From positions 1-53,514 of the forward strand of contig NZ_RCBY01000025.1 in the NCBI RefSeq assembly GCF_003838195.1: 53,514 bases of DNA, read 5' to 3'. The notes under the pieces were generated by a model, which was given only the letters and a program-made list of their open reading frames with translations, ran no database searches and was not told the DNA's origin. Source of the stretch: Okeania hirsuta (GTDB lineage: Bacteria > Cyanobacteriota > Cyanobacteriia > Cyanobacteriales > Microcoleaceae). This document shows positions 1 to 53,514 of the stretch, piece by piece (positions within the stretch are counted from its first letter, which is position 1; every line of letters starts with the position of its first letter). A program made the translations under genes and the position numbers.

Positions 1-79
1 CCTCTTTCTTCTTCCTTCTTCCTTCTTCCTTCTTCCTTACCTTTGCTATACAAGACCAATGCTACCGGACATGATATAA
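1..79 (+). repeat. Right half of a short palindromic element (family F2), cut by window edge
   Basis: The stretch of CTTCCTT units, then CTTTGCTATACAAGACC and ending CCGGACATGATAT, is nearly identical to the right part of the complete F2 copy at 1426-1591. The left half lies outside the window. A second related end (TTCAACCGGATTTGATATTACT) follows at about 87-108, so two elements may abut here. No coding capacity. Confidence 0.7.
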
Positions 80-400
80 TAAGTATTCAACCGGATTTGA
101 TATTACTCCGTGTATAGTAAGTTACAAGGGTTTCTAGAAGAGGAAAAAAATTGATAATAGCAAGGAGTGAAAGATATAACAAAGAACGGGGAAAAATAAT
201 CAAACTGGAGAAGAGAATGACTTTTTTGTAGAGTCTTATATCAAATTCTGTTTAATCGGAATGATATAGTTTCTTTTATTATTATTAGTAAGGACTTTCC
301 GTTCCGAAAGCCCTGAAAATATTGACTCTTCTTCCTCAATATTTAATAATACTGAGGCTTTGTTGCACAAAGGAAGGAAATAGGGTAAAAATAGCAGTGC

Positions 401-1404
401 ATGACACGCAAAACCTACACCGAAGTAGATCTGAGTAACTCCAAGTCTAATTCCAAGTACCGGGTAAGCAACTGGTCTGAATATGATCCTTCCCTAAAGC
501 ACAGAGGGAGTCTGACATTTTGGCTCAGTCCTGAAGTAATAGAGCAGTGGGTAAACCAACAGAAAACAAGACCTAGGGGAGCATCGAATAGTTATAGTAA
601 TGTAGCTATTGAATTAATGGTCTCTGTGAGTAGCTTGTTTGGATTAGCAGGACGACAAACAGAAGGATTTGTCGAATCTATATTTAGTTTGATGGAACTA
701 GACTTACCTGTACCAGACCATAGCACTGTATCTCGTCTGATCAGGAAGTTAAACATTACTATACCAGTGATACCAAAGGCAGAAGGGACTCACGAGCGTA
801 GTAGATTCTACGAGAGTCAAAGTATATGGTGAAGGGGAATGGAAGACCAGGATTGACGGTGTAGGCAAACCTGTAAAATTGCGTAAACTACATCTAGGGG
901 TAAATGTTTGCGCAGCATTCCGAAGGAAAGCGACAGGAGAAATAATTGCTGCTGTAGTAACAACCAACGATGTTAGTGATGACCAAGTATTCTCTGACTT
1001 GCTTGATGGAGTTGAAGATGAAATAGTAAAAGTTTCGGGCGATGGAGCATACGACAAGTGCAAGTGCTATGAAAAAGCTAGTCACAAAGGAGCTAAAATC
1101 ACAATTCCGCCACGAAAAAATGCGGTGATTTGGCAGCATGGCAACTGTAGAGGTACTCCCCATCCTAGAGATAAAAACCTTAGACGCATTGGTATCTGTG
1201 GGCGAAAGAAGTGGAAAGGTGAAAGTGGCTAGCACAGGCGTTCTCGCTTCAGAAACTACAATGTTTAGACTCAAAGCTCTATTTGGAGGAAAGTTGAGAA
1301 GAGGATTATTTAACAACCAAGCGGTGGAGTTATTCATTCAATGCACTATACTTAACCCCATGATACATAATGGTAAGCTCGAAAGTTATCAAGTAGACAT
1401 CTAG
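401..1404 (+). pseudogene. Frameshifted IS5-family transposase
   Basis: Three reading frames together make one DDE transposase that aligns along its length with the copy at 38119-39085. Frame 1 (401 to about 790) holds the N-terminal region with the PVPDHSTVSRLIRKLN motif. Frame 2 (about 798-1232) resumes at VVDSTRVKVYGEGEW and carries the catalytic-core VTTNDVSDDQVFSDLLD and SGDGAYDK motifs. Frame 3 (up to 1404) carries the C-terminal TMFRLKALFGGKLRR segment. At least two frameshifts break it. An 8-residue run, VCAAFRRK, replaces a single Glu after LHLGVN and is encoded by the 21-nt repeat at 907-927. Confidence 0.9.
907..927 (+). repeat. 21-nt small dispersed repeat inserted in frame in the transposase
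   Basis: The 21 nt starting TTTGCGCAGCATTCC and ending GAAGGA are absent at this site in transposase copy 2, where VNEATGE reads through. The same 21 nt, base for base, are inserted at another position in copy 2 (38271-38291). Removing them from GTAAATG...AAGCG restores the expected V-N-E-A-T codons, so the net insertion is 7 codons. It resembles in size the very small dispersed repeats known from other filamentous cyanobacteria. Confidence 0.8.
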
Positions 1405-1425
1405 TCTCCCCCTCTTGTGGGAGTA

Positions 1426-1591
1426 ATATCATGTCCGTTTATATCGTTTGTGTAAACCCAAGGGTGAATATCTACAGGAAATGATGGTTTTTTCTTGCGA
1501 GGGTAGCCTTCTTTCCTCTTCCCTCTTTCTTCTTCCTTCTTCCTTCTTCCTTACCTTTGCTATACAAGACCGATGCTACCGGACATGATAT
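1426..1591 (+). repeat. F2 palindromic MITE nested in the IS
   Basis: It starts ATATCATGTCCG and ends CGGACATGATAT, a 12-bp perfect terminal inverted repeat over 166 bp. The interior holds GTAAACCCAAGGGTGAATAT and a CTTCCTT-rich tract. A second copy with the same interior order lies at 34441-34602 and a right half at 1-79. It interrupts the IS between the transposase stop and the right IS end, so it arrived after the IS. No open frame, therefore non-autonomous. Confidence 0.8.
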
Positions 1592-1648
1592 AATTTGTGA
1601 TTCCGGAACGGATCGCGGAGCGAATCGCAACTTTCATGCAACAAAGCC

Positions 1649-2064
1649 TAATACTAATGCTATCCAAATCTCATATTGCTTTCTCCTCCAAGAGCCATAG
1701 TTACTCTCAACTCTTTAGCAGAGTAAAAATATCTTTGATTCCTTCTGCTGTGTTTCCTCTAACTTTTTTGTATAGCAGAAGGAAGAAATAAGTAAGGAAA
1801 ATGTTGCGTTGTCTGAGTTTTAAGCTTTTGATATGTCAAATGTAGTAATGGCTACTGCTATAACTATTCATTTTTAACTCATGGTAAAATGTAGTGAAAT
1901 ATACAATTAACTATAACCCGAAAAGATATAATTGAACAAATAATTAATCACAATTTTTTAAAGGTACATCTACTACTACATCTACTACTAAAAGTGGTTA
2001 ATATTCCGGACAAAAAGCAGGGTGTAAAGAAAAATCAACAAGATGAAACACTTATGCAATTATA
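1649..2064. other. Intergenic stretch, no gene seen
   Basis: Runs from the IS end to mrdA. At 1776-1840 it carries part of an F3 repeat (TATAGCAGAAGGAAG, then TTGTCTGAGTTTTAAGC). A TACATCTACTAC direct repeat lies near 1970-1988. A 64-codon open frame at 1597-1791 overlaps the IS end and has no family resemblance, so I do not call it. Confidence 0.5.
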
Positions 2065-3984
2065 ATGACTCAAGATATTGGTTTATATTCTAAATCTCCT
2101 CACCTTGCCAGAAGTGCTGGGCAACAAATTGTATCGAAACGTAGTCGCTTGGTGCAAGCATTCACAATGATGCTACTGATCACTAGCTTAATTGGCATCA
2201 ATGCTTATCGTGTAGTACAACTACAATTAGTTCAGGGAAAGTATAACCGGGAACGTGCAGAAAACAACCGCATTCGTCTAGTTCCAGTGGCAGCGAGTCG
2301 TGGTACAATTTATGACCGCAAAGGTAAAATCTTAGCGGGTAATAAGCTGTCTCGCTCCGTATATTTGTGGCCTCAAGAATACTCAGCTGCAGAGTGGTCA
2401 GAACTTGCAACCGAATTAAGTTCAATTTTAGACATTTCCGCTAGCGATATTATCAACAAATTAGAAGAAGTTGGCTATGATTCACCCCTAGGAGTTAGAA
2501 TCTTTTCTAATCTCGATCCCACTACCTTCATAGCATTAGCAGAAAAAACTGGTGAAACACGAGGACTAGAAGTGCGTACTGAAAATATTCGCTACTATCC
2601 TAATGGCAGTTTAGCAGCTCATCTGATTGGATATACTGGCGAAGCAACCAAAGAAGAATTGATATCTAACCCCAAATACCCAATGGGAATGATTGTTGGT
2701 AAAATGGGGATAGAAAGTTCCGCAAACTCTAAATTGGAGGGAGTTTGGGGTAATCGTTTGATTGAAGTTGACGCTAAAGGTAACAAAATCCAGGAACTGG
2801 GAGCCAAAAATCCGACATCAGGCAAATCAGTCAAATTAACCTTAGATATCGATATTCAAAAAGCAGCAGAAAAAGCACTAGGAAACCGTCGGGGTGTGGC
2901 AGTTGCCATCAATCCCAAAACAGGGGAAATCTTAGCAATGGCAAGCAGACCTACATTTGACCCTAGTCTATTTACTGGTAAGATGACAACCTCAGAATGG
3001 CAACGTCTGCAAGGTGCAAGTAAGCCCTTTTTGAATCGTGCGCTCCAGGGTTATCCGCCAGGAAGTACTTTCAAAACAGTTGCTTCTGTTGCAGCACTCC
3101 AGTCTGGTAAGTATTCTCCTAACTCTAGAGTGAGAACTTATAATGCTGTCACTATTGGTGGCATCACTTTTAACGAACATAGTGGAGGTTATGGGTTAAT
3201 TGGTTTTAGGGATGCTTTAGCTTACAGTAGCAATACATTTTTCTATCAAATGGCTGTGAATATTGGCCCGGAAGTAATTTCTAAGTGGGGGCGAGAGTTA
3301 GGTATTGGTGGCAGTATTGACTTAAAACTATTGGGGATAGATGGTAATCATGGTCAAATTCCCACTCCTAAAGAAAAAGAAGAGATTTATGGAGAACCTT
3401 GGCATATTGCTGATATTGTGACTATGGGTATAGGTCAAGGTTTGGTGTTGGTAACTCCTTTAGAATCATCAGTGATGGTCAGCACGATCGCTAATGATTC
3501 TAAAGGAGTTACCAACACCAAACCTTGGCATATTGCTGATATTGTGACTATGGGTATAGGTCAAGGTTTGGTGTTGGTAACTCCTTTAGAATCATCAGTG
3601 ATGGTCAGCACGATCGCTAATGGTGGGTATCGAGTAAAGCCTCATTTATTGGCATCTCAAACTGGCACTGCAGCTACTAAATCAATTAAAACTGGTCTAA
3701 AACCTTCAACTATTAATACAGTGCGCGAAGGATTAATTGATGTGGTGAGGAAGGGTACTGGTCGGAGTTTGAATGATGGTACTATTCCATTATCTGGAGG
3801 AAAGACTGGCACGGTGGAACTTCCTGGGCAGGCAGATAATGCGATGTATATTGGGTTTGCACCTGCTTATAATCCTGAAATCGCTGTAGCAATTGCAGTT
3901 GAGGAGGGTGGTTACGGTTCGGTAGGTGCGACACCAATTGCTAAAGCTATTTTTGATACTTATTTTGCTAATAAAGGAAAATAG
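2065..3984 (+). CDS. mrdA: Penicillin-binding protein 2, class B transpeptidase, with an internal 42-residue duplication
   Basis: Cross-links peptidoglycan stems in the periplasm for cell elongation. One membrane anchor lies at about residues 29-53. The PBP dimerisation region follows, then the transpeptidase domain with PPGSTFK (S334, K337), SSN (388-390) and KTG (580-582). Those three motifs define the family and the active-site Ser is S334. The protein is 639 residues. Residues from about PWHIADIVTMGIGQG (445) to VSTIAN occur twice, joined by DSKGVTNTK, which adds exactly 42 residues between the SxN and KTG motifs; without it the length would be about 597, usual for the family. The duplicated block holds the conserved GIGQG loop, so folding could be affected, although the frame stays open. 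It stands alone, with repeats on both sides. Confidence 0.93.
   Translation: MTQDIGLYSKSPHLARSAGQQIVSKRSRLVQAFTMMLLITSLIGINAYRVVQLQLVQGKYNRERAENNRIRLVPVAASRGTIYDRKGKILAGNKLSRSVYLWPQEYSAAEWSELATELSSILDISASDIINKLEEVGYDSPLGVRIFSNLDPTTFIALAEKTGETRGLEVRTENIRYYPNGSLAAHLIGYTGEATKEELISNPKYPMGMIVGKMGIESSANSKLEGVWGNRLIEVDAKGNKIQELGAKNPTSGKSVKLTLDIDIQKAAEKALGNRRGVAVAINPKTGEILAMASRPTFDPSLFTGKMTTSEWQRLQGASKPFLNRALQGYPPGSTFKTVASVAALQSGKYSPNSRVRTYNAVTIGGITFNEHSGGYGLIGFRDALAYSSNTFFYQMAVNIGPEVISKWGRELGIGGSIDLKLLGIDGNHGQIPTPKEKEEIYGEPWHIADIVTMGIGQGLVLVTPLESSVMVSTIANDSKGVTNTKPWHIADIVTMGIGQGLVLVTPLESSVMVSTIANGGYRVKPHLLASQTGTAATKSIKTGLKPSTINTVREGLIDVVRKGTGRSLNDGTIPLSGGKTGTVELPGQADNAMYIGFAPAYNPEIAVAIAVEEGGYGSVGATPIAKAIFDTYFANKGK
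3395..3622 (+). repeat. 102-bp direct duplication around an inverted segment inside mrdA
   Basis: 3395-3496 and 3521-3622 are identical 102-bp direct copies, offset by 126 bp. The join, 3494-3527, is a perfect 34-bp reverse complement of 3436-3469 inside copy 1. Direct-inverted-direct order with 3-7 bp of shared sequence at the junctions is what a double template switch in replication leaves. The net gain is 126 bp, which keeps the frame. Confidence 0.9.
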
Positions 3985-4097
3985 TATAGCAGAAGGAAGA
4001 AGGAAGAGGGAAGAGGGAAGAAGGAAGAGGGAAAAATTTTACCTTGTCTGAGTTTTCAGCTTTTGATCTGTCCGTCCTCTTTCCTTAGACTCCTATA
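3985..4097 (+). repeat. F3 short repeat directly after the mrdA stop codon
   Basis: Starts TATAGCAGAAGGAAG immediately after the TAG stop and ends TTCCTTAGACTCCTATA. The interior is TTTTACCTTGTCTGAGTTTT followed by CAGCTTTTGATCTGTCC. The same order occurs at 7258-7352 (reverse), 42491-42602 and partly at 1776-1840. The ends are imperfect inverted repeats (TATAGCAG / CTGCTATA in the better copies). Confidence 0.65.
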
Positions 4098-4102
4098 GTA
4101 TT

Positions 4103-4325
4103 ATGTCCGGCTAAATAGACATAGGCGTGATAATCAAAAATCAAAAAATTATCAATTATTTCTCCCTGTTCCCTGTTCCCTTATAACTAAATTATTGTTT
4201 TAACCAAAAGACGTAGTGCTTTTTTTATGAAAAAAAATTCTTCATTCTTCCTTCTCTGCTGACTTCTGACTCCTGACTCCTGAATCCTCCGTCGCTTTTT
4301 ATAAGTATTCAACCGGACATGATAT
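4103..4325 (+). repeat. F1-like palindromic element, degenerate
   Basis: The left end ATGTCCGG (4103-4110) and right end CCGGACATGATAT (4313-4325) match the termini of the F1 copies at 20854-20981 and 42724-42854. The CTGACTCCTGAATCCTCCGTCG tract before the right end is shared too. It is longer than the others (about 220 bp), so it may be a composite. It lies just upstream of the hydroxylase/dehydrogenase gene. Confidence 0.55.
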
Positions 4326-4409
4326 AACTTTAAGACTTCCTATCAGAAAAGCAATACTTCTAATGTTAATTTAAAGTATATTTATATAACATATTTGATA
4401 GTGAGGTTT

Positions 4410-5639
4410 ATGGAGTTTTATCTGGTCAACCCTTGGATAGCCAACATTTGTTGGATCCTGGGTTCTATATTATTTGTGGAACTGGTGCGAGATACTTATC
4501 ATGTGGTTTCTCATATTTGGTCTCCTTTGTATAAATGGCACGGTTGGCATCATCGTGTTTTCCGCCCAGACTTGACTCCTGTCAGTACAGAGGTTTATCA
4601 AAAAGCTACTTGGTATCACGATGTCCCAGAATCTCTGGTAATGTTGACTTTTAGTCTGTTACTCTGGGCACTAACTTTTGTTTGGATACCTTCTTATCAT
4701 TGGGCTACTTTAGCAGGTTCTGTTTATACTTTAAGTTTCTTGCTTCCGGCGATCGCTCGTGGTATTGGTATTCCTCATGCTGACCAACTTACAGACCTCA
4801 ATCATCTTCCTGGTGCATTCTCAGAGCCTCCCACTTATTGGTTTGTTAACCGTTCTTATCATTGGCGACACCACTTCGATAATCAAAATGCTTATTTTTG
4901 CGGTACTCTGAGTCTGGTAGATAAACTTATGGGTACAGCTCTTTCTCTCAAAGGTAAAACTATTGCTGTTACAGGTGCTTCTGGCAGTTTAGGGCGATCG
5001 CTTCTCCTACATCTTCACAAAGCAGGGGCAAAAGTAATTGCTCTTACCTCTGGGAATCAAACTATTACTATAAATATAGATGGTAAAGACTTAAAAGTAA
5101 GTACCATAAATTGGCAAGTAAGTCAAGAAAATAATTTAGCAGATTTATTTAAAAAAGTAGATATTTTAGTATTAAATCATGGCATTAACGTACATGGAGA
5201 AAAGACAGCAGAAGCGATCGCTAAATCTTATGAAATTAATACTTTTTCTAGTTGGCGAATGTTAGAAATCTTCCTCAAAACTGTGAGAACAAATTCTGAT
5301 ATTGCCTGTAAAGAAGTCTGGGTTAACACATCAGAAGCAGAAGTTTCTCCAGCTTTTAGTCCTCTATATGAACTCACAAAAAGAACCCTTGGAGATTTAG
5401 TTACTTTAAGAAAATTAGATGCTCCCTGTGTCATTCGGAAATTAATATTAGGTCCGTTTAAAAGTAATCTTAATCCCATTGGAATAATGTCTGCTGATTG
5501 GGTGGCAAAACAGATAGTAAAATTAGCAAAAGCAGATGTTAGAACAATTATTGTCACAATTAATCCTTTGACTTTTGTAGCAATTCCTATCAAAGAATTT
5601 TTAGTTTCTACTTACTTTAAATTATTTACTTCTAAATAG
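4410..5639 (+). CDS. Bifunctional fatty acid hydroxylase-like / short-chain dehydrogenase fusion protein
   Basis: The N-terminal half (about 1-185) is a membrane fatty-acid-hydroxylase (sterol desaturase) type domain. It has several hydrophobic segments and the iron-binding His clusters WHGWHH, a distal YHWRHH and intervening His residues. The C-terminal half (about 187-400) is a short-chain dehydrogenase domain with the nucleotide-binding GASGSLGRSLL and the LNHGIN motif. This domain pair is a known protein family, usually about 400 residues, matching the 409 here. The substrate is unknown; a lipid is likely. I start at ATG 4410, preceded by GTGAGG; the TTG five codons upstream lacks a clear ribosome site. 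No operon partner. Confidence 0.8.
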   Translation: MEFYLVNPWIANICWILGSILFVELVRDTYHVVSHIWSPLYKWHGWHHRVFRPDLTPVSTEVYQKATWYHDVPESLVMLTFSLLLWALTFVWIPSYHWATLAGSVYTLSFLLPAIARGIGIPHADQLTDLNHLPGAFSEPPTYWFVNRSYHWRHHFDNQNAYFCGTLSLVDKLMGTALSLKGKTIAVTGASGSLGRSLLLHLHKAGAKVIALTSGNQTITINIDGKDLKVSTINWQVSQENNLADLFKKVDILVLNHGINVHGEKTAEAIAKSYEINTFSSWRMLEIFLKTVRTNSDIACKEVWVNTSEAEVSPAFSPLYELTKRTLGDLVTLRKLDAPCVIRKLILGPFKSNLNPIGIMSADWVAKQIVKLAKADVRTIIVTINPLTFVAIPIKEFLVSTYFKLFTSK

Positions 5640-5721
5640 GGTTTGCTGAATAAAGTATTTTGGTAGGGGGTGGGTTGTCTCCTGACTCCTCCTCTGACCA
5701 AAAGACTTCCATAAGCGAACC

Positions 5722-6120
5722 CTACTCAAACTTGCCGCTTTTTCTGTATAAAAAACTCCTTACTGCAAGAGATAAACCATAAATCCTAAGACGAGCAGCA
5801 TTCACAGAATTAGGATCGTGAGCATCAAACGCCTCCACTGCACCCAAAGAATCCGGTTGCCTACCGATATCAAAAGATAGTTTCTCCGTTTCTTCAAAAG
5901 AAAGCGACCGACCTATGGTTATCGTTGCTAAATCCAACCAAGGGGAAGTTTCTTCACTCCATTCTACTTCTTGGGTAAAAATCTTAGTTTTATCCCCTTG
6001 AATATCTTCATGCAAGCGTAATTGGAGATGATAGATAATAGGTTTTTGGGAAAGTTTCTCAACATATTCCTTGCGGAGATAATCAATAGGTCTGGTCTCA
6101 TCAGGAAGGCGATTTTGCAA
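5722..6120 (-). pseudogene. C-terminal fragment of a catalase-like haem protein
   Basis: The 132-codon frame resembles the C-terminal part of the small catalase-related (SrpA-like) family: EVEWSEETSPWLDLATITIGR, then DAHDPNSVNAARLRIYGLS. The full family is roughly 300 residues or more and the N-terminal haem-pocket region is missing. Upstream in frame are two TAA stops, and the only start is a TTG with no ribosome site. I read it as a truncated remnant. The family assignment rests on motif memory only, so it is moderate. Confidence 0.45.
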
Positions 6121-6312
6121 CCAAATTTATTAAGACCCGCTTTTTTTACTGAGAGCTGACAGCTAATAGCTGAATGCTTACGCTAACCTAGTGCAGGATG
6201 GCAGAAATAACTAACCAGTTACAAAATCCTAAAACAATTACAGATCAAAAATGATTGACTTTTAAATGCATGACTTTTAACTTCCGGGTAGCGACACTAA
6301 TCTCTGTTTTTC

Positions 6313-6903
6313 TTAACCATCATTAATCCCATCATCCATCTGAGATAACATTGTCTGTATTTCAATATTCGACTCCTCAACTTCCATTTCTATCGAATCA
6401 AAAGTTGGCTGTACAACGAAAGGTAAAGATGCTCCTATCAATCCTCTTTTAATCCTTTCTGGAGTCTCTGAAAATAAAACAAATAAAGGATAAATTTCCT
6501 CAGCTTCTTGAGAATAAATGTGTTTATAACCTTGAGGCATTACCCATTCATATTCCTTATCTAATAAAATCTGAGTTTGTCGCCAACGACTAAGTAGATC
6601 GGAAAAGTCTTCCTGGGGTCTATAAATAAAAATAAAAATTTCTGCTCCTGTCTTAACCTTCCACTCAGGGTCGCACATAAAAATTCCTAGATCGCAAGGC
6701 AAATTAACAGTTTTTCCTGACTCATTACCATGTTTTCGTAAACTAATAATAGGTAGAGGAATCACAATTAAACTATCTTCTGGACGACGCATACTGGGAA
6801 GCATTTCTAAGTATGGTCTATGTTGTTTAAGTAGTGCAATTGTTGCTTGTGAATTACTATATTCTGCTAGTAGTGCTTCGTAATCTGATTTTTTTATAAC
6901 CAT
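6313..6903 (-). CDS. Hypothetical protein, 196 residues
   Basis: I do not recognise the family. It starts MVIKKSDYEALLAEY and has no signal peptide or membrane segment. It looks like a soluble mixed alpha/beta protein with an acidic C-terminal tail (about 170-196, rich in Glu, Asp and Met). A central stretch of beta character (DSLIVIPLPIISL, then IFIFIYRPQEDF) and a Trp-rich helix (LSRWRQTQILL) are the most distinctive parts. It is flanked by repeat-bearing intergenic DNA, so it is probably a single-gene transcript. Length and codon use look like a real gene. Confidence 0.6.
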   Translation of the reverse strand: MVIKKSDYEALLAEYSNSQATIALLKQHRPYLEMLPSMRRPEDSLIVIPLPIISLRKHGNESGKTVNLPCDLGIFMCDPEWKVKTGAEIFIFIYRPQEDFSDLLSRWRQTQILLDKEYEWVMPQGYKHIYSQEAEEIYPLFVLFSETPERIKRGLIGASLPFVVQPTFDSIEMEVEESNIEIQTMLSQMDDGINDG

Positions 6904-7155
6904 AATAATTTTAATTTTTTCTTATATTTAACTTATAATTTTCTACTATTTCAAATAGGGAATAGGGAGTAGGGAGTAGGGAACAATAGGAAAAAAATTT
7001 TCCTGTCTAAGGTTTATCATCAGCATAAGTCCTAACCAACTCGTTCTTTGCTATATAAAATTTGGATAGGAACAGGGAATACAACTTGTTAGGGACTAGC
7101 AAAAAAATAGACTACCAGCTAATCTATAGAGTAGAGATTGCTTCGGCTAGCTTAA

Positions 7156-7257
7156 CTATTCCCGATTGAGGTTGAGTTTAATATCATCGCCTCGCAATGA
7201 CAGCCACGAGCCTTTTTCTACACCAATAATTGGTACTTTATTAAGTTGCAAATCCCT
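7156..7257 (-). pseudogene. Possible C-terminal gene remnant, 33 codons
   Basis: On the minus strand a frame reads DLQLNKVPIIGVEKGSWL and then LRGDDIKLNLNRE before a TAG at 7158-7156. The pattern VPIIGVEKGSWL could be the end of a peptidase E-like or related enzyme, but that is a guess. The frame has no start; its upstream side is occupied exactly by the F3 repeat that begins at 7258. That suggests a gene truncated near or by the repeat. Confidence 0.25.
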
Positions 7258-7352
7258 TATAGCAGTCAAAGGAAAGGTTAGGACAGTTCAAAAGTTTAAA
7301 ACTCAGACAACGTAATACTTTTCCTTCTTCCTTCTTCCTTCTTCCTTCTTCA
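7258..7352 (-). repeat. F3 short repeat, reverse orientation
   Basis: Reads TTATAGCAGTCAAAGGAAAGG at the left and AAACTCAGACAACGTAATAC with a CTTCCTT tract at the right. It is the reverse complement of the F3 arrangement at 3985-4097 and 42491-42602. It ends just beyond the 3' end of pilC, so it may form the end of the pilC message. Confidence 0.6.
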
Positions 7353-7359
7353 ATTCACT

Positions 7360-8493
7360 CTACAAATCTTCAAATACCTTAAACATAGGTAAATACATAG
7401 AAAGCAAAATCGCACCAACCATCGCACCAATAACAACAATCATTAAAGGTTCCAACATACTTGTCAAAGATTTTACGGCTTCCTCAACTTCTTGTTCATA
7501 AAAAGCTCCCACCTTCATCAACATCGCATCCAACTCACCAGTTTCCTCTCCAATAGCCATCATTTGAACTGCTAAAGAAGGAAAAACTTTCTTTTCTTGC
7601 AGAGCTAAACTAATCATTCCCCCACTTTGAATTTCTTGCCTTGCATACTCAACAGACTCAGCGATCGCCGCATTTCCTGCCACATTTCTCACAATTTCTA
7701 GAGACTTCAACATTGGTACACCGGAGCGAGTCAAAGTACCAAAAATCATACAAAAACGAGCCACTGCCGACTTTTCAATAATATCTCCAAAAATAGGAAG
7801 TTTCAGAAATATTTTGTCAAAAAATAGCCTACCTTGGTCTGTTTTATAAACCATTGTATAAACAACGTAAATAAAAATAATTGTGCCTATTGCCGTTACT
7901 TGAGGAATAGGAGGCCAAGTTCTACAAAAAGCACTAATACCTAACATAAAAACAGTAAAAGCAGGCAACTCAGTACCAATTTCTTCAAAAATTTTGGCAA
8001 AGGTTGGTAATAGAAAAGTCGTCATACCAAAAAATACTGCCAAAGCAATAAACATAACAGTTTTTGGATAAGACATAGCAGACTTAATTTCACTCAAAGT
8101 CTTAGCATTTTTCTCCAACATTACTGCCAAACGCTCAAGCACTTCATCAAGGACACCACCCACCTCTCCAGCAGCCACCATACTCAGAAATAATTCATCA
8201 AAACAAGCAGGATGTTTCCTCATTGCTTCTGACAATTCAGTGCCTTCTTCTACCTCTGCACTAATCATTTTTAGAGCATATTTAATCTTATAATTAGAGC
8301 TTTGTTCTTGTAATACTTTAAGACACCTGACCATCGGCACACCTGCATTAAACATCGCAGCAAATTGACGTGCAAAAACAGCTAAGTCCTTAACAGTAAT
8401 CGTAGCAAGGGCGACGTTTAATTTTTCTTCAAATGCTTTTAATTGTTCCTCTAATCCACCTTTAGATTTTTTCCTGGCTAAATTGCTAGTCAT
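7360..8493 (-). CDS. pilC: Type IV pilus inner-membrane platform protein PilC
   Basis: Inner-membrane core of the type IV pilus motor; PilB and PilT act on it to add or remove pilin. Two T2SF (GspF) domains are visible. The first is at about 38-165 with FARQFAAMFNAGVPMVRCL and GEVGGVLDEVLERLA. The second is at about 240-365 with FCMIFGTLTRSGVPMLKSLEI and IGEETGELDAML. Hydrophobic segments lie near 145-170, 195-215 and 345-368. Length 377 is slightly short of the usual 400 at the N-terminus, which here is Lys-rich. It is third in the minus-strand order pilB-pilT-pilC, 419 bp after pilT. Confidence 0.95.
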   Translation of the reverse strand: MTSNLARKKSKGGLEEQLKAFEEKLNVALATITVKDLAVFARQFAAMFNAGVPMVRCLKVLQEQSSNYKIKYALKMISAEVEEGTELSEAMRKHPACFDELFLSMVAAGEVGGVLDEVLERLAVMLEKNAKTLSEIKSAMSYPKTVMFIALAVFFGMTTFLLPTFAKIFEEIGTELPAFTVFMLGISAFCRTWPPIPQVTAIGTIIFIYVVYTMVYKTDQGRLFFDKIFLKLPIFGDIIEKSAVARFCMIFGTLTRSGVPMLKSLEIVRNVAGNAAIAESVEYARQEIQSGGMISLALQEKKVFPSLAVQMMAIGEETGELDAMLMKVGAFYEQEVEEAVKSLTSMLEPLMIVVIGAMVGAILLSMYLPMFKVFEDL

Positions 8494-8912
8494 AGTTTAT
8501 TTTCCTCATTTTTTTAATCTTTAATAAACAACTATTTGCTTAGGTGGCGTGATTTTAAATTGCTTTTGAAAAAGTTTTTAATTATCATTAGCTTTACTCT
8601 GTTTCCAAATCAGACCTTAAGCGAAAAAACCTCTTTGATCAAAATAATTGGGTCGCGCAACCCTGCCTTTTAAGGCGAAATGTTTTCGGAGGCTTACTCA
8701 AATCCCCTACTTCCCCTCCTGGGAGGGGTTAGGGGTGGGTTAACTTCTGACTTCTGACTTCGTTAACTATCACCTACCACCTCTCAAGAAGTTTGTTTTT
8801 CATACGATTGTCAAAAGTACTTTACTCAGTAGAATGGAGAAAGGAAGATTGTATGAAGTTCTTCTAATACTCCTCACTCCTCTACTACCGACAACCGATC
8901 GCCCAATAATAT
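8494..8912. other. pilT-pilC intergenic region with short repeats
   Basis: No gene. 8639-8673 (TCAAAATAATTGGGT, then ACCCTGCCTTTTAA) recurs at 49140-49174 with a GGGT/ACCC fold. At about 8709-8735 lies the palindromic CCCCTCCTGGGAGGGG unit, which also occurs near 30048 and 35675. A TTCTGACTTCTGACTTCG tandem run follows. A pilC-specific promoter may lie here, but I cannot identify one. Confidence 0.5.
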
Positions 8913-10016
8913 CTAACGACGAGCCTTAGTTTTTTCTCCCTTCACTTTAGGTTCTGGACCAATCAAAGCTTCTAACTCATCTGGCTTTACCGCTTTAGCC
9001 ATCACATTAGCCCAAGTAGCCTTTCCTTCTTTATATAAATCGGCAAGAGACATTTCCATAGTCTGCATACCCAACTTTTTACCCATCTGAATTTGAGAAT
9101 AAAGTTGAGCATTTTTAGATTCCCGAATTAAGTTAGCGATCGCCGGAGTATTAATCAAAATTTCCTGAGCAACACAGAGACCCCCACCAACTTTTTTCAC
9201 CAAGTTTTGACTACAAATACAAACAATAGAATTAGCCAACTGCGACCTAATTTGAGGTTGTTGTTCTGGAGGAAAAACATCTAACATCCGGTCTACCGTA
9301 CTAGAAGCAGAATTAGTGTGTAAAGTCCCAAATACCAAGTGACCTGTTTCTGCTGCGGTACTAGCCAAAGCAATAGTTTCCAGGTCTCGCATTTCTCCCA
9401 CCAGAATAATATCCGGATCTTGACGAAGTGCCCCTTTCAGAGCATTAGAAAAACTTTTTGTATCTTCTCCCTTTTGCCGTTGATGAAACAAACTCTTAAC
9501 GTTAGGAAAAACATATTCTATAGGGTCTTCAACAGTGAGAATATGTTCAGAACGGGTACGGTTAATCAAATCTAGCAAAGCCGCCGTAGTAGTTGTTTTT
9601 CCAGATCCAGTCTGCCCTGTCACTAGAAAAAGTCCCCTTGGTCGCTCAGTCATCTCCCGTAAAATCATCGGGAATCCAAGCTTATCAATATTAGGAATTT
9701 GAGAAGCCAAAGCACGCATACAAGCTGCCCAACTACCTCTCTCCCGATAAACATTTAAACGGAAACGAGCCAACCCCTTAACACCATAAGCACTGTCAAG
9801 TTCCCAATTTTGCTCCAAATGCTTACGCTGCATATTGTTGAGCATTTGGAAAATCAGATTTTGCACTTCCAGTGGGTCAAGATTTTCTCCAAACTGTGGC
9901 TGAGGCATAAGTTGGCCAGTAATTCTAAAAAAAATAGGAGCGCGAGCTTGGATATGTATATCTGAACCGCCCTGCTCTACAAGGGACTCCAACACATCTT
10001 CAATCATAAAAGACAT
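8913..10016 (-). CDS. pilT: Type IV pilus retraction ATPase PilT
   Basis: Hexameric cytoplasmic ATPase that powers pilus retraction and hence twitching or gliding-type movement and DNA uptake. It has an N-terminal PAS-like domain (about 1-95) and the RecA-like ATPase domain. Walker A is GQTGSGKT (134-141), the Asp box is around TVEDPIEY (161-168), Walker B is DIILVGE (202-208) and the His box is GHLVFGTLHTNS. The C-terminal retraction motif, AIRNLIRE in canonical PilT, reads AIANLIRE (292-299), losing the Arg. The basic tail ends KGEKTKARR. It starts 60 bp after pilB ends on the same strand, so the two are probably co-transcribed. Confidence 0.95.
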   Translation of the reverse strand: MSFMIEDVLESLVEQGGSDIHIQARAPIFFRITGQLMPQPQFGENLDPLEVQNLIFQMLNNMQRKHLEQNWELDSAYGVKGLARFRLNVYRERGSWAACMRALASQIPNIDKLGFPMILREMTERPRGLFLVTGQTGSGKTTTTAALLDLINRTRSEHILTVEDPIEYVFPNVKSLFHQRQKGEDTKSFSNALKGALRQDPDIILVGEMRDLETIALASTAAETGHLVFGTLHTNSASSTVDRMLDVFPPEQQPQIRSQLANSIVCICSQNLVKKVGGGLCVAQEILINTPAIANLIRESKNAQLYSQIQMGKKLGMQTMEMSLADLYKEGKATWANVMAKAVKPDELEALIGPEPKVKGEKTKARR

Positions 10017-10076
10017 AATTTCAATCTCCCGAAAAACGTTGCATTTGCTATACTTAAAAAGTTAATTACTCCTCAA

Positions 10077-12248
10077 CTACTCAAAGCGGGGTGTCATACA
10101 ATATGGACAATATCGCCATTCTGCCTCTAATTCAGCATTACAAGACTTACAAACTAGATTCTGTTTAGCTTGGCGCTTCATTTCTGCCTCCAGACCAGAG
10201 TCAGTAAATGTTACCCGCTCTACCTCTTCAAAAGTGGTATAACCTTGTCGCACCAAATCCAAGCTATACTGCAATAAAGTAGTCATTCCTTCTTCAACTG
10301 CTACTTCCTTAATTTGCTCTGTAGGTGCTCTTTGAGTAATTAGAGTTTGTAGTCGCTCTGTAGACTTCATAAATTCATAAACACCTACACGACCTTTGTA
10401 ACCTAGACCACCACATTTTTTACAAAGTTCGTCCCTTTCTGCCAATACCCTGCGGTCTTCAACTGGTATAGTATTTGCTCTGTAGAAAGTATAATCCTGC
10501 TCCTGAGAAGGAACTAAACCATAGCGAGTCAACTCCTTAGGTTCAGGAGCATAGGGAATTCGACATTCACTACAAACCCTACGCATTAGACGTTGTGCCA
10601 AAACACCTAACAAAGCAGCAGAGACCATAAAAGATTCAACTCCCATCTCATCAAGTCGAGCGATCGCCCCTGCTGCATCATTAGTATGTAGGGTTGTTAA
10701 AACTAAGTGTCCAGTTAATGCCGCCTCAATAGCCGTTTTTGCTGTTTCCTTATCCCGTGTTTCACCCACCAGTAGGACATCAGGGTCTTGTCGTAGAAAT
10801 GCCCGGAGGATATTAGCAAAAGTTAAGTCTTTTTCTCGAATCACTTGACACTGAGTAATCCCAGGTAAAGCATATTCAATGGGGTCTTCTGCAGTACTTA
10901 TATTAATACCCGGATCGTTTCGTTCTGCCAAGACAGAATATAGAGAAGTAGACTTACCAGAACCTGTTGGCCCCGTTACCAGAATTAATCCAAATGGACG
11001 ACTAGCAGTTTCCCTCACTAAAGCCAAAGTATCCTGGTCTGTAATTAACTTATCCAACCCTAGTTGGGTACTAGAGCTGTCCAAAATCCGTAAAACAATC
11101 TTTTCACCATAGCGACTAGGTAAACTATTTACCCTAAAGTCAATAGTACGTCCCTTAAATACTTTACGAATACGACCATCTTGAGCTTGCCGTCGTTCAG
11201 CAATGTCTAAGTTAGCAATAATTTTGAAGCGGGAAGTAATAGCTGGGATAACTTTTTTCGGAAACCGAAAATATTCTTGCAATACCCCATCTTTACGCAT
11301 CCGAATTCTGATAAATTCCTCTTGGGGTTCCACATGAATATCTGATACTCCCTCAGTCAGAGCTTTCACTAAAATTACATTAACAGCCTTAATCACAGGA
11401 GCATCTTCAGCTTCAGAGATGCTTTGTGCTATGTCCTCTACCGCATTCTCATCTTCAGCTTCTTCTAATTGCTGAGTCTCAAAAAATCCTGACTCCAGCT
11501 CTAACTCTTTTTCTTCTGCCTTTTTCGCAGCAACAGCGTCCTTTTTCGTTTGCTCGTCTAAGTAGTAGTTAATTAGGTGTTGATAATCTTCTGGAGTAAT
11601 GACCAGACGCTGTAAAGTTAATCCACGATGTCTGAGAATTTTATTTTTCAGTTCATCTAAAGCTTGGAGGTTATCAGGGTCGGCCATTGCTACCATCACA
11701 AAGGGTTGCTGTTTTTCATGTTCATTCAGCAAATTTGACGGCAGTGAATCTCCAGCAAACTTCTCTAATTCCTCAACGAATGTACCTTGTGAACCAATTC
11801 TTTGAGTCAAAACTTTTAACATTTGGTTTTTATCTATTTTGCCAGCTCGGACTAACTGATTTGCCAAATGAGTTTCGTGGCTAAATAGTGGTATAATTCG
11901 GTTACGACGACAAGTTTCTATCGGAATTACTGTGTCAATGAGATAACATACTTGTTGTGGTGGAATTTGAGTTATTTCTGGGTCAAAGGCAGCTACACCA
12001 TAGAAAATCATTAGTTCAAATAGCTGCTGCTTTTTGTAATGCCTCAGTAATTCTGGAGGTAAAGCTTGTCCTGTTAGAGCTTGGAGCAGATCTGTCAAAG
12101 ATTTACCGGTTTTACGGCTTTCAACTTGACATTTTTGGAATTGTTCAATGTTGACATAGCCTGCTTGAACCAGTTTATTCCCAAAAGGAGAAAGATTGCT
12201 AAGGGCAACTATAGCGGTGCGTGAATTCCGTGAAGAGGTTTGGGCCAT
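10077..12248 (-). CDS. pilB: Type IV pilus extension ATPase PilB
   Basis: Hexameric ATPase driving pilus assembly. Start chosen at MAQTSSRNSRTA (ATG 12248-12246, GGAGAA 16 nt upstream); an in-frame TTG 24 codons earlier is possible but lacks a ribosome site. The protein has 723 residues. Two N-terminal MshEN-type regions (about 20-85 and 130-200) are of a type that can bind cyclic di-GMP in relatives. A Glu/Lys-rich linker covers about 235-285. The ATPase domain has Walker A GPTGSGKS (426-433), Walker B DVLLVGE (490-496) and zinc-binding CSEC (559-562) with CKKC (609-612). An extra C-terminal zinc ribbon (CKSC...CPYC) is common in cyanobacterial PilB. First gene of the pilB-pilT-pilC group. 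Confidence 0.95.
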   Translation of the reverse strand: MAQTSSRNSRTAIVALSNLSPFGNKLVQAGYVNIEQFQKCQVESRKTGKSLTDLLQALTGQALPPELLRHYKKQQLFELMIFYGVAAFDPEITQIPPQQVCYLIDTVIPIETCRRNRIIPLFSHETHLANQLVRAGKIDKNQMLKVLTQRIGSQGTFVEELEKFAGDSLPSNLLNEHEKQQPFVMVAMADPDNLQALDELKNKILRHRGLTLQRLVITPEDYQHLINYYLDEQTKKDAVAAKKAEEKELELESGFFETQQLEEAEDENAVEDIAQSISEAEDAPVIKAVNVILVKALTEGVSDIHVEPQEEFIRIRMRKDGVLQEYFRFPKKVIPAITSRFKIIANLDIAERRQAQDGRIRKVFKGRTIDFRVNSLPSRYGEKIVLRILDSSSTQLGLDKLITDQDTLALVRETASRPFGLILVTGPTGSGKSTSLYSVLAERNDPGINISTAEDPIEYALPGITQCQVIREKDLTFANILRAFLRQDPDVLLVGETRDKETAKTAIEAALTGHLVLTTLHTNDAAGAIARLDEMGVESFMVSAALLGVLAQRLMRRVCSECRIPYAPEPKELTRYGLVPSQEQDYTFYRANTIPVEDRRVLAERDELCKKCGGLGYKGRVGVYEFMKSTERLQTLITQRAPTEQIKEVAVEEGMTTLLQYSLDLVRQGYTTFEEVERVTFTDSGLEAEMKRQAKQNLVCKSCNAELEAEWRYCPYCMTPRFE

Positions 12249-13200
12249 GGCTGATAAATTAAATTCTCCTGAATCTAAGTATTCCCTAAGTTTTTGATGA
12301 AATTTACACCAGCTTAACAAGTCGTTAACTTAGTTTACTGATTAAGTATTTCCTGTTTCCTGGTTTAATATTATTTCTGGTGAGTATTTGAATAGCTTTA
12401 GTTAAGTTAATCTAGGGATAGTCTACAATTATACAAAACTCCTAAATTAGAATTAAGGCCAGTAATTACCATGTTACTGTAAAAACCCTAGCAATTTAAT
12501 TCACATAGCATAGAAATACTTTCTCTTTTGTTTGATATAGCAGCTACAATCAGCTATAGCCAGTAAAAATATCGACCAGAAAAATGTTTTGGTTAATATA
12601 AAATAATTCGGTATAATCTAAAACTAGAGTCAAGAAATCTCCAGGGACACAATGTTTACGAAAAACATCAGGCCATAGAACTAGGAAAGCCTATTATTTA
12701 TTGTTGAGGTCTCAGGAACTACTTCAGAGTGACTGAGATAGTATTGCAATCTATGTTAATTTTAAAGAATATCCTAACTATTATATAATAGACTAATGTT
12801 AATGGTTGACCAGTTCAACAACCTTAACCTTTTCTAGTTTAAAATCTGTAAAAGAGTCTTTGTCTTTAGTATAAGTAAGTTTTTTTAAGAGTGATAACCA
12901 TAATTTTATTTGTGACATAGACTTAATTAGTAATATTAGCAATTTTTTAGTAAAGAAATTGGTTAGGTATTTTGCTAAAAAATTAAGTACCCTATAATTT
13001 CTATAAACCACTATACTTGCTAATATTAAGCTTATAAGCTTGGCGCTAAAAACCTGATAACTAATAAGTTTAAAGGTGGTAATAATTATATAGCCCAGTT
13101 AAAAATCAGTGTTTCCATAGTGCTTTTTATTCTGAATAAATCAGAGGAAAAAAGCAAAATTAAAAGCAGTAACAACCGTCAGTATCCAGGAGAAAATTAA
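12249..13200. other. Divergent intergenic region between pilB and grpE
   Basis: About 950 bp that must hold the promoters of the pilus block (minus) and the chaperone block (plus). A perfect 14-bp palindrome, AAGCTTATAAGCTT, lies at 13028-13041 and could be an operator. I see no CIRCE inverted repeat (TTAGCACTC-N9-GAGTGCTAA). The 70-codon frame at 12799-13011 (minus) is Lys/Leu-rich, has no relatives I know and no convincing start, so I leave it uncalled. Confidence 0.5.
13188..13193 (+). promoter_or_regulatory. Ribosome binding site of grpE
   Basis: AGGAGA lies 7 nt upstream of the ATG at 13201. It fixes the start of grpE, whose N-terminal extension is otherwise poorly conserved. Confidence 0.7.
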
Positions 13201-13917
13201 ATGGTAGGAGAGATACCATCAGCAGAAACAACAAATCAAGAAATACATGAAAATATGGAAGTGGTTGAGGCAAACGCAGAATTAGACTCATCTCAAAAAC
13301 TTGAAAATATTGAGGAAGTATCTGAAGATAATGGTTCTGTAAATACAGACCAACAAAACTTCGAGCAAATGTCACAGAATATAGTCCTTTTAAAAGAGGC
13401 AAATGAATCTCTGCAAACTCAGGTAGAAACTACCAAAGTTCAGCTAGAAGAGAAAGATATTCAATACAAAAGACTAGCCGCAGACTTTGAGAACTTCCGT
13501 AAACGTACACAAAAAGAAAAAGAAGAACTGGATGTACAAGTCAAGTGCTCCACAATCATCGAATTATTACCAGTAATTGACAATTTTGACCGTGCTCGTT
13601 CTCAGATTAAACCAGCTAATGATGGAGAAATGAATATCCACAAGAGCTATCAAACTGTCTATAAGCAAATGGTAGAAACTCTGAAACGACTGGGAGTTTC
13701 TCCTATGCGTCCAGAAGGTCAAGAGTTTGACCCAAATCTACATGAGGCAGTAATGCGAGAAGCAACAACAGAATATCCAGAAGGAACTGTGACAGAAGAG
13801 TTAGTGCGGGGATATACTCTCGGAGATCGTGTCCTCCGACACGCCATGGTAAAAGTAGCCACAGCTCCAGAACCTGTAGAATCTACAGAAGAAACTCAAA
13901 CTGATCCAGAAGGTTAA
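13201..13917 (+). CDS. grpE: Nucleotide exchange factor GrpE
   Basis: Releases ADP from DnaK so that the chaperone cycle can turn over. The acidic N-terminal region (1-60) is low complexity. A long coiled coil covers about 60-115 ([20 protein letters not shown], then [20 protein letters not shown]). The beta-rich C-terminal domain follows with [31 protein letters not shown] and [17 protein letters not shown], all GrpE signatures. Length 238 is normal for cyanobacteria. First of grpE-dnaK-dnaJ, all on the plus strand but with long gaps (628 and 927 bp), so each may have its own promoter. Confidence 0.96.
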
Positions 13918-14545
13918 AGGTAAAAAATGGCAGTCCGAAAGTTCCCAGAAGATTTATCCCCTGGTAGAATAACTACACGCTGGAGAAATCCCGGTTTCAA
14001 CGTCTGGTATAATTGTTGAATGCGATTAAGAATAAGGTTTGTCGCCATGACCTTTAGCTGTTTGGAGTTAAACTCCGGTAGATAGGAGACGGGAATGATA
14101 TTTCCTAGGAAAGCTGTTAGCTCCGCATTTGACACCGAAAAGTAAGAAGGCAGCTAAAGCAGCGATTTATTGCTCCAGCATTTTGAGTAAAACCACTCTC
14201 AAAGCTAAAAAAAAAAGTAACCTCACAGCTAGATTTTGATCTATGCCGAGGAGTCTAGGAGTCTGTTGACAGGTTTCAACCATAAGCGGGTTTATCCCTC
14301 TATGCGGTAGCCAAACCACAAAATCCAGGGTGTTTCAACCCCTGGATATGTTAAAACACTTCCATATTTTTGTTTAATCACCACACTTAGTAAGTTGTAT
14401 TCACACTATTCAAAATTAGCTAAAAGAAAATACAAGTGTAAAAATTTCAATCTAAAATCTTACCGAGATTACTTGATTTGTTCTGAATACAACTTTACTA
14501 AAAAAACTCAAAATATTTTTGACTATTTAAGAACGCCGAAGCACT
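13918..14545 (+). promoter_or_regulatory. Long dnaK upstream region with two inverted repeats
   Basis: No gene seen. A hairpin ATCCAGGG (14323-14330) / CCCTGGAT (14340-14347) has a 9-nt loop. Nearer dnaK, AAGTTGTATTCA (14392-14403) is repeated as its exact complement TGAATACAACTT (14484-14495), ending 50 bp before the ATG. The pair could fold a long leader structure or mark a 104-bp mobile repeat. CIRCE is not seen, so classical HrcA control is not supported here. Confidence 0.5.
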
Positions 14546-16564
14546 ATGGGAAAAGTCATTGGCATTGATTTAGGGACAACTAATAGTTGTGTGGCCGTCT
14601 TAGAAGGGGGCAAACCAATTGTAATTTCCAACTCAGAAGGTGGGCGTACAACACCAAGTATTGTGGGATTTGCGAAAGGGAACGAACGCTTAATTGGCCA
14701 ACTAGCAAAGAGACAATCAGTAAACAATGCAGTAAATACAGTTTACAGTATCAAAAGGTTTATTGGCAGAAGATGGGACGATACAGAAGAAGAGCGCTCC
14801 CGAGTTCCATATACCTGTATTAAGGGTAAAGATGATACTGTAAATATCCAGATACGAGGCAAGAATTATACAGCTCAAGAAATTTCAGCAATGATTCTGC
14901 AAAAAATGAAGCAGGATGCTGAAAAATATTTAGGAGAATCTGTTACTCAAGCAGTAATCACAGTACCCGCTTACTTTACAGATGCACAAAGACAAGCAAC
15001 TAAAGATGCAGGAACAATTGCTGGTCTGGAAGTGCTGCGAATTATCAATGAACCAACTGCTGCTTCTTTATCTTATGGCTTAGATAAGCAAGACCAAGAC
15101 CAGACCATTTTGGTATTTGACCTTGGTGGTGGGACTTTTGATGTTTCGATTTTACAGTTAGGAGATGGCGTATTTGAAGTTAAGGCAACTTCCGGTAACA
15201 ACCATCTAGGAGGAGATGATTTTGATAATTATTTAGTCCGTTGGTTGGTAGAAGAGTTTATAGACCGGGAAGGCACAGACTTATCGGCAGATAGAATGGC
15301 GCTACAAAGACTCCGAGAGGCAGCAGAAAAGGCAAAAATAGAACTATCTTCTGCCCAGATTACCAATATAAATTTACCATTTATCACTGCTGACGAAACA
15401 GGGCCAAAACACTTGGAGACCCAATTAACTCGTGCTCAATTTGAAAAATTAATACAAAATCTTACTAAAAGTACGATTAAACCAGTAGAACAAGCTCTGA
15501 AAGATGCTGGTATAACACCAGAAAAGATAGACAAAATTATTCTGGTGGGAGGGTCTACTAGAATACCAGCAGTTCAGGCAGCAATAAGTAATTATTTTAA
15601 CATTCAAACTCCTGATACTTCCGTTAATCCCGATGAAGCTGTGGCATCGGGAGCAGCAATTCAAGCTGGTATTTTAGGTGGTGAAGTTAAAGACCTTTTG
15701 CTATTAGATGTGATTCCTTTATCCCTGGGGTTAGAAACTTTAGGGGGAATATATACCAAGGTAATAGAAAGGAATACTACAATTCCTACCAGTCGCTCTC
15801 AGATGTATTCTACTGCCGTGGATGGACAAACTTCTGTAGAAATTCATGTCCTTCAAGGGGATCGGGCAATGGTTAAAGATAATAAAAGTTTAGGTAAGTT
15901 TTTACTCAAAGGAATTCCTCCAGCTCCTAGAGGTATACCTCAAATAGAAGTTAACTTTGATATTGATGCTAATGGAATTCTGAAAGTTAAGGCCTTAGAT
16001 ATAGGAACGGGTAGAGAACAAAGTATTGAAATTAGTAATACAGGTGGTTTGAATGAAGCAGAAATTAAACGAATGCAACAAGAAGCAGAAATTTATGCGC
16101 AACAAGATATTCAACAACAAAAATTAGCAGAATTGAGAAATCAGGCAGATACTCTTCTATACAATTACGAAGCAACTATCAAAGAACATGGTGATTTTAT
16201 TGATGAACAGTTAGCAACAGAACTTGAAGAAAGCTATGAACATTTCAAGCAAGTTCTCATTAACTCAAGAACTGAAAATAATTATGACCAGTTAAATCAG
16301 CACATTGAAGAATTCAGGCAAAAGCTTTTTGCTTTAGGTGAAACTTTATACGACCGAAGTGGCGGTGAAAAGATAGATTCACTAGAAAAAGAGAAGATTA
16401 CTCAGCTTCCTCTAGATTCAGAAACTTCAGAAGAAGAAACTTTAGAGCAAGAAACTAATACACCAATTGATAGTAACCCAACTAAAAATGAGGCAACTTC
16501 AGTTAAGGCTGAAGAATCAACTGAAGAACCTGAAAGTGAATTTGGAAAAAATCCATTCCTTTGA
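14546..16564 (+). CDS. dnaK: Hsp70 chaperone DnaK (DnaK2-type)
   Basis: ATP-driven holdase/foldase. The nucleotide-binding domain (about 1-385) shows [18 protein letters not shown] (phosphate 1), [14 protein letters not shown] (phosphate 2), [10 protein letters not shown] (adenosine) and the linker [14 protein letters not shown]. The substrate domain (about 395-510) and helical lid follow. The C-terminal tail (about 610-672) is unusually rich in Glu, Thr and Ser and ends EFGKNPFL, not the EEVD-like or DVIDAEF ends of many bacterial DnaKs. Genome position next to grpE and dnaJ matches the essential DnaK2 paralogue of cyanobacteria. Length 672 is slightly long because of the tail. Confidence 0.96.
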
Positions 16565-17491
16565 CACTCGCCCGTTAAATCGAAGATTATAAGGGGCGAT
16601 TCTTGGCTCAAAGACACTTAACTAGATTAACCAAATTACTCTGATTGATCCCCATAAGTACGTCTCCCCAAGCATTTTAATTACGGTATGCCCTACCGCT
16701 ATCAATCCACTATTGTAACCACCCTCGTTGGTGGCTTACCATTACCGATATAATTCTTTACAATATAGAAAGTTTTAATGGTCTCGATATTTGAGGAGAG
16801 TAGAGAGCTTGACTTTTAGCACCATCTATGATATAAACTTAATACCCACTTATCCCTGATATTTGAGAAATGTTAAGAAAGATGTGGATGGGTAAAGCAT
16901 AGTTTGGCAGTGAGGTATTAAACCAGTCACTGAAAATATAATGTAGTAACTAGGTGGAGTAAGATTTTTATTAACAAAAAAGTCTATGTTAGAGTGGTAG
17001 AATGTGCATAAATATATTGGTAAATTTAAGACCGGATAATATGATCGCCCGATATTTTTAACCTTTGGTCGCAAAAAGTCCCGCGCTATTGTAATAGAAT
17101 GGCCGTTAAATTGGTAATTTACTTGGAGTTGTATGGGGATGCGAGTGAAATTTTAGATATAATAAATTAGTACTTGCAGCGAACTATAGCTGTCAAGGTG
17201 AAAACCAAGCATATAAATAAATAAAAATTTAGCCTGTGGACCCTGTGTAAGACCAAGAAAGTTTTCAGACCATGGAGGCATTGGCGGTTGAAGCAGCATA
17301 TCTGACACTATCTAGCGACAGCTTTGGTGTTGGGTACTTCAAAGATAAAAGTTATAGGACTTACCCATGAACGCTATTGGTAGGGTGTGTTAGCACGAGT
17401 GTAACTGAGCAATACCCCTTATGTAGTGCCTTTGCGTAAGTACTGAGTTAAACAATACACATATTAACACTAATTCTAGGCAATCAGCTCT
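16565..17491. other. dnaK-dnaJ intergenic region, no gene seen
   Basis: About 930 bp. A small inverted repeat, CCACC CTCGTT GGTGG, lies near 16720-16735. An old inverted-repeat element sits at 17355-17446. A 74-codon minus-strand frame at 16850-17074 looks random and is not called. No tRNA-like fold was recognised. Confidence 0.5.
17355..17446. repeat. Degenerate short inverted-repeat element (TAGGACTTAC family)
   Basis: TAGGACTTACCCATGA at the left and TTTGCGTAAGTACTGA at the right are imperfect inverted repeats. They match the ends of the clean 93-bp element at 33302-33394 (TCAGGACTTACGCA / TGCGTAAGTCCTGA). It lies about 45 bp upstream of dnaJ. Confidence 0.5.
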
Positions 17492-18619
17492 ATGGCCAGC
17501 GATTATTATGAAATTCTAGGTGTTTCTCGTACAGCAGACAAAGAGGAACTAAAGCGTGCTTACCGTCGCTTGGCTCGTAAGTACCACCCAGACGTGAACA
17601 AAGAGCCAGGAGCAGAAGAACGCTTTAAAGAAATAAATCGTGCTTACGAAGTTCTCTCAGACCCAGAAATAAAAGCTCGTTACGACCGCTTTGGGGAAGC
17701 AGGAGTATCAGGAGCAGGAGCGCAAGGTTTCTCCACAGATTTTTCAGACAGTTTCGCTGATATATTTGAAAGCTTTTTCAGTGGATTTTCTGGAGGAATG
17801 GGGACACAAGGGCGTAGGCGTACAGGTCCAGTTAGAGGTGATGACCTACGCATAGACCTGAATCTGGATTTCCACGAAGCTGTATTTGGTGGGGATAAAG
17901 AACTAACCATCAAACATTTAGAGGTCTGTGAAACTTGCAACGGTTCGGGTGCCAAACCAGGTACAAAACCCAAAACTTGTTCTACTTGTGGGGGAAGTGG
18001 TCAAGTACGCCGGGCAACAAGGACTCCTTTCGGTAGTTTTACTCAAGTTTCGGTTTGTCCTTCCTGTAATGGTACTGGGCAAATAATAGAAGAAAAGTGC
18101 CCAACCTGTGGTGGACGTGGGCAAAATGAGGTTACAAAAAAAATAAAGATTACTATCCCAGGAGGGGTAGACAATGGTACTCAGTTACGAGTATCTAAAG
18201 AAGGAGATGCAGGTAAGATGGGTGGACCACCTGGAGACTTGTATGTTTTCTTGGGGGTCAAAAAAGACTCAGAGTTTAGAAGAGATGGAATTAATATTCT
18301 ATCTGAAATAAAAATTAGTTATTTACAAGCAATTTTGGGCTGTAGTCTGGAGATAAATACAGTTGATGGCAAAGCAGAATTAATAATTCCAGCAGGTACT
18401 CAACCAAATACTGTTCTAACTTTAGAAGATAAAGGAGTACCGAAATTGGGTAATCCGGTAAGCCGTGGTGACCATCTCATTACAATAGTAATAGATATTC
18501 CCACAAAAATTACTACAGAAGAACGTGAGTTGCTGGAAAAACTGGCAAGCATTAAGGGCGATCGTATAGGAAAAGGTGGCATAGAAGGGTTTTTAGGAAA
18601 CTTATTTCACCAAAAATGA
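17492..18619 (+). CDS. dnaJ: Hsp40 co-chaperone DnaJ
   Basis: Stimulates the DnaK ATPase and presents unfolded clients. The J domain (1-68) has the HPD motif in [12 protein letters not shown] Gly/Phe-rich region covers about 70-110 ([19 protein letters not shown]). The zinc domain has four CxxCxGxG units: [24 protein letters not shown] and CPTCGGRG. Two C-terminal peptide-binding domains follow. Length 375 is standard for a type I DnaJ. It follows dnaK on the same strand after a 927-bp gap. tusA-like and rsgA genes lie downstream in the same direction. Confidence 0.96.
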
Positions 18620-19005
18620 TCAAGAAAGGGAATAAACAAAGGCAGAAGGCAGATAGCAGAGGGCAGAAGGAACAATTGGTTAGGGTTTTATACCTCAACC
18701 AATTGTAGACACCGTGTAGACCGTGGGGTTTTATACCCTTGTTCCCTTCGGTCACTGCCAGAGGACAGGATTCAACAATTAATAATTAATAATTAATAAT
18801 TAATAATTAACAATTACCTCTCCTTGAAAAGAAGAGGATTGACTCAAAGGAAAATTTTTTCTCATTTCTCCTTTAAAGGAGAGGATTTTTACCTTAATTA
18901 TTCGGTTAGAATTCCCTTCTGCCTCTTGCCCTCTGTCTTTCCTGATAATAATTGATTGCAACTATACTATTAAAAATTAAAAGATTGGAGAGACAATATT
19001 AAATT
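18620..19005. other. dnaJ to tusA-like intergenic region with AT microsatellite
   Basis: No gene. A heptamer run of AATAATT units occupies about 18775-18815. A GGCAGAAGGCAGA tandem lies near 18642-18667, and an imperfect duplicated AACCAATTGTAGACAC / GTGTAGACCGTGGGG stretch covers 18675-18730. Such short tandem heptamers are common in filamentous cyanobacteria. Confidence 0.5.
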
Positions 19006-19275
19006 ATGGATTCTCAACCTCAAGTTCAGCAGCAAAAAATACCAGATGCCCAAATAGATTTGCGAGGTACTCCCTGTCCAATTAATTTTGTCAAGACAAA
19101 ACTACACCTAGAAAAAATGATGCCTGGAGAAATTTTGGAAGTTTGGCTAGACCAAGGAGAACCAATAGAGCAAGTACCTGATAGTTTGATGATAGAAGGT
19201 TATCAAATAGAAGAAATAAGCGATCGCTCTGAATATTTTATCCTGAAGGTACGTCGTCCGGAAACGGTTGCATGA
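19006..19275 (+). CDS. TusA/SirA-family sulfurtransferase-like protein
   Basis: Small 89-residue protein of the TusA fold, which in relatives carries a persulfide on a Cys for tRNA thiolation or other sulfur transfer. The signature IDLRGTPCPINFVKTKLHLEKM (about 17-38) has the active Cys, and the usual CPxP is CPIN here. The second half, PGEILEVWLDQGEPIEQVPDSL, fits the family. Its stop overlaps the rsgA start by 4 nt (ATGA), so the two are translationally coupled. The conserved pairing suggests a link between sulfur relay and ribosome assembly, which is inference. Confidence 0.85.
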   Translation: MDSQPQVQQQKIPDAQIDLRGTPCPINFVKTKLHLEKMMPGEILEVWLDQGEPIEQVPDSLMIEGYQIEEISDRSEYFILKVRRPETVA

Positions 19276-20393
19276 GTTGTTCAGAAGAGGGTGATATCTT
19301 AGAAGCAAATAAGGATTTGGTAGGGACAGTTGTAGCAGTCCAAGCAAATTTTTACCAAGTTAAGCTCGATACAAAAAATGATTTGGTAAAAAAAACAACA
19401 GAAAATTTTACCCAACTCCTGTGTACCCGCAGATCGCGATTGAAGAAAATAGGCCAGAAAGTAATGGTCGGCGATCGCGTGGTGATAGAAGATCCTGACT
19501 GGGCAGGTGGACGAGGAGCTGTTGCTGAGGTTTTGCCAAGAACAACAGAACTAGACCGTCCTCCTGTAGCTAATGCAAACCAGGTAATGTTAGTGTTTGC
19601 TATGGCAGAACCAGATTTAGACCCTATTGCTTTAACAAGATTTTTAGTAAAGGCAGAGTCAACAGGTTTAGAGGTATGTTTATGTTTGAATAAGTGCGAT
19701 CTTGTCACACCAGAGCAAATAAAGAAATGGCGCAATAAAATTTCTCAGTGGGGTTACAATCCATTCTTTATTAGTGTGGAAACATATGCAGGTTTGGGGA
19801 TAGCAAAAGATAATTCGGTTTCTCTGTGGGAAAAACTGAAAAATAAAATTACCGTAATTTCTGGTCCTTCTGGAGTTGGGAAGTCAAGTTTAATTAACTA
19901 TTTGATTCCTCATGTTAATTTAAGAGTAGCTGCAGTATCAGGAAAGTTGTCACGGGGACGACATACTACTCGTCACGTTGAATTATTTGAGCTACCGACT
20001 GGGGGTTTATTGGCAGATACGCCTGGTTTTAATCAACCACAGTTAGAGTGCGAACCTTTGGAGTTAGGGTATTTGTTTCCAGAAGTGCGACAGTATTTAA
20101 CAGCAGGAAGTTGTCAATTTAGTGACTGTTTGCATCGGGATGAACCTAACTGTGTAGTCAGGGGTGATTGGGATAGGTATGAATATTATTTGATGTTTTT
20201 GGAGGAGGCGATCGCGCATCAAGAAGCTTTGCAACAAAAACCTGATGTTGAGTCAAACTGGAAGGCAAAAATAAAGTCAGGTGGCGAACAAAAGTTGGAA
20301 CCGAAGTTAGTTAGTAAAAAGTATCGCCGTTCTTCGAGAAGATTACAGCATCAGCAGTTACAAGATTTGTGCGAAGAATTCGATGAATTTTAG
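19272..20393 (+). CDS. rsgA: Ribosome small-subunit biogenesis GTPase RsgA
   Basis: Circularly permuted GTPase that checks late 30S maturation. An N-terminal OB-fold (about 15-90) ends near VGDRVVIEDPDWAGGRG. The GTPase motifs come in permuted order: G4 NKCD, then G1 GPSGVGKSS, then G3 DTPG. The C-terminal zinc domain has C...CLH...C (CQFSDCLHRDEPNC). A basic C-terminal tail (RRSSRRLQHQQ) could aid rRNA binding. ATG overlaps the preceding gene's TGA. Length 373 is normal. Two other possible Met codons are absent near the start, so this start is firm. Confidence 0.95.
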   Translation: MSCSEEGDILEANKDLVGTVVAVQANFYQVKLDTKNDLVKKTTENFTQLLCTRRSRLKKIGQKVMVGDRVVIEDPDWAGGRGAVAEVLPRTTELDRPPVANANQVMLVFAMAEPDLDPIALTRFLVKAESTGLEVCLCLNKCDLVTPEQIKKWRNKISQWGYNPFFISVETYAGLGIAKDNSVSLWEKLKNKITVISGPSGVGKSSLINYLIPHVNLRVAAVSGKLSRGRHTTRHVELFELPTGGLLADTPGFNQPQLECEPLELGYLFPEVRQYLTAGSCQFSDCLHRDEPNCVVRGDWDRYEYYLMFLEEAIAHQEALQQKPDVESNWKAKIKSGGEQKLEPKLVSKKYRRSSRRLQHQQLQDLCEEFDEF

Positions 20394-20399
20394 TAGCTT

Positions 20400-20599
20400 T
20401 GTAGGTTGGGTTGAACTTGGGAAACGCAACATCAATCTTAGGAATTCAATCTCACATCAATATGAGGAATGTTAGCGCAGTTTATGTGTAGAATAAACCC
20501 AGCATCAATCTCAGGAATAAAATCCCACATCAATATATTTTTGTTGGGTTGCGCGTTGGCGGAGCCTAGCGGCAGCTATATCGCTTAACCCAACCTACA
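20400..20599 (+). repeat. 200-bp MITE with 13-bp perfect terminal inverted repeats
   Basis: TGTAGGTTGGGTT at 20400-20412 is mirrored by AACCCAACCTACA at 20587-20599. The interior contains two related ATCAATCT(C/T)AGGAAT...CACATCAATAT segments. The GTAGGTTGGGTT tip is widespread in cyanobacterial genomes. No open frame, so non-autonomous. It directly follows rsgA and may end its transcript. Confidence 0.8.
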
Positions 20600-20666
20600 G
20601 TATTATAATTAATGGCGTTGGTAAATTAGGGTATAATGTTTTCCAAAACCTTATAGGTGAACTTGA

Positions 20667-20850
20667 ATGCAATGTCCTGAATGCCAATCAACTCACGTTA
20701 ACAAAAATGGAAAAAACAAAGGAAAACAGAATTACATCTGTGTTGATTGTCGAAGACAGTTTTTAGACTGTTATCAAACACAAAGAAGCTCCAAAAGATG
20801 AGCTAAAACATGAATATCTAACTATGTACGTTAATGGTATGGGTTTGTAG
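20667..20850 (+). pseudogene. Truncated, frameshifted transposase N-terminus (IS1-like)
   Basis: ATG 20667 opens MQCPECQSTHVNKNGKNKGK, then YICVDCRRQFLDCYQ, a four-Cys zinc finger typical of the DNA-binding start of IS1-like transposases. It stops at 20801. In another frame the next bases read ELKHEYLTMYVNGMGL, which fits the following conserved MYVNGMG segment of that family, so there is a frameshift near 20798. The frame ends where the F1 element begins at 20854. Catalytic residues are absent. Confidence 0.7.
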
Positions 20851-20853
20851 GTT

Positions 20854-20981
20854 ATATCATGTCCGGATAATTAGTTATAAAAAAAAGTTTCTCTTTACTT
20901 CTTCTTTCTTCCCTCCTGAATCCTGAATCCTGACTCCTGACTCCTTCGTCGTTTATTTAACTGTTCAACCGGACATGATAT
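20854..20981 (+). repeat. F1 MITE, copy inside the IS remnant
   Basis: 128 bp with perfect 13-bp ends, ATATCATGTCCGG and CCGGACATGATAT. The left interior GATAATTAGTTATAAAAAA and right interior CTCCTTCGTCGTTTATTTAACTG match the copy at 42724-42854. Non-coding. Confidence 0.85.
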
Positions 20982-21140
20982 TACTCTAAGTCTGAAATTA
21001 TGCTGGGAGATGAGAGTGAAATTATTAATTCACGCTTCTTAAATTCAGAGATATTCCTGTACCATTCACTCAAAAACTTCTAACTGTTTAGCGCACGCAT
21101 TCTTTCCTCATCATACCTTCATTTACCAACGCCGTATTTC

Positions 21141-21251
21141 GGCGTTGGTAAATTACAGGATGAAATTTGTAGGGGCAATCCCCCAATGATTAACTGAGGT
21201 GGGTTACAGAGCGCTACCCCAAAATATAAATCATCCCATCAATTACCAACG
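21141..21251 (+). repeat. 111-bp MITE sharing the IS remnant's ends
   Basis: GGCGTTGGTAAATTA at the left and TTACCAACGC at the right, the same tips as the adjacent IS remnant at 20614-21133. With the neighbouring end it forms a perfect hairpin TACCAACGCCG / CGGCGTTGGTA (21124-21150). It is most simply an internal-deletion derivative mobilised by the same transposase. Confidence 0.7.
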
Positions 21252-21400
21252 CTGAATAATATACAATCACTGGCTAATAATCGCTCAAAACATTATTGAA
21301 TCCTAATAATTACTTAATCATTGAAATCTTGCATAACTATAGAATTTTTTTTCAAAATTGTATAATATCATCAAAAATTACTTCACTTTTGACCAAAACA

Positions 21401-24394
21401 TTATACTGGCTGTGTAATCGGAATTTCCATGACAAACTCTGCTCCCTCATCAGGGGTAGAAATACAACTCAACTTTCCCTTGTGTTTTTCCACAATAATT
21501 TGATAACTAATAGACAAACCTAAACCAGTACCTTTCCCTGCCGGTTTAGTAGTAAAAAATCGCTCAAATAAATGCTTCTTAACTTCCTCATCCATACCTA
21601 AACCATTATCTATAATCTTCACTATAACTTTGTCTGATATAGCTTCTGTTTTAATTTTAATAGTAGGAGTTTTATCTTGGCAATTATCATTTTCAAAAGC
21701 CTCTTCTAAAGCATCAATAGCATTACCAATTAAATTCATAAATACCTGATTTATCATACCAACATAACATTCTACTAAAGGCAATTCTCCATACTCCTTA
21801 TGAACTTTAATTTCAGGTTTTTTTCCACGCCCTTTAAAACGATTTTGGAGAATTACTAAAGTACCATTAATACCATCATGAAAACTCATCAGAGTTTTTT
21901 TCACGTCATCTTTACGAGAGAAATTACGCAGAGAACTCACAATATCACTAATTCTTTCTGTCCCTATTTGCATTGCTGATATTACCTTGGGCAAATCATG
22001 CCTCATAAAATCTAGATCTATCTCCTCAAATTCTTGTTTAATGTAATCTGGTGGATCGGAACAATATTCTTCATAAAGATTTAGTAAATTCATCATGTCT
22101 TGAACATAATGATTCAAATGGACTATATTTCCATAAACAGAAGTTATAGGATTCTTAATTTCGTGAGCAATTCCTGCTATTAATTCACCCAAGCTAGACA
22201 TCTTTTCACTATTAGTTAAAGTCGTCTCCGCTTCATTCAGTTCTTGCAAAGTATTTTCTAATTTTCGCTTTTGTTTTCTTAACTCATTTCGAGATTGCTT
22301 TAGTGCTGCTTCTGCATTTTTACTCTCAGTAATATCTGTAATAAAACCTTCTAAAGCTATTAATTTTCCTGACTCCGAAAATACTCCTATTCCCTGTTCC
22401 CAAACCCATTTAATTTTTCCAGTTTTAGTAGTAATTCGATAAACTACTTGATAATGCTTATTTTCCTGTACAGCAAACCGTATAGCATTCCATAAACGTT
22501 GTCGATCTTCTCGATGAATTAATTGTGATAAAAATATTTTCTGTGAACCAAAAAAATCTTTGACTCGGTAACCAGTTAATGAATAGCAACCTTCACTTAC
22601 AAATTCCACACTTCGATGTAGATCGTTGCAAAAACGATAGGCCATGCCTGGCAAATTACTCACTAAAGTAGCTAATTTTCTTTGACTTTCATATAAAGCT
22701 TTTTCTGCATGTTTGCGTTCAGTAATATCTGTAATAACTGTTAACAAACAAAGTTCATTACCAATATCAATAATCTCTGCAGACAACAACCATACTCTAA
22801 TTGCACCAGATTTAACTCTGAACTCGTATTCCTGATTTTTCACAACTCCTTGCTGTTGTAAGTTCTGTATAAATTCAGTTCTTGCTTCTGGATATACCCA
22901 TATTTTCAACTCTTGTGCAGTCAAACCGATTATTTCTTCACGGCAATAACCCATTATCTTCAAAAAACCATCATTTACTTCGATAAACCGCCCATTCTCA
23001 AAAGTAGTAATACTGATCGGGTTGGGACTACAACGAAATGCTTTTGAGAACTTTTCCTCCGATAATCGTAACTTTGCTTCTACTTGTTGACGTTCAGATA
23101 TCTCTTTCTGTAATCGCTCAACTACTTCCTGTAGTTCAATTGTTCGTTTTTCTACCCGCTTTTCTAACTCCTCATTTGCCTGCTTTAGTGTTTTTTCTTT
23201 TAACACCCGATTGCTAATATCTAAAACTACTGCTTGCCAACCATCTCTACCATCAAACTTCATAGAAGTTAAGAAAACTTCTGCCGGAAATTCAGAACCA
23301 TCTAAACGTTTATATCGCCAATTAAAACGACTTATGCCTCTGTGTAATGCTATTTCTAAATAACGTTGAAATTTCGTACTTGAATTTTCTTTTCCAGGCT
23401 GTTTTAGAGGGCTGAATTGCCAAGGAAGTTTTCCACACAAATCTGATTTATTACTACAGCAAAATAATTTTAAGGCAGCAGAGTTACAATCAATAAAGCC
23501 TAGTTCATTTATGAATAAAACCGCATCTTGAGTAGATTCATATAAATCGCGAAACTTTTTTTCTGAAGCTTGTATAGTAGCAATTAATCCTGTTTGGATA
23601 GCTCTAGCTTGTTTACTTTCAGTAATATCTCTTGTTACTTGAGAAAAACCCCGTAATTGTTCGTTATTATCATACAAAGCTGTGGTAATTACACTAGTCC
23701 ATAATTGCGTTTTATCTTGCCTCAAACAGATATTTTCTCTCACAAATTTACCTTTTTCTTGAGCAATTTTTAATTCTTTCTCTGGTAGGTGATTTTTAAT
23801 ATCTTTTTGAGTATAAAAAGTCGATAAATGTCTACCAATAACTTGCTCGGATTGATATTTATAAATACGCTCTGCTCCAGAATTCCAGCTAACTATATAT
23901 CCGTCAGCATCCAACATAAATAAGGCATAATCTTGAACACTTTCTATTAATAATCTTTGTCTTTCTTCGTTTTCTTGCAAAGCAACTTCTGTCTGTTTAC
24001 GTCTGGTAATATCTTCAACAAATCCTTCATAATATAAAAAATTTTTCTGGCGATCACGAACTACCCAGGCATTTTCAGCAATCCAAATTATTGTACCATC
24101 TCTGCGATAAATCTGGGATTCAAATTCGGAAACTTCTCCTTTTTCTCGTAAAATATCAACAAATTCGTCACGTCGCTGAGAATCTACATAAAGTTGATTT
24201 TTAATATCTGCCAATGCAGCAATCATTTCTGTAGAAGAGTCATAACCATAGATGCGAGCTAGTGTAGCATTAGCACTAATGTAGGTTCCTTCAAGTGTTG
24301 TTTGGTAAATTCCTACAACTTTATTCTCAAATATACTGTGATATTTATCTTCCATTTGCTGTAATGTCTCTTGGCTTTTCTGAAGATTAATCAT
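21401..24394 (-). CDS. Multi-PAS sensor histidine kinase
   Basis: 997 residues, no membrane segment, so probably cytoplasmic. About five PAS/PAC units can be counted from their repeated ends (VEDITRRKQ, VTRDITESKQ, VLDISNRV, ITDITERKH, ITDITESKN). A coiled coil (KRVEKRTIELQEVVERLQ) separates the third and fourth, and another precedes the kinase. The kinase core has the phospho-acceptor His in IAHEIKNPI, the N box NLIGNAIDALEEA, G1 DNGLGM, F box FERFFTT and G2 GKGTGLGLSI. No receiver domain follows and no response regulator gene is adjacent, so the partner is elsewhere. The signal is unknown. GGGAAA upstream of the ATG is a plausible ribosome site. Confidence 0.93.
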   Translation of the reverse strand: MINLQKSQETLQQMEDKYHSIFENKVVGIYQTTLEGTYISANATLARIYGYDSSTEMIAALADIKNQLYVDSQRRDEFVDILREKGEVSEFESQIYRRDGTIIWIAENAWVVRDRQKNFLYYEGFVEDITRRKQTEVALQENEERQRLLIESVQDYALFMLDADGYIVSWNSGAERIYKYQSEQVIGRHLSTFYTQKDIKNHLPEKELKIAQEKGKFVRENICLRQDKTQLWTSVITTALYDNNEQLRGFSQVTRDITESKQARAIQTGLIATIQASEKKFRDLYESTQDAVLFINELGFIDCNSAALKLFCCSNKSDLCGKLPWQFSPLKQPGKENSSTKFQRYLEIALHRGISRFNWRYKRLDGSEFPAEVFLTSMKFDGRDGWQAVVLDISNRVLKEKTLKQANEELEKRVEKRTIELQEVVERLQKEISERQQVEAKLRLSEEKFSKAFRCSPNPISITTFENGRFIEVNDGFLKIMGYCREEIIGLTAQELKIWVYPEARTEFIQNLQQQGVVKNQEYEFRVKSGAIRVWLLSAEIIDIGNELCLLTVITDITERKHAEKALYESQRKLATLVSNLPGMAYRFCNDLHRSVEFVSEGCYSLTGYRVKDFFGSQKIFLSQLIHREDRQRLWNAIRFAVQENKHYQVVYRITTKTGKIKWVWEQGIGVFSESGKLIALEGFITDITESKNAEAALKQSRNELRKQKRKLENTLQELNEAETTLTNSEKMSSLGELIAGIAHEIKNPITSVYGNIVHLNHYVQDMMNLLNLYEEYCSDPPDYIKQEFEEIDLDFMRHDLPKVISAMQIGTERISDIVSSLRNFSRKDDVKKTLMSFHDGINGTLVILQNRFKGRGKKPEIKVHKEYGELPLVECYVGMINQVFMNLIGNAIDALEEAFENDNCQDKTPTIKIKTEAISDKVIVKIIDNGLGMDEEVKKHLFERFFTTKPAGKGTGLGLSISYQIIVEKHKGKLSCISTPDEGAEFVMEIPITQPV

Positions 24395-24703
24395 TCAAAT
24401 TTCCCGTTCCAGATTGATAATTGTATGTAACTATTTTTACCTACTGAAGAAGTTTATTATTGAATTAATGTACCCTTTTAGTTATTATATATCTTGACAT
24501 ATTTATAACTTTTTGGCTTAAATATGCGACCATTATCTTAAAAATAAAATTACTGTAGAGAAAGTTGGAAATAAATGTATTTGACTTTTGACTTTTTTTT
24601 GTAGACTTATGCTTGATTGTGGAAAATATTCTTTTCAAAGATACATATACAAGATAAACATAAGATAATTAGATAGTGGAAAAATGTATATTTACTTTTA
24701 GAT
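24395..24703. other. Divergent intergenic region, kinase / trpD
   Basis: 309 bp of AT-rich sequence, including a TTGACTTTTGACTTTTTTTT tract near 24580. It must hold promoters for both genes. I see no clear -35/-10 pair and no leader-peptide-like Trp codon run, so trp attenuation is not supported. Confidence 0.4.
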
Positions 24704-25804
24704 ATGACTGGTTCTATTGCTCAAAACCAACAAGGTATATCAATGATTAACTCTTCTACTAATGAATGGCCGAGTTTATTACAGCAGTTACTTGATGGCC
24801 AATCTTTATCTTCATCTCAAGCATCGAATTTAATGCAAGGATGGCTGCAAGAAGAAATTCCACCTGTTCTATCAGGAGCAATTTTAGCTGCCCTGCAAGC
24901 TAAAGGTGTATCTGCAGAAGAATTAGCAGGTATGGCAAAAGTATTACAGTCTTTATCCTTAACAAAAGAAGATGGCGATCGCTCTACTCCCATCACCAAC
25001 TCCAAATATCCAGTTATTGATACTTGCGGTACTGGTGGAGACGGAGCTTCAACATTCAATATTTCTACTGCGGTTGCCTTTGTCGTAGCTGCGGCCGGAG
25101 TGCCAGTAGCTAAACATGGAAACCGTTCTGCTTCTGGTAAAGTTGGTTCTGCTGATGTATTGGAAGCATTGGGAATACGTTTGAGCGCTCCCACGGAAAA
25201 AGTAATATCCGCAGTATCTGAGGTGGGAGTAACTTTCTTGTTTGCACCAGGTTGGCATCCCGCAATGAAATCTGTAGTTCCTCTACGTCGTACTTTAAAA
25301 GTACGAACTGTATTTAATCTTTTAGGTCCTTTAGTTAACCCTTTGCGTCCTCAAGGTCAAGTCATCGGAGTATTTAATTCTAACTTAGTAGAAACTATAG
25401 CTCAAGCTTTAGGAATATTGGAGTTAAAATCGGCGATCGTTCTCCACGGTAGAGAAAAACTAGATGAAGCTGGTTTGGGCGATATTACCGACTTAGCTAT
25501 TTTATCTAATGGAGAGGTACGAATGACAACCGTTAACCCCCAAGATTTAGGATTAAATTTGGCTCCCATAAGTGCCTTACAGGGTGGGGAGGTAGAAAAA
25601 AATGCTGAAATTTTACAGAATGTTCTCCAAGGTAAGGGGACTTCTGCACAGACAGATGTAGTCGCTTTGAATAGTTCTCTGGCACTACAGGTAGCAGGTG
25701 TTGTACCACTAGAAGCTCATGCAGAAGGTATTGCTAAAGCTAAAGATATTCTCGAGAGTGGAGCAGCTTGGTTGAAATTAGAGCAGTTAGTTAAATTCTT
25801 ATAA
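24704..25804 (+). CDS. trpD: Anthranilate phosphoribosyltransferase
   Basis: Joins anthranilate to PRPP, the second committed step of tryptophan synthesis. An N-terminal helical domain (about 18-85) is followed by the PRPP-binding Gly loop DTCGTGGDG (around 106-114), then [15 protein letters not shown], the anthranilate-site [19 protein letters not shown], and [10 protein letters not shown]-like [15 protein letters not shown]. Length 366 is slightly above the usual 345 because of about 15 extra N-terminal residues; the internal Met at MINSSTNEW could be the true start. It stands alone, not in a trp operon, as is usual in cyanobacteria. Confidence 0.95.
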
Positions 25805-26056
25805 ATCTGCAAAAACTTCTCCATCCGAAAAGCGTAGAAACCGGGTTGATTTTAAATACTTACCATACTAATATTTACCAGCCACAAACCAGGTTTCTAC
25901 ACTTAAAAAAAATCATAGCCCCCATCACCAACGCCCAGATATACTTAATTATTTACTCCTAGTTATTGACTCTTAATTGACGACCATGATTTTCTCCTAA
26001 ATCCTGACTCCTTATTCTATGAGCTTCACATAAAATTTTTTATAAATATGATGCTT

Positions 26057-26698
26057 CTAACTACTAGAACGTACCCGTAACTCTACTAATTTTTCTTTAA
26101 CTGTCATATCATAACTACCAAAAAAGTCTTGTCCCAGCAGTGGTATCTCTGCTTCAGGAGGTGCGATAACAACAGTAAATTGTTTGAACTCTAAACCTCC
26201 CGCAGAAATAGAACCAACTATTCCTGCTTGTACTTCTACTTCTCTACCATCAGCAACTTTTACAGTTCCCCGACCATAAGGTACTACTTTCAAAGAGTCT
26301 GCCATTTCCTGAGTAATAATGGTTTTACTAGCTCCAGTATCTAAAAGCATTTCGTATTTCTGATCCCCATTAAAAATAACTTCAACAATAGGAATACCTT
26401 CTGCACCATCTGTACGTTTAACAATTGGTATTTCATATAACCCTGCTGTTGTAGTTGAAGTTGATACCTCCTCTGGTAATTCTTCTGGAAACAGACGACA
26501 AACTGATATTGTTAAGTCCTTCCTATTTCCTGCTTCATCAAGCATAAAACATCCTGGATATTCTTGAGCGATCGCTGCAGTACAAATTAATGTAGTCACT
26601 AATATTGATGGTATTTGCCAAAAGATCGTTTTCACCTGTTGTTTGTGCTTAATTAGATTTCTATCAGTAGAATTGTAGAGTGAAGAATTTTCCATCAT
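26057..26698 (-). CDS. Secreted or periplasmic retropepsin-like aspartic protease
   Basis: 213 residues. An N-terminal signal or anchor segment reads IFWQIPSILVTTLICTAAIAQ (about 25-45), after which cleavage at AIAQ-E is plausible. The protease domain (about 95-210) has the catalytic LLDTGASKTIITQ motif, flap-like GRGTVKVADGREVEV and the LLGQDFFGSYDMTV end typical of clan AA retropepsin-like proteins, which work as dimers. Two Cys in the mature N-terminus (CFMLDEAGNRKDLTISVC) could form a disulfide. The substrate is unknown. It stands alone, convergent with trpD. Confidence 0.85.
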   Translation of the reverse strand: MMENSSLYNSTDRNLIKHKQQVKTIFWQIPSILVTTLICTAAIAQEYPGCFMLDEAGNRKDLTISVCRLFPEELPEEVSTSTTTAGLYEIPIVKRTDGAEGIPIVEVIFNGDQKYEMLLDTGASKTIITQEMADSLKVVPYGRGTVKVADGREVEVQAGIVGSISAGGLEFKQFTVVIAPPEAEIPLLGQDFFGSYDMTVKEKLVELRVRSSS

Positions 26699-26990
26699 AA
26701 TTAATTACTTTTTAAGAATTTCAATTATTTGTTTATTGTTAAGTTTTAAACTTTAAGCTAATTTTATCTTATTTAATTGATGAATGTAATCTGTACTTGT
26801 GACTACTACATTTTTCGTAAACCTAATATATTCTCAATGACCTAAGTAAATATTCTGACCTAATATTTAAAGAAGCAGTCAGCAGAATCATTAGGATCAT
26901 TTTTTTAATGTTTAGAATGGGATTTTAACCCAAGCTGTTAAAAGCTGATAGCTAGTTAAATTAAATACTAATTAATTGAGAGGAATTAAA

Positions 26991-28151
26991 ATGTCAATCT
27001 CACCTCAACCTGCTCTTCTGGTACTAGCAGATGGAACTTCTTACCGTGGCTTATCTTTTGGCGCTCCAGGAACTACCATTGGAGAAGTGGTATTTAACAC
27101 AGGAATGACTGGTTATCAGGAAGTTCTCACAGACCCAAGTTATCGTGGGCAAATTGTTACTTTTACCTACCCAGAATTGGGAAATACAGGAGTTAATCCT
27201 GAAGATGAAGAGTCCAATCAACCACAAATCAAAGGTGCGATCGCTCGTAATATTTGTCCACGTCCTAGTAACTGGCGCTCAACTCAATCTTTGTTAGAGT
27301 ATCTTCAAGAACATAAAATTCCTGGAATTTATGGTATTGATACCCGTGCTTTGACCAAAAAAATTCGGACTTTAGGAGCAATGAATGGGGCAATTTCTAC
27401 AGAAATTCTAGACCCAACTGAATTGCTACAAAAAGTTCAGTCTGCCCCTAGTATGGCAGGATTGAATTTAGTTCAGGGAGTAACAACTAAAGAAGTTTAT
27501 CAATGGTCTGAACCCACTAATGCAGCTTGGGAGTTTAATCCTTCTGTTTCTGGTTACAGTGGAGAAAAGTATACAGTAGTGGCCATTGACTTTGGAGTGA
27601 AAAAAAATATCCTACGACGTTTAGCTAGCTATGGTTGTCGAGTTGTAGTTGTTCCTGCTAATACGCCACCAGAAGAAATTCTCAAGCACAACCCAGATGG
27701 TATTTTCCTGTCCAACGGCCCAGGAGACCCCGCTGCTGTTAACGAAGGTATTGAGACTACTAAAGAGTTACTTAAATCATCTAAACCTGTTTTTGGTATT
27801 TGTATGGGACACCAAGTCCTCGGTCTTGCTTTAGGAGCCGACACTTTTAAATTAAAGTTTGGCCACCGTGGTCTCAATCAGCCAGCAGGTTTACAGCAAA
27901 AAGTGGAGATTACAAGTCAAAATCATGGATTTGCGATTCATCCAGATTCTTTAGCTACTGAGGTAGAAATTACACATCTTAACTTGAATGACCAAACTGT
28001 TGCCGGTTTACGACATAAATCTTTACCTTTGTTCTCAGTACAATACCACCCTGAAGCCAGCCCTGGTCCCCACGATGCTGATTACTTGTTTGAACGTTTT
28101 GTCCAGGTAATGCAAGATGAGCGCAGAGCTAAAGCCTCGAAATCAAAGTAG
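26991..28151 (+). CDS. carA: Carbamoyl phosphate synthase small (glutaminase) subunit
   Basis: Hydrolyses glutamine and channels ammonia to CarB for arginine and pyrimidine synthesis. The N-terminal CPSase domain (about 6-140) has [22 protein letters not shown] and [10 protein letters not shown]. The class I amidotransferase domain has the nucleophile Cys in [15 protein letters not shown] and the His-Glu pair in [17 protein letters not shown]. Start taken at ATG 26991, preceded by GAGAGG; a TTG five codons earlier is not needed. 386 residues, normal. carB is not adjacent, common in cyanobacteria. Confidence 0.96.
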
Positions 28152-28242
28152 GATTTTGCCTGCAAATTTTGTGTATTCCTTACTTAAATTGTACAATTTT
28201 TTTTTGCATCATTTGTCTTTCAAAATAAGTTATCTTTAGGAG

Positions 28243-28271
28243 TAGACAAATTTTACATAAAAAAGTATAAT
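28243..28271 (+). promoter_or_regulatory. Candidate sigma-70 promoter for the STAS gene
   Basis: TAGACA (28243-28248), 17 bp, TATAAT (28266-28271). It lies 40 bp upstream of the proposed start and fits the E. coli-type consensus. No experimental support. Confidence 0.45.
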
Positions 28272-28299
28272 TGACATTCGACTTATGCAAAATCAAGCT

Positions 28300-28305
28300 A
28301 GGAGG
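28300..28305 (+). promoter_or_regulatory. Strong ribosome binding site that decides an ATT start
   Basis: AGGAGG at 28300-28305 lies 5 nt before ATT at 28311. An in-frame TAG at 28299-28301 blocks any earlier start, and no ATG, GTG or TTG occurs in frame before 28479. Confidence 0.65.
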
Positions 28306-28310
28306 GTGTT

Positions 28311-28688
28311 ATTCCTGAGCCTAAGCCATTAGCCCTGACTGTTAGCCTGAGATGCACTCATGAAGAGAGGAATAACTACCAGCTATTCCGCCTAACAGGG
28401 TTACTAGATGCCTTTTCAGAAGGTACTTTTAACAAAACGCTGAAGACAAAAATCGATCAAGGGCCAAAAAACATTATTTTGGATTTGTCCAAAATAGACT
28501 TTGTTGATAGCTCTGGGTTAGGAGCACTCGTACAACTGGTAAAGCATACCAAACAATATGAAGAAGGTACGTTGCAAATAGTTTCCAATGCCCGTGTCAA
28601 TCAAACTGTTAAATTGGTTCGTTTAGAGAAATTTTTGTCTTTACGCTCTTCATTAGATGAAGCTATAGAGAATGTCAAGATCTCTTGA
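28311..28688 (+). CDS. STAS-domain anti-sigma factor antagonist-like protein (ATT start)
   Basis: 125 residues, reading (M/I)PEPKPLALTVSLRCTHEERN, a beta-rich start, then the STAS core IILDLSKIDFVDSSGLGALV with the regulatory Ser in VDSSG (the residue phosphorylated in SpoIIAA/RsbV relatives), then LQIVSNARVNQTVKLVRLEKF. Truncating to the first standard start (TTG 28479) would remove the first half of the STAS fold, so I use ATT 28311 with its AGGAGG. It probably takes part in partner-switching control of a sigma factor or other regulator; no kinase or phosphatase partner is adjacent. Confidence 0.8.
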   Translation: MPEPKPLALTVSLRCTHEERNNYQLFRLTGLLDAFSEGTFNKTLKTKIDQGPKNIILDLSKIDFVDSSGLGALVQLVKHTKQYEEGTLQIVSNARVNQTVKLVRLEKFLSLRSSLDEAIENVKIS

Positions 28689-28734
28689 CAAGGCCAGGCA
28701 ATGACCGACTGTTTAATATAGCTATAGATGCTAT

Positions 28735-28766
28735 CTCCCGTCAAAAATCAAAGGGCGAGACGGGAG
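28735..28766 (+). terminator. Hairpin downstream of the STAS gene
   Basis: CTCCCGTC (28735-28742) and GACGGGAG (28759-28766) pair perfectly over a 16-nt loop, 47 bp after the stop. No T-run follows, so it is either a weak terminator or a stabilising 3' structure. The flanking GACCGACTG and TTGGTCAAGCC could extend the fold. Confidence 0.35.
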
Positions 28767-28947
28767 TTGGTCAAGCCTGATTGAGATGGAAAAAACTAGA
28801 AAGATTGTGAAAACAAAATTTGGCCTGTCTTGTTAAATAGAAATTAAAACTTAAGTTAAGCAAAAATTTTTCTACGGGGATATTAGAAGAAGGACAATTA
28901 ATATTTTATCGAGTAGAAAAGCTGGTCTAACAAGGAGAACGATCGGT

Positions 28948-29340
28948 TTGCAACAATTAAACCTTGTGGCACTAACACCAACAGAAATTCAAAAAACTAC
29001 ACCCTCAGCTTGGGCATATCTGGGGGATGCTATTTATGAATTGTATGTTCGGAGCTACTACTTAATACCAGCTAAAAGATCGCGGTCTTATCATCAACTG
29101 GTGGTAGCGCAAGTTAGAGCAGAAAGTCAAGCTCATCATTTACATAATTTAAAACCTCATCTTACTAGTTTAGAGTTAGATATTCTCAAGCGAGGACGCA
29201 ACGCTGCTTTTGGGAAACCAAAAAGATTAGACCCAGAAGTTTATCAACAGGCTACCAGTTTAGAAGCTTTAATTGGTTACTTATATTTAACAGATCCTCA
29301 ACGATTAAATCAATTACTAGGCTATATAAAATTAGATTAA
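28948..29340 (+). CDS. mrnC: Mini-ribonuclease III
   Basis: Dimeric double-strand RNA nuclease lacking the RNA-binding domain, which trims 23S rRNA ends in Bacillus. The catalytic region has AWAYLGDAIYELYVRSYY (acidic GD-A-YE signature) and the second motif YQQATSLEALIGYLYL with its Glu. In between, KRGRNAAFGKPKR gives a basic patch. 130 residues, standard. The start is TTG with AAGGAG 10 nt upstream; no ATG exists in frame near it. rlmB follows on the same strand, the usual pairing, though 1 kb of repeats now separates them. Confidence 0.92.
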   Translation: MQQLNLVALTPTEIQKTTPSAWAYLGDAIYELYVRSYYLIPAKRSRSYHQLVVAQVRAESQAHHLHNLKPHLTSLELDILKRGRNAAFGKPKRLDPEVYQQATSLEALIGYLYLTDPQRLNQLLGYIKLD

Positions 29341-30393
29341 AGAATAGAAAGAATTAAAAAGGTTAATTTAAAAGGGGTAAAAACAGAAACCCAAATCCTA
29401 CCTAAATATACTCTTTCCCTACTCTTTTTCAAATTTTGGTAGTCCTGCAACGGTAATGGTATTGATTGAACTTAGGACAAATTACCTAATGATGTCAGCT
29501 GTTATTACCTCAGCTCTAATTAAAAGAAAGCGTTCGAGGGATGGCGTTTTGCTCCGCAACATGTAAAGCGGAGCGACTCTCTCTGTCAAGAGCGGGTCTC
29601 CTCGACATATCCAATCGACCAAGAGAGAGGATGTATTTTGGTTTCTTTCTCACTTCCCGTCTTCTCATCTCTCCCACTCCCCTACTCCCTGCTCTTGCGT
29701 AAAATTTGGTATTAAGATATATTTTCTGTTCCCTATCCGGTTAATGTACAACAAATAGTGATTTTCGCTCGAAAACTTAAGTAATTTGTAAATACCATTA
29801 CTTTTAAAATTAGCCTTTAGAGTAGTTTTTATATTATGTTCGGTAGAACACTTATAATTATTGCTCTGCTGATTAAATATAAAAGCATTGACATATAAAG
29901 ACAAGTGCCTTTTTGGGAACGAAAAAAGTGCGCCTGTTTCAGCTCTTCACGCTCATGCATGGAGCGTATTTTAGGCGCATAGTTGGGCAGAACAATCTTG
30001 GGACAAAACGCCCGCTCCTACTTCCTCGCTCCCGATCCATTTCTCCCCTCCTGGGAGGGGCGAGGGGTGGGTTGTCTCCTGTCTCCTACCCCTACTAAAA
30101 TACTTTTGAGCGCAAACCCTAATTAGGCTCGTAGTTTTGCTTGAGCAATAATATAAGTATTGCAAGGGCTAGAACAAAACTACAAACAAAAACTTTACTA
30201 TAAGTAATTATCAGAAATTATAAGTAATTATCCGCAATTCGTAGCTCCCCCGGAGGGGGCACATGATATTACTCCCTACTCCCTGGTATCTACTTACAAA
30301 TGTTAAATTAATTTTGCATAGGTATTTATATTACCTGGGGCCTTATGGCCTATGCCGCCTGTATTAAGAATAAAATTAGATTTGATATGAGCT
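29341..30393. other. mrnC-rlmB intergenic region rich in repeats
   Basis: No convincing gene. It contains the F4 repeat (29431-29653), a CCCTCCTGGGAGGGG palindrome near 30046-30062, tandem ATAAGTAATTAT units at about 30200-30230, a CCCCCGGAGGGGG hairpin at 30247-30259 and an ACATGATATTACTCC tail like the F1/F2 ends at about 30261-30276. Short frames here (29665-29904, 29913-30165) are repeats or chance. Confidence 0.5.
29431..29653 (+). repeat. F4 dispersed repeat, copy 1
   Basis: Begins AAATTTTGGTAGTCCTGCAA and ends ACCAAGAGAGAGGATGTATT plus TTGGTTTCTTTC. Order and sequence are shared with 37385-37590. The middles differ (GTTCGAGGGATGGCG here). On the minus strand both read INTITV(A/T)(G/R)LP with a TAA at the same place, so an old gene fragment copied as a repeat is possible. 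Confidence 0.55.
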
Positions 30394-31257
30394 ATGCCTA
30401 TAAAACCTTCAAAATTTAACTATCAAGACAAACCCCAAAAACAGAAATCAATTAAACTCAAAAGTAGGCAGTCAAGCAATGATAATTTAGAGGCCACAAG
30501 GGAAGATGACGATCTAATCTATGGACGACATACTGTACAAGCAGCCCTCAAAAGTGAGCGTTCCTTAAACCGCATCTGGGTTATTTCGCCACTGAGATAC
30601 GATCCCAGGTTTCATACATTGCTCAATGAGGCTAAAGCCAGAGGTACGATCATAGATGAAGTAGATGATAGACGCCTAGATCAAATTACCCATAGAAAAA
30701 ATCATCAGGGTATTGCTGCTCAAATATCCCCTTACGAGTACAAAGAGCTTGACGAACTAATTTCTCAAGCTAAATCTAAAACCGAGCAACCTATATTGTT
30801 AGTAGCTGATGGTCTCAACGATCCCCATAATTTAGGAGCTATTATTCGGACGGCAGAAGCTCTGGGAATACAAGGTTTAGTTATTCCACAAAGACGAGCA
30901 GTAGGAATAACCTCGACTGTAACAAAAGTTGCTGCAGGAGCTTTGGAAAATTTTCCGGTAGCCAGAGTTATTAATCTGAGTCGTGCTTTGGAAGAATTGA
31001 AAAAAGAGGGATTCTGGATATATGGTACTGTAGCTGACAATGGGGATCTTATTCATACTGTAAAGTTTACAGGAGCTATTGTTCTAGTTATTGGTAGTGA
31101 AGCAGAGGGTTTAAGCCTTCTGATCCAAAAAAATTGTGATGCCTTAGTATCTATACCAATGTCAGGAAATACACCTAGTCTCAATGTATCAGTAGCAACT
31201 GGTATAGCCCTTTATGAGATCTATAGACAACGCTGGTCAAAAAGTTTGCGTATGTAG
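30394..31257 (+). CDS. rlmB: 23S rRNA (guanosine-2'-O-)-methyltransferase RlmB (TrmH/SpoU family)
   Basis: SAM-dependent methyltransferase with the trefoil-knot SPOUT fold, acting on 23S rRNA. A basic disordered N-terminus (1-40) is followed by a substrate-binding domain starting [26 protein letters not shown]. The three SpoU motifs are [23 protein letters not shown] and [22 protein letters not shown]. Length 287 is normal. It lies downstream of mrnC, as in many Firmicutes and cyanobacteria. Confidence 0.93.
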
Positions 31258-31557
31258 TGAAAAATATAATTGAAAAAATAGAAGTTGCGTAGTATAACAA
31301 AAATAGAGAGGAGAAGTATAGCTTAACATGGGTTAAACAGTCTTCTATCAGCTACATGGCTCTGACCAGCGAAATAGATTTTGAAACTCCCGGTTGACTA
31401 TAATGAACACTCTTTGTAATTTGTATAGTTTAGTTATCGATTCAAATTTTTCCTGATAGTTTGTTTAGAATTTTTGCTCATAAAGTTGCAAACATTGGCA
31501 GATGTGAGAATCAGTAACTTCAAAAGCAACTACTAATACAAAAATTATTAACATAGT

Positions 31558-31842
31558 ATGAAAGAAACATTGGCAAACTTATTAAACTTTTCTGGTCTGG
31601 CTTGGTGGGTTAAAATTTTTACTACTAACCCTTGTTGCACTTATTATTTTGGACCTTTTTTTACATTTGAAGAAGCAAAAGCTGCTGAAGCTGGCTATAT
31701 AGAAGATTTAAAAGACGAAAGTGCTCAGGGTATTCAGGTGTTTATTGAGCAGTCTAAACCTGTGGAGTTAACTATTTATGATGAATTAGAAAATAGTAGT
31801 AATGAAACAGTAATAAATCCTGCTTTTAGTCCCCAAACTTAA
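31558..31842 (+). CDS. DUF1816 domain protein
   Basis: 94 residues. The core LAWWVKIFTTNPCCTYYFGPFFTFEEAKAA (about 14-45), then YIEDLKDESAQGIQVFIEQ, matches DUF1816, a small family largely confined to cyanobacteria and of unknown function. Vicinal Cys (CC at about 27-28) and the aromatic run are its main features. Related short domains sometimes occur beside phycobilisome-linker-like genes, but none is here. The 300 bp upstream hold no other gene. Confidence 0.8.
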   Translation: MKETLANLLNFSGLAWWVKIFTTNPCCTYYFGPFFTFEEAKAAEAGYIEDLKDESAQGIQVFIEQSKPVELTIYDELENSSNETVINPAFSPQT

Positions 31843-32113
31843 TCCTTTTCAGGAAATTATAAAATTTGAAGATAAATGGTGTTGCTGAGTAATAGTATAA
31901 CTTTGAAGTTAGTAGTCGATAAGAGTCAAAGATACTAAATAAACTACTAATTGCTTGATACTAGATAGAAAAATAGTAAAGCTTATTAATTACTCTTGAT
32001 TTACTTTAATTTAAGTCTTGATATCTGTTTTCAGCAATGCCAATAAATTATAATTAGGAAATTATCAACTTTTCTTAATTTTGACTTTTAATTGACTTTT
32101 ACAAGAATTTCTA

Positions 32114-32289
32114 ATACCAATTTCATAAAATATTGCTACAGTCTCGACACTGGTAACAGGCAACAGGGAAAAAACTGGATAAAAAAGAGGAAAAGATACT
32201 TGATTTTGACATTTGATGGATATATACAATTTTTAATTGTAGCAATAAATTACAAGTTAAGATGTAACTACCTTTTTTGAATTTGGTAT
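32114..32289. repeat. Degenerate F5 inverted-repeat element
   Basis: Left end TACCAATTTCA and right end TGAATTTGGTA resemble the F5 ends at 46191-46391 (TACCAATTTG / CAAATTGGTA). Interior ATTGCTACA / TGTAGCAAT motifs are also inverted. A 62-codon frame over it (32092-32280) is not a gene. Confidence 0.45.
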
Positions 32290-32300
32290 AATATTTTTGA

Positions 32301-33119
32301 TTATTTTTGCTGAAGCTGTATCCATTTTTTAATATCTGTTAGCACTTGCTGAGAAATTTCCCAAGGAAAAAGATGAGCGGTGTTAGGATAGCATTGCCAA
32401 TGTGCATGATTGAGATGTAGAGCTGTTTCTTGACTGGACTCAGGAGTAATATGGCAATCGCTTGCCCCAGCTAATACTAAGCAAGGACATTGAATTTGTG
32501 GCAGAGCGCTCAATCTGTTATAGTCACTTCTTAAAGCTTGATTTAATGCTCTAGTGGCAAATTTAGAAGTTTGTAAATAGGCAGAAACGGCTTCTTTTGC
32601 TAAATATTTATAGCTGGCAGGAGTGTGTTGTTGAATGAGATATCTAAATAGTGATCGCTTGCCAAAAGTATCAATATTCCATTGCCATCCAGGCATCAAC
32701 CAATTTATGATCCCCGCTAAACCAGTATAAAGATTATCCTGCCAAGTAATAGGTGGATGATTACCTCTAGGTCGTGCTGCGGTACCTATTAAAATCAGAC
32801 CTGCAACTTTCTCTGGGTTTTTTAGAGCTAACTCCATTGCTATAATTCCACCTAACGACCATCCTAATATAAAATATTTGGGGATTTGAAGTTGGTCTAG
32901 CAGTATTTCTAAATCTACTAAATGTTGAGTAATCTCAAAGTCTTTTTTCGTATAACTTTTGCCATAACCTCTTAAGTCAGGAGCAATAGTTTGAAAGTTT
33001 TGGCAGAGGGAGTTGGTAAAGACAGACATACATTGGCCTGAACCTGGATGTCCGTGGAGGCAAAGAATGGGAAAACCTTCTCCTTTGAGTTGAAAATGTA
33101 GTGGTAATGATGAGACCAT
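32301..33119 (-). CDS. Alpha/beta hydrolase
   Basis: 272 residues of a soluble alpha/beta-hydrolase fold. The oxyanion start LCLHGHPGSGQ (about 19-29), nucleophile elbow GWSLGG (Ser near 107), acid Asp in LAGASDCHITP and the catalytic His in NTAHLFPWE make the triad. It is of the MhpC/esterase type; the substrate cannot be told from sequence. A cap region (about 135-190, rich in Trp and aromatic residues) is present. It stands alone on the minus strand with repeats on both sides. Confidence 0.88.
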   Translation of the reverse strand: MVSSLPLHFQLKGEGFPILCLHGHPGSGQCMSVFTNSLCQNFQTIAPDLRGYGKSYTKKDFEITQHLVDLEILLDQLQIPKYFILGWSLGGIIAMELALKNPEKVAGLILIGTAARPRGNHPPITWQDNLYTGLAGIINWLMPGWQWNIDTFGKRSLFRYLIQQHTPASYKYLAKEAVSAYLQTSKFATRALNQALRSDYNRLSALPQIQCPCLVLAGASDCHITPESSQETALHLNHAHWQCYPNTAHLFPWEISQQVLTDIKKWIQLQQK

Positions 33120-33301
33120 GATTTTTTTTTCTGTAAAATTTTCTTTATATACCTTACCTTGCTTTCAAGTCTAGTTAATATAATTACAGCAGATTGCAGG
33201 TAGATGAGGTACAAATATAAATGGTAAAGTCTTTGTAGTGCGGGCATCTTGCCCGCGACTGGTGTACCTCACTAATATGAAATATGCTGTAAATTACATC
33301 C

Positions 33302-33394
33302 TCAGGACTTACGCAGAGACTCTACATATAGCGAGGGTGAATATCATTCGCCCCTACAAATGGTGGTTTAAAAGTCAATTTGCGTAAGTCCTGA
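33302..33394. repeat. 93-bp MITE with 14-bp perfect ends
   Basis: TCAGGACTTACGCA (33302-33315) and TGCGTAAGTCCTGA (33381-33394). The interior includes GGGTGAATATCATTCGCCCCTAC. A degenerate relative sits at 17355-17446. The GGCATCTTGCCCGCG stretch just upstream (33243-33257) recurs in the tandem at 45955-46144. Confidence 0.8.
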
Positions 33395-33580
33395 TCCTAA
33401 TAACGATAATTCAGATAAAAAATTTACTAAACCCTTTTTATTTTTATCTTTTGGGTTTAATACCCCGCCGCCACTCGCGGTGTTTACAATTAGTTTGGGT
33501 TGGAGTCCCCATCAACTTTTTCCATCTTCCATCTTCCATCTTCCATCTTCCTTGTTCAATCCTAAGTATTAATTTCTGTT

Positions 33581-34153
33581 ATGGAGTCAAACCAAAATCA
33601 AATTACAGAAAAGCAAAAGATGCTAAACGGGCAATATTATAATGGCTTTGATAAAGACTTACTAAAAGATAGACAAAGAGCTAAAAGTTTATGTCAAAAA
33701 TTGAATAATATTCCAGATGGCAGTCAAGAAGAAAGGGTCAAAATTATCAGAGATTTATTCCAAACCGATCGAGATTGTTGGATAGAATCTCCTTTTAAAT
33801 GTGACTACGGGTATAATATCCAAATTGGAGATAATTTTTATGCCAACTTTGGTTGTGTTATTCTTGACTGCAATATTGTGAAAATTGGTAGTAATGTAAA
33901 GTTAAGTCCTAATGTACAAATTTATACTGCTACTCATCCAATAAATGTGACAGAAAGAATTGCAGGTAAAGAAATGGCTTATCCTATTGAAATAGGGGAT
34001 AATGTTTGGATAGGAGGGGGTTGTATCATTCTTCCTGGTTTAAAGGTTGGAAAAAATACAGTTATTGGGGCGGGAAGCGTGGTAACGAAAGATATTCCTG
34101 AAAATGTTGTTGCAGTGGGGAACCCCTGTCGCGTAATTAAAGAAATTGAATGA
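33581..34153 (+). CDS. Sugar O-acetyltransferase (maltose/galactoside acetyltransferase type)
   Basis: 190 residues, cytoplasmic, trimeric left-handed beta helix in relatives, transferring acetyl from acetyl-CoA to a sugar. The N-terminal mac domain is KMLNGQYYNGFDKDLLKDRQRAKSL (about 14-38). Hexapeptide repeats start at YGYNIQIGDNFYANFGCVIL. The catalytic His is in YTATHPIN, followed by the EIGDNVWIGGGCIILPGLKVGKNTVIGAGSVVTKDIP signature and VAVGNPCRVIKEIE end. The sugar substrate is not determinable. A CATCTTC tandem tract precedes it. Confidence 0.9.
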   Translation: MESNQNQITEKQKMLNGQYYNGFDKDLLKDRQRAKSLCQKLNNIPDGSQEERVKIIRDLFQTDRDCWIESPFKCDYGYNIQIGDNFYANFGCVILDCNIVKIGSNVKLSPNVQIYTATHPINVTERIAGKEMAYPIEIGDNVWIGGGCIILPGLKVGKNTVIGAGSVVTKDIPENVVAVGNPCRVIKEIE

Positions 34154-34213
34154 ATAACAAAGAGTTTTGAAGTATACACAGTATTTATCGTGATTAACTC
34201 TATTTTGAAAACT

Positions 34214-34338
34214 GGCGTTGCATAAATACGGGATGATTTTAATAGTTTTGTGGAATGGGCATCTTGCCCGTTCCTGATATTTTCACCGCAGGCATGATAC
34301 CCACCCCACTTATATTCATCCCGCCCCTCAGCAATGCC
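34214..34338. repeat. 125-bp MITE with GGCGTTGC / GCAATGCC ends
   Basis: The left end GGCGTTGCATAAATACGGGA and right end, finishing CAGCAATGCC with TTCATCCCG inside it, are imperfect inverted repeats. TGGGCATCTTGCCCG is a palindrome within it. The GGCGTTG tip resembles, but is not the same as, the 20614 and 21141 elements. Confidence 0.6.
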
Positions 34339-34440
34339 TGAAAACTTAATGAATTACTCCACCCATCATAATATAGAATCCATTTGGTATCTTTGCACGC
34401 AGTATGTGCTTTTAGCTGCTGAAGTCAGGAAGACCGAGTC

Positions 34441-34602
34441 ATATCATGTCCGCTGGTATCATTTATGTAAACCCAAGCGTGAATATTTACAGAAAATTTC
34501 AGTTTTTTCAGACTTTTAAGTCTTCTGTTCTAGATAAATAAAGCCTTTTTCCATCTTCCTTCTTCCTTACCTTTACAATACGGATGCTACCGGAGTTGAT
34601 CT
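34441..34602 (+). repeat. F2 palindromic element, copy with a decayed right end
   Basis: Starts ATATCATGTCCG, then ATTTATGTAAACCCAAGCGT and a CTTCCTTACCTTTAC tract, the same order as 1426-1591. The right end is altered to CTACCGGAGTTGATCTCAT. Non-coding. Confidence 0.65.
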
Positions 34603-34784
34603 CATAACTCCGGAGATTCAGAAATACAATAGGGGAAAAAGGTAGAAAAATGAATGGGTAATCTTGGTCGCGTAATGGTTAAAAGAACAATAGATGTCTG
34701 GCATGGGAGCAAGATGCTCCCACTGTTCTTGTAACAAAAATAATGACAATGTACAACCAATGAAAATGCACCACCACCGAAAAA

Positions 34785-35087
34785 TTATCCCTTTTTCTCT
34801 AAGAGTTCTACTGCTTCCCTGGGAGTAGAATTTTCTGTAGTAGACACCAACAACTGTAGCAAAGCATTAATCGCCTTCTTATTGCCAGGGTCAATTTTCC
34901 CTAAGAGTTTTGCTGCTTCCCTACGAGCATGATGATTAGAAGTAGACTCCAACAATTACAGGAAAGCATTAATTACTTTCTCATTGCCCATGCTAATTTT
35001 CCCTAAACTTTCTGCTGCTTCCCTACGAATATTAGGATCGGAAGTAGACCCGAGCAATTGCACCAAAGCATTAGTTGCTTTACTCAA
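34785..35087 (-). pseudogene. HEAT-repeat gene fragment with an internal stop
   Basis: On the minus strand about 100 codons read three HEAT/EAT units of about 31 residues: ATNALVQLLGSTSDPNIRRE, VINAFL-stop-LLESTSNHHARRE and AINALLQLLVSTTENSTPRE, each with an AA(E/K)xLGKI-type helix. A TAA at 34956-34958 interrupts the second unit. The sequence is very close to the HEAT start of the NACHT protein at the window's right end (LVNLLESTVDDDTRGQAAES). There is no start or NACHT domain, so it is a stranded 3' fragment of a paralogue. Confidence 0.85.
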
Positions 35088-35537
35088 GTATTTAAAAGAA
35101 TAGCTGCTGAACAAATACAAAATTTACAAACTAAATTTGTACAACAAATCAGTCAAATCATAGCTTCCCCTAAAAATAATGTGCCAAAAACCCTCAATAA
35201 TTTAATTAAAAATGTACAGAAATTATCATTTGTCAATAGGATGACTTTATATCTGTCAGATAAAACAGATGATACAATTATTTGGAGGTATTCATCACAG
35301 ACAATTTATCATGAAAAAGACAAAAGAAAATTAGAATGTTTATTTGTGGCCAAAGAATACGAAAAAGCGATTCCATCAGCTTTTCAAGGAAAGCCAGAAC
35401 TGTTAAAAGTAATCAATGACCGCACAGAATTCCAATGGTACTATATTGTTAAAAATGAAAATAACCAACCTATAGCTGTTTTAAGAGTAAATGGCAATCC
35501 TTATGAAAACTTCAGAGAATATAAGTTAGGTATTTGA
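35085..35537 (+). pseudogene. Fragment of a GAF-like sensory protein
   Basis: The open frame formally starts at ATG 35058, but the first nine codons lie on the antisense of the HEAT fragment. The native-looking part begins FKRIAAEQIQNLQTKFVQQI, a helix, then LIKNVQKLSFVNRMTLYLSD and WYYIVKNENNQPIAVLRVNG, which resembles a GAF-type sensory domain. It lacks any output domain. A join between two unrelated broken genes lies at about 35085, so I read this as a remnant. The GAF reading is tentative. Confidence 0.45.
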
Positions 35538-35616
35538 AAGATATAGTAGTTTATTCTTAAGTATCACCTCTATGAGAACTCTGATAGTCTAAAAGCATTT
35601 TTACTTTTACCTGTTA

Positions 35617-35847
35617 TACCAAGCGTGATAAATATTTGCTACAAATAAATAGGTTATTTCTTAGGAGTAAACCCACCCCTAACCCCTCCCAGGAGGGGAA
35701 GTCACCGAGTCAGGAGTTAGGAGTTAGAATAAATAGCTTTGATACCATTTATTAGGTCGGAATTTATCTTTTTAGTCCAATGGATATCTCCTATAAAGTC
35801 TTTTAATTGCCCAAATTAATTCGTAATATTCTTTTTCCAAATTGGTA
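35617..35847 (-). repeat. F5 inverted-repeat element, reverse copy
   Basis: Read on the minus strand it starts TACCAATTTGG, then AAAGAATATTACGAATTAAT and AGGAGATATCCATTGGACTA, matching 46191-46391 in order. It carries an extra CCCCTCCCAGGAGGGG unit in the middle (about 35675-35700), a repeat within a repeat. It ends AGCAAATATTTATCACGCTT and GGTA. Confidence 0.7.
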
Positions 35848-36062
35848 TTATCTTCTCTCAAAATTAAAGATATATATAAATACAGCAGATTCCATGTAAA
35901 TGTGGCAAAGTAGTTTAGAGTCCAAATAATGAAAGTAATTTTTAACAAAATACTCAGGATTGGAAAAACTATATTCTTTCTTTCCTACTACCTACTACCG
36001 ACTCCCTGCTCCCTACCGTACTTCATAAACCACCAAATACTCTGTAAATGTAGAGGTGTAAT

Positions 36063-37337
36063 ATGCAACGACCAATAGGTATAGATTTATTTGCAGGTGC
36101 AGGAGGTATGACTCTGGGCTTTGAACAAGCAGGATTTGATATACTTGTTTCTGTAGAATTAGACCCCATTCACTGTGCCACTCATCAATTCAATTTTCCT
36201 TTTTGGCCAATATTATGTCGTAGCATAGTTGATATTACTGGAGATGACATTAGACAGTTATCAGATATTAAAAATAAAGAAATTGATGTAATTTTTGGTG
36301 GTCCTCCTTGCCAAGGTTTTTCTCTGATGGGAAAACGTACCTTAGATGACCCACGCAATACACTTATATCTCATTTTGTTCGATTAGTTTTAGAGTTAAA
36401 ACCTAAATATTTTGTCATAGAAAATGTCAAAGGATTAACAGTAGGAAAGCAAAATTTTTTTCTTGAGGAAGTCATTGACAAATTATCTAAAAATGGTTAT
36501 CAAGTTCAGCAACCTTACCAAATTTTAAATGCTGTCAATTATGGTATACCGCAAAATAGGGAAAGATTATTTTTAATGGGATGTAAAAAAGGTTTAATCT
36601 TACCAAATTATCCTCTAGCAATTACAAATATTTCTACCGATAAAAAATCAGAAAACTTGATCACTGTTAAGGATGCAATCGGAGATTTGCCAGAAGTAGA
36701 AAATTATCCAGAACTATTAGAAAGAGATTGGATAAAAGTAGAAAATGATTATGGTAAACCAAGCAAGTATGCTATAAAATTGCGTAATATTGAACGTTTT
36801 AATAATGACTATTCTTATAAACGTGAATACGATCAAACAATATTAACCTCTAGTTTACGCACAAGACATACAGAAAAATCAAGAGAAAGATTTAATGCTA
36901 CAGCACCAGGAAAAATTGAATCAGTAAGCCACTTTTATAGACTTAATCCTGATGGTATTTGTAACACACTCAGAGCTGGAACACCAAGTAGTAAAGGGGC
37001 ATATACTTCTCCAAGACCAATACACCCATTTACACCCAGATGTATCACAGTTAGGGAAGCAGCAAGATTACATTCATATCCTGATTGGTTTAGATTTCAT
37101 GTAACAAAATGGCATGGTTTTAGACAAGTTGGAAATTCAGTGCCACCCCTATTAGCAAAGGCAGTAGCTCAAGAAATTATTCATGTTTTAAATATTAAAC
37201 CACTTCAACCTAGAGGAAAAAAAATCAAGTTAGAAAAATGGGAAAATTTAGAGTTTAATATGTCTATGGCCGCTAAAAAATATCAGGTAGATCGACATAC
37301 TATTGCGCCAAGAAGTAGAAAAAAAATAATTAGTTGA
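36063..37337 (+). CDS. DNA (cytosine-5-)-methyltransferase, apparently orphan
   Basis: 424 residues. C5-methyltransferase motifs in canonical order: I DLFAGAGGMTLGF (8-20), IV with catalytic Cys83 GGPPCQGFS, VI ENVKGL (120-125), VIII NYGIPQNRERLF (159-170), IX around RPIHPFTPRCITVREAARL and X RQVGNSVPPLLAKAV. The target-recognition region is about 215-310. The C-terminal tail (SMAAKKYQVDRHTI, about 400-415) looks like a small helix-turn-helix and is not part of the core. No restriction endonuclease or Vsr gene lies on either side, so it is a solitary methylase; cyanobacteria often carry several that match HIP1-type sites, but the target here is unknown. Confidence 0.92.
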   Translation: MQRPIGIDLFAGAGGMTLGFEQAGFDILVSVELDPIHCATHQFNFPFWPILCRSIVDITGDDIRQLSDIKNKEIDVIFGGPPCQGFSLMGKRTLDDPRNTLISHFVRLVLELKPKYFVIENVKGLTVGKQNFFLEEVIDKLSKNGYQVQQPYQILNAVNYGIPQNRERLFLMGCKKGLILPNYPLAITNISTDKKSENLITVKDAIGDLPEVENYPELLERDWIKVENDYGKPSKYAIKLRNIERFNNDYSYKREYDQTILTSSLRTRHTEKSRERFNATAPGKIESVSHFYRLNPDGICNTLRAGTPSSKGAYTSPRPIHPFTPRCITVREAARLHSYPDWFRFHVTKWHGFRQVGNSVPPLLAKAVAQEIIHVLNIKPLQPRGKKIKLEKWENLEFNMSMAAKKYQVDRHTIAPRSRKKIIS

Positions 37338-37384
37338 TATTATATTAATTAAATTAACAAATAAACTCAGAATTTATTTATTTT

Positions 37385-37590
37385 CATATTCCGGCAGTCT
37401 TGTAACCGTAATAGTATTGATTAAACTTGGGACAAATTATCTAATGATTTTAGCTGCGATCGACTCAGCTCCAATTAAAAAAAACGGTGGATCTTCGGAG
37501 CTTCCCGTAGGGTGGGATGGCGAGGAGACCTGCGCCATATCCAATCTACACAAGAGAGAGGATATATTTCGGTTTCTTTCCTACTCACAG
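37385..37590 (+). repeat. F4 dispersed repeat, copy 2
   Basis: Shares with 29431-29653 the left part (ATAGTATTGATTAAACTTGG) and the right part (ACAAGAGAGAGGATATATTT). The middle carries GGATCTTCGGAGCTTCCCGT instead. An 87-codon frame across it (37417-37680) is a by-product and not called. Confidence 0.55.
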
Positions 37591-37723
37591 TTTTTTCCAC
37601 TCCAGGTATCCCTTACTCCCCTACTCTCTGCTCCCTTTTCACTCAAATTTATTGTCCTAACCAAAGAAGGTAATTTTTAAGTATTTTTTGCACAGTTGTG
37701 TAATTAACTTCTATCACTACAAA

Positions 37724-38050
37724 TTAATTAATATGTGTTTGTGTAAAATCCTCATTTGTCAATTCGTTATTATCAAAAACATTAAATATATCTATTTCTT
37801 TACTAGATAACTTATTCATTTGTTTTGCAAACTTAGAAGCTAATTGTTTAGTATGAATTTGCAACTTTGGCCCTGAAATGCCCAGCCGAATAATCATATT
37901 GTCTACCACTGATGTCTGAATGATTGGCTCATCATTTACATAAGTACCATTAGCACCAAAATTGACCATCATCCAACCAGATGAATTTTTCCATAATTCT
38001 GCATGATGGCGAGAAACTACTGCACTATAAATTATTACATCATTCTGAAT
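37724..38050 (-). pseudogene. FHA-domain gene lacking its 5' end
   Basis: The minus frame reads IQNDVIIYSAVVSRHHAELW, then NFGANGTYVNDEPI, the second half of an FHA phosphothreonine-binding domain (SRHHAE and GxNGTYVN signatures), and an 80-residue helical tail. The FHA beginning with its GR motif is missing; a TAA occurs just upstream and the IS903-type copy lies 16 bp away. I think the gene was already damaged or was cut by the IS. The tail starts MMVNFGANG if an internal Met is used, which would not make a complete domain. Confidence 0.7.
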
Positions 38051-38118
38051 TATTTAATTATTTAATGGCTTTGTTGCATGAAAGTGGCGATCGCGACAAC
38101 TCCCCTGAGTGGAGTAAA

Positions 38119-39085
38119 CTAGATTTCAACTTTGTAGCTTTTGGGTTTACCTATTTGAATCATACGGTTAAGCATGGCACATTGTATGAATAACTCCACT
38201 GCCTGAGCATCAAATTTTCGTCGCCGCAACTTCCCTCCAAATATCACTTTGAGCCTAAACATCGTGGTTTTCCTTCGGAATGCTGCGCAAACTGATAGGG
38301 AGCATCGATGGTAGCCACTTTCACGTTTCCATTTCTTGCGTCCTACAATTCTTATTCTTCTGAGGTTTTCATCTCTGGGATGAGGTGCGCATTTACAGTT
38401 GCCATGTTGACCTATTACCGCATTTTTCCTTGGTGGAATCGTTGTCTTTGCTCCTCGTTGCCTAGCTTTCTCGTAACACTTATACTTATCATAGGCTCCG
38501 TCTCCTGATACTTGGGCTATTTCCACATTTACTCTATCTAATAGGTCAGAAAATACTTGATCATCACTTACATCATTGGTAGTCACTACCCCGCTGACAA
38601 TTTCCCCTGTGGCCTCATTTACTCCTAGATGTAATTTACGCCATGTCCTGCGTTTACCTACACCATGAATCCTGGTTTTCCATTCCCCTTCACCATAGAC
38701 TTTAACTCCCGTAGAATCCACTACTAGATGAATAGCTTCATGAGTTGGTATAACTGGCAGTTGAACATTCAGTTTTTGTAAGCGACGGGATATAGTGCTA
38801 TGGTCTGGTACTGGTAAATCTAAGTTCATCAATTGAAATATAGATTCTACAACACCTTCAGTCTGTCGTCCGGCCAAACTAAACAATGATTGTATAGTCA
38901 CCATAAATTCAATGGCTGTGTCACTATAGGTATTTGATGCTCCCCTACGTCCATTTTTTTGTTGGTTTACCCACTGCTCTATTACTTCATCATCAGCGCC
39001 AAAATGTGAGACTTCCTCTCTGTTTTAGGGAAGCATCATATTCAGACCAGTTGCTGAGTCGGTACTTGGACTTGGACTTACTCAT
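38119..39085 (-). pseudogene. IS5-family transposase with one N-terminal frameshift
   Basis: Reading starts MSKSKSKYRLSNWSEYDASL at ATG 39085. It runs into TGA TGA at about 39000 (TTTTGGCGCTGATGATGAAG) where the intact order would be SLTFW...DDEVIEQWV. From there the second frame is open to 38119, giving LVVDSTGVKVYGEGEW, VTTNDVSDDQVFSDLLD and SGDGAYDKYKCYEKA (catalytic Asp regions of the IS5 DDE fold). One frameshift near 38995-39003 may leave it inactive or allow expression by slippage. SVCAAFRRK before TMFRLKVIFG comes from the 21-nt insertion. Confidence 0.88.
38271..38291 (-). repeat. 21-nt small dispersed repeat in transposase copy 2
   Basis: Reverse complement of the 21 nt at 907-927, identical at every base. 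It interrupts TCAG...AAACCACG, where copy 1 reads TCAGAAACTACA without it. The insertion point is about 85 codons downstream of the insertion point in copy 1. Confidence 0.8.
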
Positions 39086-39220
39086 TTCTATGTTGGTCTA
39101 GGTTTGTTGTGCTACGCACTGCATATTTTTACCCTATTTGCTATCTTTATGCAACAAAGCCTTATTTAATTATTAATTCTTCGGTAATCACTGATACTAA
39201 TTTATTTAACTATACTAAAA

Positions 39221-40117
39221 TTATTGATGTATTTGTAAATCATCTATAATGTTTTCTCGATCATCTTTTGAAATATTAGAGTTTTTTCTCCATTGTGACT
39301 TTACCCCATCAATTTTTTCCTTAGCTTCTGCTGTAACTTCTTGAATTTTGGTAGAAAAATCATTTGAAGTTTGCTTACTTTTTCTGGACTTTTTTTCTGT
39401 AGACTTACTTTGAAATTCTTCTACTTTTTGTTTAGCTTGCTCTGTAACTACTTGTGCTTTTTCTTGAGCTTGCTCTTTAACAACTTTAGCAGTTTCTTGA
39501 AAACCTACAAGTAATTTTTTTGCTTCACGTTTTGCTACATTAATATGTTCTCTAGTTTTCACTAAATCTTCTTGTAAAAAATCTTGAACCAGACCTATTT
39601 TTTGAGTAACTCCTTCAGTATAACATTGAGGATTTTCTATAGAACTATTGACTACTATTACCCGTTTATTACCAGCACTGGAAACTGCTTCTGGTGGTAA
39701 TAAATAAATACTATTTAAAACACCTCGCCACCCATTAGATTTAAACAAATAATTAACTACTGCACCTGTTTTAATGTTGAGAAGGTATTCTACAATTAAC
39801 CCTACCTTCTCTCCTGTATTAGTCCATACTTCATTTCCAATTATATTTACAGTATTATTGAATTTATCTAAACTCTCTTGTGCTGAGTCTCCATTAACTA
39901 GAGTAGCATCAGTGCCAATAGTCTCAATTTGTTTCCAAGCAAAAACTTTTTTCTGTTTACCAAAAATACCAGACTTACATATAAAACCTATGACTTGATG
40001 AGATTGAGTATTCAGGCACAATTGTTCTATTCTACCCTGGTCTTCAACCGTTTTTTTGTCAAGGACAAACCTCTTCAACAGTTGACTATGTTTCATTACT
40101 TCTGGTATTTTATTCAT
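39221..40117 (-). CDS. PRC-barrel protein with long Lys/Glu-rich helical tail
   Basis: 298 residues, no signal peptide. Two PRC-barrel-like units lie in the N-terminal half: KHSQLLKRFVLDKKTVEDQG to WKQIETIGTDATLV, and IIGNEVWTNTGEKVGLIVEY to LLPPEAVSSAGNKRVIV. From about 190 the chain is a charged coiled coil (QAQEKAQVVTEQAKQKVEEF), apolipoprotein- or LEA-like. Proteins of this plan are common in cyanobacteria, with a likely membrane-surface or stress role, but the function is not established. AGGAG lies 9 nt before the ATG. It is adjacent to the IS at its 3' side. Confidence 0.8.
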   Translation of the reverse strand: MNKIPEVMKHSQLLKRFVLDKKTVEDQGRIEQLCLNTQSHQVIGFICKSGIFGKQKKVFAWKQIETIGTDATLVNGDSAQESLDKFNNTVNIIGNEVWTNTGEKVGLIVEYLLNIKTGAVVNYLFKSNGWRGVLNSIYLLPPEAVSSAGNKRVIVVNSSIENPQCYTEGVTQKIGLVQDFLQEDLVKTREHINVAKREAKKLLVGFQETAKVVKEQAQEKAQVVTEQAKQKVEEFQSKSTEKKSRKSKQTSNDFSTKIQEVTAEAKEKIDGVKSQWRKNSNISKDDRENIIDDLQIHQ

Positions 40118-41493
40118 AAATTTTACTCCTAAAACATAATTTTGATAAATTTATTGAACAATTTAAGAAGGAAATTAAGAAATAAATTTAACCCCTCAAT
40201 AAATGGGAGTAGACTAGCAGTTAGGGAAGGATTTTACGCTATTTAAGGCTTGTTTATGAGGGATTTACCCCGGATAATTGAGCTGTTAGAAGTAAAAAAT
40301 AAATGAGATTATTTGTGGTCAAAAATATAAATTAATTACTATAGTAATCTTATTTGAGTTGTGAGATATCTTAGACTTTTAAGGCACAGGAAATAGGGAA
40401 TGTGAAACACCGAAGCAATAAAATTATCATTAATAATTTATAATTGCTATATATTAATAGTGTCATACCATATTATTTTTAATAACATAGAGTTATGTAA
40501 TTTGAATAAACATTTGTTGCAAATCTCCCTTACCTTTTCTTACTTTTTCCTTCTATAACTAGAACTAATATAAGTAAAACAAATTTAGTATTATTCAAAG
40601 AGAATTACTTATACTTTTGATTAAAATTATATGCAACATTTAAAGTATTTTTGTACCTATTACGATCAAACAAAAGCAAGGTTACCGAATTTTATTGTCT
40701 AGAACTAGTCAATAAAACTCAATCACCAAACTTAATCTGAATTTATTACTCAAATCAATCATAAATCAGGTAAAATTATCTAGAAACAGTAATCACAAAA
40801 ATAAGATTATTTATTAATCAAACTATTCATCTTTTTTATCCCCAAAGATTTTTTTTTGTTTACATTAGAGAGATAAATATAGTTTGTCTAAATCATTTAG
40901 TTGACGATAATTTTCCCTTTGTTTAATACTAGATACTTCTAATTGTTTGTCAATAGATATATCAATTTTTGCTTTGGAGCCAGTAAAATTCACGATCAAT
41001 AAACTTACTATAATAACCTTCAGAATCGATTGATAGTTAACCTATATAACACACTGATAAATAAATTAATAATTTCCCCATTATAATGATTATGCCTTAA
41101 TTAAATATGATAACGAAAAACTATGGAACTATAAAGAACTACATTATTATTTGAAATAATGCCCAATTTTAATTATATGTATATTTCCCAAAGTCCAAAA
41201 TCAGCCTAGCATATACTGAAGTGGATGTAGCAGTGTTAGCCTAATCACTTTTGCTATTGGAAATTTTAGTAGTGGTCTGTCAAGATAGTTTTGAGGGGTC
41301 ACATTACCCAAAAAACATTACCTAAAAATCACATTGACAAAAATCTATACATGATTTCAAAGTTGACAGACCAGTACAACATCTTAAACAATTTTTGATA
41401 ATTACAATTTTAAGTTACTTAGCTTCATGTCTTCCTAACCAGAGGAAGACCTTGAGCTGAGGATTTTAATGACCCTAAAATCTAAAAACTGAG
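40118..41493. other. 1.4-kb AT-rich gene-free stretch
   Basis: No coding frame, tRNA or CRISPR is seen. Contents: a 101-bp inverted-repeat element (41273-41373) and a hairpin GTCTTCCT / AGGAAGAC (41429-41450) about 45 bp past the end of the zinc-ribbon FHA gene, which could mark its 3' end. The rest is low-complexity AT sequence. A small RNA cannot be excluded. Confidence 0.5.
41273..41373. repeat. 101-bp MITE with TGGTCTGTCAA ends
   Basis: TGGTCTGTCAA (41273-41283) and TTGACAGACCA (41363-41373) are perfect 11-bp inverted repeats. Interior direct pieces CACATTACCCAAAAAACATT and ACCTAAAAATCACATTGAC. One copy in the window. Confidence 0.7.
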
Positions 41494-42300
41494 CTAAGAA
41501 ATTTGAAATAGGAATGAAACTAAATCTCCTTTGCCCAAAGATATTCGATCTCCTGGCCTCAATTTATGTCGATTTCCTCTTGTCAAAGAAGTATTATTGA
41601 CATAAGTACCATTAGAACTACCTATATCTTCAATATAATAACTATCTCCCTCTATTCTAATATCAGCATGACTACGAGAAACCACCTCAGAGTCAGGAAA
41701 TCCCGAAATATCAATATCTGGTGGTACTCGGTCGTTAGGCTTACCTATGTGAATTACAGATAAATTAACTGGTAATTCAATATCTGTATCTGTTCTAATA
41801 TGAATTAACTTGGCAGACTGTTTTTGTAACTGAGTCTTGGCCGGAATTGGTGTTTTTCCAGTAGGAGATGGAGAAGTTACTACAGGGTTACTAATAGGAT
41901 TAATAGTTTGTGGAGGTTCCTCAGTAGGAACTGGAGTATTAATGTTGCTAGATTTTTCTAAGTTTGGTGTAGCAGACACTACTATAGGTTCTAAAGTCAC
42001 TAATGGATCTGGTGGATGTAAGTCAGGTATATCTTCTGAAGGCATACCTGCATTCGTACCAGATACTGGTGATACTATAGTTGGCATTACTGCTGGATCG
42101 GTTTGAGATAAAACTTGACCTTCCTCCATACCAGTACTAGCTTTCAAATCAAAGCCACATTGACCACAAAAGGCAGCATCAACTTGAACTGTTGCCCCAC
42201 AGTTAGGACAATTCGTAGTTACAGGTAAGGGAGTGTAGCAAGCTTCACATTGTGTTGCTCCATCAGGATTCTGATGATTGCAATTCGGACAGACAATCAT
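41494..42300 (-). CDS. Double zinc-ribbon plus FHA domain protein
   Basis: 268 residues, soluble. Two zinc ribbons at the N-terminus: CPNCNHQNPDGATQCEAC and CPNCGATVQVDAAFCGQCG. A Pro/Thr/Ser-rich linker covers about 55-175. The C-terminal FHA domain (about 185-265) has IHIGKPNDR, SRSHADI, and SSNGTYVNNTSL, the residues that read phosphothreonine. It probably works as a scaffold in Ser/Thr kinase signalling; no kinase gene is adjacent. GAGGAG lies 7 nt before the ATG. The FHA remnant at 37724-38050 is a distant relative of the same domain. Confidence 0.88.
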   Translation of the reverse strand: MIVCPNCNHQNPDGATQCEACYTPLPVTTNCPNCGATVQVDAAFCGQCGFDLKASTGMEEGQVLSQTDPAVMPTIVSPVSGTNAGMPSEDIPDLHPPDPLVTLEPIVVSATPNLEKSSNINTPVPTEEPPQTINPISNPVVTSPSPTGKTPIPAKTQLQKQSAKLIHIRTDTDIELPVNLSVIHIGKPNDRVPPDIDISGFPDSEVVSRSHADIRIEGDSYYIEDIGSSNGTYVNNTSLTRGNRHKLRPGDRISLGKGDLVSFLFQIS

Positions 42301-42490
42301 TGATCTACTCCTCGTTATCGGCCAGACGATCGAAACACCGACATAAGAATCATAATTATATTTAACTTTCAGATTCTATAGTAATCCTAATTCTATTGTA
42401 TTGTATAGCTAATTTGGGTGTTGGTGAAGAGCATGTATAATATCAATTTTAATTACTTAGGAGTCAGGAGGACCTCCTCAGGAGTCAGGA

Positions 42491-42602
42491 GGGAAGAAAG
42501 AAGTAAGAGCCGAAGTTGGAAGGACCGAAGGAGTGAAAAATCTTACTTTGTCTGACTTTTAAACTTTTAATTTGTCCGCGCCCTTTCCTTCGACTGCTAT
42601 AC
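42491..42602 (+). repeat. F3 short repeat
   Basis: GGGAAGAAAGAAGTAAGAGC, then CTTACTTTGTCTGACTTTTA and TTTCCTTCGACTGCTATACA. Same order as 3985-4097, with the best-preserved right end (CTGCTATA). Confidence 0.6.
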
Positions 42603-42723
42603 AAGTATTAAGCTTTAGATAGTTAGGTTTGTAGTAGAAATATATGAAGTATTCTATTACTTTCCTTGCCTCAACCTAACACTTAACCAATGAAGGATTG
42701 AAATTTTAGGATAGGATGAATTT

Positions 42724-42854
42724 ATATCATGTCCGGATAATTAGTTATAAAAAAACTTTCTCCTTCAACTCCAGTTCTTCCTCTTCCTTCTCCTTTCTTC
42801 TCTCCTGACTCCTCCGTAGTTATTTATTTATCACTGTTCAACCGGACATGATAT
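42724..42854 (+). repeat. F1 MITE, second complete copy
   Basis: 131 bp, perfect 13-bp ends ATATCATGTCCGG / CCGGACATGATAT, interior matching 20854-20981 at both ends with a variable CTTC/CTCC-rich middle. It ends 14 bp before the 3' end of pgl, so its palindrome may shape that gene's transcript end. Confidence 0.85.
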
Positions 42855-42867
42855 TACTTTTCACTGC

Positions 42868-43665
42868 TTAAACATTAACACCAGTTAGTAACCAATGTAG
42901 TTCCCCTTTTGGTTGAATCAGGCGACTAGGATATTTCATTTCATCCCCATTTTCTGCAAATACTCGATCCAATGCAACTTGTTTATCTGCACCAGCAACT
43001 AGAAATATTACACAACGAGCTTGATTAATTAGTGGAATTGTAAAAGTTAATCGCGGTTGGCCATCTTTATTCCCTACCGTAATGAGGCGATCGCTAATTT
43101 GCAAAGCATCTGTATGGGGAAATAAGGAAGCTGTATGGGCATCACCACCCATTCCCATATTCCCTACCGTAATGAGGCGATCGCTAATTTGCAAAGCATC
43201 TGTATGGGGAAATAAGGAAGCTGTATGGGCATCACCACCCATTCCCAGTAAAATCAAATCAAAACTAGGAAAATCTCCTGGTGAGACCTGAAAAAATTCT
43301 CGCAAATGAGCATCATGGCTGGAGGCATCAACTTCTGGATCTCCAGCTCCTGTAGGCATAGCATGAATATTTGTCGGTGGTATGGGCACTCGGTCTAACC
43401 AAGCTTGCCTAGCCATTTTTTGGTTACTATCTTGGTGGTCAGGAGCTACATAGCGTTCGTCCCCCCAGAAGACATGAATTTTATCCCAAGGTAGATTTTG
43501 AGTTGCTATGGACTCATAAAGGGGTTTTGGAGTATTACCACCTGCTAAAGCTATAGTACATTGGCCTCGCTGTGAAATGGCCTCTTGCATTTTAGCCAAG
43601 CAAATTTCTAAAGCTTGCTCGATTAACTCTTCTTTACTTTGTAGTAATTTAACCTGTTTGTTCAT
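42868..43665 (-). CDS. pgl: 6-phosphogluconolactonase with a 30-residue tandem duplication
   Basis: Hydrolyses 6-phosphogluconolactone in the oxidative pentose phosphate pathway, important for dark NADPH supply in cyanobacteria. Family motifs: IALAGGNTPKPLYE (about 38-51), VFWGDERYVAPDHQDSNQKM (65-84) and GMGGDAHTASLFPH, the catalytic His loop. That loop, with the next residues to VGN, occurs twice, 140-169 and 170-199, identical over 90 bp. Without the extra copy the length would be 235, normal. The family usually has GDGHTASLFP; here it is GDAHTAS. Activity could be lost or one copy could loop out. No zwf or opcA gene is adjacent. Confidence 0.93.
   Translation of the reverse strand: MNKQVKLLQSKEELIEQALEICLAKMQEAISQRGQCTIALAGGNTPKPLYESIATQNLPWDKIHVFWGDERYVAPDHQDSNQKMARQAWLDRVPIPPTNIHAMPTGAGDPEVDASSHDAHLREFFQVSPGDFPSFDLILLGMGGDAHTASLFPHTDALQISDRLITVGNMGMGGDAHTASLFPHTDALQISDRLITVGNKDGQPRLTFTIPLINQARCVIFLVAGADKQVALDRVFAENGDEMKYPSRLIQPKGELHWLLTGVNV
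43068..43247 (-). repeat. Perfect 2 x 90-bp in-frame tandem duplication inside pgl
   Basis: 43068-43157 and 43158-43247 are identical. The unit includes a GCGATCGC site and the catalytic loop codons. The lack of any difference implies a very recent event or an assembly error. Confidence 0.9.
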
Positions 43666-44255
43666 TTGAGCTGATTTGTGTTGTGCTAGAATATGCTTAC
43701 CCAGAAATATAAAAATTTTTTGATGAATCTGGGCATCAAATTCATGCTACAGCGATTTTGATTTAGAAGTCAGTTTATCTCGTTACCTCAAATAATATTA
43801 GTATTTGCTCAAGGTATTTATAATGGGAAAATTTAGGTGGTAGGCAGTTTAGTAATTAACAGTTGAAAAAAAGTTCTTGAGCTATAAATCATAGTATGTG
43901 TGTTTATTGTTGCTCATCTGATGCAACTTTTTCAGATTTTGAGTTCGATTACTAAACAATGAAACAAAAGTTATTATTGGCTACAAATATTATGCTGGCC
44001 TAAAAAATTTCCTAATATAGCAATGAGCGCTGGTATATTTACAAATTGCAGGAGATGTCCAATAGCTAAAATCTTATATTATAGGCAATTTATTCCCCCA
44101 GATGAGCTGTTGCCTGTTGCCTGTTGCCTGTTGCCTGCGCACAGCGCTATATCTGAAAAAATTTTAGTGTATGTCTCAAAAAATAAAATTTTCTAGTTAT
44201 AACGAGAAAGCAGATTAATGTTAGAGAAAAAACAATTAATAAAAAAACAAAACCT
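43666..44255. other. Divergent intergenic region with a TTGCCTG microsatellite
   Basis: About 590 bp between pgl and the Asn-rich protein gene. Four TTGCCTG heptamers occupy about 44109-44137, running into GCGCACAGCGCTATA. No gene or promoter was recognised. Confidence 0.5.
44121..44151 (+). repeat. 31-bp inverted repeat, left arm
   Basis: Last TTGCCTG units plus CGCACAGCGCTATA. Its exact reverse complement lies at 45472-45502, so the two arms bracket the gene at 44256-45392. Confidence 0.8.
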
Positions 44256-45392
44256 ATGTCTAATCCCAAAAAATTACCCAATTCCATACGCTACTTCCGA
44301 GGCAGATTTCGTCATCTGACAAAACCTTTAGTTTGGGGGCCAATTGCTGTAGCTTCTTTAGTGCTATTATTTGTTTGGGAATTAACAGTCCATCCAGAAT
44401 GGTTAACTGTTGAAGATGATTATTCAGTAACAAGCGGAAATATTATAATTGACAATTTATCTCCTGAAGAAATTTCTATTATTAGTGATATTGACAGTTC
44501 TTCAGTTTTAGTAGAGGATTTAAAAAATTATGAAAATCTTCAATTTAATTCCTCAGTAATTCCTGAGAAAATTTTACTAAACAGGTTAAAAGGAGAAAGC
44601 AAAAATGAATCGGAACCACCAAAAAACTCTAAAAAACTTCAAGAAAATTTAACGAACCTTCAACCTCAAACAACAACCAATAATCTTCCTCCTCAAAATA
44701 AATTAGACAACTCTCAATTATTAACATCTCCTCTGTTACGTAGTCTCAATATATTAGACGAAAGCGATCGGGAAGAAAAAAAGGAAAAACCTGCAAATGC
44801 ATTACAGAATGCTTTGGATGATTACCAGCGCTCTAAAAATCAATCCCAAGCATCTTCAAATTCTCAGTCTCAAACAAATAATTTTAACCTTTATCCTACT
44901 GAGATAAAACCTAGAGATATTAGACCTTCTCCTTTTCCTGGAATTTCAACATCCAACAGTTATCAATCTCCACAAAACAATAATTTTAATTCACCTTTAC
45001 CACCCATAAATATTAATCAACCAAAACCTTATTATACAGATAGATCGGGAACGGCAAATCAAAACAATAACCCCAGCAATTCACCAGGATCTAACTATTC
45101 TCTTCAACGGCAACCTGCTAATCCAAATTTACCGCCATTACCAACAGTACCTAATGGTTTAGCTAATAATCAAAATGGAGTAAATGGGATTAATAACGGA
45201 AGAGTTTCTAACTATTATAGTAATCAAGGATATCCGCAAAATCAGCAACAGCAATATAACTATGGAGTTAATCCTAATCAGGTAAATCAAAACTTACCAT
45301 CAAATCCTTCTAATAACCCTTTTTCCAGACGTAATAATAGTTTTAATCGTGGATATGGCGAACGTTGGAATAATCCTTTTAACAATAATTAA
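44256..45392 (+). CDS. Membrane-anchored protein with Asn/Pro/Gln-rich disordered domain
   Basis: 378 residues, family not recognised. A basic N-terminus (KLPNSIRYFRGRFRHLTK) precedes one transmembrane helix, about 27-45 (WGPIAVASLVLLFVWELTV), so the topology is N-in with the rest outside the cytoplasm. After an acidic segment (60-110), residues from about 120 to the end are low complexity: Asn, Gln, Pro and Ser with NPFSRRNNSFNRGYG-type runs at the C-terminus. Single-pass proteins of this plan may act in the cell envelope or wall, but nothing specific can be claimed. It is bracketed by a perfect 31-bp inverted repeat. Confidence 0.7.
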   Translation: MSNPKKLPNSIRYFRGRFRHLTKPLVWGPIAVASLVLLFVWELTVHPEWLTVEDDYSVTSGNIIIDNLSPEEISIISDIDSSSVLVEDLKNYENLQFNSSVIPEKILLNRLKGESKNESEPPKNSKKLQENLTNLQPQTTTNNLPPQNKLDNSQLLTSPLLRSLNILDESDREEKKEKPANALQNALDDYQRSKNQSQASSNSQSQTNNFNLYPTEIKPRDIRPSPFPGISTSNSYQSPQNNNFNSPLPPININQPKPYYTDRSGTANQNNNPSNSPGSNYSLQRQPANPNLPPLPTVPNGLANNQNGVNGINNGRVSNYYSNQGYPQNQQQQYNYGVNPNQVNQNLPSNPSNNPFSRRNNSFNRGYGERWNNPFNNN

Positions 45393-45471
45393 AATGGTTA
45401 CAGCGGTTTTGATTTGGGTAGACCACAGTAGGGAAGTTCCATGGAACTACAAGGTTTGATGTGTGAAGAGG

Positions 45472-45502
45472 TATAGCGCTGTGCGCAGGCAACAGGCAAC
45501 AG
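45472..45502 (+). repeat. 31-bp inverted repeat, right arm
   Basis: TATAGCGCTGTGCGCAGG followed by CAACAGGCAACAG; complement of 44121-44151 at all 31 positions. Confidence 0.8.
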
Positions 45503-45954
45503 AGGGAAGAAAAAACCGATAATATAAGACTTTTATCTATTCGACAGTTCCTGTAATTTGTAAATATGCCAGCGCACATTGCTATAGTTCATCAATTTGA
45601 AAAGCGCTGTAATTTAGGATAATTACAATCATCAAGTTTGAGGATTTTAATAATTATTATTGCTACCCTTATATTTGGTTTTGAATATGAGGAAATAGAT
45701 GGTGGGTTGTAGATGAGAAAATTTGACCTAACACCATTTCTCAAAAGTTTTACGACATCTCCTTGGGAGTAGGGAGTAGAGTTAAAAGGCATAAGATATT
45801 TTGGATTAATGCCGATAATCCTTACAAACATTACTGAATCATTATTATTACTTAATAACTGAAGTCGCATCGAAAGTATAGTATGAATGTATGGGAATTG
45901 GTATAATACTTTCGTTGATATAAAGCTTGGTATAAAGTAAGCATTCAGCTATTA

Positions 45955-46144
45955 GCATTCAGCATTTCCTGTGGAATGCTGCGCAAACATACAGCGGATT
46001 CCACCAAGCGTGAGGTACACCTCTCGCTGGCATCTTGCCCGCACTTGCATTCAGCATTTCCTGTGGAATGCTGCGCAAACATACAGCGGATTCCACCAAG
46101 CGTGAGGTACACCTCTCGCTGGCATCTTGCCCGCACTTGCATTC
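45955..46144. repeat. Tandem 2 x 92-bp duplication carrying the small dispersed repeat
   Basis: Unit starts GCATTCAGCATTTCCTGTGG; copies 45955-46046 and 46047-46138 are identical, with a third partial GCATTC. Each unit contains, on the minus strand at 45967-45987 and 46059-46079, a 19-of-21 match to the small repeat found in the transposases. Each also has GGCATCTTGCCCGC, seen at 33243. Confidence 0.85.
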
Positions 46145-46190
46145 ATTTAATATTAATATCTGTACTTCATATACTTGAAATATGCTGTAA

Positions 46191-46391
46191 TACCAATTTG
46201 AAAAAAGAATATTACGAATAATAGGGGCAATTAAAATATTTTATAGGAGATGTCTCTTGGACTAAAAAGATAAATTCAGACCTAAAAACTGGTATTAAAG
46301 CCATTCATTCTGACTCCTAAGGACTGACTCCTGAGGACTGACTCCTAAAAAATATCCTAGCTATTTGTAGCAAAAATTTATCAAATTGGTA
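46191..46391 (+). repeat. F5 inverted-repeat element
   Basis: TACCAATTTGA-like left end (46191) and TCAAATTGGTA (46381-46391), 201 bp. The interior, TTAGGAGTCAGAA-type units and CTCTTGGACTAAAAAGATAA, matches the reverse copy at 35617-35847. Confidence 0.7.
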
Positions 46392-46459
46392 TAACTTTGA
46401 ATTCTCCTTAATCAGACAATAAACTAATAGCTGATAGCTGATAGCTGATAGCTGACTGC

Positions 46460-48241
46460 TTACTTAATTTGAGTAAATTTCATCAACTCATTTTGAATAC
46501 ATGATGTTGGCAATAAAACTATTCTCTTACTTGTTAAAACAGTGCAATGTTCAATAGTAACGGATAAAGCAGGAATCATATTTTGCTCTAGTTGATAAAT
46601 AATTGTCTCTCCTAAATCATATTGACGAATTAATTCTTTATCAGCTACATATCTAGGGTTATAAGCTGTTTTATCGAGCAACCAAAAATCTATTCCATAC
46701 TTCTGAATAAAATTATTAACCTCTTCTAGATTAGAAGTATATTGAGCCTGAATTAAATCTTTTGCTCTTTGACTAAACTGAGCATAATATTCTGTATGGT
46801 AAGGCAAACTATATTCCTGGGCGACTAAAGTAGAACGTTGGGCAAAAGTAGGAATATTATCTGATTCTTTAGATATAGACGCAATTAATATATCTTTCGG
46901 TTGTGCTAGTAAATATTCATATAATTCTATTTCTTTGCCTTTAACGTAGAATTGGTTATCTATAGTTAGATCTTGAGAAAAAGGAATAATGCTTAATATC
47001 GCTAATAATAAAATTGTGCAACCGAGATATATTTGTTGTGGAAAAGTTAAGCCATTTTCTAGCTGAGAAATAACTTGATTAAAATAACTATCCAACCATA
47101 TTGTTAAAGCAATACCAGTAGCTATTGGTATCATTACTCGCATACTATGATAAATATATCTGTTGGGAAAATGAAGCTGAAACAAAAAAGCATGAGCGAG
47201 GAAAAATAACCCCATAGATGCTAGTAAAATTTGAACTAATATTTCTACCTTTAAAGAAACCTGTTTTGCCAGAGGAAATTTTTGACTTTTTCCAAGTACA
47301 AAAGGTAAGAATAATGAGGCGATCGCTAGTGGAGGTAAAAACCCTAAAAATAATATGCCACTCCTCGGTCCTATTAGCCAAAAAATCAAAGGATTTTCGT
47401 GAAAAAAGAATGCTCTGCCATAGTTTCCATCATCATAATTAAAAATTGGTTGTAATTTAGCTTCCGCAGCAGTAATAATTGACCCGAATTCCGTAGCAGA
47501 AAACTTGTATGGTAGAAGTATAATTGCAGCAGTTATTATTGCTCCTAACCAGAGGTAATAATTTAATCGGACTGAAGTAAATTTTAACCGTTTTTTATCG
47601 TAGGAAAATAGTCGAATAGTTAAGATAGTTACTGATAGTAAAACAGTGTGAGGATAAAAAATAGCTTGGAGAGCGATCACTACTAATACAGGAAAGAAGG
47701 AATTTCGGAGTAGGTAATATAGGAATGCTAAAAAAAGTGGATATAAAAATGCTCTGGGAGTAGCAGAAACTAAGTCATCTTCCATCCATAAAGTTTGATT
47801 TAAAATGAATGAACTAAAAAAACCTACGGCAGGAATAGGTAGAATTTGTAAACTTATTCCAAAACAGTAAATTGTCGAAATTAATCCGAGAAATATAGGT
47901 AATAATTTACCTAAAAAAATGGGGTCTATACCTAAAGATGTGATGAGTGAATAAAAAGTTTTATATCCCCATGGAGCTACTGATTGAAAATAGTCAGCAA
48001 TGAAATCTTGAGGGAATAATTCTGCATTTAAAAAACGACGCATCCAAAATATATGTTGTCGAGCATCATCTTGAATAAAATATTCACTTTTGAGGGAAAA
48101 TTTGAGAGATTCAAAACCATAAATTAAGACAATAGCTAAACTTAAACCAAACCAGAATATCCAGCTTCGATTTATCAAATTTTTATGTAAAATCGATAAA
48201 AATTTACTAATTTTTAATTTGGATATTAAAAGATTTGACAT
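46460..48241 (-). CDS. Polytopic membrane protein, GT-C glycosyltransferase-like
   Basis: 593 residues with about 10-11 hydrophobic helices (first at about 28-48, last near 405-425), then a soluble C-terminal domain of about 165 residues. After the first helix comes YFIQDDARQHIFWMRRF: an acidic pair in the first outer loop, as in GT-C enzymes that use lipid-linked sugars. I cannot name a family more exactly. The C-terminal part has KYGIDFWLLDKTAYNPRYV, reminiscent of soluble domains in such transferases. Probable role: envelope glycan or glycoprotein assembly, by inference. No neighbouring sugar gene. Confidence 0.65.
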   Translation of the reverse strand: MSNLLISKLKISKFLSILHKNLINRSWIFWFGLSLAIVLIYGFESLKFSLKSEYFIQDDARQHIFWMRRFLNAELFPQDFIADYFQSVAPWGYKTFYSLITSLGIDPIFLGKLLPIFLGLISTIYCFGISLQILPIPAVGFFSSFILNQTLWMEDDLVSATPRAFLYPLFLAFLYYLLRNSFFPVLVVIALQAIFYPHTVLLSVTILTIRLFSYDKKRLKFTSVRLNYYLWLGAIITAAIILLPYKFSATEFGSIITAAEAKLQPIFNYDDGNYGRAFFFHENPLIFWLIGPRSGILFLGFLPPLAIASLFLPFVLGKSQKFPLAKQVSLKVEILVQILLASMGLFFLAHAFLFQLHFPNRYIYHSMRVMIPIATGIALTIWLDSYFNQVISQLENGLTFPQQIYLGCTILLLAILSIIPFSQDLTIDNQFYVKGKEIELYEYLLAQPKDILIASISKESDNIPTFAQRSTLVAQEYSLPYHTEYYAQFSQRAKDLIQAQYTSNLEEVNNFIQKYGIDFWLLDKTAYNPRYVADKELIRQYDLGETIIYQLEQNMIPALSVTIEHCTVLTSKRIVLLPTSCIQNELMKFTQIK

Positions 48242-48436
48242 ATTTGATTATAGATTAGCGATTTTATAAGAAATGATATGATTGGCGATTGTTGTTTAGC
48301 ATTAATAGTTTCTTCTAAAAATTAGAATAATTGTAAATTTTGAATAAAAAGTATTGCTATAATTAGGCTTGGGCTTTATTTATTTGCTAAACTAACTAAA
48401 ATTTAATTACTTATTACAACTAAGGTTGAAATTTAG

Positions 48437-48946
48437 ATGACTTCTAACAACGATGGTCCTCGGACACAAATAATTGTTGCTATTATTGGTGGAACTGCAG
48501 TAATAATAGCTGCATTAATAGCAGCAATTGGTCAATACTGTAGTCAATCAAATGCTACTAAAGAGATAAAATTGCTTCAGGAATTAGGGAATAAAAGAAT
48601 AGAATGTACAAGCAATGGTCAACTTTGTACACCTCGTCGCGAAGAACAAATAGAAGTAAAGGAAGATGGAATATTATACGCTGAATATATCGTTCCTCCT
48701 GGTCATTGTGGTCCGATTATAATCTATTTCTATGTTGATAACAGACTTAAAGGACGTGAAGAATATCAGATAGATAATTATAAATCTGTAAAAAAGGATC
48801 TAGGTTTTATTGCAAAAGGAACCCATACTTTAGCATTAGAAGCAAAAGGAGTAACAGGTGGTTGTAATAAAGGAAAATTAAATTCTTGGGGAGGGGCAGT
48901 GAATCTTCACATATTACCAGACCCACCTATATTTTGCAGGTCTTAG
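48437..48946 (+). CDS. Hypothetical single-pass membrane protein, 169 residues
   Basis: Family not recognised. A transmembrane helix at about 12-33 (IIVAIIGGTAVIIAALIAAI) follows a short polar N-terminus, then an extracytoplasmic beta-rich domain of about 120 residues. Six Cys residues (RIECTSNGQLCTPR, PPGHCGP, GGCNKG, IFCRS and one near the membrane) suggest disulfides outside the cytoplasm. The region LYAEYIVPPGHCGPIIIYFYV, then GFIAKGTHTLALEAKG, looks like a jelly-roll or Ig-like sandwich. Divergent from the GT-C-like gene. Confidence 0.65.
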   Translation: MTSNNDGPRTQIIVAIIGGTAVIIAALIAAIGQYCSQSNATKEIKLLQELGNKRIECTSNGQLCTPRREEQIEVKEDGILYAEYIVPPGHCGPIIIYFYVDNRLKGREEYQIDNYKSVKKDLGFIAKGTHTLALEAKGVTGGCNKGKLNSWGGAVNLHILPDPPIFCRS

Positions 48947-49325
48947 CAAAAAGCTACAATATTTCAGATTACCTATTTCATATAAATAATAGTCTTCAGA
49001 GCAGAGTCTTTCAGTGCTACTTCTATCAATAAATGACATGAACAAAAGTCGTACCCAAGAATAATAAGATAGGTAAATGTTACTTGAATTACTCTTAATC
49101 TTCAATTACTCAAGATTTGCAGACCCTAGTTTTGAACTATCAAAATAATTGGGTCTAAAACCCTGCCTTTTAATCAGTTATTAGTTAAATCTTTTGTATT
49201 TTTTCTGGTTTGACCAAAATAATAAAAATAAAGTCATAAATGAACTTCTAAGTTATGACTTCAGACTTAAGAAATTCCTGTTACAAAAACAACTTCTGAC
49301 TTCTGACTTCTGACTTCTAAATTCC
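48947..49325. other. Intergenic stretch with short repeats
   Basis: No gene. TCAAAATAATTGGGT / ACCCTGCCTTTTAA at 49140-49174 duplicates 8639-8673. A TTCTGACTTCTGACTTC tandem lies at 49293-49318. Confidence 0.5.
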
Positions 49326-50504
49326 TTAACGTGAAGCTCTTGCTATAAGTAACATTGCCACTCCAATACCCATAAAATTGGGTAACCATCCAGCCAAAAA
49401 AGGAGTCAAAACCTCTTTTTGCCCCATTGCCCCTGTAATAAAAGAAAGTAAATAATAAGCAAAAATAATTATCACACTAATACCAAAGCTAGTACCTCTA
49501 TTCGCATTTCTCTGAGGTCTAATTCCTAAAGCTGCCCCTACTAAACCCAGAACCAAACAAACAAAAGGTACAGCAAACTTTTGTTGAATTCTGACTTGAG
49601 TTTTAACAATTTTCCGATGATTTCCACTCAGTCGCATTAACTCCAAATATTCATAAGATTGAGGAATATTCATCTGTTGATAAGTACGTCTTTTACCTGC
49701 TAAATCTAAAGGTGCCGTAGAAAGTTTTAATTCTTGATGGTCAAACTTAACAATATTACGGTAAGAACCATCTGGAGATACAATATAAATAGTCCCATTA
49801 AACAAGTCCCAAATATTTTCTGCTGGATTCCAAGTTGCTGACTCAGAAGACACAATTTGGTCAACCCCATATTGGGAACGATCTACAATAGTCACCCCCC
49901 TCATATATTTACCATCAAACTTTTCGGCATAGAATAAACGAGTCAAAGTATCTTTCTTACTTCCGTCTGGCCGCTCAACTTTGCCAAATTCTGGATAGAA
50001 AATATGTTCTTCCCGAAAAGGAGGATCGTCTCGGTCTAAAGTTCTCTCTAAAGTCAGAGATGCTTGATAGTTGGCATTAGGTACAATTACTTCATTAAGG
50101 GCAAAAGTTAAACCAGTTACGGTCAGACCTAATATTACCGCAGGTATAAGCATTCGATAGACGCTAATGCCACAGCTACGCAGAGCAACTATCTCACTAT
50201 TACTAGACATCTGACTGTAAACCATCAGAGTCGATAGTACCATTGCCATAGGGAATGCCCAACCAATAAACTCTGGCACTTTTAAGAAAAATACTTGAAG
50301 GGCAATAGAAATAGGTAGTCCAGATTCTGTTACTTTCCGGACCAATTCAAACATTGCCCCCGCTGTTACCCCGATAGATGAAAATAATCCTACACCAAAG
50401 AGAAATGGCCCAATTAATTCTATGATGATGTAGCGGTCCATAACTGAAATTTTTGGTTCCAGTCTTTGTAGGAAGAATAAAGACTTTGAGATACTGCGCT
50501 CCAT
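49326..50504 (-). CDS. LptF/LptG (YjgP/YjgQ) family permease
   Basis: Half of the inner-membrane ABC transporter that extracts lipopolysaccharide and sends it along the Lpt bridge; cyanobacteria often have one such gene. 392 residues from ATG 50504 (a TTG 7 codons earlier is less likely). Six membrane helices in a 3+3 pattern: three near 30-130 (IGPFLFGVGLFSSIGVTAG, GWAFPMAMVLSTLMVY, MLIPAVILGLTVTG), a periplasmic beta-jelly-roll domain (about 145-285), then three from 300 on (FAVPFVCLVLGLVGAALGI, ISVIIIFAYYLLSFITG). It starts with LDRYIIxEL-like VMDRYIIIELIGPF, a family hallmark. No lptB or lptA adjacent. Confidence 0.9.
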   Translation of the reverse strand: MERSISKSLFFLQRLEPKISVMDRYIIIELIGPFLFGVGLFSSIGVTAGAMFELVRKVTESGLPISIALQVFFLKVPEFIGWAFPMAMVLSTLMVYSQMSSNSEIVALRSCGISVYRMLIPAVILGLTVTGLTFALNEVIVPNANYQASLTLERTLDRDDPPFREEHIFYPEFGKVERPDGSKKDTLTRLFYAEKFDGKYMRGVTIVDRSQYGVDQIVSSESATWNPAENIWDLFNGTIYIVSPDGSYRNIVKFDHQELKLSTAPLDLAGKRRTYQQMNIPQSYEYLELMRLSGNHRKIVKTQVRIQQKFAVPFVCLVLGLVGAALGIRPQRNANRGTSFGISVIIIFAYYLLSFITGAMGQKEVLTPFLAGWLPNFMGIGVAMLLIARASR

Positions 50505-51110
50505 ATATTTCAGATTTAAGGTCAAGTCTACAATTTAGAATTTAGAATTTAGAATTTAGGATTTAGAATTACCTATTCTTATAAACAAAATGAAATGGGA
50601 ATTTTTCAGAATATTACTTAAGGTTAACGTAATCTGAATCAAAATTTCAGGAAGTAGAAAACTGATAAGAGGAAATTAATTGTGATTAATTGTAGAGGAG
50701 AATAAGCAAAGTCTACCAGAGAAGTAAGATGTTCCTGCTATGGTTTTCCGTAACCAAAATAATTTGAATATCATTAGAAGATATTTTCAGAAAAAATGCT
50801 ATTTAAGAAGGTGAAAATATTCAAGGCATTCTTAACTTTATTATGATATAAATCGTACTGTGGCATTATCTAAAGTTATGGTTTTTATTTATTATTTTTC
50901 AGAACATTATTATAAGTTGCTATAGATTTTTTTGATGAACTCTATGAGAGTTTTTTCATGGAATTTATAATTTTTGGAAAAGACATAATACTCATATCTT
51001 TCATCTATTTCTAAATTGATTTTTTCAGTTTGCCCCGATTAAATAGAATAGCTTAGAATATTATCTAATAACTAACTTAATCTGAGTCCAATTTTAAGAG
51101 GCTGAAAATT
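50505..51110. other. Intergenic region, no gene seen
   Basis: A tandem AATTTAGAATTTAG run covers about 50529-50567. The rest is AT-rich with no recognised promoter or RNA. It lies between the Lpt permease and the NACHT pair. Confidence 0.5.
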
Positions 51111-51581
51111 ATGGAACCTATTACTATTGTAATGGCGCTAGTTGCTGTATTGGGGACAAAAGCTTTGGAAAAAACAGGAGAAAATATTGGGCAGGTGGTC
51201 TGGGATAAAAGTGCTAAGTTGATGAAATATCTCAAACAAGAATCTCCCGATACTGTAACTGCTATTGAACAAATTTCGGAGCAACCTTTGGATTATGGTC
51301 AGGCAGTTTTGGAAATGCAGGAGGCAGCAGAAAATCCTGATGTTGCTCGGACAATACAGGAGTTGGCAGCGGCAGTAGAAGAAAATCCTCATCCAAAGTT
51401 GACTGAGGTTATGGAAGAAATTAGAGAAGTGTTAAAGTCTCTGGAGTCCGAAGATGAAAAGAATGCCAACATAGTAGCAAAAGTAATTAATGCAGAAATG
51501 GTTGCTGAAAAAATAGCTCAAAGAGGTGGGATAATTTTTGAACAAGGTGGCAGTGTAACTATTCATAGTCCAACTTATTGA
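51111..51581 (+). CDS. Small helical protein paired with a NACHT ATPase
   Basis: 156 residues. A hydrophobic first segment (about 3-16, ITIVMALVAVLGTKAL) is followed by amphipathic helices (KTGENIGQVVWDKSAKLMKY, then TVTAIEQISEQPLDYGQAVL), an Ala/Glu-rich helix and a short beta-rich tail VAEKIAQRGGIIFEQGGSVT. Cyanobacterial NACHT-HEAT genes are often preceded by a small protein like this, and my reading is that it is an adaptor, sensor or effector for the ATPase. It ends 27 nt before the TTG of the next gene and is in the same frame, so a split or readthrough fusion is also possible. No catalytic motif is visible. Confidence 0.7.
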   Translation: MEPITIVMALVAVLGTKALEKTGENIGQVVWDKSAKLMKYLKQESPDTVTAIEQISEQPLDYGQAVLEMQEAAENPDVARTIQELAAAVEENPHPKLTEVMEEIREVLKSLESEDEKNANIVAKVINAEMVAEKIAQRGGIIFEQGGSVTIHSPTY

Positions 51582-51608
51582 CTGACTTCGCCCGAACAGG
51601 GTAGAGAA

Positions 51609-53514
51609 TTGAGTCTCAAGGAATGGCAAGATATTTGTCGGGAAATGCTGAATAATAAACTAACCAGTAATTCCCTATTTCACGATGATGAGGAGGCAAA
51701 AAAACACCGAGAACAAATTTATGTTCCCCTGGCACTGGTGGAACGGAAAAAACCTGAGAAACGAGAACAAGATGGGTTATCTCCCGAACAGGGAACGAAA
51801 CTTTATGAACCCCAATATGAGGAAAAGCAAAGATTTACCCACAATACTTTCTTAAAAGAGATTTTACAGCAAAAACAAGGTAAAAGTCAAGGTCAAAGAA
51901 TTTCTTTAATTGGGGAACCGGGGGCGGGAAAAACTACTCTGCTACAAACTATTGCGAATTGGATATTGGAGCAAGAATTGGGTTTGCCTGTGTGGGTTTC
52001 TTTGGCAGATTTGACTCAAGGTGGGAATTTGAGGAGTTTTGAGGATTATTTGCTCAATTCTTGGCTGTCTGCTGCTGTTTCTTTCTCTGGTGAGAAGGTG
52101 TGGAATAATTTTACCGAACAATTTGAGCGGGGGCGAGTGTGGTTGTTGTTGGATGGGGTGGATGAAATTGCTACTTCTGGCAGTCAGACTTTGCAAAATA
52201 TTTCTCGTCAACTTTTGGGGTGGGTGGGTAAAGCGCGGGTGGTGTTGACTTGTCGTCTGAATGTTTGGCAAGCAGATGTGAATCATTTGTCTGAATTTGA
52301 GACTTTTCGGTTGTTGGATTTTGATTATCCTCAGCAGGTAGAGCAGTTTATTGATAATTGGTTTAATTCCCCTCAACCCCGTTTTAATCCCCCCCAACCC
52401 CCCTTTGAAAGGGGGGAGCAAGAGCAAGAGCAAGACTTTGTAAGGGGGGAGAATAGTAAGGGCGATCGCTTAAAGGTGGAATTGGGGAAGGAGGAAAAAG
52501 TGCGGGTGCGAGATTTGGTGCAAAATCCTCTGCGGTTGGCGCTGTTGTGTCAGAATTGGCAGTTATATGAAGGAAGTTTGCCGGAGACGAAAGCGGAATT
52601 GTATGGTCAGTTTGTGGAGCAGTTTTATCGGTGGAAGTGTGTTCTTTTTCCAATGAAGGAAAGTAAGCGACGGGAGTTAAATCTGGCTTTGGGTAGGTTG
52701 GCGAAGGATGATATTGACTCTAGTGGGAGTCGTTTTCGGTTGCGTGAGGATTTTATTGTTGAGAGGTTGGGGGATATTGATGATGAAAATTCTCTGTTTT
52801 ATCTGGCGTTGCAAATTGGATGGCTGAATAATGTGGGGGTGGCGGCAGAGTCACCGACGAAAAAGGTTTATGCTTTTTTTCATGCCACGTTTGAGGAATA
52901 TTTTGCTGCTTTGGCGATCGCCGATTGGGATTTTTTCTTGCCTCGCAAACACAAGAATAAGCCAGTGAAGGGGAGACGTTATCGAATTTTTGAGCCGCAG
53001 TGGAAGCAGGTAATTTTGTTGTGGTTAGGGCGAGAGGATGTGAAGGAGGAAGAGAAAGAGGAGTTTATTAAGGCTTTAACTAAGTTTAAGGATGGGTGCC
53101 TCTACTTTTTAATAACGATAATAAACATATTTACCATAATATTTATCATAATAATAAAAATCAACCCCTTCAAAAAATTTGGTGAAATTCCAAGACCACT
53201 TATAAGAATTAGGGGTTTTTATGAATATCAAGCTTATTTTCTTGCTGCTGCTGGAATTGGTGAATTTAGCAACTGCACTCAAACAAATGAAGTAGTTGAA
53301 AAAATAATTGACTGGCATTGTAATAACCGTTTCAATGAAATAGGTGTAGCATCTAGAAATGTTTTACTAGAGACTCCAAGGAAAAATACTATCAATGGTT
53401 TGGTGAATTTGTTGGAGTCTACTGTTGATGATGATACTCGCGGGCAAGCAGCAGAAAGCTTAGGGAAAATTGGCACGGGCAATCAGAAAGCCATTGATGC
53501 TTTGGTGGATTTGT
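51609..53514 (+). CDS. NACHT-HEAT STAND-type ATPase, 3' end beyond the window
   Basis: Signal-transduction ATPase of the NACHT class, of a kind several of which act in antiphage defence. I start at TTG 51609 (MSLKEWQDICREML; weak ribosome site); the frame is open upstream to the TGA at 51579. The N-terminal region (1-95) contains IYVPLALVERKK. Walker A is GEPGAGKTT (102-110) and Walker B WLLLDGVDE (178-186). Helical and winged-helix parts follow to about 495, then HEAT repeats begin at about 595 (INGLVNLLESTVDDDTRGQA) and run out of the window. Two unusual insertions are present: a Pro/Glu-rich one at about 253-290 and a hydrophobic one at 498-535. Confidence 0.9.
   Translation, partial: MSLKEWQDICREMLNNKLTSNSLFHDDEEAKKHREQIYVPLALVERKKPEKREQDGLSPEQGTKLYEPQYEEKQRFTHNTFLKEILQQKQGKSQGQRISLIGEPGAGKTTLLQTIANWILEQELGLPVWVSLADLTQGGNLRSFEDYLLNSWLSAAVSFSGEKVWNNFTEQFERGRVWLLLDGVDEIATSGSQTLQNISRQLLGWVGKARVVLTCRLNVWQADVNHLSEFETFRLLDFDYPQQVEQFIDNWFNSPQPRFNPPQPPFERGEQEQEQDFVRGENSKGDRLKVELGKEEKVRVRDLVQNPLRLALLCQNWQLYEGSLPETKAELYGQFVEQFYRWKCVLFPMKESKRRELNLALGRLAKDDIDSSGSRFRLREDFIVERLGDIDDENSLFYLALQIGWLNNVGVAAESPTKKVYAFFHATFEEYFAALAIADWDFFLPRKHKNKPVKGRRYRIFEPQWKQVILLWLGREDVKEEEKEEFIKALTKFKDGCLYFLITIINIFTIIFIIIIKINPFKKFGEIPRPLIRIRGFYEYQAYFLAAAGIGEFSNCTQTNEVVEKIIDWHCNNRFNEIGVASRNVLLETPRKNTINGLVNLLESTVDDDTRGQAAESLGKIGTGNQKAIDALVDL
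52365..52470 (+). repeat. Palindromic repeat inserted in frame in the NACHT gene
   Basis: Contains CCCCCCTTTGAAAGGGGGG (52398-52416), a perfect 9-bp inverted repeat around one base, flanked by CCCCAACC-type and GAGCAAGAGCAAGAG runs. It encodes PQPRFNPPQPPFERGEQEQ, unlike the surrounding domain. Such G/C palindromes are common as intergenic repeats in cyanobacteria. Confidence 0.7.

Follow-up and report, generated by a model that had tools for sequence, protein, structure and literature searches.

A 21-nt repeat that appears precisely inserted at many places in marine filamentous cyanobacterial genomes

Introduction

The small dispersed repeats (SDRs) that Elhai and colleagues described in Nostoc punctiforme and relatives are said to measure 21 to 27 nt, to be dispersed and recently mobile, and to lie embedded in tandem heptamers. 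Reportedly, SDR1 and SDR4 contain nested self-insertions, SDR4 to SDR6 have a secondary structure with compensatory changes, and the class is confined to the heterocystous group. We know of no settled mechanism for the movement of elements of ca. 20 nt since their description. Transposition of the IS200/IS605 kind involves hairpin structures and leaves no target duplication.

The repeat analyzed here resembles the SDRs in its length of 21 nt, its dispersal, its nesting within itself, the heptamer arrays alongside it, and a hairpin with compensatory changes (in this case in the second stem), but differs in being abundant in Okeania and its kin, outside the heterocystous group. It fits the SDR class of Elhai et al. 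2008 as a new member, in a comparison of features with those of the eight described families. In passages of PMC4390886, SDR5 enters HIP1 between nucleotides 3 and 4 (GCG^ATCGC) and is placed only inside HIP1; one copy of the present repeat is similarly flanked (GGCG^ATCGCG), whereas most of its 141 unique sites lie outside HIP1.

REP/REPIN sequences with their RAYT (TnpAREP) are likewise small, partly palindromic, and present in hundreds of copies, but the present repeat has no GTAG/CGTC foot in its flank profile and is not enriched near Y1 genes (1/19 loci; counts made in 20 genomes), and membership of that group was rejected on these grounds. MITEs share its non-autonomous and dispersed nature; membership was rejected for the lack of terminal inverted repeats and of target duplication in the alignment, and the repeat is also far shorter. 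From IS200/IS605 elements, it differs in having no linked transposase, and the ends of the resident multi-copy element compared are unlike it.

Repeat units in the window

In the window (the whole stretch of Okeania DNA analyzed, 53,514 nt), the sequence TTTGCGCAGCATTCCGAAGGA is found at 907-927 on the forward strand and, with all bases identical, at 38271-38291 on the reverse strand, both times with G before and AA after, in agreement with the original prediction. The first unit occupies what we call site 1 (target ATG^AAG) of an IS5-family element at 355-1424 (forward strand), in which no ORF of at least 150 aa was found, so that its transposase is considered decayed. The second unit occupies site 2 (target CAG^AAA) of another IS5-family element, at 38065-39165 (reverse strand), with an ORF at 38119-38904 (261 aa; PF01609, PF13737, and NF033579) whose N-terminus is shorter than that of a 341-aa relative in locus L167. 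The repeats had been described as lying at different points of two transposases, each without the insert of the other, and the transposase alignment confirmed it: site 1 is filled and site 2 empty in the first copy, the opposite is true of the second, and each gap spans exactly 21 columns. The coding effect was also as described, one Glu codon being replaced by eight codons (V-C-A-A-F-R-R-K) for a net gain of seven. The empty copy nearest to the unit at 907-927 (L182) reads AATG^AAGCG at the equivalent point, and several copies are empty at the site of the unit at 38271-38291 (e.g., L062, L067, and L164).

Two imperfect copies had been assigned to a 92-bp tandem and were recovered there, one per unit, on the reverse strand: 45967-45987 in the first unit, matching 19 of the 21 bases (CCGAAGG changed to CCACAGG), and 46059-46079 in the second, also a 19-of-21 copy. 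A 15-base core allowed up to three mismatches gave five matches in the window, four of them exact, against 1.07 expected.

Genome-wide dispersal

At up to three mismatches, the 21-mer was located at 297 places of the Okeania genome (147 forward and 150 reverse) and the reversed pattern at 0, so these matches are not due to chance; the repeat is thus dispersed far beyond transposase homologues at two sites. A looser pattern gave 206 copies in this genome and 387 to 451 in four genomes of the same genus. Copies lie in three transposase sites, in TnpB genes, in a PP2C gene, in the neighborhood of heptamer arrays, and in the interior of other copies (nested self-insertions at L152/L040, L070, L112, and L118). 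The context CTG^AAnGC accounted for 44 of the 141 unique sites, many of them beside TAGCTGA-type arrays. Along the chromosome of a second genome (G109), no strand asymmetry was detected (p 0.14; 65 main-contig places of the 66 in the genome).

These data qualify two features that had drawn attention to the repeat. Location inside transposases is true of the two identical window copies but is no rule of the element, given that ORFs of at least 120 aa hold 17 of 116 sampled copies (6 sense and 11 antisense), the other 99 lying outside such ORFs. Similarly, a length divisible by three is all that preserves the reading frame, with no need for an in-frame choice; copies within ORFs are found in either orientation and in more than one phase. 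The 21-mer appears precisely inserted at many places in marine filamentous cyanobacterial genomes. The reading originally suggested, that of a very small mobile repeat comparable to the ones in Nostoc-type genomes, fits best, with hundreds of copies beyond the two window sites, and we are highly confident that the 21-mer is a copy of a non-coding repeat of this SDR type.

Filled and empty sites

We compared filled sites with empty counterparts by means of empty-site anchors; rows whose net length was ≤8 were regarded as filled and left out. The net length was 21 in 30 of 44 sites using the best partner (another length in the remaining 14) and in 74 of 121 pairs. The PP2C gene is filled in L109 and lacks exactly 21 nt in L242. 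Filled L163 and its empty partner L164 agree at every one of the 34 flank bases scored. Neither terminal inverted repeats nor target duplications were seen at the insertions in the IS5 alignment. The flanks of the 141 unique filled sites, collected with a pattern that did not impose base +1, were strongly biased: C or T at -2 (99%), G at -1 (96%), A at +1 (98%), and A at +2 (91%), with G^AA in 123 of them. On these alignments, insertion lengthens the site by a net 21 nt with no duplication of the target, and most often falls at YG^AA. This rule and the recurrent occupation of one nucleotide (see below) are new, as far as the literature could be searched.

Filled and empty sites mismatched at -1 in 24 of 79 comparisons (p 2.5e-6 against 11%), the six junction bases being excluded from the score used to choose partners. 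We considered that the element might impose its own preceding G, but rejected this as a demonstrated property because unscored control positions mismatched at 8 to 48%, leaving no demonstrable excess at -1. Palindromic context of the target showed no overall shift between 77 non-redundant non-heptamer sites and 4,000 control YGAA sites (Mann-Whitney p 0.79); stems of ≥8 formed a tail of 4/77 sites versus 19/4,000 controls (Fisher p 0.0008, with the threshold chosen afterwards).

Predicted fold and covariation

A unit of the form GTTTGCGNAGCATTCCGNAGGAAA can be represented as a pair of mini-hairpins in tandem, each with a GNA loop. In the second half, the possible pairing is TTCC-GNA-GGA(A); for the first half, we likewise infer a mini-hairpin, TGC-GNA-GCA. 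Among the matches listed across cyanobacteria, the second stem was fully paired in 113 of 134 rows (shuffle mean, 22.9; maximum, 39), with nine complementary types, and both N positions of the loops showed all four bases. The 25 distinct stems in fetched DNA had 2.24 of 3 pairs versus 1.29 when shuffled (maximum of 2,000 shuffles, 1.76). When each distinct arm pair of the listed rows was counted once, the value was 1.08 of 2 pairs versus 0.56 (sd 0.12), and the largest of 5,000 shuffles (1.12) was higher. Judged from the aligned copies, the second stem is covarying; the covariation informs on this stem only, the first having been fixed by the search patterns. Folding energy was not clearly better than that of shuffles for DNA (z of -0.31, -0.66, -1.88, -0.50, and 0.14) or RNA (z of 0.64, -0.40, -0.60, 0.26, and -0.33), and the predicted fold changes with longer flanks or an alternative stem.

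Possible routes of spread

Taken as a whole, an SDR-type mobile repeat spreading by the mechanism that follows is a likely explanation. For the spread itself, we tentatively propose that a hairpin strand is copied by the host or in trans, a step that, taken singly, we rate as rather unlikely to be the right one, and as less likely than before the control at unscored positions. In the course of replication or repair, a single strand with two GNA hairpins would be copied to another location, the junction G and AA would represent target preference or microhomology, and the copying enzyme would be either host machinery or a trans-acting enzyme. Neither an excision product nor an intermediate or an enzyme was observed. 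In a bolder and improbable form of the proposal, no dedicated transposase would be needed: the abutting GNA mini-hairpins would make an unusually stable, nuclease-resistant DNA strand. Surviving as an oligonucleotide, this strand would spread by being templated, through microhomology of 1 to 3 bases, into gaps of replication or repair at YG^AA. If true, a fold would be all that is left of this mobile element. The mechanism can be tested directly on the basis of the closely matched pairs of filled and empty sites, the rule for insertion, and that for structure (two GNA loops plus a covarying stem).

An RNA intermediate, with the repeat transcribed, folded, and reverse-transcribed into YG^AA by a resident reverse transcriptase, is conceivable though somewhat unlikely. 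Elhai and colleagues are said to have suggested RNA-intermediate mobility for the SDRs, and compensatory stem changes suit an RNA fold as well as a DNA one. Matches to RVT_1 were present in 20 of the 20 genomes tested, with 11 matches in this genome (G000), but their counts do not track those of the repeat, since G013 has 57 with 0 copies of the TTTGCG form and G000 has 11 with 206 copies. The presence of ORF copies in both orientations also speaks against this route, with which both observations are nevertheless compatible.

Trans-mobilization, in which the hairpins would be recognized by a single-strand transposase of the Y1 (HUH) class like those of IS200/IS605 or RAYT, appears doubtful. 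The absence of target duplication and the small hairpins match the hallmarks of this class, and there are 19 Y1_Tnp matches in this genome. However, a copy lies within ca. 1.5 kb of only one of these 19 loci, where density alone (206 copies in 8.79 Mb) predicts ca. 1.4, and the flank profile lacks the GTAG foot. Across genomes, Y1 counts are unlinked to copies (26 Y1 and 0 copies in G007; 6 Y1 and 95 copies in G011). The terminal structures of Y1-class elements are treated in passages of PMC6006769; the ends of the five-copy IS200/605 element at L123-L127, the one Y1 element compared, are unlike the repeat.

Recurrent occupation of transposase sites

Site 1 was filled in 3 of 29 IS5 rows and site 2 in 7 of 28, with exact 21-column gaps and one nested insertion. 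The alignment and tree left out copies covering <600 bases of the query, contained copies, and L083 (153 nt), and the 28-row tree also omits L174, which stops short of site 2. On this tree, site 2 needs seven changes for its seven filled rows, six of them forced by well-supported branches, and site 1 needs three, two of them forced. The site-2 filled rows are scattered like shuffled labels (shuffle mean, 6.4 changes), a pattern from which gain and loss are not separable. Fragments L180 and L185 carry the repeat at a third transposase site; base -1 is G in both, and among 26 empty copies it is A in 21 and G in five, which L185 resembles.

Although each copy offers ca. 63 G^A(A/G) sites, site 2 holds most of the insertions. 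By chance, the probability that 7 among 10 events share one of ca. 63 sites would be 5e-12, an indication only, which ignores relatedness and conversion. The near-identical flanks of filled and empty copies and the scatter of filled rows on the tree suggest recent mobility, although conversion could also produce them. The earlier view that these are independent insertions or transposition of the repeat is supported by the tree, with gene conversion or exact loss between IS copies as a possible alternative.

Gene conversion, by which one old insertion per site would have been spread or lost through recombination among IS copies, would account for several copies being occupied at the same nucleotide and for the favored site 2, in genomes with many IS copies. 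But the occupants of site 2 vary in the two N positions, L163 matches empty L164 throughout the 34 scored flank bases, and the dispersal of the family in non-IS contexts is beyond its reach, so that we regard it as quite improbable. An ordinary protein indel tolerated by the transposase, suggested by the position of site 1, which lies in a short region flanked by two putatively strand-like, hydrophobic segments, is scarcely credible, being contradicted by the 297 dispersed copies, by the 99 of 116 sampled copies outside ORFs of at least 120 aa, and by site 2 itself.

The unit at site 2 interrupts the GAA codon for the glutamate of the YREK/DDE motif, which is described in passages of PMC2266710. 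Since this is the codon of the catalytic glutamate, tolerance by the protein does not account for recurrence there, and the product of a transposase filled at site 2 is probably inactive. Repeated hits of a mobile repeat on the codon of the catalytic glutamate of a transposase suggest that such repeats may switch off transposons.

Copies in the window and dispersal of the repeat

The two identical 21-mers (TTTGCGCAGCATTCCGAAGGA) on which the original prediction was built lie at 907-927 on the forward strand and 38271-38291 on the reverse strand, each with G on its 5' side and AA on its 3' side. Both are inside IS5-family elements: copy 1 (355-1424, forward) has no ORF of at least 150 aa left, while copy 2 (38065-39165, reverse) has a 261-aa ORF matching PF01609, PF13737, and NF033579 (IS5 family transposase). 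The two imperfect copies (19 of 21 positions) placed in a 92-bp tandem duplication (45940-46145) were also found, one per unit, at 45967-45987 and 46059-46079 (both reverse). These read CCACAGG instead of CCGNAGG, a GNA loop without its G. A separate dispersed repeat of ca. 170 bp (ca. 1426-1594) adjoins IS copy 1; by eye, similar text occurs near 1-100, and at least 28 places in the genome have 80 to 100% identity to it (40 of 619 candidates scored).

In the window's genome (716 contigs, 8.79 Mb), 297 places matched the 21-mer with up to three mismatches (147 forward and 150 reverse), against 0 for the reversed pattern used as a control, so that the sequence is a dispersed repeat, as had been suspected. 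A looser pattern, TTTGCGNAGCNNNNCGNAGNNA, gave 206 places in this genome and 451, 387, 400, and 403 in four genomes of the same genus. It matched at least once in 69 of 388 genomes drawn evenly from the order, with 1 to 4 places per matching genome outside the window's family. Exact matches to the 21-mer came from 34 named stretches belonging to Okeania, Hydrocoleum, Trichodesmium, Symploca, and one Microcoleaceae genome, a search from which near relatives of the window were possibly left out. With the generic pattern GCGNAGCNTNNCGNAGNNA, 18 of 20 chosen genomes held 15 to 391 copies and the other two 2 and 4 (controls, 0 to 3). Among 244 genomes drawn evenly from the phylum, 58 had matches, many with only 1 to 3, which is within the control range; high counts were those of family f33 (up to 243, some members with 0) and of the window's genome.

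Filled and empty sites

Copies were compared with homologous stretches lacking the insert. When anchors were set at least 5 bases off the junction, an empty partner was found for 44 of 109 copies; net length was 21 in 30 of these 44 sites (best partner), which are partly non-independent, and in 74 of the 121 pairs. Heptamer arrays and misregistered alignments of copies account for most of the other lengths. A further scan, which allowed no gaps and so fixed the length at 21 nt, paired 98 of 153 copies with an empty partner, or 81 once redundant ones were dropped.

Over 141 unique filled sites, which represent two stem types, the flanks read YG^AA, where ^ is the insertion point: position -2 was C or T in 99%, -1 was G in 96%, +1 was A in 98%, and +2 was A in 91%. 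The G and AA noticed around the first copies hold as G^AA in 123 of these sites, and the context was CTG^AAnGC in 44, many of which adjoin TAGCTGA-type heptamer arrays. Neither target duplication nor terminal inverted repeats were seen in the alignment of IS5 copies. Some copies sit midway in REP-like palindromes, such as GTAGGGGCGATTCGCG^AATCGCCCCTAC (stretches L228, L240, L236, and L159 at 12838).

Recurrent occupation of the transposase gene

The IS5 element alignment comprised 29 copies, taken from one Trichodesmium MAG record and ten genomes. Three of the 29 carry the repeat at site 1 (window copy 1, the Trichodesmium MAG, and Microcoleaceae MO_207.B10); site 2, before which one row ends, is occupied in 7 of 28. 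At both sites, the empty rows show gaps of exactly 21 columns. Two fragments, L180 and L185, are filled at a third site. MO_207.B10 has sites 1 and 2 filled within one element, and one site-2 occupant from the window's genome holds a second repeat nested at the G^AA within it. In a 28-row tree, built after the inserts had been removed, site 2 required 7 changes for 7 filled rows, 6 of them forced by well-supported branches, and site 1 required 3, with 2 forced. Since shuffled labels required on average 6.4 and 2.9 changes, respectively, the filled rows are without any clustering on the tree.

Independent insertion is the simplest reading of this occupation of the same nucleotide. Gene conversion or exact loss between IS copies may also lead to shared sites; against this, the site-2 occupants differ at both loop N positions, and a filled copy (L163) and its empty partner (L164) are identical in all 34 scored flank bases. 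Each IS5 copy offers ca. 63 G^A(A/G) sites on both strands, so site 2 seems to be a hot spot that the YG^AA rule alone would not predict.

Around site 2, the sequence of L167, an intact relative, is Y-HR-R-SLS-(V C E A F R R K)-TTMFRL-K, and GAA or GAG spans the junction in 22 of 28 rows. We take the Y-(2)-R-(3)-E-(6)-K signature to apply to the IS5 elements here. In the IS4 family, the glutamate of this signature is that of the DDE motif (PMC2266710). Site 2 is the predicted codon of the catalytic DDE glutamate, which the 21-nt insert splits, and copies filled there are probably inactive, which disfavors tolerance by the protein as the reason for the recurrence. Empty copies L161, L162, L165, L176, and L177 have CAA or TAA in place of the catalytic GAA at the insertion point, possibly footprints of loss or ordinary decay.

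The in-frame choice attributed to the repeat stood only in part: the frame is kept, but this follows from the length, 21 being a multiple of three. ORFs of at least 120 aa hold 17 of 116 sampled copies; the 6 sense copies share a single phase, and the 11 antisense ones are spread over all three. Genes with copies include TnpB (L107; PF07282 and PF01385), which further ORFs resemble by eye. In Okeania SIO2F4, a copy lies in frame in a gene (P0001; L109:1758-3983) for a PP2C-type phosphatase bearing a zinc ribbon. Of eight phosphatase orthologues from other genomes (L242 to L249), five align across the insertion point; L242 is exactly 21 nt shorter there, and L243, L244, L248, and L249 are likewise without the insert but show additional gaps.

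Predicted fold and covariation

The 24-nt element with its flanks, as DNA or RNA, is predicted to fold into the hairpins TGC-GNA-GCA and TTCC-GNA-GGAA, which abut each other, the final A of the latter supplied by the flank; two abutting hairpins are also predicted for the complementary strand. Predicted folds differ for heptamer flanks, the TCCC stem, and the Nostoc-type variant, most retaining the second stem partly. Because folding energies (DNA or RNA) were not clearly better than those of shuffles, the structural evidence rests on covariation, which covers the second stem; invariance with a free N suggests the first hairpin.

Both free stem pairs were Watson-Crick in 113 of 134 listed GCGNAGCNTNNCGNAGNNA places outside the window's genome, versus a mean of 22.9 and at most 39 in shuffles. 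Among these places there were 9 complementary stem types, and each of the two loop N positions took all four bases. When every distinct arm pair was given a single count, 1.08 of 2 pairs formed versus 0.56 (SD, 0.12), the largest shuffle reaching 1.12. For 25 distinct stems in the DNA stretches compared, the mean was 2.24 of 3 pairs versus 1.29 when shuffled (at most 1.76). In own-genome copies, the loop N positions (6 and 16, counted from 0) vary and the others hardly do; loop variation is found also at inactive-looking sites, although it is only a lead, as the search patterns fix most other positions. Stable DNA mini-hairpins of this kind follow a GNA rule in their loops. They are extraordinarily stable and nuclease resistant, e.g., d(GCGAAGC) (PMC10527192).

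Relation to known repeats and possible route of movement

The proposed likeness to the very small mobile repeats of Nostoc-type genomes was right: the features tested agree with the small dispersed repeats (SDRs) of Nostoc punctiforme and relatives, compared by their described general features. Elhai et al. (Genome Research, 2008) reportedly described SDR units of 21 to 27 nt that occur nested and in heptamer contexts, share a covarying structure, and possibly move through RNA intermediates, and SDRs are said to be confined to one group of cyanobacteria. The insertion point of SDR5 within HIP1 lies between nucleotides 3 and 4 (PMC4390886). The flanks of the PP2C copy (GGCG^ATCGCG) make HIP1 once joined, although the empty orthologues L242 and L244 are without the complete octamer. 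Neither the repeat in Okeania nor its insertion rule was found reported in the partly accessible literature searched, which had most subscription papers outside it.

Across 20 genomes, neither Y1 (HUH) transposase nor reverse transcriptase counts tracked copy number. A copy lay near 1 of 19 Y1 loci in the window's genome, about the density expectation, and the ends of the one multicopy IS200/605 element examined were unlike the repeat. A folded single strand might be copied into a new site with microhomology, which fits because the target is short (G on one side, AA on the other), there is no duplication, and the two hairpins are compact. A mismatch excess at -1 between filled and empty sites, considered as support for such copying, failed under a fair control, and for this reason we now hold the copying model, previously tentative, to be rather doubtful. 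The bolder version, in which a surviving folded DNA strand would be templated into replication or repair gaps at YG^AA with no dedicated transposase, was already improbable and has become slightly more so.

Within genus g7, the TTTGCG form numbers 99, 121, and 177 in the copy-rich genomes G016, G021, and G370, versus 3, 2, 3, and 1 in the copy-poor G010, G333, G352, and G363. Such a difference between members of one genus lends itself to a search for any gene that the repeat requires.
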